Shown piece after piece: positions 1-64,000 of a stretch of DNA of 64,000 nucleotides. The notes beneath the pieces are model-generated. The model searched no databases and was not told the DNA's origin. It worked only from the letters and a program-made list of their open reading frames with translations. The number at the start of each line of letters is the position of its first letter. Positions within the stretch are counted from its first letter, which is position 1. A program made the position numbers and the translations under genes. The stretch is from Planococcus antarcticus DSM 14505. GTDB lineage: Bacteria > Bacillota > Bacilli > Bacillales_A > Planococcaceae. The stretch spans positions 1,616,501-1,680,500 of the forward strand of contig NZ_CP016534.2 in assembly GCF_001687565.2 (NCBI RefSeq). Reading direction: 5' to 3'.

Positions 1-34
1 ATTAAAATAACCCGTTTTGATAGGAGAAGAAATT

Positions 35-934
35 TTGAAAGTAACGAAATTGTATTCATTTAGGAATGGAATGATTTATTTTTCAGTAGTAGTCTCTATT
101 ATGTCAGTAGTGTTGCCCTCTTTTCCAAAAAGTTCAGCTGCCAATGATACACTAGATGAACAAGAGATACTGAATGGTACTCCACATGAAATTATCGAAC
201 TAATTAAAGACATAGAAGGAGAGGTTATTTACAAAGCGCTTGAAGATGGTAAGATTTATTTATATGAAGAACAAATTGTTGGTGATGTAGTGACCACAAA
301 AAAATCATTGGTAGAGAATGGGACATCTACTCTAACGGAAAAATTTTCGACCGCAACAATCTTACAGGGAGATATCATTTCCGTAACTCAAAAAGATTTG
401 CTTGCCAATAAGATTATACATCAAGAAATGGTTTCTATAACTGATGAAACCGCTCCTAGTAAGCCCCATGACGACATACACCTCTGGAAACCTCCAGTGT
501 ATCCGGCAAGTGTGGGGACTAACAATGAGTTTACAGCTATGGCAACTGGTACATGGCTCAAGGCAAGAACAGCTGGTCAGAATTACGCATATTATAAGAA
601 TAGTAATGGTGGAGGTTTGGCTCGAGAACTTGGCAAACAAAAAACAATTGGTTCTTATACGACCAAATTTGATACTTTCACTAGGAACGTTGATGCAGTC
701 CGTTCTTATGAAGTAGGTGCGCTGTATAACTTCACTGCTATTGGTTTACTCGATAAAGCATTTAAATCTATAAAGTATCCTACTATCTCTAATTTGAAAA
801 AGTTCTTTAAACAGTACTTAAAAACTATTCCCGGTGTTGGAACTCTTTATCTTGTTATTAAATATTTTAGTCTTTGCAATAAAACACTGGCTGCCTATAA
901 GGCGATTCCAGGAACACCTTATAATTGGAGGTAG
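35..934 (+). CDS. Secreted protein of unknown function
   Basis: A 299-residue protein if read from the TTG at 35, which has a good ribosome binding site (taggagaag) just upstream; the open frame itself reaches back to 17. Residues 1-40 look like an export signal: basic start, hydrophobic stretch (FSVVVSIMSVVLP), then a small-residue region (SSAAND). The middle is acidic and hydrophilic. The last third is basic, with Gly/Ala/Tyr-rich segments followed by a hydrophobic stretch around TIPGVGTLYLVIKYFS, which could be membrane-active. A small membrane protein follows 34 bp downstream. I do not recognise the family with confidence. A large bacteriocin-like exported protein with a small partner is possible, but this rests only on layout. 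Confidence 0.6.
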   Translation: MKVTKLYSFRNGMIYFSVVVSIMSVVLPSFPKSSAANDTLDEQEILNGTPHEIIELIKDIEGEVIYKALEDGKIYLYEEQIVGDVVTTKKSLVENGTSTLTEKFSTATILQGDIISVTQKDLLANKIIHQEMVSITDETAPSKPHDDIHLWKPPVYPASVGTNNEFTAMATGTWLKARTAGQNYAYYKNSNGGGLARELGKQKTIGSYTTKFDTFTRNVDAVRSYEVGALYNFTAIGLLDKAFKSIKYPTISNLKKFFKQYLKTIPGVGTLYLVIKYFSLCNKTLAAYKAIPGTPYNWR

Positions 935-935
935 G

Positions 936-971
936 ATGCTTATGAGCAACATAAACACCCAAGCGTTATGA
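936..971 (+). CDS. Possible 11-codon leader ORF
   Basis: A tiny frame (MLMSNINTQAL) starts 2 bp after the stop of the secreted protein. It has a strong Shine-Dalgarno sequence (ttggaggtagg). Its stop overlaps the ATG of the next gene as ATGA. That next gene has no good ribosome binding site of its own, so the leader could couple its translation. No family support is possible at this length. Confidence 0.25.
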   Translation: MLMSNINTQAL

Positions 972-1171
972 AGGTAACGGAAAAACAAAAAATAATTTTT
1001 GTTTTAGTGCTTGCAATCCTTGCCTTTATCTACTCTATTGCAGATATCATCCACCAAATGCAGTTAGATATTTCTCCAAGACCGACTTCATGGATTTTGT
1101 TTATTTACAGCCTTACAATTATTATCGTATTATTAATCGTGATATTAAAGGAATGGAATAAAATTGAATAA
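968..1171 (+). CDS. Small two-span membrane protein
   Basis: A 67-residue protein with two hydrophobic segments (about residues 9-28, IIFVLVLAILAFIYSIADII, and 42-60, WILFIYSLTIIIVLLIVIL) around a short loop, with charged ends. It follows the secreted protein and is closed by a clear terminator, so the two probably form one transcript. The arrangement (exported protein, then small membrane protein) is the one often seen for toxin and immunity pairs, but nothing in the sequence proves this. Family not recognised. Confidence 0.55.
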   Translation: MKVTEKQKIIFVLVLAILAFIYSIADIIHQMQLDISPRPTSWILFIYSLTIIIVLLIVILKEWNKIE

Positions 1172-1178
1172 TAGAGAA

Positions 1179-1216
1179 AATGCCTTCCCGATAATTAGCG
1201 GGAAGGCATTTGTGTA
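1179..1216 (+). terminator. Rho-independent terminator
   Basis: Perfect 12-bp stem AATGCCTTCCCG / CGGGAAGGCATT with an 8-nt loop, followed by a T-rich stretch. It closes the two-gene unit upstream. Confidence 0.85.
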
Positions 1217-1326
1217 TTTTCTTGACGAGCATTAAAATGGCTTCAGCAGAAAAAACTGACTTGTTAACAATTATTATTTAAAGTATTTATTTACAATTTT
1301 TGTAATTCACTTTTTAAAAAGGATTA

Positions 1327-1354
1327 GGTTTACATATCATCAATTATCGGTAGC
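1327..1354. other. dif-like XerC/XerD site 1
   Basis: The arm GGTTTACATAT, a 6-bp centre CATCAA and the arm TTATCGGTAGC form a 28-bp site. Read on the minus strand, the arms resemble the Bacillus subtilis dif arms ACTTCCTAGAA (XerC) and TTATGTAAACT (XerD). It is one of five same-orientation copies in the window. It separates the secreted-protein block from the His-rich/metallophore block. Confidence 0.65.
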
Positions 1355-1423
1355 TGTCATTACTCTTATGTATATTAAAGAACTCGACAATCTTTGAACT
1401 GGCGTTGTAATATGAAGCTCTAA

Positions 1424-1486
1424 AAAAACACCTATGCTGCTCTTGTCAGATTTAATATCGGATACAGGCAGCATAGGTGTTTTTTC
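1424..1486. terminator. Bidirectional hairpin terminator
   Basis: An A-run plus ACACCTATGCTGC pairs with GCAGCATAGGTGT plus a T-run, with a long loop of about 28 nt. It can act in both directions. On the minus strand it lies downstream of the His-rich gene. It is about 70 bp past dif-like site 1. Confidence 0.7.
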
Positions 1487-1541
1487 CTGTGCTTCTAGCT
1501 ATTAGATTCGTCGGAAAGCATCAGAAGTGTTTGTAAAAATT

Positions 1542-1868
1542 CTACTTTACCGGAACTAATTCAACAGGGCCATGGTCGTCACAATGACCGTCATGAACTT
1601 GGTGCAGACGGTCATTCACTAGATAATCCACGTGATCACCATGTGGAACAAGTTCATGTCCGCAGTCGTTGTCGTTCCTACATCCGCAATTCATGGGTGC
1701 ACAAACATCTGGGTTCGTATCGGTAACAGAAATTCTGCATTCATCCCGGTGGCCTTCGTGTTCATGGTGAAGATGGCCATTGTGCACATAATCAATGTGA
1801 TCCTCATGCTTTATTTTCGTGTGGCCGCATGACAGATTATGCTGGTGGGAATGGTGCTCAGTGCTCAT
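1542..1868 (-). CDS. Histidine-rich metal-binding repeat protein
   Basis: A 108-residue protein with 20 His and 7 Cys. It holds two copies of a repeat of the form H-x-D-H-[IV]-D-Y-[VL]-x-[ND]-x-[RH]-L-H-x-x-H-[ED]-G-H, separated by a Cys-rich linker (CAPMNCGCRNDNDCGH). There is no signal peptide or membrane span, so it is probably cytoplasmic. Such spacing suits binding of zinc or another transition metal. It has a strong ribosome binding site (aaaggagg). It sits between dif-like site 1 and the metallophore operon, so a role in storing or buffering the imported metal is a fair inference. Similar small His-rich proteins are known in many bacteria, but their function is not established. Confidence 0.75.
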   Translation of the reverse strand: MSTEHHSHQHNLSCGHTKIKHEDHIDYVHNGHLHHEHEGHRDECRISVTDTNPDVCAPMNCGCRNDNDCGHELVPHGDHVDYLVNDRLHQVHDGHCDDHGPVELVPVK

Positions 1869-1911
1869 AAGAAAACCTCCTTTGTGTTTTTTTGATATTA
1901 GTACAATTTCC

Positions 1912-1941
1912 TTTTCTTAACTTTATTAAACGTTAAGAAAA
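1912..1941. promoter_or_regulatory. Inverted repeat upstream of His-rich gene
   Basis: Perfect 10-bp arms TTTTCTTAAC and GTTAAGAAAA are separated by 10 bp. It lies 44-73 bp upstream of the His-rich start codon, where an operator or promoter would sit. The binding protein is unknown. Confidence 0.45.
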
Positions 1942-2003
1942 TATACTTTCTTTTCGCAAAGATTATGCTTTTCACACTCCTTTTAAAAAGGTTTTTTAAA
2001 TTT

Positions 2004-2015
2004 GTAACCGGTTAC
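2004..2015. promoter_or_regulatory. Palindrome GTAACCGGTTAC
   Basis: A perfect 12-bp palindrome lies 136 bp upstream of the His-rich gene and about 570 bp before cntK. It resembles the AdcR zinc operator of streptococci (TTAAC-YR-GTTAA), but no AdcR gene is in the window and the likeness may be chance. Confidence 0.3.
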
Positions 2016-2429
2016 TTAAAACTGAACCACTTATGTAAGTCAATATATTTAAAAAATTCATTGCGGCTCATGGTTATCTTATTGCAAAAGATAAAAGTAG
2101 TTTAGCTGCAAATTCAAACTTTCAGCTAAAAGAAATAGCCAAAAAGGATTAAATTTTAACAGAAGAACCTGGCTATGAAGTAGTATACTGATTTGTTTTG
2201 AATCATCAAAACCTAGTTGAATAGATTTCGAAATTGACTTCCGGAAAAAGAAGATGGTGCCTGATACTACGTAATATCAGTGCAATAGAGGGAAGATGCT
2301 TAGTCAAGGGCGTCTTCTCTTTCTGTTTCAAATTAGTGTGCTTTGATGAGTGCATCTATTCACTAAATTTATTAGAAATTTGCATATTTATAAAAAGGTT
2401 GCAGTTTAAAAATAAAAAAGATATGATGT
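2016..2429. other. Intergenic DNA before the cnt operon
   Basis: There is no convincing gene here. A 65-codon frame at 2234-2431 has no ribosome binding site and a composition unlike the neighbours. A hairpin-like segment (about 2287-2325, GAAGATGC against GCGTCTTC with T-rich tail) may be an old terminator. The region looks like decayed DNA. Confidence 0.4.
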
Positions 2430-2450
2430 AAATCGTAATGATTACTTTTT
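2430..2450. promoter_or_regulatory. Zur box upstream of cntK
   Basis: AAATCGTAAT-G-ATTACTTTTT matches the B. subtilis Zur operator (TCGTAAT-N-ATTACGA). The left half is perfect and the right half matches 5 of 7. It predicts zinc-repressed transcription of cntK onward by the Zur encoded at 42209. Confidence 0.75.
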
Positions 2451-2575
2451 TCATATAAAGAGCATTTAAAAGAGATATGGATAGACAATACCTAACAGTT
2501 TATTGGGGTGATAAAAAGCGATAACAGAAAATAGGTTCTTAAAATCGTTAATAAGGAGGGATGAGGATTATTGTG

Positions 2576-3409
2576 ATGAAACAAGAGATAGAATTTATAA
2601 AATTAAATCCCACACAAAATATGACTATTCTTATAAAAACTAGTTATCCATTCGAAAAGCATTCCTACATTGCTTCAAGAGTAATGTCATATGACAGTGT
2701 CTATGCAGAACAAGTAGGTTTTATAGAAAAACCAGTAAATGCAGAAGCAGCTGCACATTTACAAATGGGTGGTAATGAATTTTGTGGCAATGCTTGCATG
2801 GCATTAGCAGCTTTTATTGCATCCGAAAAAGGGCTAAGACAAAACGATTCGACAGATGTATTATTAGAATCTTCAGGTACAGAACAATTAGTTATCTGTC
2901 AAGTTCAAAAAAAATCAGAAGTGTACTACTGTCAAGTTAATATGCCCATTCCTAAAAAGGTAGATTTGAAGATAGTTCATTTTGAAAATGAAGAGTTGAA
3001 TATAATAACAGTAAATTATCCTGATTTTATACATATTGTAATAGAAGTCGACGAATTCAATAACCGAATGAGAAAAAAAGCAGAAAATCTAGCAAGGTTG
3101 ATCGGAGCAACGTCGGGTACTAACTTAATTGGTGTTTTATTGTATAAATCTAAATCTGAAGAGCTGGCTCCTCTCATGTATGTTCCACATCTAGATAGCT
3201 TGATATGGGAAAGGGGGTGTGGATCCGGGACAGCATCTATAGGAGCTTACTTAGCATGGAGGAATAAAGGGGAAGTTGCTGTAAAAATAAGACAACCTGG
3301 CGGTATTATTACCGTAAACGCTGCATGTCATGAAGGAGAACTCACAAGCCTGAATATTGAAGGAAGTGTCAGCATCGTGGCACAAGGAAAAGCTTTTATA
3401 GATTGTTAA
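2576..3409 (+). CDS. cntK: Histidine racemase of opine metallophore synthesis
   Basis: Belongs to the diaminopimelate-epimerase fold family. In Staphylococcus aureus CntK converts L-histidine to D-histidine, the first building block of staphylopine. The two catalytic cysteines are visible: about C70 in GGNEFCGNA and C215 in WERGCGSGTASIG. The start IEF-x-K-x-NP-x-x-NMTIL and the end QPGG are as I recall for CntK rather than DapF. ATG 2576 is chosen because the GAGG at about 2563-2566 is well spaced for it; GTG 2573 and ATG 2561 are also in frame. It is the first gene of a nine-gene cnt set, 126 bp downstream of a Zur box. Confidence 0.88.
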   Translation: MKQEIEFIKLNPTQNMTILIKTSYPFEKHSYIASRVMSYDSVYAEQVGFIEKPVNAEAAAHLQMGGNEFCGNACMALAAFIASEKGLRQNDSTDVLLESSGTEQLVICQVQKKSEVYYCQVNMPIPKKVDLKIVHFENEELNIITVNYPDFIHIVIEVDEFNNRMRKKAENLARLIGATSGTNLIGVLLYKSKSEELAPLMYVPHLDSLIWERGCGSGTASIGAYLAWRNKGEVAVKIRQPGGIITVNAACHEGELTSLNIEGSVSIVAQGKAFIDC

Positions 3410-3433
3410 TTAATTCGATTAGGGGTGACATGA

Positions 3434-4228
3434 ATGATTGAGTTAAAGACTTTTTATGAATATTTAAATGACTTTTTAGAAAAGTTCGATGAAATAGCGG
3501 AAAACTACGATCATGCAACCGATAGGAGTTCTGAATTAGAGAATATAATTGATGACTACTCAAAGTTCATCACAAGTGAGAGCAATAAAGTAACGTGGGA
3601 ACAACTAGCACTACATAAATCTAGTGAGTTTGACCAGATTTTAACAGAGTTAAGAAAAAAATCAGCCTATTGTGTTGCTATTTTGGAAAAATACCGTGCG
3701 TTGAAACTACTGAATGGAAATAATGATGTGTCCGATTATTTTAAAAATATAGAGTCGTGTATTAAGACGGAATTTGGGAGTTTTCAAGCCGATTCTGAAT
3801 CCAAAGTATTGTTAATAGGATCTGGTTCTTTTCCGATGACACCGTTGTTAATAGCTCAGCAAACTGGAGCAGAGGTAGTTGGCACAGATATCGATGAGGA
3901 AGCCATTACACTGGGATTAAAAGTTGTAGAGAAGTTAGGCAATGGTTTAAATATCAGACTAGAACAATCAGTAGTGGAAGACCTTAATTTCACAAAAGAA
4001 GCAACCCATATCATTTTTAGCTCAACAGTTGGAATAAAGTACGAAATACTAGAGCAATTACATACTTTAACGAATGAAAATGTAGTCGTGGTCATGAGAT
4101 ATGGTGATCATTTGAAATCACTATTTAACTATCCAATGAAAAAGGTTAATGAAAAAAAATGGATGATGGTTGAAAATATTTTACGTCCTGACCACGTGTT
4201 TGATATCGCATTATATAAAAAAGCATAA
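3434..4228 (+). CDS. cntL: Nicotianamine synthase-like aminobutyrate transferase
   Basis: A 264-residue enzyme of the nicotianamine synthase-like family. CntL transfers the aminobutyrate part of S-adenosylmethionine onto D-histidine. The N-terminal half is helical and charged. The C-terminal half has a Rossmann SAM-binding region: VLLIGSGSFPMTPLLIA (about residues 124-140), then EVVGTDIDEEAI with the acidic ribose-binding residues. Length is close to the staphylococcal protein. The ribosome binding site is aggggtgacatga. The gene lies 24 bp after cntK and 26 bp before cntM. The order K-L-M is the diagnostic signature of staphylopine-type clusters. Confidence 0.88.
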   Translation: MIELKTFYEYLNDFLEKFDEIAENYDHATDRSSELENIIDDYSKFITSESNKVTWEQLALHKSSEFDQILTELRKKSAYCVAILEKYRALKLLNGNNDVSDYFKNIESCIKTEFGSFQADSESKVLLIGSGSFPMTPLLIAQQTGAEVVGTDIDEEAITLGLKVVEKLGNGLNIRLEQSVVEDLNFTKEATHIIFSSTVGIKYEILEQLHTLTNENVVVVMRYGDHLKSLFNYPMKKVNEKKWMMVENILRPDHVFDIALYKKA

Positions 4229-4254
4229 GCTTATATTTTAGAAAGGGAGAGTTT

Positions 4255-5571
4255 ATGAGTGATTTTAATCGAGTTTTAATTTTAGGAACTGGCCCTACTT
4301 CAATTCAACTTGCAGTAAATTTCAAAAAACATACAGGTTGTTACATAGCAATTGCAGGAAGAGAATCCGTTCGCTCAGAATCTTTTTTTTCAGCACTTGA
4401 GCAGAACAATCGTCAAATACACGCAAGCATTCAAAATGAAAAACATCGAACCATGAGAGGTGACGATTCTCTAGATCAAATTTTTGAAGGGTATGAAACC
4501 ATACTGGGGGAATGGGATACCATTATTCTATCTGTAACAACAGATGCCTATATAGAAGTTATCAAACAAATCAATGATAAAGTCCTAAAAAAAGTGAAAT
4601 GTATTATTTTGGTTTCTCCAACTTTTGGCTCCAATAACTTAATTAAGAATTATATCAGCAACTACAATTCAAACACAGAAATTATTAGTTTTTCTACGTA
4701 TTATGGTGATACTAGATGGGCCGATGAGAAGCCTTCAAACCGTATAATAACAACAGCTGTCAAGAAAAAAGTGTACTTAGGCTCTTCGCATCAAGCGTCT
4801 AAAAATATGGAAAGACTATACGATGTTTTTGAGCAATTAGGTATTGTGTTAAAAATGATGGATACACCTCTTGAGGCAGAAACAAGAAATATTTCTTTGT
4901 ATGTTCATCCTCCCTTGTTTATGAATGAATTTTCATTAAATGCTATATTCGGAAACTTAAATGATAAAAAATATGTGTATAAAGTATATCCGGAAGGACC
5001 TGTTACACAATATTTAATACGTGATATGTTATCTCAATGGAAAGAACTAATGATGCTTTTAGAGAAAATAAATATTAAAAGTATAAACTTACTTAAGTTT
5101 ATGACAGACGATAATTATCCAGTGAGATTGGAAAGTTTATCGCGTCGAGATATAGAAAGCTTTGTTGATTTAAAGACCATACATCAAGAGTACTTATTAT
5201 ATATTCGTTATACCTCACTATTAGTGGATCCTTTTTCAAAGCCAGATGAAGATGGAAGATACTTTGACTTTTCTGCGGTACCTATAAAAAAAATGTTTAT
5301 TAACAGAGAAGGGAAATGGGATATTCCAAGAATGCCAAAGGAAGATTATTACCGTATAAAAATAATACAAGGAATCGCAAAATACTTAAATTCAGATTGT
5401 CCAGTAATAGATAAGTTCATTCAGGCATATGAAAGTAAAATTCAAGAAGTTGTTCAATCTCATGAAACTGAATTATTATCTGATGCATTTTCCATACAAA
5501 GTTTTGAGGACGACATAAATATGATATGCAGTGAAATAGAGAAAAGTGTTAAAGCACAACAAAAGAATTAG
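4255..5571 (+). CDS. cntM: Staphylopine-type opine dehydrogenase
   Basis: A 438-residue enzyme that reductively condenses the CntL product with an alpha-keto acid using NAD(P)H, giving the finished metallophore. The N-terminal dinucleotide-binding motif is VLILGTGPTSIQLA (residues 7-20). A second motif, STYYGDTRW (147-155), lies in the region that faces the active site in this family. In known enzymes a single active-site Asp or Ala decides between pyruvate (staphylopine) and 2-oxoglutarate (pseudopaline). D152 may be that position, which would point to pyruvate, but this needs an alignment. The ribosome binding site is gaaagggagag. A second Zur box follows the gene. Confidence 0.88.
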   Translation: MSDFNRVLILGTGPTSIQLAVNFKKHTGCYIAIAGRESVRSESFFSALEQNNRQIHASIQNEKHRTMRGDDSLDQIFEGYETILGEWDTIILSVTTDAYIEVIKQINDKVLKKVKCIILVSPTFGSNNLIKNYISNYNSNTEIISFSTYYGDTRWADEKPSNRIITTAVKKKVYLGSSHQASKNMERLYDVFEQLGIVLKMMDTPLEAETRNISLYVHPPLFMNEFSLNAIFGNLNDKKYVYKVYPEGPVTQYLIRDMLSQWKELMMLLEKINIKSINLLKFMTDDNYPVRLESLSRRDIESFVDLKTIHQEYLLYIRYTSLLVDPFSKPDEDGRYFDFSAVPIKKMFINREGKWDIPRMPKEDYYRIKIIQGIAKYLNSDCPVIDKFIQAYESKIQEVVQSHETELLSDAFSIQSFEDDINMICSEIEKSVKAQQKN

Positions 5572-5607
5572 GACTTGCTTCGAAGAACCTACTAAATATG
5601 CTCTGTA

Positions 5608-5628
5608 AATCGTAATAGTTACTACTTT
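5608..5628. promoter_or_regulatory. Zur box upstream of cntA
   Basis: AAATCGTAAT-A-GTTACTACTT: the left half is a perfect Zur half-site, the right half matches 5 of 7. It lies 89 bp before the cntA start, in the gap between the biosynthesis genes and the transport genes. This implies a second zinc-controlled promoter inside the cluster. Confidence 0.7.
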
Positions 5629-5716
5629 AAAAATATCGGATTTTATAGTCAAGTTGCATCAAATCAGTAAAGCAAGACGGTTTAAACTAAATGTGATTAA
5701 AGGGAGAATAAATACA

Positions 5717-7327
5717 ATGTTAATAAAAAAAATTAAGGTTCTAGGTCTACTGTTATTGGTTTTATCTGTTCTGGCTGCCTGTTCTGAAGAAGACTCTGCG
5801 AATGAGAAAAAGAGTGATGAAACTGATAATGAGTTAGTTTATGCTGTTGCTCAGGATATTAATGATATGAACCCGCATTTATATACCGGTTCGATGCCGG
5901 CTCAAGGCATGGTCTATGAATCGTTAGTTGAAAACACAAAGGATGGGATTCAGCCATTGCTTGCTGAATCCTGGGAAATTTCTGAAGATGGCAAAGTATA
6001 CACGTTCTTCTTAAGGGAAGATGTGCAATTTCATGATGGAGAGCCGTTCAACGCTGAGGCAGTGAAGAAAAATCTCGATGCTGTACAGAGTAATGCAGAA
6101 AAGCATGCGTGGATTAAACTATCCACAAAAATGGAAAATGTGAACGTAGTAGATGAATATACTGTTGAATTGGAATTGTCCGAACCCTATTATCCAACGT
6201 TGGTTGAGTTGTCCATGACCCGGCCTTATGTATTTATCTCACCCAAAGATTTTGAAAATGGAGAAACCAAAGATGGTGTAAGTGGCTTTAACGGGACAGG
6301 CTCCTATGTGCTCACTGAACACAAAACTGCCGAATTTGCAACTTTTGAAGCAAATGAAGATTACTGGAATGGAGCGCCAGAAATTAAGAGGATAACGGCT
6401 AAAGTATTGCCGGCCGGAGAAACAACCCTTTTGGCATTGCAAAAAGGAGAGATCAATTTTGCATTTACGGATGATCGTGGTGCAGATAGTATCGCTGTTG
6501 AAGGCATGAATCAGTTGGAGGATTCTGGTGATTATCAACTCATCAGAAGTGAACCTATGAACACCAAAATGCTTGTAGCCAATAGCAGTAAAGCGGACAA
6601 CCCAATAAGTGAAACAGCTGTACGTGAAGCCATTTGGTATTCGATTGATAAAGAAACCATTAGCAAGGATATTCTTAATGGCACAGAATCAATGGCCGAA
6701 ACCCTATTTTCACCTAATGTGAATTATGCCGACGTTGATTTGAAGAAGCGTGGCTATGATGTAGAAAAAGCCATAGAGATTCTAGAAAAAAACGGTTGGA
6801 AATCAGAAAACAGCAGTGAAGCTAGAACGAAAGATGGAAAAAAATTAGAGATGAAACTTTACTATGATAGCAGCTCGTCTTCTCAGAAAACGCAGGCTGA
6901 GTTCATCCAAGCATCACTAAAAGAAATTGGTCTTCAACTGGAAATTACGGGGGAAGAGTCAACGTCAATTGCGAATAGAAGGGCCACAGGCGACTACGAT
7001 TTACTATTCAATCAAACTTGGGGTCTGGCGTATGATCCACAAAGTACAATCGCTGCTTTTACTTCTGAGGCTTCTTATTTGCATACAACAAAAGGCATTA
7101 AAAAAGAAGATGAGCTATACGACAACATTGAACAAGTTATGGTGTCGACAGATGAACAAGCTAGAAAAGCATTGTATGCCGAGATATTGACGACTGTTCA
7201 CGAAGAAGCTGTTTTTATTCCTATTTCAAACGGCGGGATGACTGTAATCGCGCCTCAAAATCTAACTGGAGTTTCATTCAAGCAGACTCAGTTTGAGCTG
7301 CCGTTCGAGTTGATGAACTTTAAATAA
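5717..7327 (+). CDS. cntA: Metallophore-binding lipoprotein of ABC importer
   Basis: An extracytoplasmic solute-binding protein of the nickel/peptide family (SBP_bac_5). It captures the metal-loaded metallophore outside the membrane. ATG 5717 is preferred over the longer frame because aaagggag precedes it by about 10 bp. It also gives a proper lipoprotein signal ending LSVLAAC (lipid-modified C22), followed by an acidic linker. Family features follow: MNPHLYTGSMPAQGMVYESL, LAESWEISEDGKVYTFFLR and VQFHDGEPFNAEAVKKNLD. Mature size is as expected for CntA. A hairpin after the gene probably keeps the permease message lower than the binding protein message. Confidence 0.87.
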   Translation: MLIKKIKVLGLLLLVLSVLAACSEEDSANEKKSDETDNELVYAVAQDINDMNPHLYTGSMPAQGMVYESLVENTKDGIQPLLAESWEISEDGKVYTFFLREDVQFHDGEPFNAEAVKKNLDAVQSNAEKHAWIKLSTKMENVNVVDEYTVELELSEPYYPTLVELSMTRPYVFISPKDFENGETKDGVSGFNGTGSYVLTEHKTAEFATFEANEDYWNGAPEIKRITAKVLPAGETTLLALQKGEINFAFTDDRGADSIAVEGMNQLEDSGDYQLIRSEPMNTKMLVANSSKADNPISETAVREAIWYSIDKETISKDILNGTESMAETLFSPNVNYADVDLKKRGYDVEKAIEILEKNGWKSENSSEARTKDGKKLEMKLYYDSSSSSQKTQAEFIQASLKEIGLQLEITGEESTSIANRRATGDYDLLFNQTWGLAYDPQSTIAAFTSEASYLHTTKGIKKEDELYDNIEQVMVSTDEQARKALYAEILTTVHEEAVFIPISNGGMTVIAPQNLTGVSFKQTQFELPFELMNFK

Positions 7328-7333
7328 GCTTTT

Positions 7334-7366
7334 TAAAAAAAGGGGAGATCTTCCCCTTTTTATTTA
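7334..7366 (+). terminator. Intra-operon hairpin between cntA and cntB
   Basis: An AAAAAGGGGA / TCCCCTTTTT stem with a short loop and a T-rich tail. No other promoter is obvious before cntB, so this is probably a partial terminator that raises binding-protein expression over permease expression. Confidence 0.65.
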
Positions 7367-7416
7367 TGAAAAGTACAAAAGTTTAGTGGGTAGCTATTTT
7401 ATGGAAGGAGATTTTT

Positions 7417-8349
7417 ATGAAAAGATACATCATTAGAAGGATGCTCGTATCTATGCCTTTACTTTTAGTCATTTCATTTTTGACGTTCGTCTTAATTAAT
7501 CTTTCTCCCATGGATCCGGCTGAAGTGATACTGCAAGCGCAAGGAGTTCCACAAATAACAGACGAACTAGTAGAGCAGACAAAAGAAGAATTCGGGATGG
7601 ATCAGCCATTTATTCTAAGATATTTTGATTGGCTCGTTTCATCCTTACAATTAGACTTTGGTGATTCGTATATTAATGGGAAACCAGTATGGTCATTACT
7701 AGGTCCGGCCTTTTTTAATACATTCAAATTGACATTAATTTCATCGATAGCAATTATCTTGGTATCTATAGTATTAGGAGTAGTCTGTGCATTAAATGAA
7801 GGGAAGATGATAGATAAATCGGTAAGGGGCATTTCTTTTTTCTTAACCGCAATGCCATCATACTGGTTGGCTACCCTTATGATTTGGTACTTCTCGGTAA
7901 AGCTAGACTTGTTGCCCACAAGCGGAATGGATTCATATAAAAGTTATATCCTACCAGTTGTTGTTATCACAATCAGTTATGCTGGTCTCTATTTTAGAAA
8001 TGTCAGGACCTCTATGATCAATAATTTGAATGAGGACTATGTTCTTTATGGAAGAGCATCGGGGTTACCAGAAAAGAAAATAACCATGCACATCCTGCGG
8101 AATTCATTGCAAGTATCCATTTCAATATTTGGTATGGCCATACCCATCATATTAGGAAGCACAGTTGTTATTGAGAATGTTTTTGCTTGGCCAGGGTTAG
8201 GAAGTCTAAGTGTGAGAGCAATTCTTAGCAGAGATTTCCCTATTATTCAGGCATACGTGCTCGTCTTAGCCGTAGCCTTTGTGTTGTTTAATGCAATCTC
8301 GGACATTATTAATGCTGCAATGAATCCCAAGCTAAGGAATGATCTGTAA
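7417..8349 (+). CDS. cntB: Metallophore ABC importer permease 1
   Basis: A 310-residue inner-membrane permease of the DppB/NikB family. The N-terminal motif MKRYIIRRMLVSMPLLLVISFLTF is the first membrane span of this family, and about six spans are visible. The EAA loop that contacts the ATPase is at YGRASGLPEKKITMHILRNS (about 210-229). The C-terminus has the common VIENVFAWPGLGSL segment. The ribosome binding site is ggaaggag. Its stop codon is immediately followed by the ATG of cntC, so translation is coupled. Confidence 0.87.
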   Translation: MKRYIIRRMLVSMPLLLVISFLTFVLINLSPMDPAEVILQAQGVPQITDELVEQTKEEFGMDQPFILRYFDWLVSSLQLDFGDSYINGKPVWSLLGPAFFNTFKLTLISSIAIILVSIVLGVVCALNEGKMIDKSVRGISFFLTAMPSYWLATLMIWYFSVKLDLLPTSGMDSYKSYILPVVVITISYAGLYFRNVRTSMINNLNEDYVLYGRASGLPEKKITMHILRNSLQVSISIFGMAIPIILGSTVVIENVFAWPGLGSLSVRAILSRDFPIIQAYVLVLAVAFVLFNAISDIINAAMNPKLRNDL

Positions 8350-9234
8350 ATGAGGATATTAAAAAACTTAAGTAAGGATAAGTTGGCTTTGCTATCTTTG
8401 CTGATTATTGTCTCTACAATTATTGCAGGTATTTTCGCGCCTTTATTCGCACCGTTTGATCCTAATGAAGTTAATATGAGCCTTCGGTACGCATCTCCTT
8501 CATGGGAGTACCTATTGGGCAATGATCATCTAGGCAGGTGCATTTTATCAAGAATCATTTATGGAATTCGACCAAGTATCTTATGGGTATTGGTAGTTTT
8601 ATTTATTTCTGTCCTAATAGGCGCATTTTTAGGCTTTCTTGCCGGCTATTTTAAAGGAAAAGTCGATGCAGTCATTATGAGAATATGCGATACGATGCTT
8701 TCATTTCCGGGATACGTAATGGCTTTGGCGGTTATTGGTATATTCGGCGTGGGTCTCCAAAATATCCTAATTGCTTTTGCCCTAATTAAATGGGCATGGT
8801 TTGCACGAGTCATCAGAGCGTCTGTTATGCAATACGCTGAATTAGACTATGTGAAGTTTTCCAAAGCATCAGGAATTAGTGATACACAAATAATCTTCAG
8901 ACACATCATCCCAGTGACTTTCGCTGATATTGCCGTCATATCAAGCAGCTCCATTGGGTCGATGATATTACAAATTTCTGGATTTTCATTTTTGGGATTA
9001 GGAATTCAAGCACCTACTCCTGAATGGGGAATGATGTTAAATGAAGCGAGAGAAGTTATGTTCACTAGACCGGAATTAATGCTAGTACCTGGGTTAGCTA
9101 TTGTCATTGTGGTATCAGCATTTAATTTTTTATCCGACTCGCTCCAAGTTGCGTTGGATCCTAAACTAGTTACCTCAAAAAAAAGAAAGAAAGAGAACTT
9201 ATCTCTATTTAAAAAAAGGGAGCTCAGTAAGTGA
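8350..9234 (+). CDS. cntC: Metallophore ABC importer permease 2
   Basis: A 294-residue DppC/NikC-type permease, partner of the preceding gene. It has an N-terminal span (LALLSLLIIVSTIIAGIFAPLFAPFDP), the family motif LLGNDHLGRCILSRIIYG near residue 56-73 and an EAA loop around KASGISDTQIIFRHIIPV. It starts directly at the end of cntB and overlaps the start of cntD. The basic tail (KKRKKENLSLFKKRELSK) is longer than usual but unremarkable. Confidence 0.87.
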   Translation: MRILKNLSKDKLALLSLLIIVSTIIAGIFAPLFAPFDPNEVNMSLRYASPSWEYLLGNDHLGRCILSRIIYGIRPSILWVLVVLFISVLIGAFLGFLAGYFKGKVDAVIMRICDTMLSFPGYVMALAVIGIFGVGLQNILIAFALIKWAWFARVIRASVMQYAELDYVKFSKASGISDTQIIFRHIIPVTFADIAVISSSSIGSMILQISGFSFLGLGIQAPTPEWGMMLNEAREVMFTRPELMLVPGLAIVIVVSAFNFLSDSLQVALDPKLVTSKKRKKENLSLFKKRELSK

Positions 9235-10043
9235 TGAATATACTGGAAGTGAAAAATTTAAAGGTGTGGGATGTTCATTCCGAGAAAAATATTATTAAAA
9301 ACAGTTCATTTCATGTGGAATCTGGAAGCTGTCTTGCGATTGTGGGAGAAAGCGGAAGTGGTAAGTCTGTTACTTGCAGAGCAATTATGAGGCTTAATAG
9401 CTCTTCACTTCACCAATCCGGAGATATTCTTTTTAAAGGAGAAAACCTCAACCAACTTTCTGAAAAGGAATTGAGGAAGAAAAGAGGGAAAAATCTTTGC
9501 ATGATCCTGCAAAATGGGATGAGTGCGTTCGATCCTTCCTGTGTAGTCGGTGTGCATTTACGAGAAACACTTGCGGAACATTTCGATTGGAATAGAAATG
9601 AAATGGAAGTAAAAATGAAAAGTGCCATGGAAAGTGTCATGTTAAAAAATCCAACAGAGATCATGAATAAATATCCCCATCAACTATCGGGGGGGATGTT
9701 GCAACGAATTATGATTGCGCTAGCCGTTGTCTTAGAACCGGACATTATAATAGCTGATGAACCAACAACGGCACTTGATACCATCTCGCAATTTGAAGTG
9801 ATTGAACAATTTATCAGCTTACGAAATAGGATGAGTTGTTCCATCATTTTTATTTCTCATGATTTGGGAGTCGTAAGAAAAATTGCGGACGAAGTTTTAG
9901 TGATGAAGGATGGAGACATTGTTGAAAAAGGAACTACGGATGAAGTTTTTTCGGATGCAAAACACGATTACACAAAGTATTTAGTCTCTACTAGACTGGC
10001 TTTAAGCAATAATTTCAAACGAATTATGGGGGAGGAATCCTAA
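9234..10043 (+). CDS. cntD: Metallophore ABC importer ATPase 1
   Basis: An oligopeptide/nickel-type ABC ATPase. Walker A is GESGSGKS (about residues 37-44), the signature is LSGGMLQR, Walker B is DIIIADEPTTALD and the switch histidine is in ISHDLGVV. ATG 9234 overlaps the stop of cntC (TGATG); GTG 9231 is an alternative. A ribosome binding site (aaagggag) lies in the end of cntC. It pairs with the next ATPase. In S. aureus CntD and CntF form the nucleotide-binding heterodimer of this importer. Confidence 0.86.
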   Translation: MNILEVKNLKVWDVHSEKNIIKNSSFHVESGSCLAIVGESGSGKSVTCRAIMRLNSSSLHQSGDILFKGENLNQLSEKELRKKRGKNLCMILQNGMSAFDPSCVVGVHLRETLAEHFDWNRNEMEVKMKSAMESVMLKNPTEIMNKYPHQLSGGMLQRIMIALAVVLEPDIIIADEPTTALDTISQFEVIEQFISLRNRMSCSIIFISHDLGVVRKIADEVLVMKDGDIVEKGTTDEVFSDAKHDYTKYLVSTRLALSNNFKRIMGEES

Positions 10044-10790
10044 TTGCTGAAAGTGGAAAGCGTAGAAAAATCTTATAAAAAAGGTGCACTGTTGTCCAGA
10101 GAAAAGCAAAGCGTTTTAAAAAATATTAGTTTTGAATGCAAAAGTGGAGAATGTCTTGGCATCATTGGTGAAAGTGGGAGTGGGAAATCAACATTAGGGC
10201 GATTGGTACTGGGAATTGAAAAGCCAGATCGTGGAACAGTTTCATTTAACGGAATGAATGTTAAGGACAGGAAAGTTCGGTTAAGTAACATAAGCGCTGT
10301 TTTTCAAGACTACAAATCCTCTATTAATCCTTTTTTTACTGTGGAAGATGCAATCCTTGAGCCCTTAAAGACTCAGAACAAGAATATAAAAGAGAATAAA
10401 GAAAAGGTTCTCAGCTTACTGAATCAAGTTGGATTACCTTCGACATATCGGAACAAATACCCTCATGAACTATCAGGTGGAGAGGTTCAACGAGTGTGTA
10501 TTGCAAGAGCGATATCTACACAACCAAAGTGCATTTTATTGGATGAGGCGATCAGTTCGTTAGATGTCTCTGTGCAAACAAAAATTCTTGAATTACTCAA
10601 AGATTTAAAGAGAATCTACAATATGAGTTATGTGTTCATTACGCACGATTTACAGGCTGCAGCCTATATCTGTGACAGAATCATCATTTTTAAGGATGGA
10701 CAGATTGAAGAAATGGTGGACATTGAACACTTGAAGGACGTTAAGTCAGCCTATGCAAAAGAACTATTAAAGTCGCTGATAACCTTTTAG
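10044..10790 (+). CDS. cntF: Metallophore ABC importer ATPase 2
   Basis: A 248-residue ATPase of the DppF/NikE type. Walker A is GESGSGKST, the signature is LSGGEVQR, Walker B is KCILLDEAISSLD and the switch region is ITHDLQAA. It starts at a TTG immediately after the cntD stop, with the strong ribosome binding site gggggaggaatcc inside cntD. The alanine after the Walker B glutamate (DEAISSLD in place of DEPTSALD) is common in this subfamily. It is the second half of the importer motor. Confidence 0.86.
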   Translation: MLKVESVEKSYKKGALLSREKQSVLKNISFECKSGECLGIIGESGSGKSTLGRLVLGIEKPDRGTVSFNGMNVKDRKVRLSNISAVFQDYKSSINPFFTVEDAILEPLKTQNKNIKENKEKVLSLLNQVGLPSTYRNKYPHELSGGEVQRVCIARAISTQPKCILLDEAISSLDVSVQTKILELLKDLKRIYNMSYVFITHDLQAAAYICDRIIIFKDGQIEEMVDIEHLKDVKSAYAKELLKSLITF

Positions 10791-10840
10791 TCAAGACATC
10801 TGTATGAATTTAATACTGTTAAACAGTGGAGGGAAATATT

Positions 10841-12019
10841 TTGAGTGGAGCTTTGTCTTGGTCATTTATACGATTATATCTGTTGGTGCTTCTGTATTTT
10901 AGTGCCAACTCTATATTGAATGTAATCATCCCTCTGCAAGGGGAGGCTTTAGGGGCCACCAATACAACGATAGGGTTGATTATGGGAGCCTATTTGTTTA
11001 CGACCATGTTTTTTAGACCATGGGCAGGCCAGATTATACAAAAATACGGGCCAATAAAAGTGCTGCGAGTAATACTTATTGTAAACGGGTTTGCTCTCAT
11101 TTTATATACAGTGACGGGACTGGGTGGCTTTGTAGTGGCTCGCATTTTACAAGGGGTCTCAACAGCGTTCTTTTCAATGGCATTGCAGATCGGGATTATC
11201 GATGCCCTGCCAGAAAAAGATCGTTCTCAAGGAATCTCACTTTATTCTTTGTTTTCATACATACCAGGAATCGTGGGACCTTTATTGGCGTTGGGTATTT
11301 GGCGAGGTGATATGGAATACTTCGGTGTTGTGATGATAGCAATTGCCATTTTCACAGGAGTATTTGGTTATAATGCTAAAATGGAAAAAGCTAAAGCCCA
11401 GCCTGATACGAAAAATCCTGCGCAAACTGGAAATATGTTGGCCTCATTTAGTCAGTTAATGAAAAACCCGCATTTATTTAAATGCGGTGTTCTTATGTTG
11501 AGTGGTTCAATTATATTTGGCGCAATTACCATCTTTATCCCTCTATATGCTGAAGAGGTACGAAGTGGAAATGCCGGGATTTTTCTTATGTTAATGGCAA
11601 TAGCCGTTGTGATTTCTCGTTTTTCCTTTAGAAAACTAATTCCTTCTGATGGAAAGTGGCATTCATTTTTTATGATGGGGACAATGCTCCTTTTAGCAGT
11701 GGGGGCACAATCTGTAAGTTTTGCAATCAGCGGTGGGGTTATCTTTTTTTATCTAGGTGCTATTTTAATAGGCATAGCGCAAGCACTTCTTTACCCCACA
11801 TTAACGACGTATCTAAGCTTTGTCTTACCTCAAGGGGATCGTAATGTGTTACTTGGTTTATTTATTGCCATGGCAGACTTGGGTGTGTCCTTAGGGGGTG
11901 TGCTTCTGGGGCCGATTGCTGATAGCTATTCATTTTCAACTGCGTATATGTTTTGTGCTGTGTTAGGCTTGGCAATGTTAATCTTTTCTTATGATCGTAG
12001 AAAGATATTTATTGGGTGA
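10841..12019 (+). CDS. cntE: Metallophore exporter, major facilitator family
   Basis: A 392-residue polytopic protein with about 12 membrane spans and the MFS loop motif in region 2-3 (GAYLFTTMFFRPWAGQIIQKYG). In staphylococci CntE exports freshly made staphylopine. Its position as last gene after the importer is the same here. TTG 10841 is chosen as start because ggaggg lies 7 bp upstream; the open frame reaches GTG 10826. With it the cluster has synthesis, export, capture and import. No terminator is visible directly after the gene. Dif-like site 2 follows 107 bp downstream. Confidence 0.85.
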   Translation: MSGALSWSFIRLYLLVLLYFSANSILNVIIPLQGEALGATNTTIGLIMGAYLFTTMFFRPWAGQIIQKYGPIKVLRVILIVNGFALILYTVTGLGGFVVARILQGVSTAFFSMALQIGIIDALPEKDRSQGISLYSLFSYIPGIVGPLLALGIWRGDMEYFGVVMIAIAIFTGVFGYNAKMEKAKAQPDTKNPAQTGNMLASFSQLMKNPHLFKCGVLMLSGSIIFGAITIFIPLYAEEVRSGNAGIFLMLMAIAVVISRFSFRKLIPSDGKWHSFFMMGTMLLLAVGAQSVSFAISGGVIFFYLGAILIGIAQALLYPTLTTYLSFVLPQGDRNVLLGLFIAMADLGVSLGGVLLGPIADSYSFSTAYMFCAVLGLAMLIFSYDRRKIFIG

Positions 12020-12125
12020 TAATGAAGTCGTTCGTTAATTAAATTATTGTATGTAGCAGATTTATTTAACTTACAAATATTTGTAGAATAAAAGAATGAC
12101 CATGTTTTGTTAAGAAAAATTGCCA

Positions 12126-12153
12126 GGTTAACATATGACACCTTATCGGAAGC
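12126..12153. other. dif-like XerC/XerD site 2
   Basis: The arm GGTTAACATAT, centre GACACC and arm TTATCGGAAGC have the same orientation as the other four copies. It marks the right end of the metallophore block and the left end of the catabolic block, 10.8 kb from site 1. Confidence 0.65.
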
Positions 12154-12898
12154 TATTACCATCAGACTTGTTTAGAGACCGGGCAACTGAGCTAGAGGAG
12201 AAGTAGTCAACAAAGACTAAGAACTGAATGTAACTTAAATGCAGTTCAGTTACATTAAAATTCTTCTTTTTTGGTATAATAAAATTTTTGAAAAAAGAAG
12301 GATTTAGGATAGATTCAACAGATGAAAGTAATAAAGTATCTTTACTTATAGGTATTACTGTTTTTATAGGAATCATCGGGTTTAAATTTTTGGGTTTCAC
12401 TACGGTACATGCTATGGTCACATCAAATTTTCTTGAAACATTCTTTTTTTAGGAAAATCGAAAATCAAATTTCTGAGTATTTTTATTAGTATATATTTTC
12501 CGTCTTCTTTTGTCCTTTTCTTTTTCAACTTTTGTAGAGTGAAAGTTGAATTTATGTGAAATAACCATCTAGCCTACCTAGATCACAAAACTAGATGGCT
12601 ATTCCTGTCGATTGGCTAAACAATTTTGAACAATAACTTGTTAAAAAACTATTGATTTTAAATATTCAATATGTTAAGTTTACTGATAATCAGATTTCAA
12701 TTGAGTGAAATGGGTTGTTGTTTCTCTACTTTTTACGAATTTAAAGAGTCATGACTTAATCTATTATAATCTTTTAGAAGTTCGCTGATTATTTGCTATA
12801 TCGATGGAACTTTATTTTCAATGGACTGTAAGCAATTCTTGCGGCTTCATGCGAGAATCGTTGTTAGGTGCTATTAAATTTTAAGAAACCTTTTATTT
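12154..12898. other. Intergenic DNA between modules
   Basis: An AT-rich stretch. It contains a possible 54-codon ORF (12288-12452, listed separately) and an imperfect hairpin CCATCTAG / CTAGATGG at about 12562-12603. No other gene is supported. Confidence 0.4.
12288..12452 (+). CDS. Possible small membrane protein
   Basis: A 54-codon frame beginning TTG, with a charged N-terminus and one hydrophobic span (SLLIGITVFIGIIGFKFLGF). A TATAAT sequence lies about 12 bp before the start. There is no ribosome binding site, so it would have to be nearly leaderless. It could equally be the remnant of a larger gene. Confidence 0.25.
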   Translation: MKKEGFRIDSTDESNKVSLLIGITVFIGIIGFKFLGFTTVHAMVTSNFLETFFF

Positions 12899-12912
12899 TG
12901 AATGCGCATTCA
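12899..12912. promoter_or_regulatory. Operator copy 1 of the first LacI regulator
   Basis: TGAATGC|GCATTCA is a perfect 14-bp palindrome with the central CG typical of LacI/GalR operators. It lies 214 bp upstream of the regulator gene. The same core occurs at 14544-14563 before the catabolic genes, which supports autoregulation and control of the operon. Confidence 0.65.
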
Positions 12913-13077
12913 TATGAAGTAGAGGATATCCTAACAATCAGATAAGTATAGTTTCTTGTTACATATAAATGAAGCCATTAATTTAGCTTAAAAAACAAGT
13001 TTCAACTGCTTAGCGGGTGTAAAAGCTATTCAGGTAGCAATGGAAGAATTTACTTCTTAATAATCCATTATAGGTAA

Positions 13078-13091
13078 TGAGAGCGCTTCTA
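13078..13091. promoter_or_regulatory. cre-like site
   Basis: TGAGAGCGCTTCTA resembles the catabolite responsive element bound by CcpA (TGWNANCGNTNWCA), with one clear mismatch near the end. It sits 35 bp before the LacI-type regulator. This suggests carbon catabolite repression, or a second operator for a LacI-family protein. Confidence 0.4.
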
Positions 13092-13125
13092 AAAAGGAGA
13101 AGAAAGTGAGTGAAAAGAAAAAATC

Positions 13126-14148
13126 ATGAAAAAATCGATTAATGCATATGATGTTGCAAAAAAAGCGGGTGTTTCTCAATCAACTGTTTCTCGAGTGCTG
13201 AATGATTATCAATTTATAAAAAAAGAAACGAAAGAGAAAGTCCTGAAGGCGATCGAAGAATTGGAATTCACGAGGGATGAAATCGCAAGAAGTTTAGCGA
13301 ATCGGGAAACGAGAACAATAGGGCTGATTGTCGGAGATATTACAAATGCCTTTTTTTCAGAATCTGCAAAAGTGATTACTCGGATTGCACAAGAGAATGA
13401 TTATAACGTCATTTTATGTAATACAAATCATGATGAAGAAAGTTTAGTGCAATATATTGATAGTCTGAAAGGACAGCGTGTTGACGGGATAATTATTGCC
13501 GGAGCGGATAAAGACAATAAGAAAATCAGAGAACTCTTCGATCAACACTTCCCAGTCATTTTATACAACAGCATTATTGAACACGATAAAGCGAATTATG
13601 TTGCGGTGAATAATTACCAAGGTGCACGGCTTGCGGTTGAACACCTGTATGAGTTGGGGCATCGTGATATCGGCTATATTGCTGGGCCGGAAAAATATGT
13701 AACGACTCATTTACGCAATATCGGATTCGAGTCAGCACTTACACATTATAATTTGAAGTTGAACCCTAATTTTGTCTATACAGATGAATTTCTATATGAA
13801 AAGGTCTATGCATTTACGAAAAAGTTACTCCGTCAGCCAGAACGTCCTAGTTGTTTATTCGTCGCATCTGATCAAATGGCGTTGGCCGTACTAGATGCGG
13901 CTTCAAGTGAAAATATTGAGATTCCGAGTCAATTATCAGTAATCGGTTTTGATAATATAAGTCTTGCTGGAAATAGTTATATAGGATTATCAACCGTTGC
14001 GCAGCCGATGAAGAAGATGGCAAGATTGGCATTGGAAAACCTGATTGTCATTATGGAAAGAAAAAGTAATAAGGAAGTCAGTACCTTACCAGTTCAAATT
14101 GTGCTGGATGCTGAAGTGTTTTCGAGAAAAACGACAGGCGTTCGATGA
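13126..14148 (+). CDS. LacI-family transcriptional regulator
   Basis: A 340-residue repressor of full family length. The N-terminal helix-turn-helix is AYDVAKKAGVSQSTVSRVLN (residues 5-24), followed by the hinge region (ARSLANRETRTIGLIVGD) and a periplasmic-binding-protein-like sensor domain with ASDQMALAVLDAA and SVIGFDNISLA. It probably senses the substrate or an intermediate of the genes that follow. A 14-bp palindrome upstream of it recurs before gene 14584. A short frame beginning GTG at about 13106 ends at ATGA overlapping this start, so translation may be coupled. Confidence 0.85.
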   Translation: MKKSINAYDVAKKAGVSQSTVSRVLNDYQFIKKETKEKVLKAIEELEFTRDEIARSLANRETRTIGLIVGDITNAFFSESAKVITRIAQENDYNVILCNTNHDEESLVQYIDSLKGQRVDGIIIAGADKDNKKIRELFDQHFPVILYNSIIEHDKANYVAVNNYQGARLAVEHLYELGHRDIGYIAGPEKYVTTHLRNIGFESALTHYNLKLNPNFVYTDEFLYEKVYAFTKKLLRQPERPSCLFVASDQMALAVLDAASSENIEIPSQLSVIGFDNISLAGNSYIGLSTVAQPMKKMARLALENLIVIMERKSNKEVSTLPVQIVLDAEVFSRKTTGVR

Positions 14149-14183
14149 AGGTGTTGAAAATAGACTAAGAAAGGGAGAGTGAA

Positions 14184-14512
14184 GTGATTCACTTTCCTGA
14201 TCTGGAAGGTAAAAAGATCTTTGTTAAAAGCGATAACGAAGGAATTGGAAGAGAAATTACGATTGTGATTGCCGAATTAGACGCACATACAGTGATAACA
14301 GGCAGAAATAAGGATACGCTGAAATCGGCTGTTGAAGAACTCTTAAACTAGAATGCGAATTGTTCTTACATTTGTGCAACTTGATATATGTCGATAAAAT
14401 TTAAAAATTGACCGATGAAGCAGTCAAATAAATGGGCGGATTGAATGTATTAGTGACTAACGCAGGAGTGAATATTTTAAAAGATACTTTGGAAGTGATA
14501 AAAAACCATTAA
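14184..14512 (+). pseudogene. Decayed short-chain dehydrogenase
   Basis: A 55-codon frame from GTG 14184 (MIHFPDLEGKKIFV..) reads like the start of an SDR enzyme, with the nucleotide-binding motif degraded (SDNEGIGREI in place of TG-x3-GIG). It stops at 14351. Further on, in another frame, GGLNVLVTNAGVNILKDTLE carries the SDR motif NAG. The catalytic Tyr/Lys part is missing altogether. It is the remnant of an SDR gene. An intact SDR at 22050 may do the job now. Confidence 0.7.
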
Positions 14513-14543
14513 AGTGGAGGGTGGATGGACTGCCATTTAATAG

Positions 14544-14563
14544 TTTTGAATGCGCATTCAAAA
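14544..14563. promoter_or_regulatory. Operator copy 2 of the first LacI regulator
   Basis: A perfect 20-bp palindrome whose half is TTTTGAATGC, sharing the TGAATGC|GCATTCA core with the site at 12899. It ends 20 bp before the start of gene 14584, so a bound repressor would block transcription into the catabolic operon. Confidence 0.7.
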
Positions 14564-14583
14564 GAGGAAAGAGGATGAAATGA

Positions 14584-15768
14584 ATGAGCGAAAACAAGTT
14601 TGAGACTGTAAAAGAAGTAGAACATGTGAGAAACAAGAAACCTAGCAACGTATTTTATGGGGATTCCGAAGAAGTCCAGCCAGTAGGTTTCATGGACTAC
14701 AATGAGTTTTCGAAAAGTACAAAAAGGATCCAAAGCATGGAAGGATTTAGTAAGGAATATCGAGATATTGTTGACTACATTATGTCGATTACCCATAAAA
14801 TTTGGGAGGAAAAAGGGATTGGTGTCATTTATGAAACTTACCATAACGATGTGGTGATGCATACAGGCGTGAATTCAATTCAAGGTGTGAGTGAAGTAGT
14901 ATCAGGAACACTACAAACACTACATGCCTTTCCAGATCGTAAACTATACGGAGAAAATGTAATTTGGTCAGGAAACGATAAGGAAGGGTTTTTATCATCA
15001 CATCGGATTGTTTCGAATACGACCAATTTGGGGGATTCGTCCTTTGGACCAGCAACGGGAAAGAGAGTCATGTTTCGAACGATTGTCGACTGCTTCGTCC
15101 ATTCCAATCGAATAGTTGAGGAATGGCTGGTTCGCGACAATCTCTACATTGTGAAACAGCTCGGATATGATCCGGTTGAAGTCGCGAAACTCCTCGCAAA
15201 ACAATCTGTACATAAAGGTCCAGCATCGCAACGTCATTTCGGAATAAGTGAGGTTCGAAAGGGGCAATTTATGCCTGCGGAATTCATACGAAAATCCACC
15301 GCGTTTGAAATTGGTGATTTCACTTTGGAATTGTATAACAAGATTTGGGAACGTAGACTATTTAATTACGTGAATGACTTTTATGCGGAGAATGCAAATG
15401 TTCACTTCATCTGTGGGACAGATTTAACCGGTTCGCAACAAATTCAAGGCATGCTGATTAGTTTGTTTGCGTCATTTCCAAATGCTGCCTTCTTTGTCGA
15501 TCGCGTGACGTGTAACGAGAGGAATCAGGAAGGTTCATGGGACGTTGCGGTTAGATGGAGATTGCAAGGACTGCATGAAGGTATTGGGTATTTCGGTACA
15601 CCTAGCGGGCAATCGGTAGAAATATTAGGTATCTCGCATTTGCAGATAAATGATGAAAAAGTAACAGAAGAGTGGCTTACATTTGATGGCCTAGATGTAC
15701 TAAAACAGATTTATATGCAAATAGAGAATGACTCCAATGAAAAAGTGGAAGGAGAATCCCTCGCTTAA
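14584..15768 (+). CDS. Double SnoaL-like (NTF2-fold) protein
   Basis: A 394-residue protein. Two regions look like NTF2/SnoaL-type cone domains. About residues 60-200 contain IWEEKGIGVIYETYHNDVVMH and HRIVSNTT. About 245-385 contain YNKIWERRLFNYVNDFYAENANVHF and VRWRLQGLHEGIGYFGTPSG. Family members include polyketide cyclases and small isomerases or hydrolases; substrate cannot be inferred. It is the first structural gene behind a LacI operator. A second, shorter relative is encoded at 19698 in the same cluster, so this fold is central to the pathway. The exact reaction is unknown. Confidence 0.65.
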   Translation: MSENKFETVKEVEHVRNKKPSNVFYGDSEEVQPVGFMDYNEFSKSTKRIQSMEGFSKEYRDIVDYIMSITHKIWEEKGIGVIYETYHNDVVMHTGVNSIQGVSEVVSGTLQTLHAFPDRKLYGENVIWSGNDKEGFLSSHRIVSNTTNLGDSSFGPATGKRVMFRTIVDCFVHSNRIVEEWLVRDNLYIVKQLGYDPVEVAKLLAKQSVHKGPASQRHFGISEVRKGQFMPAEFIRKSTAFEIGDFTLELYNKIWERRLFNYVNDFYAENANVHFICGTDLTGSQQIQGMLISLFASFPNAAFFVDRVTCNERNQEGSWDVAVRWRLQGLHEGIGYFGTPSGQSVEILGISHLQINDEKVTEEWLTFDGLDVLKQIYMQIENDSNEKVEGESLA

Positions 15769-15880
15769 GTGTATAGCAGTTAAATAAATCACGAATTGAA
15801 AGGGTGATGCTTCAAAACTAACTCTTGTAGGCTGAAAGGTAAATGTATAAATTTAAATTAATTATAAAGGGGATATGAAA

Positions 15881-16501
15881 ATGGCAGATCAACCAAAAGT
15901 GAAAAAAGTAGTTACAAATGACGACATGGAAAAAAATTGGATTGTACGCTTTGATGAATTAAGGAAAAATTCTATTCCATTAATGTTTATTGACAGCATC
16001 ATCCCTGGACATCAGCGGTTAAATTATTCACTTATTGGGGATACAGCAAGTGAAAACGATGCGTATACTCCGGCAATCACAGAAAAGCATGGGTTCCAAA
16101 TTGGAATGGTTAAAGCACCTAAAGGAAATGGACCAGCGTATCATACACATGATTACATTGAGACGTTTCTTCCATTGACAGGAAAATGGCGTTTTTACTG
16201 GGGCAATAGTGAAGACGAGGTTGAAGGGGAAACCATAATAGAAGAATGGGATATGATTTCTCTGCCGCCAGGACTGTGGAGAGGGTTTGAAAATATTAGT
16301 GAAGAAGACGCGTGGATATTCGCGATTCTCGAAGAGCATGAAGCATATGAAGGGAAAGATCCTTACTGGGCACCCGAAGTGACTAAAAAGGCTAAAGAGC
16401 ACGGATTCTATGCAGACGAAACCGGTAAAATGATTAAGCCTGCCAACTTTAGCGAACTCGAGAAGAAAATGGCTAAAAAGTTAAAAGCAGGCGAACGATA
16501 A
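15881..16501 (+). CDS. Cupin-domain protein
   Basis: A protein of about 206 residues with a single cupin barrel. The metal motif is visible as AYHTHDYIETFLPLTGKWRF (H-x-H-x3-E plus the following G) and a second motif LPPGLWRGFEN. ATG 15881 is preferred to ATG 15875 because the aaagggg site is only 2 bp from the latter. Cupins in catabolic clusters are often isomerases, dioxygenases or decarboxylases; which applies here is open. It lies between the SnoaL-like gene and an alpha/beta hydrolase, 3 bp before the latter. Confidence 0.7.
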   Translation: MADQPKVKKVVTNDDMEKNWIVRFDELRKNSIPLMFIDSIIPGHQRLNYSLIGDTASENDAYTPAITEKHGFQIGMVKAPKGNGPAYHTHDYIETFLPLTGKWRFYWGNSEDEVEGETIIEEWDMISLPPGLWRGFENISEEDAWIFAILEEHEAYEGKDPYWAPEVTKKAKEHGFYADETGKMIKPANFSELEKKMAKKLKAGER

Positions 16502-16504
16502 GAA

Positions 16505-17209
16505 ATGAGTAAAGAAAATCTAGTGTTATTACCCGGAACGTTATGCGATGCCAGGCAGTGGGAACACCAGACAAACCACTTGTCTGCCGTTGCAGACATT
16601 ACAATCGGGGACGTGACAAGCGACGATACGTTGAAAGAGATGGCGAACACTGTGTTGGCAAAAGCACCGGCAAAATTTTCGCTAGCGGGATTATCACTCG
16701 GTGGAATGGTGGCATTAGAGATTGTCAAACTAGCCCCTGAACGGGTGAATAGGCTGGCGTTACTGAATACCAATCCAACGGGTCCGAAGCCTGAACAGAG
16801 AACGGCTTGGAACGGTTTCATCAATTTAGTGAATGAAGGTCGCTTCAGTGAAATCACGAAAGATCATCTGTTGCCTTATTTAGTTCATCCAGATCATTTA
16901 ACGAATATAGAATTAACTTCTGCGATTATTGAGATGGCAGAAGCGGTTGGCCCCGATGCTTACTTACGTCAATTACATGCAGTTGCTACTCGAATCGATT
17001 ATCGACCTTACTTGCAGTCCATTCCATGTCCCACACTTATTTTAGTGGGGAAAGAAGACACGGTTTGTCCGGTGTCTTTACATAAAGAAATGCATGAACA
17101 TATACCAACTTCTGGATTAGTCATTGTAAGAGAGTGTGGACATTTAAGCAGTATGGAGCAGCCGGAAGCAGTGACGAATGCGTTAAGAGAATGGTTAGGT
17201 GAAGTTTAA
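16505..17209 (+). CDS. Alpha/beta hydrolase
   Basis: A 234-residue hydrolase. The nucleophile elbow is LAGLSLGGMVALE (Ser in G-x-S-x-G), the acid is in LVGKEDTVCPV and the histidine in ECGHLSSMEQPEA. That is a complete catalytic triad in the usual order. The early segment LLPGTLCDARQWEHQ forms the oxyanion-hole side. It probably cleaves an ester, lactone or carbon-carbon bond of a pathway intermediate. The start is 3 bp after the cupin stop, and the gene is translated as part of the same operon. Confidence 0.75.
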   Translation: MSKENLVLLPGTLCDARQWEHQTNHLSAVADITIGDVTSDDTLKEMANTVLAKAPAKFSLAGLSLGGMVALEIVKLAPERVNRLALLNTNPTGPKPEQRTAWNGFINLVNEGRFSEITKDHLLPYLVHPDHLTNIELTSAIIEMAEAVGPDAYLRQLHAVATRIDYRPYLQSIPCPTLILVGKEDTVCPVSLHKEMHEHIPTSGLVIVRECGHLSSMEQPEAVTNALREWLGEV

Positions 17210-17240
17210 GACAAAACGTGCAATGTGGGGAGTAGAAATC

Positions 17241-17999
17241 ATGAAGAATACATTAAAAGATCAGATTAAAAACGGAGAGCGTGTCCTAGGTGGATTTGTC
17301 GGGATGTATTCTCCGAATCTAGTTGAAATGATTGGATATGCAGGGTTTGACTTTATCGTGATTGACGATGAACACGCAGCTTTCAGTTATACAGAATTGG
17401 AGAATTTGATCCGAACTGCGGAGAATGTAGGCTTAGTTCCACTCGTTCGCGTTTCCTATGATCCTTCAAGTATTCAAAAAGCATTGGATCGAGGCGCAAA
17501 AGGAATTCAAGTGCCGATGGTCAATACAAAAGAAGATGCAGAAAATGTAATTGCTCAAGCCAAGTTTCCTCCCTTTGGAAATAGAGGGGTGGCTTTTTCG
17601 CATCGTGCTGCTCGATATGGGATGGACAGCGGAGAAGCTTTCATAGATTCTTCTAACGAGGAAATATTAGTGATTCCACATATTGAAACAGTCGAGGCGA
17701 CTGAAAACTTTGAGGAAATTATGAGTGTTGCAGGAATTGATATTGCGTTCATCGGTTCGACGGATCTATCCGTTAATATGGGCTTTAAAAAAGAAGGCGC
17801 AAAACATCCCGACGTGCAAAAAAGAATCGCTCGCTTATATGAGACCGCACAAAAAAATAACTATACAATAGGCACAGTGGCTGGGGATTCAACTAGTGTG
17901 AAGGACGCGTTTGATAAAGGCGCGAAATATGTGAGTGTTGTAACGAATACGGTCATATTTGAAGGGTTGAAGAACCTTGTCAGACAAGGTGAAAGTTGA
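17241..17999 (+). CDS. HpcH/HpaI-family class II aldolase
   Basis: A 252-residue metal-dependent pyruvate aldolase. With the start at 17241 (ribosome binding site gtggggag) the key residues fall at the same numbers I recall for E. coli HpaI: H45 in DDEHAAFS, R70 in PLVRVS, metal ligands E149 in PHIETVEA and D175 in GSTDLS. The agreement supports the start. The family splits 4-hydroxy-2-keto acids into pyruvate and an aldehyde. This suggests that the cluster ends in pyruvate plus an aldehyde, which the alcohol and aldehyde dehydrogenases downstream could process. Confidence 0.82.
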   Translation: MKNTLKDQIKNGERVLGGFVGMYSPNLVEMIGYAGFDFIVIDDEHAAFSYTELENLIRTAENVGLVPLVRVSYDPSSIQKALDRGAKGIQVPMVNTKEDAENVIAQAKFPPFGNRGVAFSHRAARYGMDSGEAFIDSSNEEILVIPHIETVEATENFEEIMSVAGIDIAFIGSTDLSVNMGFKKEGAKHPDVQKRIARLYETAQKNNYTIGTVAGDSTSVKDAFDKGAKYVSVVTNTVIFEGLKNLVRQGES

Positions 18000-18068
18000 T
18001 GGACTTGTATGTTGTGGCTGAATGAAGAACTGTATTTTACAATAATCTAAAAAGAAGGTGTTTGATAT

Positions 18069-19664
18069 ATGGGTCCAATTGACATAATGATAGTGGTAGT
18101 TTATATGGTAGTGCTCGTTTACATGGGTTATAGATTAGGAAAAGGCAACAAAACGCAAGAGGACTACTTTATTGGTGGTAGAACGGTCGCGACAATCCCC
18201 ATTGCGTTGTCAATTGCAGCAACGACGTTAAGTGCGAATGGATTTATCGGCGGTCCCGGCTATTCTTATACTAATGGGTTAAACGCATTCATGTTGAATT
18301 TCAGTATCCCTTTAGTTCTTGTCGTCACATTAGTGGTGTTCTTGCCGTTTTTCTATAATTTGAAAGTGACATCTATCTATGAATATATAGAAATGCGGCT
18401 TGGCAGTAAAAGTAGATTATTGATCGTTTTAGGATTTCTGGTTTCTAATATTATCCAAATCGGTTCGTTTATATTTATCCCTTCTTTAATCATTCAGACA
18501 TTTACAGGTTGGTCATTAATACTTATCGTACCAATTGTAGTCGCGGTTTCTATACTATATACGTTGCTTGGCGGTTTGAAAGCGGTTATTTGGACGGATG
18601 CAATCCAAATGGTGGTTCTATTCGGTGGGTTACTTGTGATTTTTATCATAGTCATTATGAAATTAGATATTGGATTTTTTGAAGGAATCAATGTGGCGAA
18701 AGATGCGGGGAAATTTAATCCACTGGACTTTTCTTTTGACTTACAATTGGAAAATGGATTTTGGGCAGCTTTAATTGGAGGTTCGTTCTTGTGGCTTAAA
18801 TACTTCGCTACAGACCAAACACAAACTCAACGAATGATTGCAGCAAAATCCGTCCGTGAAGTGAAAAAGTCGATTGCCATCAGTGGTATTGTAATGAATA
18901 CAATTTATTTCCTATTTATCGTACTCGGAATTCTATTATATATTTTCTATGATGGTAAACAATTCGAAAATGCTAATGATGTGATGATCACTTTCTTGGC
19001 TGGAAGTATTCCGATAGGCGTTTTAGGAATTATTATCGCTGCTGTATTTGCCGCAGCCATGTCCAGTATTGACTCTGTATTAAACTCGGTAACAACTGTA
19101 TTTGTAAAAGATATCTATGAAAAATACTTTACCAAAGGAAAAGAAGCTTCACTGAGGGTTTCCAAAGTATTCACGTTCATATTTGGACTTCTGCTTATTG
19201 GATTTACACTTATGGCATTTGGAGACACAACTGCTTCAATCTTAGCAGTTATAGGAAGCTATTTGTCTTATTTTTCAGGCGCCATGATTGCTATGTTCGT
19301 ATTGGCAATGTTCACGAAAAAAGCAGGAGATATTGGTGTCGCTATTGGCTTTGTCTTAGGGATCGCGCTCACGATTTTCTTTGGTAAATTAGAGATTGCC
19401 AACTGGTTATGGAACTATCCAGTCGGTTTTTTGTTAACTACAAGTATCGGATATGTGGCAAGTATGCTCATCAATGAAAAACATGCTGTAAATTACGATG
19501 AATTTACCTTTAAAGGTCAGAGAAACAAGCTGATTGCTGAAGGCAGAACAACAGATGAAGATGGTGTTTCGATTCTTCCGGGAACAATTGATAAATATGC
19601 ATATATTCTTTTAGGATTCTTTGCTATACAGACACTGGTTCTAGTCGTTTTACAGTTCATATAA
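18069..19664 (+). CDS. Sodium:solute symporter (SSS family)
   Basis: A 531-residue membrane protein with about 13 spans. The N-terminus is IDIMIVVVYMVVLVYMGYRLG followed by KTQEDYFIGGRTV, typical of the SSS family (PutP, SglT type). Further landmarks are LLGGLKAVIWTDAIQMVV and FAAAMSSIDSVLNSVTTVFVKDIY, where small and hydroxyl residues form the sodium site. It probably brings in the substrate of this cluster by Na+ symport. The ribosome binding site is agaaggtg. The gene sits between the aldolase and the second SnoaL-like gene. Confidence 0.82.
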   Translation: MGPIDIMIVVVYMVVLVYMGYRLGKGNKTQEDYFIGGRTVATIPIALSIAATTLSANGFIGGPGYSYTNGLNAFMLNFSIPLVLVVTLVVFLPFFYNLKVTSIYEYIEMRLGSKSRLLIVLGFLVSNIIQIGSFIFIPSLIIQTFTGWSLILIVPIVVAVSILYTLLGGLKAVIWTDAIQMVVLFGGLLVIFIIVIMKLDIGFFEGINVAKDAGKFNPLDFSFDLQLENGFWAALIGGSFLWLKYFATDQTQTQRMIAAKSVREVKKSIAISGIVMNTIYFLFIVLGILLYIFYDGKQFENANDVMITFLAGSIPIGVLGIIIAAVFAAAMSSIDSVLNSVTTVFVKDIYEKYFTKGKEASLRVSKVFTFIFGLLLIGFTLMAFGDTTASILAVIGSYLSYFSGAMIAMFVLAMFTKKAGDIGVAIGFVLGIALTIFFGKLEIANWLWNYPVGFLLTTSIGYVASMLINEKHAVNYDEFTFKGQRNKLIAEGRTTDEDGVSILPGTIDKYAYILLGFFAIQTLVLVVLQFI

Positions 19665-19697
19665 AGCGCTGTTGATTGATAGGAAGGAGAGAGGGAA

Positions 19698-20714
19698 ATG
19701 GGCAACTTTTCCGCTAGTAAGAAACTCGTATTAGATTATTTTAATGAACTGGAAGAAGCTACTACCGATACTGTGGAAGAAATACTAACAAAATATACAA
19801 CAGCCAATTATTTGTGGAGAGGAGTTTATCCTTTCCGTGAAATAAATAACCAAATAGATGTGGCGAGAGAGTTTTGGCAACCGTTAAAGAAGAGCTTAAC
19901 CAGAATGCAAAGGCGGCAGGATATTTTTATTGCAGGGAATAATGAGTACGGCGATGAAGAATGGGTCATGAGTATGGGGCATTTTATGGGGAACTTCGAG
20001 TCAGATTGGCTGGGGATTCGCGCGACTGGAAAAATGATCAACTTAAGATATGCGGAATTTAACTGTATTGAAGACGGGAAGATTTCTCAAACTGGTTTGT
20101 TTGTTGATATTATTGGATTCATGCAGCAAGCGGGTATTAATCCACTACCACCAGATACTGGAAGTTACTTTGTATACCCTGGACCAAAAAATCATGATGG
20201 GCTCCTTTTTGAAGATGCGGATGCAGAGAAAAGCAAAAAGACGCTTAATCTAGTAAATAAGATGATAAATGATCTGTCTGAACTTAATGAAACGGGCTCA
20301 ATGGATTGTCCGCCGGAGTTATTGGGACGGGCTTGGTCAGAAAATATGATTTGGTATGGGCCAGGGGGCATCGGTGCAAGTTATACCATCCCTGGTTATC
20401 AAAAACAGCATCAACTGCCTTTTCGAAACAACCTGAAAGATAAAAAGTTTAATGGTCATGTATGCCGTTTTTCAGAAGGAAACTTTGCCTGCTTTTTTGG
20501 TTGGCCAAACTTAACGAACACACCTATTGGTGGGTTCTTAGGATTACCGGGAGGAGAAGTTTGTGCAGATATGCAAGTTGTTGATGTCTATCGTCGGGAA
20601 GGGGATAAGCTCGAGGAAAATTGGGTGTTAATTGATATCCCTTATTGGCTAAAACAACAGGGAGTGGATATCTTGGAACGCACAGTTAATATTACCAATC
20701 CTAAATTAAAATAA
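19698..20714 (+). CDS. Second SnoaL-like (NTF2-fold) protein
   Basis: A 338-residue protein that looks like two NTF2/SnoaL-like domains in tandem: residues about 5-150 with YLWRGVYPFREINNQIDVAREF and MINLRYAEFNCIEDGKI, and about 185-325 with MIWYGPGGIGASYTIPGY and ADMQVVDVYRREGDKLEENW. The ribosome binding site is ggaaggagagaggg. It resembles the product of 14584 in fold and architecture but is clearly divergent. Two such proteins in one operon suggest successive or paired steps. No specific reaction can be assigned. Confidence 0.65.
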   Translation: MGNFSASKKLVLDYFNELEEATTDTVEEILTKYTTANYLWRGVYPFREINNQIDVAREFWQPLKKSLTRMQRRQDIFIAGNNEYGDEEWVMSMGHFMGNFESDWLGIRATGKMINLRYAEFNCIEDGKISQTGLFVDIIGFMQQAGINPLPPDTGSYFVYPGPKNHDGLLFEDADAEKSKKTLNLVNKMINDLSELNETGSMDCPPELLGRAWSENMIWYGPGGIGASYTIPGYQKQHQLPFRNNLKDKKFNGHVCRFSEGNFACFFGWPNLTNTPIGGFLGLPGGEVCADMQVVDVYRREGDKLEENWVLIDIPYWLKQQGVDILERTVNITNPKLK

Positions 20715-20909
20715 GCGATCGAAATTGCATAAGTTCACTAAAGTTATACCCATAGGTGAAGAACAATGGCAGTATAACAAAATTTATATGAATGTAAAAA
20801 ATTTATACAGTAGGGAGGCATTTTAATAAAACTAAATTAGATAAGCGTTGATATAGCAGTATTTTAAATATGGAATAAAAAGAGATAAAAGTGGAATGAT
20901 CAAGTTTGA

Positions 20910-20944
20910 GTTACAGAGAATAAGGAATACGTATTCTCTGTAAC
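20910..20944. promoter_or_regulatory. Hairpin containing operator of the second LacI regulator
   Basis: GTTACAGAGAAT and ATTCTCTGTAAC are perfect 12-bp arms around 11 bp. Inside lies the palindrome GAATAC|GTATTC (20925-20936), the core of the operator at 22845. The structure can act as operator DNA; the lack of a strong T-run argues against a simple terminator. It lies 50 bp before the second LacI gene. Confidence 0.6.
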
Positions 20945-20993
20945 TTTCGTCTTTGAAAGTAATGTCCTTTACAAGTGATATCAGGGTAGAGAA

Positions 20994-22010
20994 ATGAAGT
21001 TAGAAATGATGAAAGTTACAGTTATCGATATTGCCCAAAAGGCAGGAGTTTCCCAATCAACCGTTTCAAAAGTATTAAATGATTATCCTGAGATTAGTGG
21101 AGAAACACGTAAAAAAGTTTTAAAAGCTATAAAAGAATTGGATTTTTATCCAGATTTAGTTGCAAGAAGTTTGGTCTTGAAAAAATCTAAAACAATTGGA
21201 TTGGTTGTAGGTGATATCTCTAACCCATTCTTCTCAGAAACTTCCAAAGTAGTAATTTCGAAAGCTAGGGAACAAGGAATTGATGTTATTATTTCTGATA
21301 CAGATTACCGTCTGGAGAATTTAGAGTGGGCTCTACGGAACATGGTGGGGAGAAGAGTAGATGGTATTCTTGTTGCTTCTGTAAATCGAAGGGATACTGT
21401 AACGACGAATCTAGCGAAGAAAGGATTTCCAATTGTACTTTTTAATCGCCATACAGACGATAAGGGAACGTCTTTTGTTGTGACTGATAATGAGCTTGGC
21501 TCATGGTTGGCAGTAGATCATCTAGTCGGACTTGGGCATGAGAAAATTGACTATATCTCAGGATCACTTCATTTTTCGACGTTTTATCAAAGATATAAAG
21601 GATATATGAAAGCGCTTCAAAAACATGGATTATCCAATGATCCTAGGTTTGTTTTTAGTGAAAAAACTGAGAAAGAACAGATAAAGAAGTTTTTAAAAGA
21701 CATTCTATTATTGGGAAACAAGCCCACCAGTTTATATGCTGCATCTGACTAGATTGCTATGAATGTCATCGATGCACTTACAGAGATGGGTTTGGAAGTG
21801 CCAAGAGATTTTTCGGTTATAGGGTTTGATAATATTGATATCGCTGCCAATCCCCATATTAATCTAACAACTATTTCTCAAAACAAGAAAAAAATGACTG
21901 AGCTGGCCTTGGAAAAGTTACTTCATACCATTAATGAAAAGGAAGATGATCTTCCTTTTCATTTGGTCCTTAAACCTGAGTTAATAATTCGTTCAACCAC
22001 AAAAAAATGA
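20994..22010 (+). pseudogene. LacI-family regulator with in-frame amber stop
   Basis: The frame reads as one full-length LacI-family repressor except for a TAG at 21750-21752. The helix-turn-helix is VIDIAQKAGVSQSTVSKVLN; the sensor domain runs through ASD-stop-IAMNVIDALTEMG and SVIGFDNIDIAANP. In the neighbouring LacI protein the stop position is Gln (ASDQMALAV), so one C-to-T change (CAG to TAG) explains it. Both halves are otherwise intact, so the event is recent, or the codon is read through, or it is a sequencing error. A truncated product would keep the DNA-binding domain but lose the end of the sensor domain. Confidence 0.8.
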
Positions 22011-22049
22011 AATTTAATTCAATCTTTAGATAGAGGAGGTTATACGTAA

Positions 22050-22820
22050 TTGGTTACGATTCAATCTATCTTCGGGATAACAGATAAAGTTGCAGTTGTT
22101 ACGGGTGCCAGTAAAGGAATCGGCAGAGATATCGCCTTACTGCTGGCTGATGCGGGAGCTAATCTTGCAATTCTTGCCCGCAACGAGCAAGAATTGCAAG
22201 AGCTTGCAAAGGAAATTGAAGAAAAAGGGAGAAGAGCACTTGCGATATCGGTGGATTTACTGGATGTTTCGTCAATTCCAGGTGTAGTTCAAAAAATTGT
22301 CGCTGAATTCGGTAGAATTGATATTTTAATTAATAATGCAGGAACTAACATACCAAAACCAGCGTTTGAAACGACGGAGCAAGATTGGGATATGGTTATG
22401 GATTTGAACCTTAAAAGCCTGTTTTTTATGACAAAAGAAGTGGGGCGTCATATGTGTGATCAGAAGTCGGGCAAAGTAATCCATATTACATCCCAAATGG
22501 CTTTTGTAGGTTATTATGATCGAACTGCTTATTGTTCAAGCAAGGGAGGCGTCACACAATTAATGAAAGCGATGGCGATTGAGTGGGCACCTTATCAAAT
22601 AAATGTAAATGCTATTGCACCGACCTTTATCGAAACACCGATGACCAAAAAAATGTTTGAAAAAGAGGAATTTCGTGATGAAGTACTTAGTCGAATACCT
22701 TTAGGCCGGTTGGCAAAACCTGATGACTTATTTGGAGCTGTACTTTATCTAGCTTCAGGTGCGTCTGATATGGTAACTGGACATTCCTTGGTAGTAGACG
22801 GAGGATGGACTGTTTGGTAA
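22050..22820 (+). CDS. Short-chain dehydrogenase/reductase
   Basis: A 256-residue classical SDR. The NAD(P) motif is VTGASKGIGRD, the structural motif is NNAGTNIP and the catalytic triad is Ser in HITSQM, Tyr and Lys in AYCSSKGG. It starts at a TTG with the strong ribosome binding site gaggaggtt. It oxidises or reduces an alcohol/ketone in the pathway. A decayed SDR lies at 14184 beside the other regulator. It is followed by the operator at 22845. Confidence 0.82.
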   Translation: MVTIQSIFGITDKVAVVTGASKGIGRDIALLLADAGANLAILARNEQELQELAKEIEEKGRRALAISVDLLDVSSIPGVVQKIVAEFGRIDILINNAGTNIPKPAFETTEQDWDMVMDLNLKSLFFMTKEVGRHMCDQKSGKVIHITSQMAFVGYYDRTAYCSSKGGVTQLMKAMAIEWAPYQINVNAIAPTFIETPMTKKMFEKEEFRDEVLSRIPLGRLAKPDDLFGAVLYLASGASDMVTGHSLVVDGGWTVW

Positions 22821-22844
22821 AGGTCTTTCCTATATTTTTTCACA

Positions 22845-22866
22845 TTAGAGAATACGTATTCTCTAA
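22845..22866. promoter_or_regulatory. Operator of the second LacI regulator
   Basis: A perfect 22-bp palindrome with half TTAGAGAATAC and a central CG. It shares the core GAATAC|GTATTC with the element before the second LacI gene. It lies 30 bp before the start of the alcohol dehydrogenase, so repression of ADH and ALDH is the natural reading. Confidence 0.7.
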
Positions 22867-22895
22867 AATAATAATAGATTAGGTGGTTGATTCAA

Positions 22896-24098
22896 TTGAA
22901 AACTTTACATGATAGAAACATGGCATCTGATTTCAGAATGCCGGGAAACGTTAAATTCGGCGTGGGGGCACATAAGAACTTGCCAGAAGAAATCGAGAAG
23001 TATTCGCCTACTAAAATAGCCATTGTAAGCGACAAAGGGGTAGCGAATGCTGGTTTGGTAAAGAAGTTGGAGAATATTTTAGAACAGACGGGTGTACCTA
23101 TATTCACTTTTACTGAGATTGTAGGTGAACCTACATTCAAACTGGTAGAAACAGTTACGCATAAATTGAGAGAGGAAAATTGTGACTTGGTAATTGGGAT
23201 TGGCGGTGGAAGTGCATTGGATGTTGCAAAGACAGCTGCTGCTCTATTGGCTCAAGAAAAAATTGCTCATTTTTTAAGCGGTAGAGAACAAATTGGACCA
23301 CGTAGCACACCGTGTATTTTGTTGCCAACCACATCTGGTACAGGTTCAGAAGTTACGATGAACGCTATATTTGGTGATGAAGAACAAGGATTGAAAAGAG
23401 GAATTGTCAGCCCTGCCTTATTACCTGATTTGGCAATTATTGATCCGGAATTGACAGTATCTTGTCCAGCGCGTGTATCAGCATCATCGGGTGTAGATGC
23501 TTTCACACATGCGATTGAATCATATATTTCTGTCCGTGGAACTCCGCTGACAAAGATTTTTGCAGAGAAGGCGATGCGTTTGTTCCCGAAATATATTACG
23601 CGAGCTGTTCATAATGGAACTGATCTCGAATCAAGGACTGGTATGGCATGGGTAAGTGCATTGGCGGGTGTTTCTTTAGCCAATGCAGGCGTGGGAGCAG
23701 TACATGCACTTGCCTATCCACTTGGAGGGAAATTCCACATCGAGCATGGGGTGGCGAACGCGTTATTGATGCCTTATGTTTTTGAAAAAATAGGTAAAAC
23801 TTGTACGGATGAGCTAGTGGAAGTGGCGTCATTCTTGCAATTAGGGGATTATTCGCAACACCCAAACAAGGCATTGGATGCAGTCGTTCACTATTTATTA
23901 GAATTATTAGATACGCTAAACTTGCCTTCAACATTGAAAGAGTTGGGAATTCCAGAAGATTCATTACCTGCTTTGGCTGAAAGTGCTTCAAAAGTAGATC
24001 GCCTCTTGGCAAATACGCCATATAAACTTACAGAGGAAGCTATCAAAGAAATATATGAAAATGCCTATTTTGGAAAGGTTGGTGTTCTTGTAAAATGA
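22896..24098 (+). CDS. Iron-containing alcohol dehydrogenase
   Basis: A 400-residue group III alcohol dehydrogenase. The NAD motif is GIGGGSALDVAK, followed by LLPTTSGTGSEVT, then the metal ligands in DAFTHAIESYIS and HALAYPLGGKFHIEHGVANA. TTG 22896 is preferred to TTG 22887 because aggtgg lies 9 bp upstream of it. The reaction is interconversion of an alcohol and an aldehyde or ketone. The stop overlaps the ATG of the aldehyde dehydrogenase (ATGA), so the two are co-translated and probably act in sequence. Confidence 0.83.
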   Translation: MKTLHDRNMASDFRMPGNVKFGVGAHKNLPEEIEKYSPTKIAIVSDKGVANAGLVKKLENILEQTGVPIFTFTEIVGEPTFKLVETVTHKLREENCDLVIGIGGGSALDVAKTAAALLAQEKIAHFLSGREQIGPRSTPCILLPTTSGTGSEVTMNAIFGDEEQGLKRGIVSPALLPDLAIIDPELTVSCPARVSASSGVDAFTHAIESYISVRGTPLTKIFAEKAMRLFPKYITRAVHNGTDLESRTGMAWVSALAGVSLANAGVGAVHALAYPLGGKFHIEHGVANALLMPYVFEKIGKTCTDELVEVASFLQLGDYSQHPNKALDAVVHYLLELLDTLNLPSTLKELGIPEDSLPALAESASKVDRLLANTPYKLTEEAIKEIYENAYFGKVGVLVK

Positions 24099-25519
24099 TA
24101 ACCGAAAAAAAGATGTTTGTTAATGGTGAATGGCATGAGGGTAAGACCACATACGACTTGAAATCTCCTTATAGTGGTGAAGTCATTGCAAAAATTCCGA
24201 TTTCTACAAAAGAAGATGTTTTGGAAGCAGTAGATAGTGCAAAAAAAGCAACAGCAAAAATGAAAGCATTATCAGCCTTGGAGCGGTCACAGATTTTAGA
24301 AAAAGTTGCTCGTCTATTTGAAGAACAACTCGAGGAATGTGCACAAATTCTGACACGGGAAAATGCTAAGCCGTTGAAAGCGGCAAGGGGAGAAATCCAA
24401 CGGACTATAGAAACGTACAAGTTTGCCGCTGAAGAAGCCAAGCGTTTAACTGGAGAAACAATTCCAATGGATGCCGCAAAAGGGGGGAAAGGGAAGTTCG
24501 GTTATACGGTACGTGAACCTTTGGGCGTTATTGGAGCCATCACACCATTTAACTTTCCGTTTAATCTTGTAGCACATAAGTTAGGGCCTGCATTCGCAGC
24601 AGGGAACACAGTAGTACTGAAACCGGCATCACAGACACCATTAAGTGCTATCAAGACTGCCAAAATTTTTGAAGAAGCGGGACTTCCAGCGGGTGCCTTA
24701 CATGTAGTTATTGGACGAGGGGGAGAAGTAGGAGATCTATTGGTGACTCACCCTGATATAAAACTAATCACATTCACCGGTAGTTTGGAAGTCGGGGTGG
24801 ATATTAAAGCAAAATCGGGATTGAAAAAAGTCACTTTGGAACTTGGATCCAACTCGTCGGTTATTATTGATAGTGTAGAAGACATCAATGATGTAGCCAT
24901 TCGTTGTGTAGAAGGGGCTTTTGCATATGCAGGACAAGTATGCATATCTATTCAACGAATCTTCGTCAAGAAAGATTTGTATGAAGCTTTAACGAAAGCG
25001 ATGATACAAAAAGTAAGAGAGTTGAAGATTGGTGATCCTGCTGAGGAAGAAACGGATATTTCTGCACTCATTCAAGAAAAAGAAGCAGTAAGAGCTGAAG
25101 AGTGGATTCGGGAAGCAGAAAATGCAGGGGCGAATATTTTGTGTGGTGGCAAGAGAAATGGCTCAATAGTAGAACCAACAATAATTGCGAATGTACCTGC
25201 CCATGTATCCATTAATTGCAAAGAAGCATTCGCCCCCCTTGTGCTTGTTAATACTTATGACAAATGGGAAGAAGCGATTGAGCGAGTAAACGATTCGCAG
25301 TATGGTCTCCAGGCAGGTGTCTACACCACTTCGATCCATAAAGCATTTGAAGCGGTAGCTCAAATTGAAGTGGGTGGTGTTATTGTAAATGATATTCCAT
25401 CATTCCGGGTCGATCAAATGCCATACGGCGGTGTAAAAAATAGCGGCACGGGACGTGAGGGAATCAAGTATGCTACAGAAGAAATGACGGAATTAAAATT
25501 GGCAGTATTTAATTTATAA
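24095..25519 (+). CDS. NAD(P)-dependent aldehyde dehydrogenase
   Basis: A 474-residue enzyme of the ALDH superfamily. The cofactor loop is ITPFNFPFNLVAHKLGPAFA, the motif FTGSLEVG follows, the general base Glu is in LELGSNSSVI and the nucleophile Cys in YAGQVCISIQRI. ELGSNS is a mild variant of the usual ELGGN/S. It resembles the lactaldehyde/glycolaldehyde-type branch, but substrate is not fixed. It is the last gene of the catabolic module, with no clear terminator directly after it. Confidence 0.83.
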   Translation: MITEKKMFVNGEWHEGKTTYDLKSPYSGEVIAKIPISTKEDVLEAVDSAKKATAKMKALSALERSQILEKVARLFEEQLEECAQILTRENAKPLKAARGEIQRTIETYKFAAEEAKRLTGETIPMDAAKGGKGKFGYTVREPLGVIGAITPFNFPFNLVAHKLGPAFAAGNTVVLKPASQTPLSAIKTAKIFEEAGLPAGALHVVIGRGGEVGDLLVTHPDIKLITFTGSLEVGVDIKAKSGLKKVTLELGSNSSVIIDSVEDINDVAIRCVEGAFAYAGQVCISIQRIFVKKDLYEALTKAMIQKVRELKIGDPAEEETDISALIQEKEAVRAEEWIREAENAGANILCGGKRNGSIVEPTIIANVPAHVSINCKEAFAPLVLVNTYDKWEEAIERVNDSQYGLQAGVYTTSIHKAFEAVAQIEVGGVIVNDIPSFRVDQMPYGGVKNSGTGREGIKYATEEMTELKLAVFNL

Positions 25520-25530
25520 CAAAAAAAGAA

Positions 25531-25560
25531 GAGCGCATAAAATATCTTGTGTAAATGAAA
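25531..25560. repeat. Solitary IS256-type end sequence
   Basis: The stretch ending AAAATATCTTGTGTAAATGA is nearly identical to the inverted complement of the IS256-family right end at 28737-28765, with a 2-bp insertion near its tip. It is detached from any transposase. It lies 27 bp before dif-like site 3. Confidence 0.6.
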
Positions 25561-25586
25561 TAGAAGAGAATTCTGATCAGGTACTC

Positions 25587-25614
25587 AGTTTACATATAGC
25601 AGCTTATCGGAAGT
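25587..25614. other. dif-like XerC/XerD site 3
   Basis: The arm AGTTTACATAT, centre AGCAGC and arm TTATCGGAAGT form the best copy. On the minus strand the XerD-type arm differs from the B. subtilis dif arm at 1 of 11 positions and the XerC-type arm at 2 of 11. The flank to its left (AATAGAAGAGAATT..TGAT) also recurs beside site 5. Confidence 0.7.
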
Positions 25615-25624
25615 TACTTGTATT

Positions 25625-25671
25625 AAAAAGGAGAAAAGAGACTTACGAAGCAACTCTTTTCTCCTTTTTTT
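25625..25671. terminator. Hairpin terminator next to dif-like site 3
   Basis: GGAGAAAAGAG pairs with CTCTTTTCTCC, with an A-run before and a T-run after, so it can act in both directions. It may close the ALDH operon on the plus strand. Confidence 0.75.
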
Positions 25672-26459
25672 CGTAAATGTGTACTTTTACGAACGGTTTA
25701 ACTTTAAAGATAAGTAGAGTTTTACAAAATTAGTTCTAAGGTAAAAGTTAAATACAAGAATCTATAAATATTCACCTATCACTAAAGTAAATTTGAAATG
25801 CTGAGACCGTCAAGAATTATGTGTAAATAGATAAATCCTATTCTTGTATGTTGGTCGACCACTAAGCTTCTTTGGACATCGCTGTCAGCTCTGCGCGAGC
25901 TTGATCAAAACCGTTATGGCAGCGAGTGAAGAAGTTCTGGTTATAGATTTCAAATTGGGAAACCAGGAAGCGATCCAAGGAATCTTCGTTCGGAAATTGC
26001 TCTTTGCGCTTGCTGTATTTCTTTATACCCTTGTTAAATGATTCGATGAGGTTCGTTGAATAGATGCTCCGCCAGATGGACTTGGGAGAGTCGTAGAAAG
26101 TGAAGATAAACGGATTCGACTCCAGCGATTGGGTCACCTTCGGATAAGTTGTTTTCCACTTAACAACAAATGCTTTAAGTGCTTCTTCCCCCAGTTCCCG
26201 GCTCTCTGCTCGGTATACCGATTTGAAGTCTTCGCAAATCTCTTTTCGATCGGTGACACGAACTTTGTGGGCAATCCCACGCGACAAATGGACGCAGCAC
26301 GCCTGATACTTCGCGTCTGGAAAGACCGCGAAGATCCGATCGGTGATGCCTTTCAAGCCATCCGTGATAAACAGAAGCACCTCTTCGACACCGCGTTCTT
26401 TCAAGTCCAATAGGACTTCTTCCCAAACGAATGCGGATTCCGTGGGAGCCACTGTATAG

Positions 26460-28066
26460 CATAGCTCTCAACTTAAGAAATGACGTAGAATGTTGGCGAT
26501 AAAATTGTGTGGGGGAAGGGTTTGAACTTGGAGGATTGCGGAAATGGAGATACCTAAGAACGCCAAATAACCCCCCCTTTTTTAGGAGGCGTTTGTTGGA
26601 TTGTTCTAAGTGAATTGAAGGCGTTTTAAGGCAGTCCCTTTAGCGGAATTCGGCTTCCGTGCGGTCCTGATGAGTAATTGGGTAATCAAGGGGACAAAGC
26701 TTAGAAGCGTCTTCTTTTTTTGTTTGATGGCTTCGTACATTTGCGCCAAAAATTCACAGGCGATACTTCGAATCGCGATGGTTTCACTGATTTCTTTCTC
26801 TTCTTCTTCCCAAATCGTATTCCGGATTTGATAAGCAATCAATTGGCTCAAAAGAAAAACGAGTAACGTGGCATAGAAATGGCAGAGCCAACGTTCCTGT
26901 TTGACCAATCGGAAATGATCGATTTCCAGATAAGATTTCATCGCTTTGAAATTCAATTCAATTTGCCAACGCAGCCGATACAATTCGACAAGCTGCGAAC
27001 CTGAAACAGGTTCAGGCAAGTTGGTCATATACCCCGTCATACCGGCTAAATCGTGGACCAGTTGCTTGGGCTTTTTCCCCGTTTTTGATGCCCGTCGCTG
27101 AAGCTTTTGCAGGCGTTTTTGTTTCTGTTTGTCGCTTTGGGAGAACAGCACACACCGTGCCGGAAAATGAGCATCTCGACCAAAGTAGACTTGTTCAAGT
27201 TCCAAGGTTTCCCCCGGCGCCATTTTCTCGCAGAGCTGAACGAGCTCAATGCGCTGATACTCGCTACTCTTAACGACGGATCCATCCGGATGATGATCAG
27301 GAAACGAATTTTGATAGGCCAAATAAGCGTCGTTCCGAAACTTCGTGAGGAAGTAGTTGTTTTTTTCATGAATCCGTTCGAACACCTGAAAATGAAAATA
27401 GCCGAGATCTTGTAGGCACAACTCTTGTTCATCAAGAAACGGCACCCGTTTCGCTCCCATGACGGTGTCGTTGACGTTTTCAAGATCGACGCGCAAAAAG
27501 GTAAGCCGTCCTGTCAATACATCAAATTCGTGTTGGATTTTCACTGAAGTCTGGCGTGTTTTTTTGGCGCGGGCTTTCAGGGAATTGGGCACATGGATGT
27601 GCGTCGCATCTAAGACCCGTAAGCTGGTGAAAGGACAGTCCGTTGCGAACGCATGCTTAGCGAGTAGAAGCTGTTGCTGAATCAAGAACAGTTCTTCTAC
27701 TAATCGCTGAAGAAAGTGGACAGCTTTTCCGGTGAATTTCTGATCCACTGCCGTACGGCTGATCGCGATTTCCTGTTTGGAAAGGAGCTTGGTGCTGAGT
27801 TCTTGCAAGCTAGGGTCGATCAAATTCCCATGAACCTGAAAAAGCAACGACAGAAAATCGCTGGCGGTCCATTTTCTTTTCCGTTGGATGAACCCCGTTT
27901 CTTTGGCGAGGGCATCCACCTTTTCCGGTTCAAGAAATGCAAATAACGGGTTGAGGTAGTTGGGAGTGACTTGAGCTACCATAGAAAAAACTCCTCTCAT
28001 TGATGGGGAGTCTTCCATACCATCTTTCGAGAGAAGTTACTCCTTTTTCTTAAGTTGACAGCTATG
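26460..28066 (-). mobile_element. IS4-family (IS231-like) insertion sequence, intact ends
   Basis: A 1607-bp element. Inverted repeats are 20 bp with one mismatch: CATAGCTCTCAACTTAAGAA on the left and TTCTTAAGTTGACAGCTATG on the right. A 12-bp target duplication GCCACTGTATAG flanks it at 26448-26459 and 28067-28078. The end sequence ..TCAACTTAAGAA and long duplication are typical of IS231-like elements. Perfect duplication and an open transposase show a recent insertion into the IS256-family transposase. Confidence 0.9.
26606..27982 (-). CDS. IS4-family DDE transposase
   Basis: A 458-residue transposase read from ATG 27982, which has gagaggag 8 bp upstream; the frame is open back to 28018. 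DDE residues are in LRVLDATHIHV (first Asp) and in the C-terminal YRLRWQIELNFKAMKSYLEI (the Y-R-E-K type motif with the catalytic Glu). A second Asp is in the region LTFLRVDLENVND. The frame is uninterrupted, so the enzyme may be active. Confidence 0.85.
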   Translation of the reverse strand: MVAQVTPNYLNPLFAFLEPEKVDALAKETGFIQRKRKWTASDFLSLLFQVHGNLIDPSLQELSTKLLSKQEIAISRTAVDQKFTGKAVHFLQRLVEELFLIQQQLLLAKHAFATDCPFTSLRVLDATHIHVPNSLKARAKKTRQTSVKIQHEFDVLTGRLTFLRVDLENVNDTVMGAKRVPFLDEQELCLQDLGYFHFQVFERIHEKNNYFLTKFRNDAYLAYQNSFPDHHPDGSVVKSSEYQRIELVQLCEKMAPGETLELEQVYFGRDAHFPARCVLFSQSDKQKQKRLQKLQRRASKTGKKPKQLVHDLAGMTGYMTNLPEPVSGSQLVELYRLRWQIELNFKAMKSYLEIDHFRLVKQERWLCHFYATLLVFLLSQLIAYQIRNTIWEEEEKEISETIAIRSIACEFLAQMYEAIKQKKKTLLSFVPLITQLLIRTARKPNSAKGTALKRLQFT

Positions 28067-28765
28067 GCCACTGTATAGGCTAGGACTTCTTTTGAACCGT
28101 CCTCCCGGATGCCGACGACTATATAGACGGCTTCTTTGGAGACGGTATCGCGCTTAAGAGATATATACGTCGGATCCAAATAGACGCATGCGTAGCGCTT
28201 ATCCAGTGGACGCACTTTGAAGGCTTCCACTTGTTCACTTATCGCTTTCGTCATGTTGGAAATCGTTTGCGGTGTGTAGTGGTGGCCGTACATCTTTTCA
28301 ATCAGATCCGCGATTTCGGACATCATGACCCCTTTTTGGAACATATGAATGACGAAGGACTCCAGTGTATCGTTTGAGCGCTTGTATGGTGCGACCGTCT
28401 GTTGGTTGAACTCGCCGTTCCGGTCACGCGGCATCGAAAGCACCAAATCTCCATACTCTGTATGGAGTGTCCGCGTGTAAGCGCCATTTCGGGAATTACC
28501 GGAATTGAAACCGACGCGATCGTGTTTTTCATAATCTAGAAAAGCCGTGAGTTCCGTCTGAAGGAGCGTGTTAACCGCCGCCTCTAAGTGCGTTCGAAAA
28601 ACTTCGGAGATGTCTTCTTTTTTTACTAGAGCTTGCATGATATCTGTTGTAAAATGAGTCATAGGGAAGGCCTCTTTTCTGTGAATGGGTTGTGGTGACT
28701 TCATTCTACAAGAAAAGGTCTTCCTTTTTCTATTTATTCATTTACACAAGATATTTTACGCTCTC

Positions 28766-29016
28766 GATATAATAAAGAATAAATTCACAAAATTTAATGA
28801 AAATTCTGCTTAAATTTATACTAGTTGTTGCACATAAATATGCAACGAGAAAATTCGATAATCACTTGAATTATTTGATTAAAATAATTGGTTTATACAA
28901 TTTGAATGAATAAAGATACGGTAGTCTGCTATTGAGGGAATGAAAAAAGGTTGAGCGAACTGCGAGACTTTGGGTATACTAACTAAGCAGAAAATTTTAA
29001 TAAAGGGGTTAAGAGA
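28766..29016. other. Flank between the IS and the yfcC-like gene
   Basis: About 250 bp of AT-rich DNA holding only the expected promoter and leader region of the transporter gene (ribosome binding site aaaggggtta). No other feature is seen. Confidence 0.5.
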
Positions 29017-30531
29017 ATGGAAGAAGAGAAAAAGCAACAGAAGGAATGGAAAGTTCCACATACATTTGTCATCGTTTTTTTCATTGTGGCCCTGGCTGCT
29101 ATTTCGACCTATTTCGTGCCGGTCGGTCAGTTTGAGACAGAAGAAATCACGTACGGCGAAAGCGGAGCAGAGTCGACACGAACCGTACTGATTCCAGAAA
29201 GCTTTTCGTTTGTAACAGACGGTGAAGGAGATTTTGTCTATCTTGGCACTTCACTTTTTGAAGCGGGGGGTGGAGTAGGGTTTCTGAACTATGTATTTGA
29301 AGGCTTAGTATCAGGAGATAAATGGGGTTCAGCTGTTGGGGTTGTTGCCTTTATCCTGATTATCGGTGGCGCATTCGGAATTATTCTCCGCACCCGTGCT
29401 GTAGAAGAAGGGATATTAAGAGTCATAGATAAAACACAAGGCCGGGATGTACTGATTATCCCTGTCATGTTCTTTCTCTTTTCACTGGGCGGTGCTGTAT
29501 TCGGAATGGGAGAAGAAGCGATTGCTTTTGCCATAATTCTTGTTCCGATTATGATTCGACTCGGCTATGATGCGATAACCGGCATACTCATTACATATGT
29601 CGCGACCCAAATCGGATTTGCAACCTCGTGGATGAACCCTTTTAGCGTAGCAATCGCGCAAGGGATTGCCGATATTCCGGTTCTCTCAGGTGCCCTGTTC
29701 CGTGTGATAATGTGGGCTGTCTTCACAATTATAGGAATTATCTTTACTTGGCATTATGCATCGCGTATCAAAAAAGATCCTCAGCGTTCACCTTCTTATA
29801 AATCTGATGCTTTTTTCCGAAAAGAAGCAGAGAAATTTGCACATTTGGCATCCAACTTTACACTAGGCCATGCATTGGTTATCGGAACTCTCGTAGCCGG
29901 TATTATATGGATTATTTGGGGAGTAATAGAGCATGCTTATTTTATACCTGAAATAGCAACCCAGTTCTTTACGATTGGTCTGATTGCTGGTATTATCGGC
30001 GTAATCTTCAAGCTGAATGCCATGCGGGTGGACGATATTGCAGATAGTTTTATCGAGGGTGCTAAAGATTTGCTCCCGGCTGCACTCATTGTCGGGATGG
30101 CAAAAGGCATTGTGATAATCCTTGGTGGTGACAGTCCGGATATGCCTTCTATTCTCAATACCATGCTTTATGGGGCCGGACAACTAATAGGAGATTTTCC
30201 TGCTATGCTATCCGCGGTTTTCATGTATGGATTTCAGTCCGTTTTCAATTTCTTCGTCGTTTCCGGATCCGGCCAAGCTGCTCTTACGATGCCTTTAATG
30301 GCACCGCTTGCAGACATCGCAGGTGTTTCCCGGCAAGTGGCTGTATTGGCGTTTCAGTTGGGGGATGGACTGACCAACATCTTTGTTCCAACTTCTGCAG
30401 CGTTGCTAGGAACGCTTGGTGTCGCGCGACTGGATTGGGGAGTGTGGGCAAAATTTATCTTTAAATTTCTTTTGCTCCTAATGGCATTATCGTGTATTTT
30501 CATTGTGATCGCCGTGTTAATCGGTCTTTGA
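29017..30531 (+). CDS. YfcC-family membrane transporter
   Basis: A 504-residue protein with about 12-13 spans. The N-terminal block WKVPHTFVIVFFIVALAAISTYFVPVGQFE is the hallmark of the YfcC family (related to arginine/ornithine antiporters and C4-dicarboxylate carriers). Conserved loops include FGMGEEAIAFAIILVPIMIRLGYD and VVSGSGQAALTMPLMAPLADIAGVSRQ. Next to an isoaspartyl dipeptidase it probably imports a peptide or amino-acid substrate. This gene pair is common in Bacillales. The start ATG has ribosome binding site aaaggggttaag. Confidence 0.8.
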   Translation: MEEEKKQQKEWKVPHTFVIVFFIVALAAISTYFVPVGQFETEEITYGESGAESTRTVLIPESFSFVTDGEGDFVYLGTSLFEAGGGVGFLNYVFEGLVSGDKWGSAVGVVAFILIIGGAFGIILRTRAVEEGILRVIDKTQGRDVLIIPVMFFLFSLGGAVFGMGEEAIAFAIILVPIMIRLGYDAITGILITYVATQIGFATSWMNPFSVAIAQGIADIPVLSGALFRVIMWAVFTIIGIIFTWHYASRIKKDPQRSPSYKSDAFFRKEAEKFAHLASNFTLGHALVIGTLVAGIIWIIWGVIEHAYFIPEIATQFFTIGLIAGIIGVIFKLNAMRVDDIADSFIEGAKDLLPAALIVGMAKGIVIILGGDSPDMPSILNTMLYGAGQLIGDFPAMLSAVFMYGFQSVFNFFVVSGSGQAALTMPLMAPLADIAGVSRQVAVLAFQLGDGLTNIFVPTSAALLGTLGVARLDWGVWAKFIFKFLLLLMALSCIFIVIAVLIGL

Positions 30532-30580
30532 TTCATTCGTTCCAAGGGCTATTCAACTATAAAGAAAGGGGATTGAAAAG

Positions 30581-31753
30581 ATGCTGACTCTCATAAAGAA
30601 TGGTGAGGTTTTTACTCCGGAATCAGTCGGGAAAAAAGATATTCTTCTGATTGGCGGGAAAATAGGGCTTATTGCTGAAGAGATAGCAGTACCCCCTTTT
30701 CCTATTGAAGTTAACGTAATTGAAGCGGCTGGTAAAATAGTTGCCCCGGGATTCATTGATGCCCATGTTCACATTATGGGCGGAGGTGGAGAAGGCGGAT
30801 ATCGGACACGCACCCCTGAACTTCAGCTGACAGATGCGACACTGGCCGGCGTCACCACCCTTGTCGGCGTAATTGGGACAGATGGTACGACCCGTACCAT
30901 GTCCGCATTGATAGCAAAAGCGAAAGGGCTGAAAGAAGAAGGCTTGTCGTGCTATGTTCATACGGGATCTTACCAGGTACCAGTCAAGACACTGACAGAA
31001 ACAGTGGAAAATGATTTGATTTTAATTGAAGAGGTGATTGGTGTAGGTGAAATCGCGATTGCAGATCATCGCTCATCTCAGCCAACGGTAGAGGAACTGG
31101 CAAAAATCGCTTCCGCTGCCAGAATCGGCGGAATGCTCTCCGGAAAAGCAGGGATCGTAAATGTCCATGTCGGTGATAGTCCGGATTGTTTATCACTTAT
31201 CGAAAAAGTAATCGAGACTACGGATATTCCAATCAAGCAGTTTTATCCGACACATATTAATCGCAACCCATATCTGTTTGACGCAGGCATTGTTTATGCC
31301 AAAAAAGGCGGCTACGTAGATTTCACCACAAGTACGATTCCGAAATTTCTGGCTGAAGGTGAAGTGAAGGCAAGTTCTGCCTTGAGACAAATGCTTGAGG
31401 CTGGCGTGGACCCTAGTCTGATAACCTTTACTTCTGATGGACAGGCAAGTCTGCCGGACTTCGGCCCGGAAGGTGAATTCAGAGGTCTACAGCTCGGGAA
31501 AGTCGACTCGCTTTTCAAAGCGGTACGTGAAGCAATCTCCGAGGAGGGCGTATCAGTACCAGATGCTTTGCGAACAGTAACAGCGAATCCAGCATCGATT
31601 TTAAAACTGAATTCCAAAGGAATTATTGAAAAAGGCAGGGATGCCGATTTGGTCTTGATAAATCAGGAAGACTTCGAAATCGATACGGTTTTAGCATCAG
31701 GGAAAATAATGGTCCAAGATGGCAAGCCTGTTGTCAAAGGGACATTTGAGTAA
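30581..31753 (+). CDS. iadA: Isoaspartyl dipeptidase (beta-aspartyl peptidase)
   Basis: A 390-residue metallo-enzyme of the amidohydrolase superfamily that cleaves isoaspartyl dipeptides arising from protein damage. Zinc motif 1 is APGFIDAHVHIMGGGGEGG. The substrate-binding loop is GTDGTTRT, the bridging residue region VGEIAIADHRSSQP, the later histidines are in NVHVGDSP and FYPTHINRN, and the catalytic Asp is in FTSDGQASLP. The C-terminus closes with the family strand GRDADLVLI. The ribosome binding site is agaaagggga. It follows the transporter by 49 bp, in one operon. Confidence 0.85.
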   Translation: MLTLIKNGEVFTPESVGKKDILLIGGKIGLIAEEIAVPPFPIEVNVIEAAGKIVAPGFIDAHVHIMGGGGEGGYRTRTPELQLTDATLAGVTTLVGVIGTDGTTRTMSALIAKAKGLKEEGLSCYVHTGSYQVPVKTLTETVENDLILIEEVIGVGEIAIADHRSSQPTVEELAKIASAARIGGMLSGKAGIVNVHVGDSPDCLSLIEKVIETTDIPIKQFYPTHINRNPYLFDAGIVYAKKGGYVDFTTSTIPKFLAEGEVKASSALRQMLEAGVDPSLITFTSDGQASLPDFGPEGEFRGLQLGKVDSLFKAVREAISEEGVSVPDALRTVTANPASILKLNSKGIIEKGRDADLVLINQEDFEIDTVLASGKIMVQDGKPVVKGTFE

Positions 31754-32167
31754 TCGAACGTCACAGAACGAAAGTATCATTTTGTTTAACCATATACTAA
31801 CGCAGGAATTGGTAAGAAGATTATTTGCTTTGCAGGAACTCTCTTATGGATGTTTGTTGACCCGACATTCGTAAGAGTTTTTTGGCTTAATGGGCAACTG
31901 TATTGAGAAAGTGAACTCAGTCCCGTTTAATGGAAAGTTTAATACAAGATATTTTACACTCTCGTTTTTAGAAAAGTTCTAAAATAATCAAAAAGGTAGA
32001 GATTCTTGTTTAAAACATTTACCCAACTATGTGGGTTATTTCCAAGCTGCCTCTGCTCCTAAAAGCCATAATGATAATAGCAACTCTTAAGAGAAAAAAT
32101 TTAGTGGCCTCGATTTAAACTTCTTCAAACAAAAGGCGCAACTAAAAAGGAATAAGGAGCTGGTAGA
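31754..32167. other. Intergenic DNA with a weak terminator
   Basis: Contains a weak hairpin with T-run (about 31837-31882, AACTCTCTTATG against CGTAAGAGTT) that may end the iadA operon, and an IS256-type end relic at 31944. Nothing else is supported. Confidence 0.45.
31944..31964. repeat. Solitary IS256-type right-end sequence
   Basis: AAGATATTTTACACTCTCG differs at only one base from the right end of the IS256-family element (AAGATATTTTACGCTCTCG), in the same orientation. No transposase is attached. Together with the opposite end at 25531 it may mark the limits of a former larger insertion. Confidence 0.6.
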
Positions 32168-32913
32168 GTGGAGAGCATAGAAATGGTACGAAAATTTTAT
32201 GATGAGAAAGTAGACTGTGAATGGAAAAAGCTGGAACGACACAAAATCGAGTATGAATTGACGAAACGCTTCCTTAAGCGCTATATCAAACCGATGGACA
32301 AAGTATTGAACTCGGTGGTAGTCTGGGAAAATTTGCGTTGCATCTCACGAGCTAGGCTGTGAGGTGACTTTAGTCGACTTGCCGCCGAATAATGTAGCCC
32401 TTGGGTTGGATAAGGCAAAAGAACTTGGACTGTCACTGCAGATATATGTGTCGACAGTCAGGATTTATCAAACATCAGTGATAACCAATTCAGAACATCA
32501 CGGAATGTTTGAAGGTATTAAAACCTGGCGGAACAGTCTTTGTTGCCTTCGTGTCGTCTTATTCATTTGTCTGGGATTATCTTGCTCAAAATCCGCAGTT
32601 TATCTTGGAAGAGGAAAGAAAAGCGCAATTGGAAGTCCTCTTCAAACACGGCAATTGCGTTGGACAAGGCTTTACCGATAAGTTCTTTATGCGTCCAAAA
32701 GAGGTGCTTTCGTTTTTTGAGCAATTCAATCTTGAAAAGCTGCATGTTTTGAATTGTGAAAGTTTCCTCTATTTGCGGGAAGTCGAACTTCTGAAACAGT
32801 CTCCGGAAGTTGTTGCTGCTTGGCTCGATCTGGCTGAGCAAGCATGCGAAAGCAAAGATTTATTGAGTTTAGCCGAACTTATTATGTACAACGGGAAGAA
32901 AACTGGGGAATAA
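32168..32913 (+). pseudogene. SAM-dependent methyltransferase, frameshifted
   Basis: Three frames together read as one class I methyltransferase. 32168-32362 gives MESIEMVRKFYDEKV..KPMDKVL, then the glycine-rich motif is scrambled by a frameshift. From about 32330 another frame gives GCEVTLVDLPPNNVALGLDKAKELGL (motif with ribose-binding Asp). 32509-32913 gives LKVLKPGGTVFVAFVSSYSF and the C-terminus. The segment between GL and LKVLKPGG is shortened. At least two frameshifts plus a deletion make it non-functional. It lies just left of dif-like site 4. Confidence 0.78.
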
Positions 32914-32954
32914 TTAGTGAATGAGTGGAAAGTGAAATTTAGAATCCAATGAGT

Positions 32955-32983
32955 AGTTTACATATCATAACGTTATCGGAAGA
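32955..32983. other. dif-like XerC/XerD site 4 (7-bp centre)
   Basis: The arm AGTTTACATAT, centre CATAACG and arm TTATCGGAAGA. The arms are as good as in site 3 but the centre is 7 bp, not 6, which may reduce or abolish recombination. Same orientation as the others. Confidence 0.6.
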
Positions 32984-33017
32984 GAAAGAACTAGATATCG
33001 AGTTCTTTCTTTTTTTA
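32983..33017 (+). terminator. Hairpin terminator next to dif-like site 4
   Basis: AGAAAGAACT pairs with AGTTCTTTCT across an 8-nt loop, followed by seven T. It begins where the dif-like site ends. Confidence 0.75.
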
Positions 33018-33211
33018 TGGACACACCTTGCTTAAAAGCTTCGAATAGTAAAGTGGATTAACATATCCATTAAACCTTCTTGTAATTCATGAAAAAAGGA
33101 TAGATTTTTCAACTTGTGATATTGTATTTATATGGTACTAGTTCTAAATAAAGTAACAGCTAAGTAGTGTGTAAAAGAAAATATATGCAGCGAGTGAGGC
33201 CAATAGTTTTA

Positions 33212-33970
33212 ATGAGAAAAGTGATCCTAGAGGTTGATAATTTAGTGAAAACATATAAAGGAAAAGAAGTTGAAATTGAAGCCTTAAAAGGAATCTCCTT
33301 TAACCTATATGCTGGAGAATTCGTTGCGATTATGGGGACAAGTGGCTCAGGGAAGAGTACATTGTTAAATGTATTAGGAGCATTGGATGAGCCAACCAGT
33401 GGCCACATACGATTAAACGGTGTAAATTCAGAAGATTTCTTTGTAGAGCCTAAAGCAACGGACTACCGTAGAGAAAACATCGGATTTATTTTTCAAGCTT
33501 ATAATTTGCTGAAAGATCTAACGGTGGAAGAAAATATTTCGCTACCACTGCTGTTGAAAAATGAATCAAAAGAAACCATCGACAGAAAAACAGCCAACAT
33601 GATCGAACGGATGGGTTTAACAAAGTGGAAGAAGCATCGTCCTGTCCAATTATCTGGTGGACAGCAACAACGAATCGCGATTGGTCGTGCTCTTATCGGC
33701 GACCCCCCAATTCTATTGGCGGACGAACTGACCGGAAACCTAGATGCGAATACTTCCAGTGAAATTCTAGATGTATTGACGTCAATGAAGAAAGAACTCA
33801 ACCAAAGTATACTTGTGGTTACGCACGATTCAAAAGTGGCCACTTATGCAGATCGAGTCCTGTTTTTTCATGATGGTAAAATTACTAATGAGTATGAATG
33901 TTCCGGTGACAAAGATCTTGAAAAAATCATGAAAATCTCTCAGGATATCTTAAAAGGTGCCAATGAATGA
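33212..33970 (+). CDS. ABC transporter ATPase (LolD/MacB type)
   Basis: An ATPase of about 252 residues from ATG 33212. The frame is open to 33167, but the extra residues (CKRKYMQRVRPIVL) are not typical, and no ribosome binding site is strong for either. Walker A is MGTSGSGKST, the Q-loop IFQAYNLL, the signature LSGGQQQR and Walker B ILLADELTGNLD, with ELTGNLD typical of the LolD/MacB/YtrE group. It overlaps the permease gene by ATGA. No two-component sensor genes are adjacent, so it is probably not a bacitracin-type resistance module. The exported substrate is unknown. Confidence 0.83.
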   Translation: MRKVILEVDNLVKTYKGKEVEIEALKGISFNLYAGEFVAIMGTSGSGKSTLLNVLGALDEPTSGHIRLNGVNSEDFFVEPKATDYRRENIGFIFQAYNLLKDLTVEENISLPLLLKNESKETIDRKTANMIERMGLTKWKKHRPVQLSGGQQQRIAIGRALIGDPPILLADELTGNLDANTSSEILDVLTSMKKELNQSILVVTHDSKVATYADRVLFFHDGKITNEYECSGDKDLEKIMKISQDILKGANE

Positions 33971-36456
33971 AATCACTTAATCAGTTGGCGTTCCGTTTAT
34001 TCAGAGAAAACAAATTTCTAGTCTTTACCTCGATTGCCAGTATCGCAATCGCTGTATCTCTTGTGTTGACCATGACGCTTTTTACGGTTAATGCAAAACA
34101 AACTCTTCAAGAAGACCTCCGAACGATGTACGGTGATATGGACATTGCCTTTGTCTATAGCGATGAAAATCCTGTAGAAAACGAGCAAGAATTGTTTCAA
34201 GCTGTAGCAAACCATCCTTCGACGACTGCTATTTCGCAAGCACTAGTCACACAAGCATATGTAGCACCGTTGGGTGGAGAAGTGTATGGACTGGGAATTG
34301 AGAACGATGCTATCGCTAAGAGTAGATATAAAACGACCGTAAATTTGAAGGAAGATACTGTCGCTATTACAGAAAACCTGGCGAAATCGTTAAAGCTTTC
34401 TAAGGGCGACTCTATCGAGATTGAGCAAGATGTCTTCAAAATTGCAGAAATTCTAAAGAATGCCCAAGGAACAGGAATCGCTCCTGATATGGTCATTTTT
34501 GAACTAGAACGAGCGAAACAGTTTAACCAGTCCGGTCTACCAAATTCTAAAAATGAAACCACTGCTTTAATGGTAAAAACCAAAGAAGACACCGACTTGA
34601 TTGCCATGGCCAATGAAGTTAAAAAAATCCAGCCTGACTTGCGTGTCGACATTATTGAACAAGACGAAGTAGCAAAAAGTAACTTGAATTCGCTCTCTTT
34701 ATTTATTATCATCCTTTCAATACTGATTTTGATTGTTACTTCCATTATGGTGATTTCTAATTTCGACTTATTTATTTACAAGAATAAAAACCAATTTGCG
34801 ATTATGCGCGCGCTTGGCGCTAAAACAAACCAATTGGCTAAAGTGATCCGAATTCAAAGTACAGCAATAACCGTTGTAGGTGCTCTACTGGGATTGGTGA
34901 TTTCGTATGTAGCTGATCAATTCCTTCAACCAATATTTGGGCGTTTATTTTCCGTTTCACTTTCTCAGGCACCATTTGCATGGGAAGTGGCCATTCCCGT
35001 TGTCGTCGGGTCAAGTCTGGTGATTCAATTGTTCCTCTATATTCCAGTTCTCAAATCAGCAAAGATTTTACCGTTAACTATTTTACAAGAAAATGAAGAA
35101 CTTGATTTTAAAAATAGGAAAATGCGTCGGTTAGTAGTGAAAGTGCTATGGATTGCTTCTCTTGTATCGCTGTTGTTTGGTGTTATTCTTGCTGCAAATG
35201 ATCATGCAAGAGCGATGCTGATTTTGTCGAGTGGATTCTTCCTAATGACAGGTCTTTTTATGGCCTTGCCTCTGTGGCTTACTAGCCTGTTAAATGTAGG
35301 AGTGCCAGCGTACGGAAAGTTTTTATCTAGCAATGTTCTCATTGCCATTCAGAATTTAAAGCCACAAATCAAAAAGAATAGCTTCGTTATTCTTTCGATT
35401 AGCGTGGTTATGATTATCGCAGTTTTCGGTTCGGTCATGCTGACTAATATTGAACACAATAATACCGATTATATCCAAGAGCAATTTCCTACTTCTGTAG
35501 TCATCACGAGCCGAATTCAGCAATCTGAAATCGATCCGGCTGAGTTGGCCGGAGAAATACGCGAATTAGTACCAAATGTGAAAGTTGAAACGGTCAGTAC
35601 CTTTGGTGGGGCGCATCTATTCGACAATACTAACCAGTCAATCTCTTTTGACTACACCCTAGCAGATTTAGCGACTTTAGAAAACATGGAGATTCTACCG
35701 GAATTAACCGAAGTGGAATTGGCAAAAACAGCAATCATCTCCCCCGCATTTGCACAGCAACACAAGTTAACTATTGGCGATTCCATGGATATCGGCATCT
35801 ATTCTGACGATAAGCAGCAAGCAGAGTATATAACAACCATGAGGGTCGGTGCCATTTCTTCTGCAGTTACTGAAGGAGAAGTTCTTTTTGATTGGCAAGC
35901 GAAAGCTCTAAACAATCCTTCGACCAACTTTTATAAAGCATATGTAGACTCGCTTGATGAATCAGAAGTTATCAATTCTTTTGAAAGCGTAACAAGTGTG
36001 TATCCAGAACTCGTAGTCAATACGTATGCAGCGTCATTAGAAGAAGCTTCCGCTATGTTTCTGCAACGCTGGGCCATCTTCATTTTGGTTTTGATTGTAC
36101 TGGTTGTTTCTGTGATGGCTGGAGTTTTAAATACGCTTCTTAACAACATACTCGCTAAAAGAAAAAAGTTTGCAATACTAAGGACAATCGGTGTCAAACC
36201 AACAGGAATTGTGAAAATCATTGTAACGCAAATTTCTTTTTATCTGGTGATTGGCCTTACTTTTGGTGTGCTATCTGAGCTGGTGTTTACCCTCATCGTG
36301 TCACTTATCGACTCTGGCCCGGTTGCAATGAACTTTACTTTAATCGTGGGATTAGCAGCTGCTATGTGGCTTGCTAGCTTGCTTATCTTTGTGCCCGTAG
36401 GATGGGTAATGGCAAATAAAAAAATCAGTATGGAAATTCTAAGCGATAATAAGTAA
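33967..36456 (+). CDS. FtsX-like ABC permease
   Basis: An 829-residue membrane protein. There is an N-terminal span (residues about 15-38), a large extracellular domain, then three spans (about 235-365). In the middle there are more spans, then a second extracellular domain and a last group of three spans (about 700-820). Both span groups carry FtsX landmarks: KNQFAIMRALGAKTNQLAKVI and KKFAILRTIGVKPTGIVKII. Such mechanotransmission permeases with a LolD-type ATPase move lipids, peptides or toxins from the membrane. The gene ends 39 bp before dif-like site 5, so the pair is the whole cargo of the last module. Confidence 0.83.
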   Translation: MKSLNQLAFRLFRENKFLVFTSIASIAIAVSLVLTMTLFTVNAKQTLQEDLRTMYGDMDIAFVYSDENPVENEQELFQAVANHPSTTAISQALVTQAYVAPLGGEVYGLGIENDAIAKSRYKTTVNLKEDTVAITENLAKSLKLSKGDSIEIEQDVFKIAEILKNAQGTGIAPDMVIFELERAKQFNQSGLPNSKNETTALMVKTKEDTDLIAMANEVKKIQPDLRVDIIEQDEVAKSNLNSLSLFIIILSILILIVTSIMVISNFDLFIYKNKNQFAIMRALGAKTNQLAKVIRIQSTAITVVGALLGLVISYVADQFLQPIFGRLFSVSLSQAPFAWEVAIPVVVGSSLVIQLFLYIPVLKSAKILPLTILQENEELDFKNRKMRRLVVKVLWIASLVSLLFGVILAANDHARAMLILSSGFFLMTGLFMALPLWLTSLLNVGVPAYGKFLSSNVLIAIQNLKPQIKKNSFVILSISVVMIIAVFGSVMLTNIEHNNTDYIQEQFPTSVVITSRIQQSEIDPAELAGEIRELVPNVKVETVSTFGGAHLFDNTNQSISFDYTLADLATLENMEILPELTEVELAKTAIISPAFAQQHKLTIGDSMDIGIYSDDKQQAEYITTMRVGAISSAVTEGEVLFDWQAKALNNPSTNFYKAYVDSLDESEVINSFESVTSVYPELVVNTYAASLEEASAMFLQRWAIFILVLIVLVVSVMAGVLNTLLNNILAKRKKFAILRTIGVKPTGIVKIIVTQISFYLVIGLTFGVLSELVFTLIVSLIDSGPVAMNFTLIVGLAAAMWLASLLIFVPVGWVMANKKISMEILSDNK

Positions 36457-36495
36457 ATAGAAGAGAATTTGATAATGCGAACATGTTTATAATTG

Positions 36496-36523
36496 AGTTT
36501 ATATATGAGAGATTATCGGAATT
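36496..36523. other. dif-like XerC/XerD site 5
   Basis: The arm AGTTTATATAT, centre GAGAGA and arm TTATCGGAATT. It is the right-most copy, with more mismatches than site 3. To its right begins conserved Bacillales gene order (ispH on). To its left a stretch AATAGAAGAGAATT is shared with the flank of site 3. Confidence 0.62.
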
Positions 36524-36878
36524 TTAAAATAAATAGGGATGTAATTCGAGAAACCTGGTTGCCTCTTTATAATGGCTACTGGTTTTTTGGATTTCTAGGC
36601 AAAATAAACACCTAAACCAGTGCAACCTATCTTTAAAATCGACTAATGCGTAGTGCAAAATATTAGAATGAAAATAATTCATGATCACAAATATCATTTC
36701 TTTTTAGTTTTTTGACAGTTATAGAACCCTACGTTATTTTGACAAAAAAGCTTAGACACATATTTTATAATCACTTATTAAGAGCTAACCTAGCTATTTG
36801 ATAGCACAGAAAGACTAAAACATACGAAGCGACTTATAAAAGAGCATTTACTTAATTCGATAATGTGGAACACAAAGA
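36524..36878. other. Intergenic DNA at the accessory/core border
   Basis: About 355 bp without a gene. It contains an imperfect hairpin with T-run near 36553-36588 (AACC..GCC against GGC..GGTT, then six T) which may act as a terminator for the ABC operon. Confidence 0.4.
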
Positions 36879-36927
36879 AAAAGCCGCCATTAAAAGTTAG
36901 CGAACTAACTTTTAATGACAGCTTTTT
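36879..36927. terminator. Bidirectional terminator after ispH
   Basis: CATTAAAAGTTAG / CTAACTTTTAATG with loop CGAA, flanked by AAGC and GCTTTTTTT. It closes ispH on the minus strand and can stop readthrough from the left. Confidence 0.85.
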
Positions 36928-37908
36928 TTATTCTCCTACCGGATAAGGCTCAATACGATCCGATGGTTTCGGATGTTTGATTTTCGGTAAGATTTTATTC
37001 AATGGAACAGAACGAGTCAATTCAAATGTGCTTGGATCTGCTGGGTCATAAAGATCCAAGAATTTCATCACTTCTTTAACGATTGGCGTCGGTGTAGAAG
37101 CGCCTGCCGTAATACCTACAGTTTCAACGCCTTCTAGCCACTCCAATTTCAACTCTGACAAATCGGATATGCGGTATGCAGGAGTACCGGCGATGTCTTG
37201 AGACACTTGCGCCAGACGATTTGAGTTATTGCTCATCGGGTCCCCAATGACGATCAATAAATCAGTTTCACCGGCCTGCTGTGCTACTGCTTCCTGACGT
37301 ACTTGAGTAGCCAAGCAAATTTCCTTGTGGACTTCGGAATGTGGAAATTTCTCTTTCAAACGTTCCATCATGTCCACGACATCCCATTGGCTCATCGTAG
37401 TTTGGTTGGTGACAATAATTTTTTCAGAGTCAAGTTCCAAACGATTAACATCGTCTACGCTTTCTACCAAATGGACCATGTCGGGCGCAACGCCGATTGC
37501 ACCTTCGGGTTCAGGATGGCCACTTTTTCCGATATAAACGATCTGATAACCATCCGCAGTTTTCTCGCGAATCAAGTCATGGGTCACGGTGACATCAGGA
37601 CATGTAGCATCGATTGAAACGAGACCTTTGCGCCTTGCCAACTCGCGGACTTGAGGTGAGACACCGTGGGCCGTGAAAATAACGGTACCAGTTTCCACTT
37701 TTTCTAAAATTTCGAGACGGTTAGTACCGTCCAATGTAATGATGCCGTCTGCCTCGAATGCATCTGTTACGTGTTTATTGTGGACAATCATTCCTAGTAT
37801 ATAAATGGGACGTGGCAAACTTTCGTCCATCGCAGCATTTTTTGCGATGACCATGGCATCCACTACTCCGTAGCAATATCCTCTTGGCGATATTTTCATA
37901 ACCTTCAT
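36928..37908 (-). CDS. ispH: 4-hydroxy-3-methylbut-2-enyl diphosphate reductase
   Basis: Last enzyme of the MEP isoprenoid pathway; it makes IPP and DMAPP with a [4Fe-4S] cluster. The N-terminus [20 protein letters not shown] holds the first cluster cysteine. The second is in IDATCPDV and the third in HKEICLATQ. The conserved HGV loop is [13 protein letters not shown] 37908 is chosen by agreement with the B. subtilis protein; the open frame reaches 37935. The length of about 326 residues is normal. ispG, which makes its substrate, is encoded at 43270. Confidence 0.93.
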
Positions 37909-37999
37909 CAAGTACCGCGCTCCTTTCAAAATCATACATTCATTATAACGGAGACGGCACAGCTTTACAAAAGTTGCATCGCGTAAAGGGGCTATTTTA

Positions 38000-38008
38000 T
38001 GCTATAAT
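38000..38008 (+). promoter_or_regulatory. Extended -10 promoter of cshB
   Basis: TGCTATAAT is a perfect extended -10 element 31 bp before the start codon. No well-spaced -35 element is seen, as is common with extended -10 promoters. Confidence 0.55.
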
Positions 38009-38038
38009 GTCTAGAGCGTAAGGAGGGAATTTAATCCC

Positions 38039-39331
38039 ATGACAAAATTCAACGAATATCCATTTAAACCCTTCCTATTGGAAGCGGTAGAAAAACTCGG
38101 GTTTATAGAACCGACACCAATCCAAAAGGAAATGATGCCCCATATATTGAAAGGCTCAAGTGCCATTGGCCAATCCCATACAGGGACTGGAAAAACACAT
38201 AGTTTCATAATCCCGATTGTTGAACGCATCGACGTTAGCAAACAAGAAGTGCAGGCGGTAATCGCAGCACCGACGCGTGAACTTGGAACACAGATTTATA
38301 ATGAGTTGCAAAAACTGGTTGTTGGATCTGGCATTGAAGTGAAATCGTTTATCGGTGGAACAGACAAGCAGCGTTCAATCAATAAATTGAAAACACAGCC
38401 GCATATCGTAATCGGGACACCGGGTCGTTTAAGAGACCTTGTTAAAGAAAATGCTTTATTGGTACACACAGGGAAAATTCTTGTGGTAGATGAAGCTGAT
38501 TTGGCTTTCGACTTAGGTTTTATTGAAGAAATCGACCAAGTAGCTGGCAAAATGCAAGACAAATTGGAGATGTATGTCTTTTCAGCGACTATTCCTGAAA
38601 AATTAAAACCTTTCCTGAAAAAGTACATGGAATCACCAGTGCATGTGAAAATCGGGGATAAACGCCCAACTGCAGATGGCCTGGACTTTTACCTTGTACC
38701 AGTCCGCAGTAAAAAGAAAATGGAGCGCCTGCAGGATGTTATGAAAGTCATCAATCCCTATTTGGCAATTATTTTCGTCAATACCCGCACGAATGCCGAT
38801 TATGTCGCTGACCAATTGGCGAAAGAAGGCATTCGAGTCGGTCGTGTGCATGGCGACTTGGCTCCGCGTGAACGCGTCAAAATGATGCGTCAAATCCGTG
38901 ACCTGGAATATCAATACATCGTAGCGACAGATCTTGCTGCACGAGGCATTGATATCCAAGGAGTCAGCCACGTTATCAACTATGAATTGCCTGAAGACCT
39001 AGAATTCTTTATTCACCGTGTTGGTCGTACAGCTCGCGCAGGAATGAAGGGGCTAGCTATTACACTATTCAAGCCAGAAGAAGACGATGCCATTGTCCGT
39101 ATTGAAAAAATGGGCATTCCTTTCCAGCAAAAGGATATCATTAAAGGCGAATTCGTTGATTTGAAAGAGCGTCATAGCCGGACGACGCGCACGAAAAAAG
39201 CAAACGAAATAGACGCTAAAGCGAAAACGATGGTTCACAAGCCGAAAAAGGTAAGACCTATGTACAAAAAGAAAATGAAGTGGAAAATGGATGAAATCAA
39301 AAAAGCGGAACGACGCAAAAATCGCAAATAG
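38039..39331 (+). CDS. cshB: DEAD-box RNA helicase
   Basis: A 430-residue ATP-dependent RNA helicase, homologous to CshB (YqfR). Motifs occur in order: Q motif FIEPTPIQKEMMP, I SHTGTGKTHS, Ia APTREL, Ib TPGRL, II VDEADL, III SATI, IV IFVNTR, V ATDLAARGID and VI HRVGRTARAG. Motif II is DEAD. The basic C-terminal tail (KPKKVRPMYKKKMKWKMDEIKKAERRKNRK region) probably binds RNA. The family acts in ribosome assembly and cold adaptation. nfo follows by 15 bp, as in B. subtilis. Confidence 0.92.
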   Translation: MTKFNEYPFKPFLLEAVEKLGFIEPTPIQKEMMPHILKGSSAIGQSHTGTGKTHSFIIPIVERIDVSKQEVQAVIAAPTRELGTQIYNELQKLVVGSGIEVKSFIGGTDKQRSINKLKTQPHIVIGTPGRLRDLVKENALLVHTGKILVVDEADLAFDLGFIEEIDQVAGKMQDKLEMYVFSATIPEKLKPFLKKYMESPVHVKIGDKRPTADGLDFYLVPVRSKKKMERLQDVMKVINPYLAIIFVNTRTNADYVADQLAKEGIRVGRVHGDLAPRERVKMMRQIRDLEYQYIVATDLAARGIDIQGVSHVINYELPEDLEFFIHRVGRTARAGMKGLAITLFKPEEDDAIVRIEKMGIPFQQKDIIKGEFVDLKERHSRTTRTKKANEIDAKAKTMVHKPKKVRPMYKKKMKWKMDEIKKAERRKNRK

Positions 39332-39346
39332 TAAGGAGATAGTTTC

Positions 39347-40240
39347 ATGTTATTAGGATCTCACGTATCAATGAGCGGCAAAAAAATGCTGCTTGCAGCA
39401 AGTGAAGAAGCCGCTTCCTACGGAGCGTCGACTTTCATGATCTATACCGGTGCACCTCAGAACACGCGCCGTAAACCGATTGAAGAGCTAAATATTGAGG
39501 CGGGATTTGCCCATATGGCGGCCAATAATTTAACAAATATTGTCGTCCATGCACCGTATATCATCAATTTAGGCAATACCCAAAAGCCTGAAACCTTCGA
39601 ACTGGGCGTTGAATTTCTTCAAAAAGAAATTGAGCGGACAGCTGCTCTTGGAGCGAGGCAAATCGTTTTGCATCCTGGCGCTCATGTTGGAGCCGGAACA
39701 GATGCTGGAATTGCTAAAATCATCGAAGGCTTGAACGAAGTCTTGACACAGGATTATCCGGTCAACATCGCACTTGAGACCATGGCCGGAAAAGGTACGG
39801 AATGTGGACGCAGTTTTGAAGAAATCGCCGCGATCATCAACGGCGTTACTCATAACAAGCGTTTGTCCGTTTGCTTTGACACGTGCCACACGCATGATGC
39901 AGGCTACAACATCAAAGAAGATTTCGATGGAGTACTAGAGGAGTTCGATCGTATTGTTGGCATAGATCGCCTGCAAGTGCTGCACATCAACGACAGCAAA
40001 AATGTTCGCGGGGCGGGCAAAGATCGCCACGAAAACATTGGCTTTGGTGAAATCGGTTTTGATGCTTTGAATGGGATCGTTCATCATCCGGATCTTATGC
40101 ACGTACCGAAAATTCTCGAAACGCCTTATGTCGGACTAGATGCCAAAAACAAAAAACCGCCTTACGCATTTGAAATTGAAATGTTTAAAGCGGGGATCTT
40201 TTCTCCAGGTGCTATTGAAGAATTGAAATCTCCTTTATAA
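39347..40240 (+). CDS. nfo: Endonuclease IV
   Basis: A 297-residue AP endonuclease for base-excision repair, a TIM barrel with three metals. Signatures are [27 protein letters not shown] and [26 protein letters not shown]. The N-terminus [17 protein letters not shown] and the segment [12 protein letters not shown] contribute metal ligands. The ribosome binding site is taaggagatag. It is the last gene of the cshB-nfo unit, followed by a terminator. Confidence 0.94.
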
Positions 40241-40252
40241 ATTCAAAAAGCT

Positions 40253-40300
40253 AAAGCTGAAGACAAACCCGATTTTTACGGGACTGTCTTCAGCTTTTTA
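40253..40300 (+). terminator. Terminator after nfo
   Basis: AAAGCTGAAGACA pairs with TGTCTTCAGCTTT and an inner CCCG / CGGG, followed by T residues. Confidence 0.82.
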
Positions 40301-40555
40301 TGATTTTCATTAGTCATAAAAAGGGAAGGTTCGGAGCAAATCAGCAAAGTCCTTTAAAGAAACGTCATAGTGAAAACATAAAAAAACACTCAGTCTTAAG
40401 CTACATGAACGTTATCCTATAGACTCCGAATTAGTGTGATTTCTGGTATATTACAAGCAGGATACTATCTAAAAGTAAGAGCATAATCTGTCGCAAAGTT
40501 ATTTAAGCCCAATCTATTTACATTATCGATGAACTCTACTATACTTTTGTAATGT

Positions 40556-40576
40556 AAATCGTAATCATTATTAATT
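40556..40576. promoter_or_regulatory. Zur box upstream of znuC
   Basis: AAATCGTAAT-C-ATTATTAATT has a perfect left Zur half-site and 5 of 7 matches on the right. It lies 18 bp before znuC. It shares AAATCGTAAT exactly with the two boxes in the cnt operon. Confidence 0.75.
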
Positions 40577-40593
40577 AGAAACGAGGCGACATA

Positions 40594-41361
40594 ATGGTTA
40601 CGCCATTAATTGACATTAAAGAAATTAGTTTTGAATATGAACAAACAAAAGCGCTCCATAACATTTCCATGAAAGTAGAGGAAGGTGATTTTCTGGCGAT
40701 TTTGGGTCCGAACGGTTCCGGGAAATCAACTTTACTGAAAATTATGCTGGGGCTCATGAAGCCCAGCAAAGGAACAATAGAGCTTTTTGGTGTAGATGCG
40801 AAAAATTTTAAGAACCGTGAATGGATCGGCTATGTATCCCAAAAATCCAATTCATTTAATGTCGGCTTTCCAGCGACCGTAAAAGAAGTTGTAGCAGGTG
40901 GCCTAGCCAAGAAAACTGGATTGTTCCACCGTTTGCCAAAATCCACTCACCAACAAGTGACAGAAGCGCTAGAAGCGGTCGGCATGCAAGATTTTATTGG
41001 TCGAAGCGTCAGCGAGCTGTCAGGTGGTCAACAGCAGCGGATTTTCATCGCTCGAGCTTTGATAGCAAAGCCGAAGATCTTGATTCTTGATGAACCGACT
41101 GTCGGTATTGACCATCAGAATGTCCAAGCCTTTTATGACATGCTTGCTTTGCTGAATCGCGAAAAGAAAATCACGCTGGTTCTGGTGACGCATGATGTCG
41201 ATACGGTAACAGACCGGATTACGCACGTAGCCTGTTTAAACCAGACCATTCATTTCCACGGATTTAAAGAACAGCTTCACACAATGAGCGATGAGCAGCG
41301 TGAAGCATGGTACGGTCATTCTGTCCGAAAAATTCACCATATCGGAGGAAGCCATGCATGA
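40594..41361 (+). CDS. znuC: Zinc ABC importer ATPase
   Basis: A 255-residue ATPase. Walker A is GPNGSGKST, the signature LSGGQQQR, Walker B ILILDEPTVGID and the switch VTHDVDTV. It ends with a His-containing tail (HSVRKIHHIGGSHA), as in zinc transporters. It forms an operon with the permease and Zur by 4-bp ATGA overlaps. A zinc-binding lipoprotein (ZnuA/AdcA) is not in the window and must be encoded elsewhere. Confidence 0.88.
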   Translation: MVTPLIDIKEISFEYEQTKALHNISMKVEEGDFLAILGPNGSGKSTLLKIMLGLMKPSKGTIELFGVDAKNFKNREWIGYVSQKSNSFNVGFPATVKEVVAGGLAKKTGLFHRLPKSTHQQVTEALEAVGMQDFIGRSVSELSGGQQQRIFIARALIAKPKILILDEPTVGIDHQNVQAFYDMLALLNREKKITLVLVTHDVDTVTDRITHVACLNQTIHFHGFKEQLHTMSDEQREAWYGHSVRKIHHIGGSHA

Positions 41362-42212
41362 TTCAAGCTATATTGTCTTATGAATTTTTACAGAACGCTT
41401 TTGCAGCCGGTTTGATCATTGGAGTCATCGCGCCTCTTCTCGGCGTGTTTATCGTTGTCCGCAGGCTCTCCTTGATTGCAGATGCTTTAAGCCATGTGAC
41501 ACTTGCAGGAATCGCGGGGAGCCTTTATTTGAGCCAGAGTGTCGCTTCATTGGCGCTGTTGAACCCTTTGTTTCTCGGAATTGCGGCGTCAGTTGCCGGT
41601 TCGGTGCTGATTGAACGCTTGAGAAGCCTATACAAGCATTACGAGGAATTGGCCATTCCGATCATTTTGTCGGCAGGTATCGGCTTTGGCGCTATTTTCA
41701 TTTCCTTGGCGCAAGGCTTCTCCAATGACTTGTTCGGCTATTTGTTTGGATCGGTTTCTGCAGTCAGTAGGGAAGATTTGCTGATTGTTGCAGGAATCGC
41801 AATTGTTGTGCTGGCATTCATCTATTTCTTTTTCAAGGAATTATTTGTTCTGTCTTTTGATGACGAGTATGCCAGAGCTTCCGGGTTACCCGCTAAATGG
41901 ATTCATTTCATGTTCATGATCGTCACGGCATTGGTCATTGCCGGATCTATGCGTATCGTTGGTATTTTGCTGGTGTCGTCATTGATGACGATTCCAGTTG
42001 CAACCGCTATGAGGGTAACGAAAAGCTTTAAGCAAACCATTGTTCTGTCCATCGTTTTTGGTGAAGTTTCCGTCATCACTGGCCTTGTTACTGCTTTTTA
42101 TTTTGATTTGGCACCGGGTGGTACAATCGTAGTTACGTCCATTTTCCTGTTACTCTTGGTCATCTCTTATAAAAAGATCATGGTTTCACTTAAAAAAGGA
42201 GCGATCGCATGA
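41358..42212 (+). CDS. znuB: Zinc ABC importer permease
   Basis: A permease of about 284 residues of the ABC-3 family, with about eight spans. The start MIQAILSYEFLQNAFAAGLIIG is typical. Landmarks are VVRRLSLIADALSHVTLAGIA and, near the C-terminus, VGILLVSSLMTIPVATAMRVTKSFKQ. ATG 41358 overlaps the znuC stop; the open frame reaches back to 41307 inside znuC. It overlaps zur by ATGA. Confidence 0.88.
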   Translation: MIQAILSYEFLQNAFAAGLIIGVIAPLLGVFIVVRRLSLIADALSHVTLAGIAGSLYLSQSVASLALLNPLFLGIAASVAGSVLIERLRSLYKHYEELAIPIILSAGIGFGAIFISLAQGFSNDLFGYLFGSVSAVSREDLLIVAGIAIVVLAFIYFFFKELFVLSFDDEYARASGLPAKWIHFMFMIVTALVIAGSMRIVGILLVSSLMTIPVATAMRVTKSFKQTIVLSIVFGEVSVITGLVTAFYFDLAPGGTIVVTSIFLLLLVISYKKIMVSLKKGAIA

Positions 42213-42619
42213 ATTTAACCAATGCATGGAATATCCTGAAAGACAAAGGTTATAAAGAAACTTCAAAACGCAATCAGATTTTGGAGTTGTTTTCCAATGA
42301 CGACCGCTATTTGACGGCACGGGATTTACTAGATGTTATGCAGAAAGAATACCCTAGCATGAGCTATGACACGGTGTATCGGAATCTGGCGACTTTCGTA
42401 TCTCTGGGTATTTTGGAGGAAACGGAATTGTCGGGTGAGCGCCATTTCCGTATGCAATGCGAAAGCGATCACCATCATCATCATTTCATTTGCATGGACT
42501 GCGGCAAAATAAAAGAAATTCCGGTCTGTCCCATGGATATGTTGGGAGCTGCTTTACCAGCATACGAGATCGCCAACCATAAATTCGAGATCTATGGAAA
42601 ATGTCCAGAATGCAAATAA
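42209..42619 (+). CDS. zur: Zinc uptake regulator (Fur family)
   Basis: A 136-residue Fur-family repressor. The N-terminal winged helix includes YLTARDLLDVMQKEYPSMSYDTVYRNLATF. The dimer domain has the metal site ESDHHHHHFICMDCGKIKEIPVCP and a second C-x-x-C near the C-terminus (GKCPECK), the structural zinc site. The operon with zinc importer genes and the Zur box upstream mark it as Zur rather than Fur or PerR. It is the likely regulator of the cnt metallophore genes 30 kb to the left. Confidence 0.9.
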   Translation: MNLTNAWNILKDKGYKETSKRNQILELFSNDDRYLTARDLLDVMQKEYPSMSYDTVYRNLATFVSLGILEETELSGERHFRMQCESDHHHHHFICMDCGKIKEIPVCPMDMLGAALPAYEIANHKFEIYGKCPECK

Positions 42620-42655
42620 AAGCGAGAGTGGATTTTTCCACTCTCGCTTTTATGC
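42617..42655. terminator. Bidirectional terminator zur / yqfW
   Basis: AAAAGCGAGAGTGG / CCACTCTCGCTTTT with a 6-nt loop. Placed between convergent genes, it serves both strands. Confidence 0.88.
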
Positions 42656-42666
42656 GTTTTGAACGG

Positions 42667-43257
42667 TTATTTGCCGCTCAATGTCTTTTGGATGCTGAAT
42701 TCATTCTTTACCCATTCGTTCGCTTCTAGCCAATCATAGACTCGGATGACTTTGTTGGGAATCGGCTGACGATTGTAAGGGGTATCGAACAGTAAAACAG
42801 GTATGTCCAACTCTTCAGCAATTTCCACGGCATTATCGTGTTTATCTTCGAAGAACAGATGGACATTATGGCGCTTCGCTGTTTCGATTTTCTTGTGCGA
42901 ACCGATCAGTTCGATGTGGTCATAGGCGATGGCATGTTCCGCAAACCAATCAAATGTGACGTCACGGACATTATCGCCTCTAGCGGAAATGTAATACAGT
43001 TCGTATTGGTCTTTCCAGTTGTTCAAGATCTTCTTAGCATTTTCAGAAACAGGAGAAGCCGCATAAATCCGCGGCTCGGAATCCCGGAACCAGGAATAAA
43101 ATTCACTCTGCGTCAAATGGGGAAGAGCAGCAGTTAAATCGTATTCCTTAATATCATCTAGTGTCAATTCGCTGTTGAATTTTTCATTAATGTGAGGAAT
43201 CAGTGATGTCGGAGAAGTCACTGTTCCATCGATATCTATTCCAAAACGGTATCTCAT
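42667..43257 (-). CDS. yqfW: HAD-superfamily nucleotidase-like protein (YqfW)
   Basis: A 196-residue HAD phosphatase of the 5'(3')-nucleotidase type. The nucleophile motif is GIDIDGTVTSP (D-x-D-G-T). Motif II is in YYISARGD, and motif III/IV around FFEDKHDNAVEIAEE carries the Mg ligands. Synteny with B. subtilis yqfW between zur and ispG supports the name. The physiological substrate is not established. It is convergent with zur and followed on the minus strand by the terminator they share. Confidence 0.82.
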   Translation of the reverse strand: MRYRFGIDIDGTVTSPTSLIPHINEKFNSELTLDDIKEYDLTAALPHLTQSEFYSWFRDSEPRIYAASPVSENAKKILNNWKDQYELYYISARGDNVRDVTFDWFAEHAIAYDHIELIGSHKKIETAKRHNVHLFFEDKHDNAVEIAEELDIPVLLFDTPYNRQPIPNKVIRVYDWLEANEWVKNEFSIQKTLSGK

Positions 43258-43269
43258 CTGTTCACAACC

Positions 43270-44391
43270 TTAGGCTTGTAGTTCTTCTAGTTCTTTTTTC
43301 TCTGCAGCTTGTTTGGCGAAATAGGCCTCAGCTAATTTGTCGATTTCGATTTTCAATTCTTCGACCATTGTCGCTTCAGGAACTTTACGGACAGTTTTGC
43401 CATTCATAAACAGCAATCCTTCTCCTCGAGCACCGGCAATGCCGATATCTGCTTCACGCGCTTCACCGGGACCGTTTACCGCACAACCCAAAACGGCTAC
43501 TTTTAATGGCGCTTTGATGTGGGAAATGTATTCTTCCACTTCATTAGCAATGGAAATCAAGTCAATTTCAATGCGTCCGCACGTCGGGCATGAAATCAAC
43601 GTTGCAGCGTTTGAAGAAAGACCGAATATCTTCAGCATTTCACGGGCCACTTTAACTTCCTCAACAGGATCCGCACTCAACGATACACGCAGCGTGTTGC
43701 CGATGCCTTTAGCGAATAATGCGCCAAGGCCAGCAGCACTTTTCACAGTACCTGAGAACAACGTACCGGATTCTGTGATCCCTAAATGCAGTGGATAGTC
43801 GAATGCTTTAGAAGCCAGTTCATAAGCTTCGACGGCCAGGCTGACATCCGATGCTTTCAATGAAACAATGATGTCGTGGAAATCAAGGTCTTCCAGGATT
43901 TTAATGTGATGAAGAGCACTTTCGACCATGCCTTCAGCCGTTGGATAGCCATATTTTTCAAGGATTTTACGTTCCAATGAACCGGCGTTGACACCGATGC
44001 GAATCGGGATGCCTTTAGCTTTTGCAGCATTGACAACAGCTTCCACTTTTTCGCGGCGTCCGATGTTGCCGGGGTTGATACGGATTTTATCTGCACCCTG
44101 TTCAATGGCTATCAAGGCCAATTTATAATCAAAATGAATATCCACTACTAATGGTATATGGATGCGTTCTTTGATGGCGCCAATCGAATAAGCTGCGCGT
44201 TCGTCAGGACAGGCTACACGGACGATTTGGCAACCCGCTTCTTCCAACCGTAAAATTTCAGCAACCGTCGCTTCCACATCGTGGGTTTTGGTGGTTGCCA
44301 TACTTTGTATAAATAATTCATTACTGCCGCCAATCGTCAAATCTCCGACTTTTACGGGGCGTGTGTTTGAACGGTGTGTCATTTCGCTCAT
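43270..44391 (-). CDS. ispG: 4-hydroxy-3-methylbut-2-en-1-yl diphosphate synthase
   Basis: A 373-residue iron-sulfur enzyme of the MEP pathway, the step before IspH. The N-terminus is [16 protein letters not shown] with [15 protein letters not shown]. Cluster cysteines are in [11 protein letters not shown] and [11 protein letters not shown]. The TIM-barrel substrate region includes RINPGNIG and [10 protein letters not shown]. The tail is rich in Ala/Glu/Lys. The ribosome binding site is aaggagaggttttttc (minus strand). yqfW follows 12 bp downstream. Confidence 0.93.
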
Positions 44392-44579
44392 GAAAAAACC
44401 TCTCCTTTTTAATGATGGCCAGTTCTATCGGCTCACCTATCTTTGTCCAACAATTCCCGGGTCTTCCGAAAGTTGTCGGTTCAATTCCATTACCTATAGC
44501 TATTTTAGCAGTGTAGCGCTCGAAAAGACAAGAAAGACGGCTGATTACTGGCTTTCTTTACATTAAATTTACCTTAGGA

Positions 44580-45092
44580 TTATTTCTTTTGCAGTGGTGG
44601 TTTTTTGGGATAATAGCCGATCGCCAAATACAAATAGAGGAGAGTCAACAGGCTGGTGGCTAATGAGACGCTGAAGCCCAAGTTAAAGAAACTTAAAACA
44701 AATGTCAGTAATGTCGGAACTGTGACACTGAGAGAAGTGGTTCTCCACAAATGGCGATATTCACCTCGGCGCTTTCTGGCGTTCAAGATTACTAAGGCGA
44801 TCAGGGCAAACAAACTGATTTTGATAAAATGATAAAGCGTAGTGAAAACAAACAAAAAAACCAAAGCGAACGGATACAGCAGCCATTCAATTTCCTCCAT
44901 AAATTCTACGAGTCCAGCCATACTGCTGGTGGCATCACCTAAACCGAAAATCCATTCGATAAAAGAGACAATTGTCAAAAGACCTACAAAGACAAAGATA
45001 AACTGCATGATCTTGCCGATTGTCATAATACGGACGGCTGCCTGTCTTTTAGGTTCCATTAAACTCGCTTTGAATAATTGGTATATATTCAC
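44580..45092 (-). CDS. Polytopic membrane protein, DUF1189-like
   Basis: About 170 residues with four or five hydrophobic spans and a basic C-terminus. GTG 45092 is chosen because aaaggaag lies 6 bp before it; ATG 45098 directly abuts that site and the longer frame to 45179 has no site. The N-terminus MNIYQLFKASLMEPKRQAAVR and YRHLWRTTSLSVTVPTLLTF resemble DUF1189 proteins; YqgB occupies a similar place in B. subtilis. Function unknown. It is a single-gene unit on the minus strand. Confidence 0.55.
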   Translation of the reverse strand: MNIYQLFKASLMEPKRQAAVRIMTIGKIMQFIFVFVGLLTIVSFIEWIFGLGDATSSMAGLVEFMEEIEWLLYPFALVFLFVFTTLYHFIKISLFALIALVILNARKRRGEYRHLWRTTSLSVTVPTLLTFVLSFFNLGFSVSLATSLLTLLYLYLAIGYYPKKPPLQKK

Positions 45093-45186
45093 GTTCATCT
45101 TCCTTTCATCTATATAATAATCGTACCACGCCGGCAGAAGAAAAAAACGGCGCTTTGTTACGGGAATGTAAATTTTCAATAAAGGT

Positions 45187-45214
45187 GTTTACAAAATCTT
45201 AGTAAACTATTCAT
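45187..45214 (+). promoter_or_regulatory. Candidate PhoP box before the Na/Pi cotransporter
   Basis: TTTACA, TTAGTA and TTCATA start exactly 11 bp apart (45187, 45198, 45209). PhoP of Bacillus binds direct repeats of TT(A/T/C)A(C/T)A with this spacing. Two units fit well and the middle one has one mismatch. A CATAAT -10-like sequence overlaps the last unit. Confidence 0.45.
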
Positions 45215-45260
45215 AATAGGTTAGGTGCGAATATGAAAATTTAGGAGTTGAATAAGTATC

Positions 45261-46892
45261 GTGGAAATGAACTGGCAAGAAATCCTCTTTTCCTTTTTCG
45301 GCGGATTAGGGATTTTCCTATTTTCAATTAAGTTTATGGGTGATGCTTTGCAGAAAGCTGCAGGCGACAAACTTCGAGACATTCTGGACCGTTTTACAAC
45401 CAACCCATTCATGGGTGTTCTGGTCGGGATTATCGTTACCATCTTAATTCAATCGAGTTCAGGTACTACCGTTATTGTAGTTGGTTTGGTAAGTGCCGGA
45501 TTTATGACATTGAGACAGGCAATTGGTGTCATTATGGGTGCTAACATCGGAACCACGGTCACAGCCTTTATCATCGGGCTGGATGTAGGAGCTTACGCTT
45601 TACCGATTATGGCAGTCGGGGCCGCAATGATTTTCTTTATCAAGAAAAATCAGATACAAAACATCGGACAGGTTATTTTCGGCTTCGGTGGTCTCTTCTA
45701 CGGAATGGAATTGATGAGCGGCGGCATGAAGCCGCTGCGCGAATTGCCAGCCTTTATCGACATGACGGTAAGCTTGAGTGAGTTTCCGATTCTTGGAGTT
45801 GTCGTCGGAACGGTCTTTACGTTGATTGTTCAGAGTTCTAGTGGAACGGTGGCGATTCTGCAAGGGCTTTACGCTGAGAATATCCTCACACTGGGTGCCT
45901 CATTGCCGGTACTCTTCGGTGACAACATCGGTACGACTATCACAGCTGTTCTTGCAGCATTGGGTACTTCGATTGCAGCGCGCCGTGCAGCAGCAGTCCA
46001 TGTACTATTCAATATTGTCGGTTCGGTACTCTTTTTGATTTTGCTAATTCCTTTTACTGCGTACGTGGAGTGGATTTCGGGTGTACTGGCATTGGAACCG
46101 AAAATGCAGATTGCCTTTGCCCACGGTTCATTTAACGTAGCGAACACAATTATTCAATTTCCATTAATAGGTGCTTGGGCTTATCTAGTGACGAAAGCCA
46201 TTCCAGGTGAAGAAGTTTTGGTCGAATTTAAACCAAAGCATCTGGATATCCACTTTATCGAACAATCACCTTCGATTGCGCTGGGGCAGGCAAAAGAAGA
46301 AATTTTGCGCATGGGCGAATATTCAGTCCAGGGGCTGCAGGAAACCTATGCATATTTGATGACGAAGAGCAAAAAGAATGCAGAAATGGGTTACCAGCTG
46401 GAAGATGCCATCAATAATCTAGACAGCAAAATCACCGATTATCTGGTTTTGATTTCAGCAGAATCCATTTCAGCAGCGGATTCGACACGCCATACGATGC
46501 TGATGGAAACAGTCCGGGATATTGAACGGATTGGAGACCATTTCGAAAACATCATTGAGCTGGTCGATTACCAGGAAAACAATAAGGTGAAAATCACGGA
46601 AGATGCAATGGAAGATTTAACGGAAATGTTTACCTTAACCATTGCAACGGTCCAAAAAGCGCTTAACGCGTTGAATACGACCAGCCATGAATTGGCTCGT
46701 GAAGTAGCCGAACAAGAAGATCTGATCGACAAGATGGAACGCAAATTCCGCAAAAAGCACATCTTGCGCTTGAATGAGGGTATCTGTACGGGACAAGCCG
46801 GAATCGTTTTTGTCGATATCGTCAGCAACCTGGAACGTATCGGAGACCACTCAGTAAATATTGCAGAAGCAATTCTAGGAAACCGCGCTTGA
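45261..46892 (+). CDS. Na/Pi cotransporter family protein
   Basis: A 543-residue protein. The N-terminal two thirds are membrane-embedded with two PNaS repeats: QSSSGTTVIVVGLVSAGFM (about 60-78) and QSSSGTVAILQGLYAENILT (about 190-210); QSSS is the substrate/sodium signature. The C-terminal 200 residues form a PhoU-like helical domain (LMETVRDIERIGDHFENI and FVDIVSNLERIGDHSVNI). It imports phosphate with sodium, or lets phosphate out. It starts at GTG 45261, 14 bp after aggag. A candidate PhoP box lies upstream. Confidence 0.85.
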   Translation: MEMNWQEILFSFFGGLGIFLFSIKFMGDALQKAAGDKLRDILDRFTTNPFMGVLVGIIVTILIQSSSGTTVIVVGLVSAGFMTLRQAIGVIMGANIGTTVTAFIIGLDVGAYALPIMAVGAAMIFFIKKNQIQNIGQVIFGFGGLFYGMELMSGGMKPLRELPAFIDMTVSLSEFPILGVVVGTVFTLIVQSSSGTVAILQGLYAENILTLGASLPVLFGDNIGTTITAVLAALGTSIAARRAAAVHVLFNIVGSVLFLILLIPFTAYVEWISGVLALEPKMQIAFAHGSFNVANTIIQFPLIGAWAYLVTKAIPGEEVLVEFKPKHLDIHFIEQSPSIALGQAKEEILRMGEYSVQGLQETYAYLMTKSKKNAEMGYQLEDAINNLDSKITDYLVLISAESISAADSTRHTMLMETVRDIERIGDHFENIIELVDYQENNKVKITEDAMEDLTEMFTLTIATVQKALNALNTTSHELAREVAEQEDLIDKMERKFRKKHILRLNEGICTGQAGIVFVDIVSNLERIGDHSVNIAEAILGNRA

Positions 46893-46900
46893 TAAAAGAA

Positions 46901-47013
46901 AAGCGGAAGCGCCTGTACAGAACCGACAGGCTTAAGACAGGTTACCGAAGCGGCGTTTTGTGCCGCACAGGTAAGCGGACTTAAGACCCCGAGGTTCTAG
47001 GCGCTGCAGCTGG
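46901..47013. repeat. Structured intergenic repeat
   Basis: Outer arms AGCGCCT (46909 on) and AGGCGCT (near 46999) enclose two internal hairpins. One is CCTGT / ACAGG. The other is TTACC-GAA-GCGGC / GCCGC-ACA-GGTAA with a GTTTTGT loop. CTTAAG occurs on both sides. The sequence resembles an intergenic repeat (AAGCGGAAGCGCC ... GGCGCTGGAGCTGG) that I recall from Planococcaceae and Bacillaceae genomes. Whether it acts as RNA or is a small mobile repeat is not known. Confidence 0.55.
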
Positions 47014-47073
47014 CCACAGAGTGACTAATGATCCGAAAAGTTGTACGCTGTGCAGTAAACGAAAAACACAAAT

Positions 47074-47138
47074 AAAGCTCTCTTTCCTCCCGCTTTACAT
47101 TTTAAAAAATGTAAGGCACGATGGAAGAGAGCTTTACT
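47074..47138. terminator. Long hairpin terminator before yqgC
   Basis: AAAGCTCTCTTTCC pairs with GGAAGAGAGCTTT, enclosing the inner stem TTACATTTT / AAAATGTAA. It probably ends the Na/Pi gene transcript. It sits immediately upstream of the yqgC ribosome binding site, so yqgC has its promoter close by or is expressed by readthrough. Confidence 0.7.
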
Positions 47139-47155
47139 TATAGGGAGGGGTACAG

Positions 47156-47635
47156 ATGGAAATTATCGGCTGGATTGTTATCCTGCTTTGCTTCGTTATC
47201 GGTTTTATCGGTTTGGTTTACCCAATTATTCCCGCAGTCTTGTTTGTTTTCGGCGGCTTTATTATGTATGGGTTGTTTTTCAGTTTCAGCGATCTGCCTT
47301 GGTGGTTCTGGGCGATTCAAAGCCTGTTCGTCATTTTGTTATTTGGCGCAGATGCCATTGCTAATGCCTTCGGCGTCAAAAAATTCGGCGGCTCTCGAGC
47401 CGGACTTTGGGGCAGTACAGTCGGCCTGATCATCGGTCCTTTTGTTATACCGATCATCGGCATTTTAATCGGTCCCTTCCTTGGCGCAATCATTGCGGAG
47501 ATTCTTTTTAATAAATCGTCACTGAAAAAGTCAGTCATGTCAGGAATTGGTTCAGTTGTCGGGTTTATCACTTCTGTCTTTACGAAAGGAATTATTCAAG
47601 TTGTTATGGTTGCCATTTTCTTCTTTACGATCTAA
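47156..47635 (+). CDS. yqgC: DUF456 membrane protein (YqgC)
   Basis: A 159-residue protein with four to five spans and glycine-rich loops (KKFGGSRAGLWGSTVGLIIG, GPFLGAIIAEILF), the DUF456 pattern. The position directly before sodA matches yqgC in B. subtilis. Function unknown. The ribosome binding site is agggaggggt. Confidence 0.82.
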   Translation: MEIIGWIVILLCFVIGFIGLVYPIIPAVLFVFGGFIMYGLFFSFSDLPWWFWAIQSLFVILLFGADAIANAFGVKKFGGSRAGLWGSTVGLIIGPFVIPIIGILIGPFLGAIIAEILFNKSSLKKSVMSGIGSVVGFITSVFTKGIIQVVMVAIFFFTI

Positions 47636-47789
47636 ATTTGTGCAGTTCCAGAGTTCCACGTGCTGTTAAATCAGGATAAATCAGTCAAAGGTCTGAATAA
47701 CAAGATTTACCGTGCGTTATGTTTGTGTAGGTGTGAAAATTTTGATAGGCTAAGAAGGTAGACCAATAGACTCAAGGAGGAATTTGATC

Positions 47790-48398
47790 ATGGCATATGA
47801 ATTACCGGAATTACCTTACGCGTATGACGCACTTGAACCGCATATCGACAAGGAAACGATGAATATTCACCACACAAAACACCATAACACGTACATCACG
47901 AACGTAAATGCGGCTTTAGAAGGCCACGATGATCTTGCTTCAAAATCAGTAGAAGAATTGATTGCTGATTTGGATGCAGTTCCTGAATCTGCGCGTACTG
48001 CAGTCCGCAACAACGGCGGAGGACACGCTAACCATTCGTTATTCTGGAAGCTTTTATCTCCAAGCGGTGGGGGCAACCCGACAGGCGCTTTAGGCGAAGC
48101 TATCAACAGCAAGTTCGGAAGCTTTGACGAATTCAAAGAGAAATTCGCTGCTGCCGGCAAAACTCGTTTTGGTTCAGGCTGGGCTTGGCTTGTTCTTTCA
48201 AACGGAGAACTAGAAATTACTTCAACTCCTAACCAAGACTCTCCATTGATGGAAGGTAAGACACCTTTACTTGGACTTGATGTATGGGAGCACGCCTACT
48301 ACTTGAAATACCAAAACAAACGCCCAGATTACATTAATGCATTCTGGAACGTAGTGAATTGGGAAGAAGCTTCTAATCGTTACGAAACAGCAAAATAA
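47790..48398 (+). CDS. sodA: Superoxide dismutase (Mn/Fe)
   Basis: A 202-residue SOD. Metal ligands: His in [12 protein letters not shown], His in NHSLFWKLL, and Asp and His in [19 protein letters not shown]. The Gly-Gly-Gln/His region favours manganese, as in B. subtilis SodA. ATG 47790 has aaggagg at the right distance; the frame extends to a TTG at 47784. It removes superoxide in the cytoplasm. A strong terminator follows. Confidence 0.95.
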
Positions 48399-48418
48399 TT
48401 GTCAATAATTGAAACCTT

Positions 48419-48458
48419 ACACACACTTTTTCGTCCGAAAAAGTGTGTGTGTTTTTTT
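48419..48458 (+). terminator. Terminator after sodA
   Basis: ACACACACTTTTTC pairs with GAAAAAGTGTGTGT, followed by seven T. Confidence 0.9.
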
Positions 48459-48510
48459 ATGTGATGATATACTGTTAAGTGGATATTTTTACGAAAGGAG
48501 CAAACTTCTC

Positions 48511-50688
48511 ATGAAACCACCTCAAAAAAGACGCGTTTCACTTGCGAGAGTAAAACTGCAGTCCAACACTGTCTTTCGGATGAATATCCTCTTTTTTACT
48601 ATTTTCCTCTTGTTTTCTGTGCTAATTCTCCGTTTAGGGTTTCTTCAAATCGTTAAAGGCGAAGACTATGCGCGTGCCATTGCCAGAACGGAAGAAGTCC
48701 CCGTCAACACCAGTGTGCCAAGAGGCCGCATCTTCGACAGTGCAGGCCGCATTCAAGTCGACAATACACCGGTCAATGCGATTACCTATACGGCGATGCA
48801 AACAACCAAAAGAGAAGAAATGATGACTGTAGCAAAGGAATTGGCCAAACTGATCGAAAAAGATGATGACAAAGTGACGCTTCGGGATAAACAGGATTTT
48901 TATATACAATTAAATACTGAAAGTGCAAGTAAAAAAGTGACAGATGATGAAAAAACCGCAATTGCCGCTGAAGCTATTACAGAAAAAGAAAAGCAGCGCA
49001 AACTGGACGCACTGGTCAGAGAGAAAATCACGGAAGAAGAGCTAGCTAGTTTAAGCGCTGAAGATCTAGAAATACTGGCTATTTACCGCGAAATGACTTC
49101 CGGTTATGCATTGGCTCCTCAGATGATTAAAAACGAAGATGTTACAGCTGAAGAGTTTGCTCGCGTTTCAGAACGCCTGACCGACCCGAACCTCAAAGGC
49201 GTCAACACGATGACGGACTGGAAACGGGTCAAATCGAGCGACTTGACGATACTCGGAAGCACGACAACTCCGGAAACTGGAATACCTGCCAATAAACTTG
49301 ACTATTACTTGGCTCGTGATTATTCACGGAATGACCGTGTCGGCACCAGCTTTTTGGAGCAGCAGTATGAAGAAGTGCTGCAGGGACAAAAGTCGGTCGT
49401 CAAAAACGTCACGGATGGCAGAGGCAGCGTCATCGAAACCATTCCTGTAGATGAAGGAGAAGCCGGCAAAGACCTGGTTCTTTCAATCGATAGCGAATTG
49501 CAGAGTGAACTGGAAAAAATTGTGGAAGATAAATTGTTGCAACTAAAAGCTGGACCGAGCTCGAAATTGGTAAAAGATGCCTACTTGGTCATGATGGATC
49601 CCCAGACAGGAGAAGTCCTTTCTATGGTAGGCAAGCGTCTTGGTAAAGATGAAGACGGCAAGCAAGTCATCAATGACTATGCTTTCGGCACATTCACAGC
49701 TTCTCATGAAATGGGGTCGACCGTTAAAGGTGCGACACTGCTGACCGGCTATACCGAAGGCGCAGTAGAGTTGGGTGAAGTCCAAATAGACGAACCCTTA
49801 AAGTTTGCCGGAACATCCCAAAAGAATTCCATTTTTAATACGCAATTATTCAACCGTATTCCGATGACGGATTTAATGGCCATCGAACGCTCTTCCAATG
49901 TCTACATGTTTAAAATTGCCATGAAGATCGCAGGAGCGGAATATCAATATAACCGGGGTCTTTATGTGGCACCGGAAAGTTTCGCCACAATGCGCAATTC
50001 ATTTGCGCAATTCGGACTTGGCGTCAAAACAGGCATCGACTTGCCGAACGAAGCAACAGGTTATATGGGCGGCACCACTCCTGGTTCCATGCTGCTCGAT
50101 TTGGCAATTGGGCAGTTTGATACGTATACGCCGCTTCAACTGGCTCAGTATATCTCGACGATTGCCAATGATGGATACCGGATGGAGCCGCATGTCGTCA
50201 AAGAAATTCGAGCAGCTTCTAGAGACGGGGAGACGCTTGGTCCGATTGAAACAATTGTAGAGCCCGAAATCCTGAATCGCATCAATAATACACAGGAAGA
50301 AATCGATCAGGTTCAGACGGGAATGCGCAATGTGTATATTGGAAATTCTGGATCAGCGCGTGGCCAATTCAGTGATGCACCTTATACAGCAGCCGGAAAA
50401 ACCGGGACAGCTGAAGTGTATTTCTTTGAAAAAGACCATGAAATGAACGGGCAATATGCCATCAACATCGCGCATGTCGGCTACGCACCGTATGACAACC
50501 CGGAAATTGCTTATGCTGTGGTGATTCCGTATGTCACAACTGATCCGGAAAACGTTCCGAGAGCCAACAACGAAATCGCCCGCGCGGCGGCTGATAAATA
50601 CTTCGAGTTGAAAAACAAAGAAGCACAATCAGCTTCTAATTTAATAAAAGCACCTTACAGCAATTCAGTAGTGATAGAAGGCGAATAA
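48511..50688 (+). CDS. pbpA: Class B penicillin-binding protein (PBP2 type)
   Basis: A 725-residue transpeptidase that cross-links peptidoglycan during wall elongation. There is one membrane anchor (residues about 20-42, NILFFTIFLLFSVLILRLGFLQI), a dimerisation region, then the transpeptidase domain with Ser-x-x-Lys in EMGSTVKGA (about 403), Ser-x-Asn in ERSSNVYM (about 460) and Lys-Thr-Gly in GKTGTAEVY (about 630). ATG 48511 is chosen for aaaggagc; upstream codons of the open frame lie in the sodA terminator. The position after sodA matches B. subtilis pbpA. Confidence 0.92.
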   Translation: MKPPQKRRVSLARVKLQSNTVFRMNILFFTIFLLFSVLILRLGFLQIVKGEDYARAIARTEEVPVNTSVPRGRIFDSAGRIQVDNTPVNAITYTAMQTTKREEMMTVAKELAKLIEKDDDKVTLRDKQDFYIQLNTESASKKVTDDEKTAIAAEAITEKEKQRKLDALVREKITEEELASLSAEDLEILAIYREMTSGYALAPQMIKNEDVTAEEFARVSERLTDPNLKGVNTMTDWKRVKSSDLTILGSTTTPETGIPANKLDYYLARDYSRNDRVGTSFLEQQYEEVLQGQKSVVKNVTDGRGSVIETIPVDEGEAGKDLVLSIDSELQSELEKIVEDKLLQLKAGPSSKLVKDAYLVMMDPQTGEVLSMVGKRLGKDEDGKQVINDYAFGTFTASHEMGSTVKGATLLTGYTEGAVELGEVQIDEPLKFAGTSQKNSIFNTQLFNRIPMTDLMAIERSSNVYMFKIAMKIAGAEYQYNRGLYVAPESFATMRNSFAQFGLGVKTGIDLPNEATGYMGGTTPGSMLLDLAIGQFDTYTPLQLAQYISTIANDGYRMEPHVVKEIRAASRDGETLGPIETIVEPEILNRINNTQEEIDQVQTGMRNVYIGNSGSARGQFSDAPYTAAGKTGTAEVYFFEKDHEMNGQYAINIAHVGYAPYDNPEIAYAVVIPYVTTDPENVPRANNEIARAAADKYFELKNKEAQSASNLIKAPYSNSVVIEGE

Positions 50689-50692
50689 AACT

Positions 50693-50742
50693 AAGCTCCA
50701 AGGAAGTTCTCTTTACGAGAAATCTCCTTTGGAGCTTTTTTT
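50693..50742 (+). terminator. Terminator after pbpA
   Basis: AAGCTCCAAGGA pairs with TCCTTTGGAGCTT, followed by a T-run. Confidence 0.88.
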
Positions 50743-50757
50743 ATGAGGAATAGGCTA

Positions 50758-50796
50758 TTTACAATTTCTTAACATTGTCTTTATATGTCCTCAACA
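50758..50796 (+). promoter_or_regulatory. PhoP box upstream of pstS
   Basis: Four direct 6-mers TTTACA, TTAACA, TTTATA and TCAACA begin at 50758, 50769, 50780 and 50791, an exact 11-bp period. This is the arrangement bound by PhoP~P in Bacillus Pho promoters. It predicts induction of the pst operon in phosphate limitation. Confidence 0.8.
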
Positions 50797-50853
50797 AACA
50801 CTCTTTATAGTTGAAAAGGTAAACAAACATAAACTTTAGGGGGAAACAACGCA

Positions 50854-51831
50854 ATGAGAAATTGGAAATTTGCAATGGCATCTACTATTCTTGGTTCGGC
50901 TTTAATTCTTGGTGCATGTGGCGGCACAGAAGAGTCAGGCGATACTGGTTCAGAAACAGAAGAAACAGGTTCAGATACGGCTGGAGAAGAAGAAGCAGTT
51001 GTTGAAGGATCTGTAATAGGTGACGGATCTTCTACCGTAGCACCGATCCTAGAAGGCATCGTTGAAGAATATGCCGGAGCTCAGCCGGATGTTCAAGTTA
51101 CAGTAGGTGTTTCAGGCACGGGTGGCGGATTTGAAAAGTTCATCCAAGGCGAAACAGATTTCTCTAACGCTTCACGTCCTATAAAAGAAGAAGAAGCCGC
51201 CGCGCTTGAAGAAGCCGGAATCGAGTATACAGAATTCCTATTGGCTTATGATGGCCTGTCAGTAGTAGTCAACCAGGAAAACGACTTTGTAGATAATCTT
51301 ACAGTCGAACAACTGAAGAAACTATGGGTGGAAGATGGTACAACGAAAATGTGGTCGGACATCGATCCTGAATGGCCTGATGAAGAAATTGTCTTCTATG
51401 CACCAGGAACTGCTTCAGGAACTTACGATTACTTTAACGAAGTGATTCTTGAAGAAGAAGATATTGTCAGCTCGGCGACTCTTTCAGAAGATGACAATAC
51501 TTTGGTGCAGGGAATCCAGGGCAGCCCGAACTCAATCGGATTCTTCGGTTACGCGTACTATATAGCAAACCAGGATACATTAAAATTAGTTCCAATCGAA
51601 GGAATTGAGCCGAATACTGAGACAATCGAGTCTGGTGAGTATGCGCCATTATCACGTCCACTATTCGTTTATGCGAAAAACTCGGCAATTAGCGAAAATG
51701 AAGCAGCATATGATTTCATGCAATACACAATTGAAAACGCCGGAGCTATGGCAGAAGCAGTTGGGTATGTGGCATTGAATGAAGAAGATTATGAAGCTGG
51801 CTTAGCCGATCTTGAAGCTTTAAAAGAATAA
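50854..51831 (+). CDS. pstS: Phosphate-binding lipoprotein
   Basis: A 325-residue solute-binding protein. The lipoprotein signal ends in LILGACGG (C22), followed by an acidic Ser/Glu/Thr linker. Phosphate-binding loops are visible: [10 protein letters not shown] (serine/threonine loop), [24 protein letters not shown] and [11 protein letters not shown]. The first gene of pstSCAB-phoU, behind a PhoP box. A hairpin after the gene probably keeps the binding protein more abundant than the membrane parts. Confidence 0.93.
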
Positions 51832-51856
51832 ACAACTAACAGTTTATTCCAGTCTC

Positions 51857-51884
51857 AGGGTGAGCAGCCACTGCTCACCTTTTG
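51857..51884 (+). terminator. Intra-operon hairpin between pstS and pstC
   Basis: GGTGAGCAG-CCA-CTGCTCACC followed by TTTT. A partial terminator in the same position as the one between cntA and cntB. Confidence 0.75.
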
Positions 51885-51904
51885 CGGTTGAAAGGGGATT
51901 CTAT

Positions 51905-52831
51905 ATGCGACCATCTGTGCAGGAAATGATCGCGCAGTCGAGAGGCAAGAGGAACAAGAAAGTAATCGAAAAAATCATTCCAATCATTTTATTTTTGATT
52001 GCTTCTGTTTCAGTTTTGACATCCATCGGGATTGTCTTAACATTGATTTTTGAAACCATCACATTCTTTACACGCGTTCCGTTTTTTGATTTCATTACAG
52101 GCACAACCTGGCTGCCATTTTCCAATAACGAAGCTCAGTTCGGCATTTGGCCTTTGATCATCGGCACGCTGAAAATAACAGTAATTGCGATTATTGTAGC
52201 GGTGCCAATCGGGATTTCAGCGGCGATTTACTTGAGTGAATATGCCAGCGAAAATGTCCGGCGTGTTGTAAAACCCGTACTTGAAGTACTGGCGGGTGTT
52301 CCCACAATCGTCTATGGTTTCTTCGCATTGACATTTGTGACACCGGTGCTTCAGGCAGTATTTCCGGAAATTAAAATCTTTAACGCGATTTCTCCCGGAA
52401 TCGTCGTCGGTATCATGATCATTCCGATGATTGCCTCTTTGTCGGAGGATGCCATGTCTTCTGTCCCGAAAAGCATTCGTGAAGGGGCATTGGCAATGGG
52501 TTCGACAAAGTTTGAAGTGGCGTGGAAAATTACCATGCCAGCCGCACTTTCGGGAATTGTGGCCTCGGTTGTCCTGGCCGTATCTAGAGCGATCGGAGAG
52601 ACTATGATCGTGTCGCTTGCTGCAGGCTCGACACCAAGATTCGACGGAGACTTTACCGGCTCGATCCAAACGATGACAGCCTACATTGTCCAAGTATCAA
52701 AAGGGGATGCCGGATACGGAACGACTATCTACTATTCCATATACGCGGTAGGATTTACCCTTTTCCTCTTTACCATGGCTATGAACATCCTTGCCGGCTA
52801 CGTATCCAAACGTTTCAGGGAGGAATACTAA
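51905..52831 (+). CDS. pstC: Phosphate ABC permease PstC
   Basis: A 308-residue permease with six spans. The EAA loop is EGALAMGSTKFEVAWKITMPAAL, and the transmembrane motif SRAIGETMIVSLAAGS is typical of PstC. ATG 51905 follows aaagggga at normal distance; the frame open to 51860 covers the hairpin. The stop is 1 bp before the pstA start. Confidence 0.92.
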   Translation: MRPSVQEMIAQSRGKRNKKVIEKIIPIILFLIASVSVLTSIGIVLTLIFETITFFTRVPFFDFITGTTWLPFSNNEAQFGIWPLIIGTLKITVIAIIVAVPIGISAAIYLSEYASENVRRVVKPVLEVLAGVPTIVYGFFALTFVTPVLQAVFPEIKIFNAISPGIVVGIMIIPMIASLSEDAMSSVPKSIREGALAMGSTKFEVAWKITMPAALSGIVASVVLAVSRAIGETMIVSLAAGSTPRFDGDFTGSIQTMTAYIVQVSKGDAGYGTTIYYSIYAVGFTLFLFTMAMNILAGYVSKRFREEY

Positions 52832-52832
52832 T

Positions 52833-53711
52833 ATGAGATATATCGAACAACAAACAGTAGTCAAACGGATGAATGGCAGATTGATTGCCAACGCCATCTT
52901 CAAATATATCTTCCTTGCTGCTACGTTACTGGCATTATTGGCATTGGTCATTTTGCTTTACCGGATCGTCACGCAGGGAGCAGGATATTTATCGATTGAT
53001 TTCCTGACTAATTTTGCTTCGCGTTTCCCGGATCAGGCCGGTATTAAAGCGGCGCTGGTCGGCTCGTTATGGCTGATGACGGTTGTCGCACCGACGTCGA
53101 TTATCTTAGGTGTTGGATCGGCAATCTACTTGGAAGAATACGCAAAACAAAATCACATCACCAGCTTTATCCGAATGAATATCTCAAACCTGGCAGGCGT
53201 TCCGTCAGTAGTGTTCGGATTGCTCGGATTGACCATATTTGTTCGTGCAATGGCATTAGGCAACAGCATTTTAGCTGCGGGCTTCACAATGAGTTTATTG
53301 ATCCTGCCAGTCATTATTGTTGCTTCACAGGAAGCGATTCGCGCAGTTCCGGGTGAACTTCGTGACGCCTCCTACGGCATGGGCGCCACTAAATGGCAGA
53401 CTATCCTCAAAATCATCCTCCCAGCGGCCATTCCGGGAATTTTGACGGGAAGCATTTTGGCTCTGTCACGCGCTATCGGGGAAACAGCGCCACTGATCGT
53501 CATCGGTGTTCCGGTCATTATTCAATTTTTACCGGAAGGAGTCTTGGACACATTCACTGCTCTGCCAATGCAAATCTATGATTGGTCAAGCAGGCCGCAG
53601 CAAGAGTTCCAAGCGGTAGCAGCAGCTGGAATCATCGTATTGATGGCAGTTTTGCTGTTCATGAATTCGATTGCTGTAATTATCCGCAATAAGTTCGATA
53701 AACGCTACTAA
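52833..53711 (+). CDS. pstA: Phosphate ABC permease PstA
   Basis: A 292-residue permease, with six spans. The EAA loop is [23 protein letters not shown] and the motif [14 protein letters not shown] is typical of PstA. ATG 52833 is preceded by gggagg within pstC; the frame is open to 52791. It forms the channel with PstC. Confidence 0.92.
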
Positions 53712-53739
53712 CGCAAATTATGTGGAAGGGGTTCTACAA

Positions 53740-54552
53740 ATGACAACCATCATTACAAATAAGTCCGTATCTGGGACAACATCAGACCTAACAGTTAAAG
53801 AGACGGTTTATGAAACCAAACAGCTCAATCTTTGGTACGGCAGAAACCATGCGTTAAAGAATATTGATCTGGAAATCATGGAAAATGAAGTAACCGCTAT
53901 TATCGGACCTTCGGGATGCGGTAAATCGACATACATCAAGACTTTGAACCGTATGGTTGAATTGGTGACATCAGTCAAGACATCTGGTGAAATCCTCTAC
54001 CGCGGACGCAATATCTTCGATCAGGATTACGGAGTGGAAGAGCTTCGGACACGTGTTGGCATGGTTTTCCAAAAGCCGAATCCGTTCCCGAAATCCATTT
54101 ATGACAATGTCGCATACGGTCCACGGATCCACGGCATCAAAAATAAGAAGATCCTTGATGAAATCGTTGAAAAAAGTTTGCGTGGAGCAGCCATTTGGGA
54201 GGAAGTAAAAGACCGCCTGAATGAAAACGCCTATAGTATTTCAGGAGGTCAGCAGCAACGGATTTGTATTGCCCGGGCACTGGCGATTGAACCGGATGTC
54301 ATCTTGATGGATGAGCCAACATCGGCACTGGATCCCATTTCGACACTGAAAGTGGAAGAGTTGGTCCAGGAGCTGAAGAAAGATTACAGCATTATTATCG
54401 TGACGCACAATATGCAGCAAGCAGCACGGATTTCAGATAAAACAGCTTTCTTTTTGAATGGAGAAGTGGTTGAGTTTGACCACACCGATAACATCTTTTC
54501 AAACCCTTCCGACAAACGGACGGAAGATTATATTTCAGGGCGATTCGGTTGA
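53740..54552 (+). CDS. pstB: Phosphate ABC importer ATPase
   Basis: A 270-residue ATPase. Walker A is GPSGCGKST, then [23 protein letters not shown] as typical of PstB, signature ISGGQQQR, Walker [14 protein letters not shown] and switch [11 protein letters not shown] 53740 has ggaagggg upstream; GTG 53722 is in frame but unlikely. B. subtilis has two pstB genes here; this genome shows one. Confidence 0.93.
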
Positions 54553-54570
54553 TGGAAGGAGGCGGAACTT

Positions 54571-55230
54571 TTGTCCGTACGTGAAAAATTTGATTTCGAA
54601 CTGAATTCTGCACAAGAGCAATTAATTGATTTGAGTACCATGGCGGTTAACGCCTTAAATAAATCGATGGAAGCGCTGATCAATCAGGACGTGGATGCAG
54701 CACTTGAAGTAATCGAAGATGATAAAGACATCAATCAGCTGGAAGAATTCATCAATGATCGAGTGATCTTGTTGATAGCCAAGCAATCGCCGGTTGCCAC
54801 CGATTTGAGACGTCTCGTTGTGACCATTAAAGTGGCGTCAGATATGGAACGCGTGGGAGATTACGCGGTCAATATCGCAAAAGAGACCATCCGCATTGGC
54901 AACCAGCAGCTGTTGCCTCAAATCGGTCAGATCCAACAGATGCAAAAATTGGCTGTTGCCATGCTGCGCCAGGTCATCGATGCGTTTGTTGAAGAAGATG
55001 TCGTCAAAGCAAAAGAGATTGCTGAACTAGACGACCAGGTGGACGAATTATACGGCGATGTAATCCGTAAGTTGATGCGTGCGGGTGGAGAAAATCCGGA
55101 CAGGCTCAGCCAAATTACACAATTGGCGTTTATCAGCCGTTATATGGAACGTTCTGCCGATCATGCCACCAACATCGCTGAACAATTGTTTTATTTGGTT
55201 CGGGGACAGCATTACGACCTGAATAAATAA
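54571..55230 (+). CDS. phoU: Phosphate transport regulator PhoU
   Basis: A 219-residue all-helical protein with two PhoU repeats, each with the metal-binding E/D-rich signature (VASDMERVGDYAVNIAKET and FISRYMERSADHATNIAEQ). It starts at TTG 54571 behind aaggaggcgg. PhoU damps the Pst transporter and signals phosphate status to the PhoR/PhoP system. It is absent from the B. subtilis pst operon but usual in many other Bacillales. Last gene of the operon. Confidence 0.92.
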   Translation: MSVREKFDFELNSAQEQLIDLSTMAVNALNKSMEALINQDVDAALEVIEDDKDINQLEEFINDRVILLIAKQSPVATDLRRLVVTIKVASDMERVGDYAVNIAKETIRIGNQQLLPQIGQIQQMQKLAVAMLRQVIDAFVEEDVVKAKEIAELDDQVDELYGDVIRKLMRAGGENPDRLSQITQLAFISRYMERSADHATNIAEQLFYLVRGQHYDLNK

Positions 55231-55297
55231 AATAGCATTTCATTCCGCGGGGGTAAGCCTCTGTACTGTCAGTAAATCACAGTCTTTTGGGAGTGAA

Positions 55298-55340
55298 AAA
55301 ATGAGTGCCGAAAGCTTTTAAGCTCTCGGCACTCATTTTA
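55298..55340 (+). terminator. Terminator after phoU
   Basis: ATGAGTGCCG pairs with CGGCACTCAT, with the inner palindrome AGCTTTTAAGCT, then T-rich sequence. Confidence 0.82.
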
Positions 55341-55393
55341 ATTTAGAAAGGTTCAATTAAATGGATTTTTACAGTAGACTTTACGGCTGAATA

Positions 55394-55402
55394 TGCTATA
55401 AT
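55394..55402 (+). promoter_or_regulatory. Extended -10 promoter of rpmG
   Basis: ATGCTATAAT gives an extended -10 element 64 bp before the rpmG start; it is the same TATGCTATAAT seen before cshB. No well-spaced -35. Confidence 0.5.
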
Positions 55403-55465
55403 AATTAAGTCGTATAGATCACGCTTATTTACAAATGATCTTTGAAAGAATTAGGAGGGATACCG

Positions 55466-55615
55466 ATGCGTGTTAACATCACTTTAGCTTGTACAGAATG
55501 TAGCGAACGTAACTACAGCACTGTTAAAAATAAGCGCAACAACCCTGAGCGTCTTGAAATGAAAAAATATTGCTCACGTGAAAAGAAAATGACAGTACAC
55601 CGCGAAACGAAGTAA
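55466..55615 (+). CDS. rpmG: Ribosomal protein bL33
   Basis: A 49-residue protein, [19 protein letters not shown].., with ribosome binding site taggaggga. It was identified directly from the DNA because of its small size. The first C-x-x-C is present (ACTEC), but the second pair is reduced to a single Cys ([10 protein letters not shown]), so three of four zinc ligands remain. It is thus between the zinc-binding (C+) and zinc-free (C-) forms of L33. Position before the formyl-THF cyclo-ligase gene matches rpmGA of B. subtilis. Confidence 0.93.
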
Positions 55616-55625
55616 TTCATTGATT

Positions 55626-55656
55626 GCCAAAACCTATTCGGGTTTTGGCTTTTTTC
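55626..55656 (+). terminator. Terminator after rpmG
   Basis: GCCAAAACC pairs with GGTTTTGGC around a short loop, followed by six T. Confidence 0.85.
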
Positions 55657-55679
55657 TTTGTAAAGGAGTTGATGCTGAT

Positions 55680-56255
55680 ATGGATAAAGTTATGCAGCGA
55701 AAAAAAGTGCTCGCTATGCTCAATCAAATGACATTAGAAGAATATAGAAAAAAGTCGGAAACGGTTATCAGCCGTTTGTTGGAGGATCCAGTATTTGTGG
55801 AAGCAGACACTATCGGCATGACACTTTCTGCTTTCCCAGAAGTCGATACGTTCCGCTTGCTTGAAATATGCTGGGCGGCGGGCAAAAAAGTAGCCACACC
55901 GAAATGCCATCCCGCGAGTCGAGGCATGGATTTCCGGGTGATCGAACACAAGGATCAATTGGAAGTTGTCTATATGAAATTACAAGAGCCGATTGTCTCA
56001 ACAACAACATACGTAAAACCGAATGCTATCGATTTATTGATCGTACCGGGTGTGGTTTTTTCAAAGCAGGGTTTTAGAATCGGCTTTGGTGGAGGCTATT
56101 ACGATCGTTTTTTAGCAAATTATACGGGCGCCACCCGTTCTTTAGCTTTCGATCGCCAAATCGCAGAGTCGATCCCTGTAGAATCACACGATTTGCCGGT
56201 TCAAGGCATCTATACAGAAAGTGGCTTTATCCTAACAAAGGCGGTGGATGAATGA
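55680..56255 (+). CDS. yqgN: 5-formyltetrahydrofolate cyclo-ligase
   Basis: A 191-residue enzyme that converts 5-formyl-THF to 5,10-methenyl-THF with ATP. The C-terminal signature is LLIVPGVVFSKQGFRIGFGGGYYDRFL. The N-terminus (KVMQRKKVLAMLNQMTLEEYRKKS) is basic as usual. ATG 55680 has aaaggag upstream; the frame open to 55620 would run through the rpmG terminator. It overlaps yqgQ by ATGA. Confidence 0.9.
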   Translation: MDKVMQRKKVLAMLNQMTLEEYRKKSETVISRLLEDPVFVEADTIGMTLSAFPEVDTFRLLEICWAAGKKVATPKCHPASRGMDFRVIEHKDQLEVVYMKLQEPIVSTTTYVKPNAIDLLIVPGVVFSKQGFRIGFGGGYYDRFLANYTGATRSLAFDRQIAESIPVESHDLPVQGIYTESGFILTKAVDE

Positions 56256-56449
56256 AAAATCTATACGATGTCATGCAATTGCTAAAACGCTACGGCACCG
56301 TCATCTATACCGCTGACTACAAGGCGGATTTAGAGTTGATGGAAGATGAAGTCAAAGAACTTTACCGGTTGCAATTTATCTCCGCAAAAGAATACGCTTC
56401 TGCATTGCTTATTCTCCGTCAAAAAAAGGTGGAGTATGATAAGAAGTAA
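56252..56449 (+). CDS. yqgQ: DUF910 family protein (YqgQ)
   Basis: A 65-residue helical protein, NLYDVMQLLKRYGTVIYTADYKADLELM.., matching the DUF910/YqgQ family in length and pattern. It overlaps the cyclo-ligase gene by 4 bp. In B. subtilis the glucokinase gene follows; here it is missing at this place. Function unknown. Confidence 0.85.
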   Translation: MKNLYDVMQLLKRYGTVIYTADYKADLELMEDEVKELYRLQFISAKEYASALLILRQKKVEYDKK

Positions 56450-56585
56450 ATTCGGTTAACGAAACTTTAGTCAAACTTATTCGTCTAGAATAAGAGTGAT
56501 TACTTCATTTGACCGAAAAAATATTCTATACTAAACTATTATAACGTATTCGAAACATTTAATTAGAATAGGAGGGTGTCCAGGA

Positions 56586-58490
56586 ATGTTGAAAAAAGAG
56601 TGGCCGATACATTCAATCTTGGCAATTGCTATCATCGCTACTTGGCTGAAGACATACATTGTTTATAAAACAAGTTTTTCAATTACAGTTGATAATGTAT
56701 TGCAAGAGTTCATATTGTTTATCAATCCTTTAAGTATGCTTTTATTTATTTATGGGATTTCGTTGTTTTTTAGAAGTGAGAAAGCTAAGAACCGCTACTT
56801 AGTATTAGTAGCTGTAATTACATCAATTGTCCTTTATGGAAACGTTGCTTTCTATCGGTTTTTTAGTGATTTCATCACTTTGCCGGTTCTGTTTCAGACC
56901 GATAACTTTGGCGATTTGGGTGTGAGCGCAGCAGCTAGTGTATTCTGGACAGATCTTTTTTACTTCACAGACGTCCTGATTATTCTAATTGCAATTAAAT
57001 TCATCAACGTAAAATCGGGTAAAGACGCCTCTTTTTCAGTTCAGCGCAAGGCCTATTATGTTTTGGCACTTGCTGTCTTGTTCTTTAACTTAGGGCTGGC
57101 AGAAACAGAGCGACCACAGTTGCTGACACGCAGTTTTGACCGTGAAATGCTGGTGAAAAACCTGGGGATGTACAATTATCATCTATATGATATATACGTA
57201 CAATCCAAATCACAGGCGCAGCGTGCGCTAGCTGATGGCTCTGAGCTGGTTGAAGCCAATAACTACGTGCGCGCCAACCAGATTGAACCTTCAAAAGAAA
57301 TGGAAGGCATTGCCGAAGGTCGCAATCTGATTGTCGTCACGTTGGAGTCGCTTCAGAGTTTCGCGATCAACAGCGAAATGAACGGACAAACGATTACACC
57401 GTTCCTGAACTCGTTGACTGAAGACGAAGATACAATCTATTTTGAGAATTTCTATCACCAAACAGGATTGGGTAAAACTTCGGATTCGGAATTTTTGCTT
57501 GAAAATTCACTTTATCCGCTAAGCGGCGGTGCGGTATTCTTCACGCACAGCGGGAATACTTTCAATTCCATGGCGGAGAGCCTTGGTAACAATGGCTACT
57601 CAACCAATGTCCAGCATGCCAATACGAAAAGCTTTTGGAACCGCGACATTATGTACGAATCAATGAACATCGATAAATTTTACGATATTGAAAGCTTTGA
57701 AATCGGCGAAGGTGAAGCAGTTAATTGGGGAATGAAAGACATTCCGTTCGCAGAGCAATCGGTCGAGCACATGACCGAAATGCAGCAGCCTTTCTATAGT
57801 CGTTTGCTAACGCTGACCAACCACCATCCATTTACGTTGGATGAAGAAGATAAATTGATTGATGAATACGATTCAAATTCAGGAACCTTGAACCGTTATT
57901 TCCAGACATCTCGTTACTTGGATGAATCGATAAAAGTTCTTTTTGAGGACTTGAAAGAACAAGGGCTTTACGAAAATTCGATCATCGTTATGTACGGCGA
58001 TCATTATGGAATTTCCGAGAACCATAACGAAGCTATGTCGCAGTATCTTGACGAGGAAGTGACAGATTTTACTTCTGCCGAATTACAGAAAGTTCCATTC
58101 TTTGTCCATATCCCAGGATACGGTGAAGGCTATGTAGATGATGAAGTAGGTGGACAAATCGATATGCGTCCGACCATTATGAACCTCATGGGCATCGATA
58201 CGTCAAAAGATATTCAGTTTGGCAGCGATTTGTTCTCAGAGGAGCATGAAGAATTTGTGGTTTTTCGCGATGGGCGTTTTGTCACCGATGAAGTGGTTTA
58301 TGCAGGCAATGTCTGTTACGACAAGGATACTAGTGAACCTACCGAGCAGGATCTGTGTGCACCATACATCGAGCAGGCATTCACAGAGCTTGAGTATTCT
58401 GAGTCGATCATCAATGGCGATCTGCTGCGTTTTTATGATGAAGAAGATGGACAGCTGACTACTATTCCCGACGTTGAATTAAAACAATAA
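56586..58490 (+). CDS. Lipoteichoic acid synthase family sulfatase
   Basis: A 634-residue protein. Five N-terminal spans (about residues 10-180) are followed by an extracellular sulfatase-type domain. The metal site and catalytic threonine are in VVTLESLQSFAI and HQTGLGKTSDSEF. Later metal ligands are in MYGDHYGISENHN, and a histidine in LTNHHPFTL. Length and layout fit LtaS/YqgS enzymes, which polymerise glycerol phosphate from phosphatidylglycerol. The position matches yqgS of B. subtilis. Whether it is the main synthase or an accessory one cannot be told. The ribosome binding site is taggagggtg. Confidence 0.85.
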   Translation: MLKKEWPIHSILAIAIIATWLKTYIVYKTSFSITVDNVLQEFILFINPLSMLLFIYGISLFFRSEKAKNRYLVLVAVITSIVLYGNVAFYRFFSDFITLPVLFQTDNFGDLGVSAAASVFWTDLFYFTDVLIILIAIKFINVKSGKDASFSVQRKAYYVLALAVLFFNLGLAETERPQLLTRSFDREMLVKNLGMYNYHLYDIYVQSKSQAQRALADGSELVEANNYVRANQIEPSKEMEGIAEGRNLIVVTLESLQSFAINSEMNGQTITPFLNSLTEDEDTIYFENFYHQTGLGKTSDSEFLLENSLYPLSGGAVFFTHSGNTFNSMAESLGNNGYSTNVQHANTKSFWNRDIMYESMNIDKFYDIESFEIGEGEAVNWGMKDIPFAEQSVEHMTEMQQPFYSRLLTLTNHHPFTLDEEDKLIDEYDSNSGTLNRYFQTSRYLDESIKVLFEDLKEQGLYENSIIVMYGDHYGISENHNEAMSQYLDEEVTDFTSAELQKVPFFVHIPGYGEGYVDDEVGGQIDMRPTIMNLMGIDTSKDIQFGSDLFSEEHEEFVVFRDGRFVTDEVVYAGNVCYDKDTSEPTEQDLCAPYIEQAFTELEYSESIINGDLLRFYDEEDGQLTTIPDVELKQ

Positions 58491-58518
58491 AAAAGAGAGC
58501 GCCCAGCGCTCTCTTTTT
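58489..58518. terminator. Bidirectional terminator
   Basis: AAAAAGAGAGCGC / GCGCTCTCTTTTT with a 3-nt loop between convergent genes. Confidence 0.88.
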
Positions 58519-58522
58519 CAGA

Positions 58523-58705
58523 TTAATGTAGTCCTGGTGGATAACCGTGTGTGATAACCGTCGCAACTGTGAAGGCGCCGAAAATTACAAACGTTCCAAA
58601 GTTAAAAAGAAAGCCTAAGACTTCTTTATTCTTTAACGTTTGTACAGTGCCGATTGCCGCAAGAACTGCAGTAAGTCCAAAAATAACCATTAAAATCCAA
58701 CTCAT
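58523..58705 (-). CDS. yqgW: DUF2759 small membrane protein (YqgW)
   Basis: A 60-residue protein with two spans (MSWILMVIFGLTAVLAAIGTV and LFNFGTFVIFGAFTVATVI), matching DUF2759. It lies before the YqgX hydrolase gene as in B. subtilis. The ribosome binding site on the minus strand is gaaggga. Function unknown. Confidence 0.82.
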   Translation of the reverse strand: MSWILMVIFGLTAVLAAIGTVQTLKNKEVLGFLFNFGTFVIFGAFTVATVITHGYPPGLH

Positions 58706-58857
58706 CGAATGACACTCCCTTCAACTTAAACAGCCAGTGCCGCTTTGTTCTCTTTATATTGTAAAGAAATTCCTCCCTTTTGTCGAGGGTAAAAAGTGTC
58801 AGTATGTTGACAGCCCAGCAAAGTGTGTCGTGTTATAATCGAAGAGAGGTGAAGAGG

Positions 58858-59496
58858 ATGTTGAAAATTGACCAATTGGAGCTTGGACCAGTCCAGACTA
58901 ACTGTTACATCATATCAGATGATCGAAAGGAATGCCTGATTTTCGATCCAGGAGAAGAAAGCGCCAGAATACATGCGCTGTTGAAAAAGAAAAACCTAAA
59001 ACCGATTGCCATCTTATTGACTCATGCTCATTTTGATCATATTGGAGCAGTTGATGACATTCGTGAACGTTATTCAATTCCGGTCTATCTGCACCACTTA
59101 GAGAAAGAGTGGCTGAGCCGACCCAATTTAAATGGTTCAGGGAAGTACCCAGCTTTGCCTGATTACCGGATTAAAGATGCGGATATTTTGCTGACGGATG
59201 AGGAAAATCTGCAGATCGGTTCTTTCGAGATTGCTATTTTACACACACCTGGACATTCTCCAGGGAGTGTCAGTTTTTCATTTGGCAATGAAGGATTCGC
59301 TATAGTAGGCGATACACTTTTTCGTGGCAGCATTGGCCGTACGGATTTAATAGATGGCTCAGAGAAAAAACTTCTAGAATCCATCCATGACTCGCTGCTG
59401 ACGCTTCCTGAACATATGATTCTTTATCCAGGCCATGGCCTGGAAACGACTCCTGAGCAAGAAATGAACAGCAATCCATTTTTGACTGGATTTTAG
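58858..59496 (+). CDS. yqgX: MBL-fold metallo-hydrolase (YqgX)
   Basis: A 212-residue metallo-beta-lactamase-fold enzyme of the glyoxalase II-like group. The first metal motif is THAHFDHIGAVDD (H-x-H-x-D-H), then LHTPGHSPGSVSF, FVGD-type IVGDTLF with the bridging Asp, and the last His in YPGHGLET. ATG 58858 follows agaggtgaagagg; the longer frame has no ribosome binding site. It is YqgX by gene order. A role as hydroxyacylglutathione-like thioester hydrolase is inferred from family. Confidence 0.85.
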   Translation: MLKIDQLELGPVQTNCYIISDDRKECLIFDPGEESARIHALLKKKNLKPIAILLTHAHFDHIGAVDDIRERYSIPVYLHHLEKEWLSRPNLNGSGKYPALPDYRIKDADILLTDEENLQIGSFEIAILHTPGHSPGSVSFSFGNEGFAIVGDTLFRGSIGRTDLIDGSEKKLLESIHDSLLTLPEHMILYPGHGLETTPEQEMNSNPFLTGF

Positions 59497-59531
59497 ATCA
59501 GTAGGAATTTGTCATGATCTACTTAATAAAA

Positions 59532-59577
59532 AACAAAAGGTGTACCGGAAAAAATCCGGTACACCTTTTGTTTTTTA
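59532..59577. terminator. Bidirectional terminator
   Basis: ACAAAAGGTGTACCGGA / TCCGGTACACCTTTTGT with a short A-rich loop and T-run, between convergent yqgX and yqgY. Confidence 0.9.
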
Positions 59578-59587
59578 TTCGCGTTGA

Positions 59588-59830
59588 TTAATGTCCAGCA
59601 CCAGGAACGTGGATGAACGTAGAGTAATAAGTGAAGCCTACGAAAAACACAGTCAAATAGGCGCCAAAAATATACAAATACATGCGTTCAGAAATATTTA
59701 AAAATCCAAGAAGAACAAAAAATCCGGTGTTAGCGACCATTAATAATGATACTTCAACCATATCGCCTACATAAAAGAGAACTGCAAATATACCAGTCCA
59801 CCATCCCATTAATTTGAACATATTATTCAT
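59588..59830 (-). CDS. yqgY: DUF2626 membrane protein (YqgY)
   Basis: An 80-residue protein with three spans, MNNMFKLMGWWTGIFAVLFY.., matching DUF2626. ATG 59830 has aaaggaggg upstream on the minus strand. Gene order yqgX-yqgY-comGA supports the name. Function unknown. Confidence 0.83.
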   Translation of the reverse strand: MNNMFKLMGWWTGIFAVLFYVGDMVEVSLLMVANTGFFVLLGFLNISERMYLYIFGAYLTVFFVGFTYYSTFIHVPGAGH

Positions 59831-60040
59831 GGGTAATCCCTCCTTTGCCACAACACAATAATCTCTCATTCATTATATAGGAAACAGAGTGAATGTGTAA
59901 ACAGCGAGTTGGTCTTTCTTTGTGACAAACAGGTGTACGGGTGTTGCGAGCATACTGAATTGGAAAAAATCCGTAAATCTCTTCTACAAAGCTAAAGTAA
60001 GAGGTCCTCAAATATGAGATTTGGCGCGAATCTGGGATTC

Positions 60041-60053
60041 AAAATTTTATTTT
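60041..60053. promoter_or_regulatory. Candidate ComK half-box before comGA
   Basis: AAAATTTTATTTT fits AAAA-N5-TTTT, the AT-box unit bound by ComK. A TATACT -10-like element lies at 60088. Only one clear box is seen where ComK normally needs two, so this is tentative. Confidence 0.35.
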
Positions 60054-60143
60054 GACGAAAGCTATTCCTTTCTCAAAAAGAGCCGGCTATACTATGTGGG
60101 AACAGAGAGGCGGCCTTTGTTCAAACCGAAGCAGGAGGTGGAT

Positions 60144-61187
60144 ATGCAATCGATTATCGAACGCCGCTGTGTTGACCTTTTACACGATGCGGCGAAAAGT
60201 GGCACGACAGACATCCACATCAAACCCGAACCATCCTGCTACACCGTTTCTTACCGTTCTTTCCAAAGTCTGCGGCAAGTGACACAACTCCCCTTTGATC
60301 TCGGTGATCGCATGATCGCTTATTTCAAATACCTATCCCTTTTAGACATGAGTGAAAGAAGAAAACCCCAAACCGGTTCATTCCAGCTCTCTATCTGTGA
60401 CCTATCCCATTATTTTCGAATTTCGACATTGCCTTCTGTGTTGACTAAGGAAAGTATTGTCATCCGGATTATGCCGGACGACACCGCTCAATCCCTTCAT
60501 CAGCTGGCAGCGTTCCGTGACTCAGCTCGTCTGTTAGAAAAATTGTCCGAAGCATCTCAAGGTCTAATTTTGCTAACAGGTCCAACTGGTTGTGGCAAAT
60601 CAACTACTTTATACTCATTGCTGAAACATTGTGCTGAAAAGCTGAACCGCAATATCATCACACTCGAAGATCCCGTAGAACGAAAAAATCAAGCGATTTT
60701 GCAAATTCAAGTAAATGAAAAAGCTGGCCTTAGCTATGCGGCTGGGTTAAAAGCGATTCTCCGGCACGATCCTGACATCATCATGATTGGAGAGATACGC
60801 GATGCGGAGACGGCTCAAATTGCAGTGCGAGCAGCATTAACGGGTCACTTGGTTTTTTCAACCATTCATGCCAGACATTCTGTTGGCTGTCTGCACCGGT
60901 TGCGTGATCTGGGTGTATCTTTTGAAGATATGTCGCAAACCCTTATTGCTGTTTCTGCCCAAAGAATAATTCCGGTGTTTTCTGACATCGGACAGTCGGA
61001 ATCTTGTCATCGTGCACTTTATGAAATTCTCGATGGTCAACGGTTAGATGATGCCTTACTATCAGCAAGGCTGAAAAAAACCTATACATTGCCATATGAG
61101 CTGTCGTTTGACGGACAAGTCCGGGAAGGGGTGAAAATCGGTGCGATTCAAGCTTCCTACGCGTTCAGACAAGATTCGTCTTCGTGA
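60144..61187 (+). CDS. comGA: Competence pseudopilus ATPase
   Basis: A 347-residue traffic ATPase of the GspE/PilB family that powers assembly of the DNA-uptake pseudopilus at the cytoplasmic face. The N-terminal domain has SGTTDIHIKPE, Walker A is GPTGCGKST, the Asp box is ITLEDPVE, Walker B is DPDIIMIGEIRDAETA and the His box is FSTIHARHS. ATG 60144 is chosen for gcaggaggtgg; the frame is open to 60021. It overlaps comGB by 47 bp. First of seven comG genes. Confidence 0.93.
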   Translation: MQSIIERRCVDLLHDAAKSGTTDIHIKPEPSCYTVSYRSFQSLRQVTQLPFDLGDRMIAYFKYLSLLDMSERRKPQTGSFQLSICDLSHYFRISTLPSVLTKESIVIRIMPDDTAQSLHQLAAFRDSARLLEKLSEASQGLILLTGPTGCGKSTTLYSLLKHCAEKLNRNIITLEDPVERKNQAILQIQVNEKAGLSYAAGLKAILRHDPDIIMIGEIRDAETAQIAVRAALTGHLVFSTIHARHSVGCLHRLRDLGVSFEDMSQTLIAVSAQRIIPVFSDIGQSESCHRALYEILDGQRLDDALLSARLKKTYTLPYELSFDGQVREGVKIGAIQASYAFRQDSSS

Positions 61188-62184
61188 TCGTGAGCAGTTC
61201 CTGACCCGCTTGGCCGTTCTGATGAAAGAAGGCTACCTGCTGCCGATTGCTTTGAGTCTATTGTTGCCAATGCATACCTCCAAGCTAGAGGAAACACTGA
61301 GCGGCATCACCGTCATTTTAAAAAGTGGAGGCAATGCCGCTGAAATCCTGAAGTATTTGGGCTTCAAAGACCATGTGCTATTTCCGGTTGAAATCGCGGA
61401 ATACCACGGCCGTCTGCCAGAATCGATTGACAGCATTGCGAAAAGTTTCGCGCGGACTGAACAAGTGCAGAAAAAACTGAAAAATATCTTGATCTACCCG
61501 GTATCTCTACTGATTTTCACATCTGTACTGTTTTTGTTTTTTCGCACCAGCTATGTACCGAATTTGACCGAAATGATGAAGTCGCTTCAGTCCGGAGATG
61601 AATCTTCAGGTGTACCGTCTTATTTACTGAGTCTGCCCGATTTTTTTATCGCAATTTTTGTCATTGTGGCCCTTTCGGTTTATGCATTTAGGTTGCTACT
61701 GAAAAGACAACCTATTCATCAGCAAATTAACTGGCTGTTAGCGATTCCCGTTTTTCGTGGCTTTATGAAACTGTATTGGTCACACTTGCTCGCGCGTGAG
61801 CTCGGTACATTACTACACAGTGGCATTTCCATGCAGGAGTCACTCGACCTGCTGCAGCGCCAGAACTACCATAAAATTATCCAGTTTATGACCCGGCTAT
61901 CGCATGAGGAACTGATGATGGGTCAAACCTTCTCGACATCGCTCGAGCATTTTTCGTTCGTCTCTAGGGATATGCCCGCATTTGTTCAACATGGTGAAAT
62001 GACCGGATATCTGGGCAAAGAACTAATTCTTTACAGTGAAGTGTTAATGGAGCGCATTGAACAGCAAACGCAGCAACTGCTGCGCATTATTCAACCAAGT
62101 TTCTTTATTCTGATTGCCGTCTGTATCGTAGGCGCTTATTTGGCAATCTTGATGCCGATGTATAACCTAGTCCATACCATTTGA
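61141..62184 (+). CDS. comGB: Competence pseudopilus membrane platform protein
   Basis: A 347-residue GspF/PilC-type protein with two T2SF domains and three spans (about 125-145, 175-195, 320-342). It starts at GTG 61141, inside comGA, behind gggaaggggtg. Family motifs are LAVLMKEGYLLPIALSLLL and LARELGTLLHSGISMQESLDLL. It anchors the pseudopilus at the membrane and works with ComGA. Confidence 0.9.
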   Translation: MRFKLPTRSDKIRLRDREQFLTRLAVLMKEGYLLPIALSLLLPMHTSKLEETLSGITVILKSGGNAAEILKYLGFKDHVLFPVEIAEYHGRLPESIDSIAKSFARTEQVQKKLKNILIYPVSLLIFTSVLFLFFRTSYVPNLTEMMKSLQSGDESSGVPSYLLSLPDFFIAIFVIVALSVYAFRLLLKRQPIHQQINWLLAIPVFRGFMKLYWSHLLARELGTLLHSGISMQESLDLLQRQNYHKIIQFMTRLSHEELMMGQTFSTSLEHFSFVSRDMPAFVQHGEMTGYLGKELILYSEVLMERIEQQTQQLLRIIQPSFFILIAVCIVGAYLAILMPMYNLVHTI

Positions 62185-62195
62185 GGAGGAAGAAC

Positions 62196-62510
62196 ATGCG
62201 CTTATTAAAAAGTCAAAAAGGATTTACTTTAATTGAAATGCTGATCGTCATGCTGATTATCACCGTGCTAATTGCCATCGCAATCCCGAATGTCACAAAA
62301 CAATCATCAGCGGTTGACGAAAAAGGCTGTAAAGCATTCGTGCAGATGGTCCAGGGACAGGTGGAGTCTTATCGCATGGACTTGAAAACGATGCCGACTT
62401 TAACGGATCTTGTAACAGAAGGCTATCTCAAAACAGGGGAAACGGATTGTCCAAATGGTGATGTGGTGAATATCTCGGTTGGCGGGGTGGTAACATCTGC
62501 AAAACCTTAA
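62196..62510 (+). CDS. comGC: Major competence pseudopilin
   Basis: A 104-residue prepilin. The leader MRLLKSQKG is followed by FTLIEMLIVMLIITVLIAIAIP; cleavage by ComC is after the Gly, and the +5 Glu is present. Two cysteines (in EKGCKAF and ETDCPNG) may form the intramolecular disulfide known for ComGC. ATG 62196 is chosen for gaggaggaag. The end overlaps comGD. Confidence 0.93.
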   Translation: MRLLKSQKGFTLIEMLIVMLIITVLIAIAIPNVTKQSSAVDEKGCKAFVQMVQGQVESYRMDLKTMPTLTDLVTEGYLKTGETDCPNGDVVNISVGGVVTSAKP

Positions 62511-62934
62511 AGAACAGGGCTTTACTTTGCTAGAGATGCTGTTGGTGCTAGTCGTCCTAATGGCAATCGTCGCCATTTCGATTCCCGGATACCAGACCTT
62601 TGCTATCAAAAAAGAAGAACAGCGATTTTTTGATATCCTCCAGCAGGATATCTATTTCGCGCAGAGCCAAAGTTATTCCCTGAAAAAAACGGCAAAAGTT
62701 ATTTTTAGAGAAACCAAAGGGACTTATGAAATCTTTACAGACCTTCAGTCAGTGGTGTTGTCCAGAAAACTACCGAATTCGATGACATTGAAAAAAACCA
62801 GCAATCTCAATGAAATCTATTTCAATTCAAACGGCTCTGTTGTCCAATCCGGTACATTCCGTTTTGCTACAAGCAGTGGAGAAAAGGTATTGGTTGTCCA
62901 TCTTGGGAGAGGGAGGGTGGTGTTTTCTGAATGA
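62497..62934 (+). CDS. comGD: Minor pseudopilin ComGD, apparent CTG start
   Basis: The prepilin motif reads LQNLKEQG|FTLLEMLLVLVVLMAIVAIS. The only possible start between the upstream stop (TAA 62491) and the cleavage site is CTG 62497, with ggcggggtgg upstream. The TTG at 62527 would lose the leader and the Gly needed for cleavage. About 145 residues. It overlaps comGC by 14 bp. In other species ComGD is a minor pilin of the pseudopilus. Confidence 0.85.
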   Translation: MQNLKEQGFTLLEMLLVLVVLMAIVAISIPGYQTFAIKKEEQRFFDILQQDIYFAQSQSYSLKKTAKVIFRETKGTYEIFTDLQSVVLSRKLPNSMTLKKTSNLNEIYFNSNGSVVQSGTFRFATSSGEKVLVVHLGRGRVVFSE

Positions 62935-63223
62935 AAGAGGAATTTCCTGGGCAGAAACTATGGTCAGCCTGTTGATGGTCTTCATCATTTTCGGAAGTTT
63001 GTTGCCAGTCATGCTCAATGTTCAGCAAAGCCTTCAATTAAAAAAAGAACGCGTCAGTGCATATGAAACTCTGCATGAAGCTGCGAGGGAGATGCGCTCA
63101 ACAGGTTTAGTGAGTGGGCAGCGCACAGTCAACGGTATCGTCTATAACTGGAAAATGACTGGTCAACTATGTGTCGATTACGCAGACTATAAAGGGGAGA
63201 TAGAGCAACTATGCGTCGAATAG
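62927..63223 (+). CDS. comGE: Minor pseudopilin ComGE, apparent CTG start
   Basis: The frame reads LNERG|ISWAETMVSLLMVFIIFGSLLPVML, a short leader and a class III prepilin site with Glu at +5. The natural start is CTG 62927, 6 bp after ggagggtgg, overlapping the comGD stop by 8 bp. In-frame ATG/TTG codons further up would give a leader far too long for a prepilin. About 98 residues. This makes two successive genes with probable CTG starts. Confidence 0.8.
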   Translation: MNERGISWAETMVSLLMVFIIFGSLLPVMLNVQQSLQLKKERVSAYETLHEAAREMRSTGLVSGQRTVNGIVYNWKMTGQLCVDYADYKGEIEQLCVE

Positions 63224-63648
63224 CTTGGCTGGACGAAAAAGGTTTTTCATTTGTAACGTCCATTTTCGATTTGCTGATACTGCTGATGATGCTCCCACTG
63301 ATCGTCTTGTTCTACGGTTTCGCAGTCAGTTTTACAGAAGACTTGGATCCGCACAGTTCAGAATGGCAATTGTTTGCTGTCGATTTGCAGAGTTACCTGA
63401 ACAACAGTGACTCGCTTGAAATCATCAATGGAGGAAGCGGGATTCGTATCATCCGGATGGGAGAGGAATTTGATATCGAATTGTATACGGATATGATTCG
63501 CAAACAAAAAGACCGGAAAGGCCACGAAGTCATGCTGACACGTGTCCAGCTATGCAGTTTTTCACTAGACGGGAATACGCTGAAAGTCCGCACCGAATTT
63601 ACTACTGGCAGTCTGGAAGAGGCAGAATATGTTTTCACGCAACCTTAG
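63211..63648 (+). CDS. comGF: Minor pseudopilin ComGF
   Basis: A 145-residue protein. The leader MRRIAWLDEKG is followed by FSFVTSIFDLLILLMMLPLIVLF; the +5 residue is Thr instead of the usual Glu. The C-terminal region with QLCSFSLDGNTLKVRTEF fits ComGF. ATG 63211 overlaps comGE by 13 bp. It overlaps comGG by 20 bp. Confidence 0.85.
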   Translation: MRRIAWLDEKGFSFVTSIFDLLILLMMLPLIVLFYGFAVSFTEDLDPHSSEWQLFAVDLQSYLNNSDSLEIINGGSGIRIIRMGEEFDIELYTDMIRKQKDRKGHEVMLTRVQLCSFSLDGNTLKVRTEFTTGSLEEAEYVFTQP

Positions 63649-63832
63649 CAACGAGAAAGGTTCAGTTTATCCCATTGCCATCGTCTTTTTCCTGTCTGCA
63701 ATCATGCTGTTATCGCACACACTGACACTCTATTCCATCCAATATAAAACATATGATGGTTTGGAAAATATGCACAGACATGCTACGATACAACTACTGA
63801 TGGATATTGAGCAAAATAAAATGCCTGAGTAG
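63629..63832 (+). CDS. comGG: ComGG-like protein, short
   Basis: A 67-residue protein with an N-terminal NLSNEKGSVYPIAIVFFLSAIMLL segment, the position and pattern of ComGG, but about half the length of the B. subtilis protein. It lacks the canonical cleavage sequence (KGSVYPIA instead of KGF-x3-E), as ComGG often does. It is the last gene of the comG operon, overlapping comGF. Confidence 0.75.
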   Translation: MFSRNLSNEKGSVYPIAIVFFLSAIMLLSHTLTLYSIQYKTYDGLENMHRHATIQLLMDIEQNKMPE

Positions 63833-63855
63833 AGGTAAAGTATCGGGTGGGTAGG

Positions 63856-64000
63856 ATGAACAGAATATATTTGATTGGATTTATGGGCTGCGGCAAAAGC
63901 GCGGTCGGCAGGAGGCTAAGTTTTCTTCTGAAATTGCCCTTTTATGACATGGACAAAGAGATTGTCCGGCAGACAGGTAAAACGATTCCAGAAATCTTCG
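63856..64000 (+). CDS. aroK: Shikimate kinase, 3' end outside window
   Basis: MNRIYLIGFMGCGKSAVGRRLSFLL.. carries the Walker A motif GFMGCGKS and the shikimate-binding MDKEIV (D-x-D variant) of AroK. Only the first 48 codons are visible. In B. subtilis aroK is also found downstream of the comG operon. The ribosome binding site is gggtgggtagg. Confidence 0.85.
   Translation, partial: MNRIYLIGFMGCGKSAVGRRLSFLLKLPFYDMDKEIVRQTGKTIPEIF

Follow-up and report, generated by a model that had tools for sequence, protein, structure and literature searches.

A stretch of the Planococcus antarcticus DSM 14505 chromosome probably represents one of about eight cassette islands of this genome, in which gene modules lie between dif-like sites and whose ori-side edge often carries a full resolvase res site. 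The window, meaning the whole 64,000-nucleotide stretch that was analysed (NZ_CP016534.2, positions 1,616,501 to 1,680,500), contains five dif-like sites on the + strand, exactly at the positions and in the common orientation that a first-pass annotation had given. Exchange of dif-type modules at such sites is well supported by genome comparison and, in our judgement, very likely; the inserting enzyme we infer. The layout of the island is as follows.

1327..1354, + strand: dif-like site 1, centre CATCAA, class C, PWM score 32.7 bits
1355..12125, + strand: module 1, staphylopine-type metallophore cluster (Pfam)
12126..12153, + strand: dif-like site 2, centre GACACC, class D
12154..25586, + strand: module 2, catabolic cluster (Pfam)
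25587..25614, + strand: dif-like site 3, perfect arms, centre AGCAGC, class G with one mismatch
25624..25671, + strand: intrinsic-terminator-like hairpin and T run beside the XerC arm of site 3 (fold -20 kcal/mol, z -5.3, equalled by none of 200 shuffles)
25668..25695 (C1:1642168-1642195), + strand: resolvase site-I-like sequence with 3 arm mismatches, completing the putative composite junction of site 3
25696..32954, mixed strands: module 3 (Pfam)
32955..32983, + strand: dif-like site 4, 7-bp centre CATAACG, class C
32984..33016, + strand: terminator hairpin and T run (fold -10.1 kcal/mol, z -2.9, equalled by 3 of 200 shuffles)
33017..36495, + strand: module 4, ABC ATPase and FtsX/MacB-type permease (Pfam)
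36496..36523, + strand: dif-like site 5, centre GAGAGA, no class
36928..37935, - strand: core gene lytB/ispH, the island's neighbour, with homology to relatives from 36.80-36.94 kb

The sites are made of 11-bp XerC and XerD arms around a variable centre, usually of 6 bp (7 bp in 19 of 187 sites). Compared with AGTTTACATAT/TTATCGGAAGT, the arms show 3 mismatches at 1327, 3 at 12126, 0 at 25587, 1 at 32955 and 2 at 36496, so the arms said to be shared are indeed similar in all five sites but, with only 25587 perfect, not identical. Four of the supposedly intergenic sites overlap no listed ORF of at least 70 aa, but site 12126 shares 11 bp with the end of a dubious 92-aa ORF. Outside these five sites, the window offers nothing closer than a sequence with 6 mismatches. 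Mononucleotide shuffling (20 shuffles, five spacings, both strands) produced a mean of 0.95 matches at up to 5 mismatches, dinucleotide shuffles gave 0 matches to either the exact or the three-mismatch pattern, and the reversed pattern had 0 matches in the genome at up to 3 mismatches; these controls rule out a chance origin of the sites. At up to 3 mismatches the pattern itself fits 28 places in the genome, the centre being 6 bp long in 24 of them and 7 bp in 4. One of the 28 is the true chromosomal dif, located at 1.879 Mb, the kind of site at which sister chromosomes are normally separated. Contig C2 contributes two, which are a single plasmid site, since the assembly gave this 15.5-kb plasmid as two head-to-tail copies. 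With the addition of chromosomal site 2018981 from separate searches, the total besides dif is 26 module-type chromosomal sites and 1 plasmid site. Matches were found in all 46 Planococcus genomes searched (2 to 32 per genome), and small Planococcus plasmids bear single sites; other genera of the family mostly have a single match, their own dif. Rather than being scattered evenly over core intergenic DNA, the sites cluster in accessory islands, in numbers and places that depend on the species.

The DNA between neighbouring sites turns up again, as a unit, in different surroundings. Among 154 modules we found 16 whole-module matches, all 16 keeping their orientation relative to the sites, and the neighbours of matched modules differed in 17 of 18 comparable cases. 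In 37 of 423 cases the end of homology was no more than 10 bp from a site in each of the two partners (null mean 0.03, maximum 1 over 300 shifts), and all 44 site pairs kept their side. Module 4 of the window matches a module lying between CATCAG and GACACC sites in genome G008, with 76% identity over 94-95% of both modules. The expectation that module borders elsewhere fall at the sites is thus borne out across species, as distinct from strains of one species. Of the 16 matched modules, only 6 agree with their counterpart in the classes of both end sites.

The XerD arm faces ori in 119 of 123 sites of seven genomes, and all 34 islands have this polarity by majority; neighbouring sites are direct repeats, and a few close inverted pairs exist. 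Such polarity would suit signals for chromosome organisation or segregation, comparable to KOPS, with the intervening genes there by accident, a reading to which we give hardly any credence since the sites are grouped among accessory genes, form the borders of exchanged modules and number anywhere from 2 to 32 matches in a genome. Gene direction is too loosely coupled to the sites to be the cause of polarity (327 ORFs with, 148 against). With uniform polarity, a DNA translocase moving towards ter would reach each site from its XerD side, although we are doubtful that this is the reason for it. The centres fall into recurrent classes with a preferred order, CGCAGC>CATGAG>GACACC>TCCGGA (56 steps observed against 25.3 expected, maximum 42 over 5000); in G007 and G010 this order does not reach significance, and G012 and G023 have almost no sites of these classes. 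Centre identity might act as an address, a suggestion that we make tentatively. Sites further from the ori side do not score lower (rho -0.07, p 0.41, 156 sites), so insertion order cannot be read from site decay and ordered insertion at the head receives no support from it.

At about half of the sites the sequence runs on into a terminator hairpin, a degenerate resolvase site I or both. The R flank is shared by 102 of 210 sites, and a terminator-like hairpin occurs in 48% of 188 R flanks, compared with 6% for L flanks and 5% for places taken at random. Judged by sequence, a complete junction appears to run from the dif-like site through the hairpin to a degenerate site I, whose copies carry at least 4 left-arm mismatches in 58 of 78 cases. 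Only one of the five window sites has the full junction, namely 25587 with hairpin and site I; 32955 has the hairpin alone, no site I being found after 32984..33016. Class-specific junction elements of about 110 bp are repeated at 80-90% identity and could in principle support homologous recombination between them, or natural transformation, with the site sequences as mere repeated borders. We think this improbable, as modules also match between loci whose junctions have only the dif-like arms in common, and as none of 33 long homologies on the ori side ends between the two 28-bp sites, a count to be read in the light of the fact that class-specific elements can themselves fix alignment ends.

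A three-subsite res lies at the ori-side edge of 5 of the 8 islands of this genome, the window's included, where it sits about 1.6 kb outside site 1327, and a serine resolvase adjoins one of them; near the other 3 islands no palindrome at up to 3 mismatches was found. Alignment of 17 leaders gives three inverted-repeat subsites in the order III-II-I, with a 28-bp subsite I and with II and III delimited by eye. The leaders are alike in 132 of 136 pairs, 113 of which stop no more than 30 bp past the site-I centre, and all five further res heads tested fit the layout. Palindromes at the ori-side edge share the island's polarity in 29 of 30 cases, and long homologies are broken at site I in 15 of 33 cases on the ori side and 6 of 14 on the ter side, where 4 more break just left of it. 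Both observations argue against plain modules of the Acinetobacter type, worked by XerC/XerD alone, with the hairpin as an insulating terminator and with site-I remnants and res heads as relics of module-bearing plasmids. We rate this account as rather unlikely, even though it would readily explain the borders at dif-like sites, the small plasmids with single sites and those modules that have no site I, such as a MerR-Hsp33 module whose Cytobacillus and Exiguobacterium copies agree at 99% over 1818 bp, which shows that transfer between families occurs.

With regard to the enzymes, the host encodes both XerC and XerD (TIGR02225, 399 bits at a cut-off of 330; TIGR02224, 339 bits at a cut-off of 335), which are likely to carry out the exchange. 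None of the eight tyrosine-recombinase places in the genome (PF00589) falls within the window, and Pfam scanning of 30 window proteins revealed transposases and no site-specific recombinase, in agreement with the earlier view that the island has no integrase of its own. Four of the eight were compared with the integron integrase model TIGR02249, the best reaching 161 bits against a cut-off of 265. An XerS-like recombinase acting on the palindrome is disfavoured, as XerS scores above its cut-off in 3 of 20 genomes although the palindrome is present in 11 of these, and as the three-subsite layout with an adjoining serine resolvase fits better. A resolvase-type serine recombinase gene adjoins the res site near 2.02 Mb of C1 in this genome and also in pPS15-1, the protein adjoining a head being Sin/Bin3-like and 205 aa long. 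There is no such gene beside the window's res head, where the resolvase would thus act in trans.

We therefore favour islands of dif modules with res heads as the probable overall explanation. Modules flanked by 28-29 bp sites, with arms that fit host XerC/XerD and a varying 6-7 bp centre, have been cut and joined at the observed borders, most likely by these enzymes. A Sin/Bin3-like resolvase encoded beside some of the full res sites (III-II-I) at ori-side edges may act in trans on the others. An incoming circle with a junction would insert either into the res head or into a dif-like site of matching centre, leaving the strong res at the edge and the weaker site I at the cassette border, after which XerC/XerD could cut cassettes out or exchange them wherever two sites have like centres. 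Resolvase action on the junction site I is a candidate step, and insertion at the res head is plausible, if somewhat short of probable. As many islands start with a second enzyme's recombination site, they look like a gene-collecting platform without its own integrase. It is possible, though we hold the idea loosely, that this amounts to an integron-like platform lacking the integron integrase, with res entry at the ori-side edge, XerC/XerD swapping, centre addresses fixing slot order, terminator-insulated borders and alignment with replication and ter-directed translocation.

A chromosomal multi-module array had been taken to be undescribed. Modules of the dif/pdif type and a chromosomal 'dif module island' have been described in Acinetobacter (PMC12907356; reviewed in PMC9501444), so that the novelty lies in the Planococcus setting and form and not in the kind. 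No dif-module or res-headed cassette island of Planococcus or other Bacillota was among the matches listed from the open-access literature. Both systems have 28-bp XerC/XerD sites with conserved arms and a 6-bp centre, arrays on chromosome and plasmid, adaptive cargo and no integrase of their own. Acinetobacter modules lie between alternating C/D and D/C sites, whereas the Planococcus sites are direct repeats, and replichore polarity, ordered centre classes, terminator hairpins, resolvase site I, res heads and a Bacillota host further set the latter apart. In our reading the Planococcus modules are of the same kind as the dif modules of Acinetobacter, but in a new form, with direct repeats and res heads, that resembles an integron without intI.

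Integrons consist of attI, attC cassettes and IntI and are known mainly from outside Bacillota. The islands resemble them in the strong site and conserved leader at one edge, the cassettes often of one or two genes and the weaker related site at each border, but lack an integron integrase (four Xer-type proteins tested) and use serine-resolvase and Xer sites in place of attI/attC. With Tn3-type and plasmid serine resolvase systems (Sin, Bin3, gamma-delta) they share the 205-aa resolvase and a three-subsite res in which site I is the most distant from the gene. In principle, res sites are known to support exchange, and Kholodii is said to have written in 2001 of a 'shuffling function of resolvases'. 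In Planococcus, however, isolated site-I copies border Xer modules and a full res edges a chromosomal array. Elements exploiting XerC/XerD and the plasmid sites cer and psi likewise use the host enzymes at dif-like sites with extra sequence beside the XerC arm, but here this is a terminator and resolvase site instead of ArgR/PepA accessory DNA, and the elements are cassettes rather than phages or whole plasmids. A cassette system that spans a genus and draws on two recombinases of housekeeping or plasmid origin would show a gene-capture platform arising anew, offer testable rules (centre identity, polarity, res head) and account for accessory gene islands in Planococcus.

The cargo of each block is coherent, as had been proposed. 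Module 1 encodes epimerase-like and nicotianamine-synthase-like proteins, a staphylopine dehydrogenase, an SBP, two permeases, two ATPases and an MFS protein (Pfam); the dehydrogenase occurs at E<=1e-60 in 3 of the 46 Planococcus genomes, in two of which the identity is only 38%, and megablast found no match to the module in plasmids. Module 2 carries two LacI regulators, SnoaL-like proteins, an HpcH/HpaI aldolase, an SSF symporter, an Fe-ADH and an aldehyde dehydrogenase, and module 3 a Mutator-type transposase split by a DDE transposase on the - strand and a DcuC carrier and amidohydrolase on the + strand (all Pfam). The last site had been equated with the border to conserved chromosome, which does not hold: homology with relatives restarts at 36.80-36.94 kb, about 0.3-0.4 kb beyond 36496, and on the left it ends at window -0.27 to -0.58 kb, also off the first site. 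PADLOC matched none of the 10 proteins tested for defence cargo. Rfam, which returned nothing for the window, detected one pan motif in L055.

A pattern search of the window recovered the five dif-like sites reported by the first-pass annotation at exactly their positions, so that these sites are real; the next best match has six arm mismatches, which is chance level. Searching the whole 3.80-Mb genome, in which the window occupies C1:1616501-1680500, at up to three mismatches gave 24 places with a 6-bp centre and four with a 7-bp centre, against no match anywhere in the genome for the reversed control pattern. The site at 1879280, with centre TATATA and arm end CATAA, lies opposite dnaA, which starts at position 1 of the chromosome, and is taken as the true chromosomal dif. 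The plasmid contig C2 (31,009 bp) is an assembly duplicate, two head-to-tail copies of a 15.5-kb plasmid, so its two matches represent one site. Together with site 2018981, added by further searches, the total of module-type sites is 26 on the chromosome and one on the plasmid.

At up to one mismatch, all 46 genus genomes contain matches (2 to 32 each), compared to a single control match across all 46. A family-wide search at up to two mismatches found matches in 129 of 261 genomes; outside the genus this is mostly one match with the sequence of dif, and module-type sites occur in some genomes of genera g4, g5 and g12. Perfect sites in named genomes were found in 19 stretches, 15 from Planococcus or Planomicrobium and the others from Thalassobacillus, Chryseomicrobium, Cytobacillus and Exiguobacterium. 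Two stretches of the viral collection carry a site match. Close inverted site pairs about 84 bp apart were also observed (G016:C5:553/637; G008:C14:16779/16866; G045 near C1 1.77 Mb), their centres often being the plasmid-type CCCGAA and CACAGG or relatives.

Core sequence to the right of the window island is matched in 46/46 genus genomes; of 29 relatives examined with 1.5-kb flanks, 18 have the left flank immediately adjoining this core sequence. Longer flanks were used for 13 genomes, eight of which showed no left flank next to the right core sequence. The gap between flanks is free of sites in G009 (0.4 kb), G024 (0.7 kb), G037 (2.8 kb) and G031 (7 kb); in G027 it measures 10 kb and holds three sites. 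The stretch between about -0.3 and 36.87 kb in window coordinates is therefore accessory. G027 and the window genome are alike (78%) over 2.5 kb as far as the right end of a palindrome, and then diverge:

C1:1616199-1616226 (window -301 to -274), palindrome at the left edge of the window island

The cargo of the window modules consists of a metallophore cluster of the staphylopine type, a catabolic gene cluster, transposases alongside a DcuC carrier and an amidohydrolase, and a transporter of the ABC-FtsX type. At E<=1e-60, staphylopine dehydrogenase is absent from 43/46 genus genomes, and in the two other genus genomes having one it is only 38% identical. A DDE transposase gene interrupts the reading frame of a Mutator-family transposase (window 25862-28704). 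Left of the window lies a tandem repeat with a 120-bp unit (L052:1078-1828, C1 about 1605077-1605827); related repeats occur in relatives next to the core gene that follows the island on its right.

Block borders in other genomes do fall at the sites, a check that the first-pass annotation had proposed. Among islands of the window genome, G005, G007, G008 and G010 plus named contigs, 229 homology pieces of at least 200 bp provided 423 usable ends, 37 of which have a site no more than 10 bp away in both partners (null mean 0.03, maximum 1 in 300 shifts). In 44/44 site pairs the two partners carry the homology on matching sides of the site. Comparison of 154 modules yielded 16 pairs matching over at least 60% of both, one including window module 4; all 16 keep their orientation to the sites, and their 32 neighbouring positions comprise 14 array ends, 17 different neighbours and one alike. 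The median length of same-orientation modules is 2.3 kb (n = 141), and only 1/188 sites lies inside an ORF of at least 110 aa. Cytobacillus gottheilii (L036:2898-4771) and Exiguobacterium sp. s146 (L041:3136-5009) share a dif-like module with a MerR regulator and Hsp33, 99% identical over 1818 bp, which represents a recent transfer between families. Judged by site, module and exchange, the elements described here belong to the dif modules. They differ from the Acinetobacter island, where site orientation alternates; an integron has a similar layout, but its integrase is lacking here, as far as tested.

An element of about 90 bp is common to 102 of 210 flanks on the XerC side. Its first part is a hairpin plus T run (present in 48% of 188 such flanks versus 6% of opposite flanks and 5% of random places), followed by a degenerate copy of CGTTCGTAAAAGTGTACTTTTACGAACG, termed site I; 78 junctions have both at the thresholds used for breakpoint analysis. 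The intact 28-bp form occurs at 11 places in the window genome at up to three mismatches (control, 0). Alignment of 17 leaders revealed three subsites, each an inverted repeat, arranged as in a res site. Of 136 leader pairs 132 are alike; in 113 of these the homology ends no more than 30 bp past the site-I centre, in 17 at 31-80 bp and in two later. The leader is present in five further heads: 1781130 of the window genome, G012, G023 and two of G062, another genus, one of these two on a smaller contig. Res heads occupy the ori side of 5/8 islands of the window genome and share the polarity of the sites there; a resolvase gene adjoins one of these heads:

1307987, res head
1616199, res head
1781130, res head
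2019579, res head
3605078, res head
L062:7748-8365, divergent, 205-aa resolvase gene (PF00239), adjoining the head near 2.02 Mb

Across seven genomes 29/30 palindromes follow this polarity, with only the five heads entered for the window genome. A resolvase gene of this kind, annotated 'recombinase family protein', also adjoins a head of plasmid pPS15-1; the nearest solved structures to the pPS15-1 protein are Bin3, gamma-delta and Sin.

Breakpoints were counted for long homologies, extending at least 150 bp beyond the element, that end at junctions. Ori-side ends fall at the dif-like site (18) or at site I (15), with none between; ter-side ends fall at the dif-like site (4), at site I (6) or slightly left of it (4). 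In G010, G027 and G045 a 0.85-kb cassette has its start at site I, and the DNA in front of it is unrelated. The pattern may be read as two crossover points per junction, bearing in mind that class-specific elements can themselves fix alignment ends.

Bonne et al. reportedly showed in 2009 that E. coli FtsK acts from the XerD side. The XerD arm points towards ori in 119/123 sites of seven genomes, including related and thus non-independent species (the window genome, G005, G007, G012, G023, G027, G045), and by majority in 34/34 of their islands, the fairer unit because sites derived from one another within an island would share orientation. For G005, G012 and G023 the terminus was set at half the length, and the G027 contig does not start at dnaA. 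The four exceptions are two pairs, one in G007 and one in G045, the latter following its own palindrome at 1781967. ORFs are co-directed with the site in only 69%. In E. coli, KOPS guide FtsK from ori towards ter, and FtsK is an activator of XerD (PMC2680272; PMC5357621).

Centres are also shared: 168 sites with a 6-bp centre, related genomes included, form 370 equal-centre pairs versus 41 under independent positions. Four classes, picked like their order after the data were seen, run from ori to ter as CGCAGC (G), CATGAG (C), GACACC (D) and TCCGGA (T), with neighbour steps of GC 21 versus CG 0, CD 23 versus DC 5 and DT 11 versus TD 0. Steps in the cyclic order number 56 (null mean 25.3, maximum 42 in 5000 within-array shuffles; runner-up among six cyclic orders, 33). 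Single-genome p values are 0.0005 (G045), 0.003 (G027), 0.005 (G008), 0.015 (window genome), 0.044 (G005), 0.08 (G007) and 0.20 (G010), and the classes are nearly absent from G012 and G023. Both end classes are kept in 6/16 matched module pairs versus 0.9 expected; this and the order suggest that modules occupy slots and are not inserted freely. No direct-repeat, res-headed and polarised arrangement with ordered centre classes came up in the part of the literature that was covered.

Cargo sampled in other modules includes regulators of the MerR, AraC and LysR types, a sigma factor, GNAT acetyltransferases, an APH-like kinase, an MFS transporter, GGDEF/EAL proteins, a tRNA-synthetase-like protein, an aldo-keto reductase and others; of 30 small-module proteins scanned for families, nine had no match. 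The 3.56-Mb island ends on its ter side with an XerS-like recombinase and a Fic gene (C1:3559471-3561577, locus L053); the P. versutus plasmid pPS15-1 (L163) carries both too, 83% alike, and G062 has several XerS copies.
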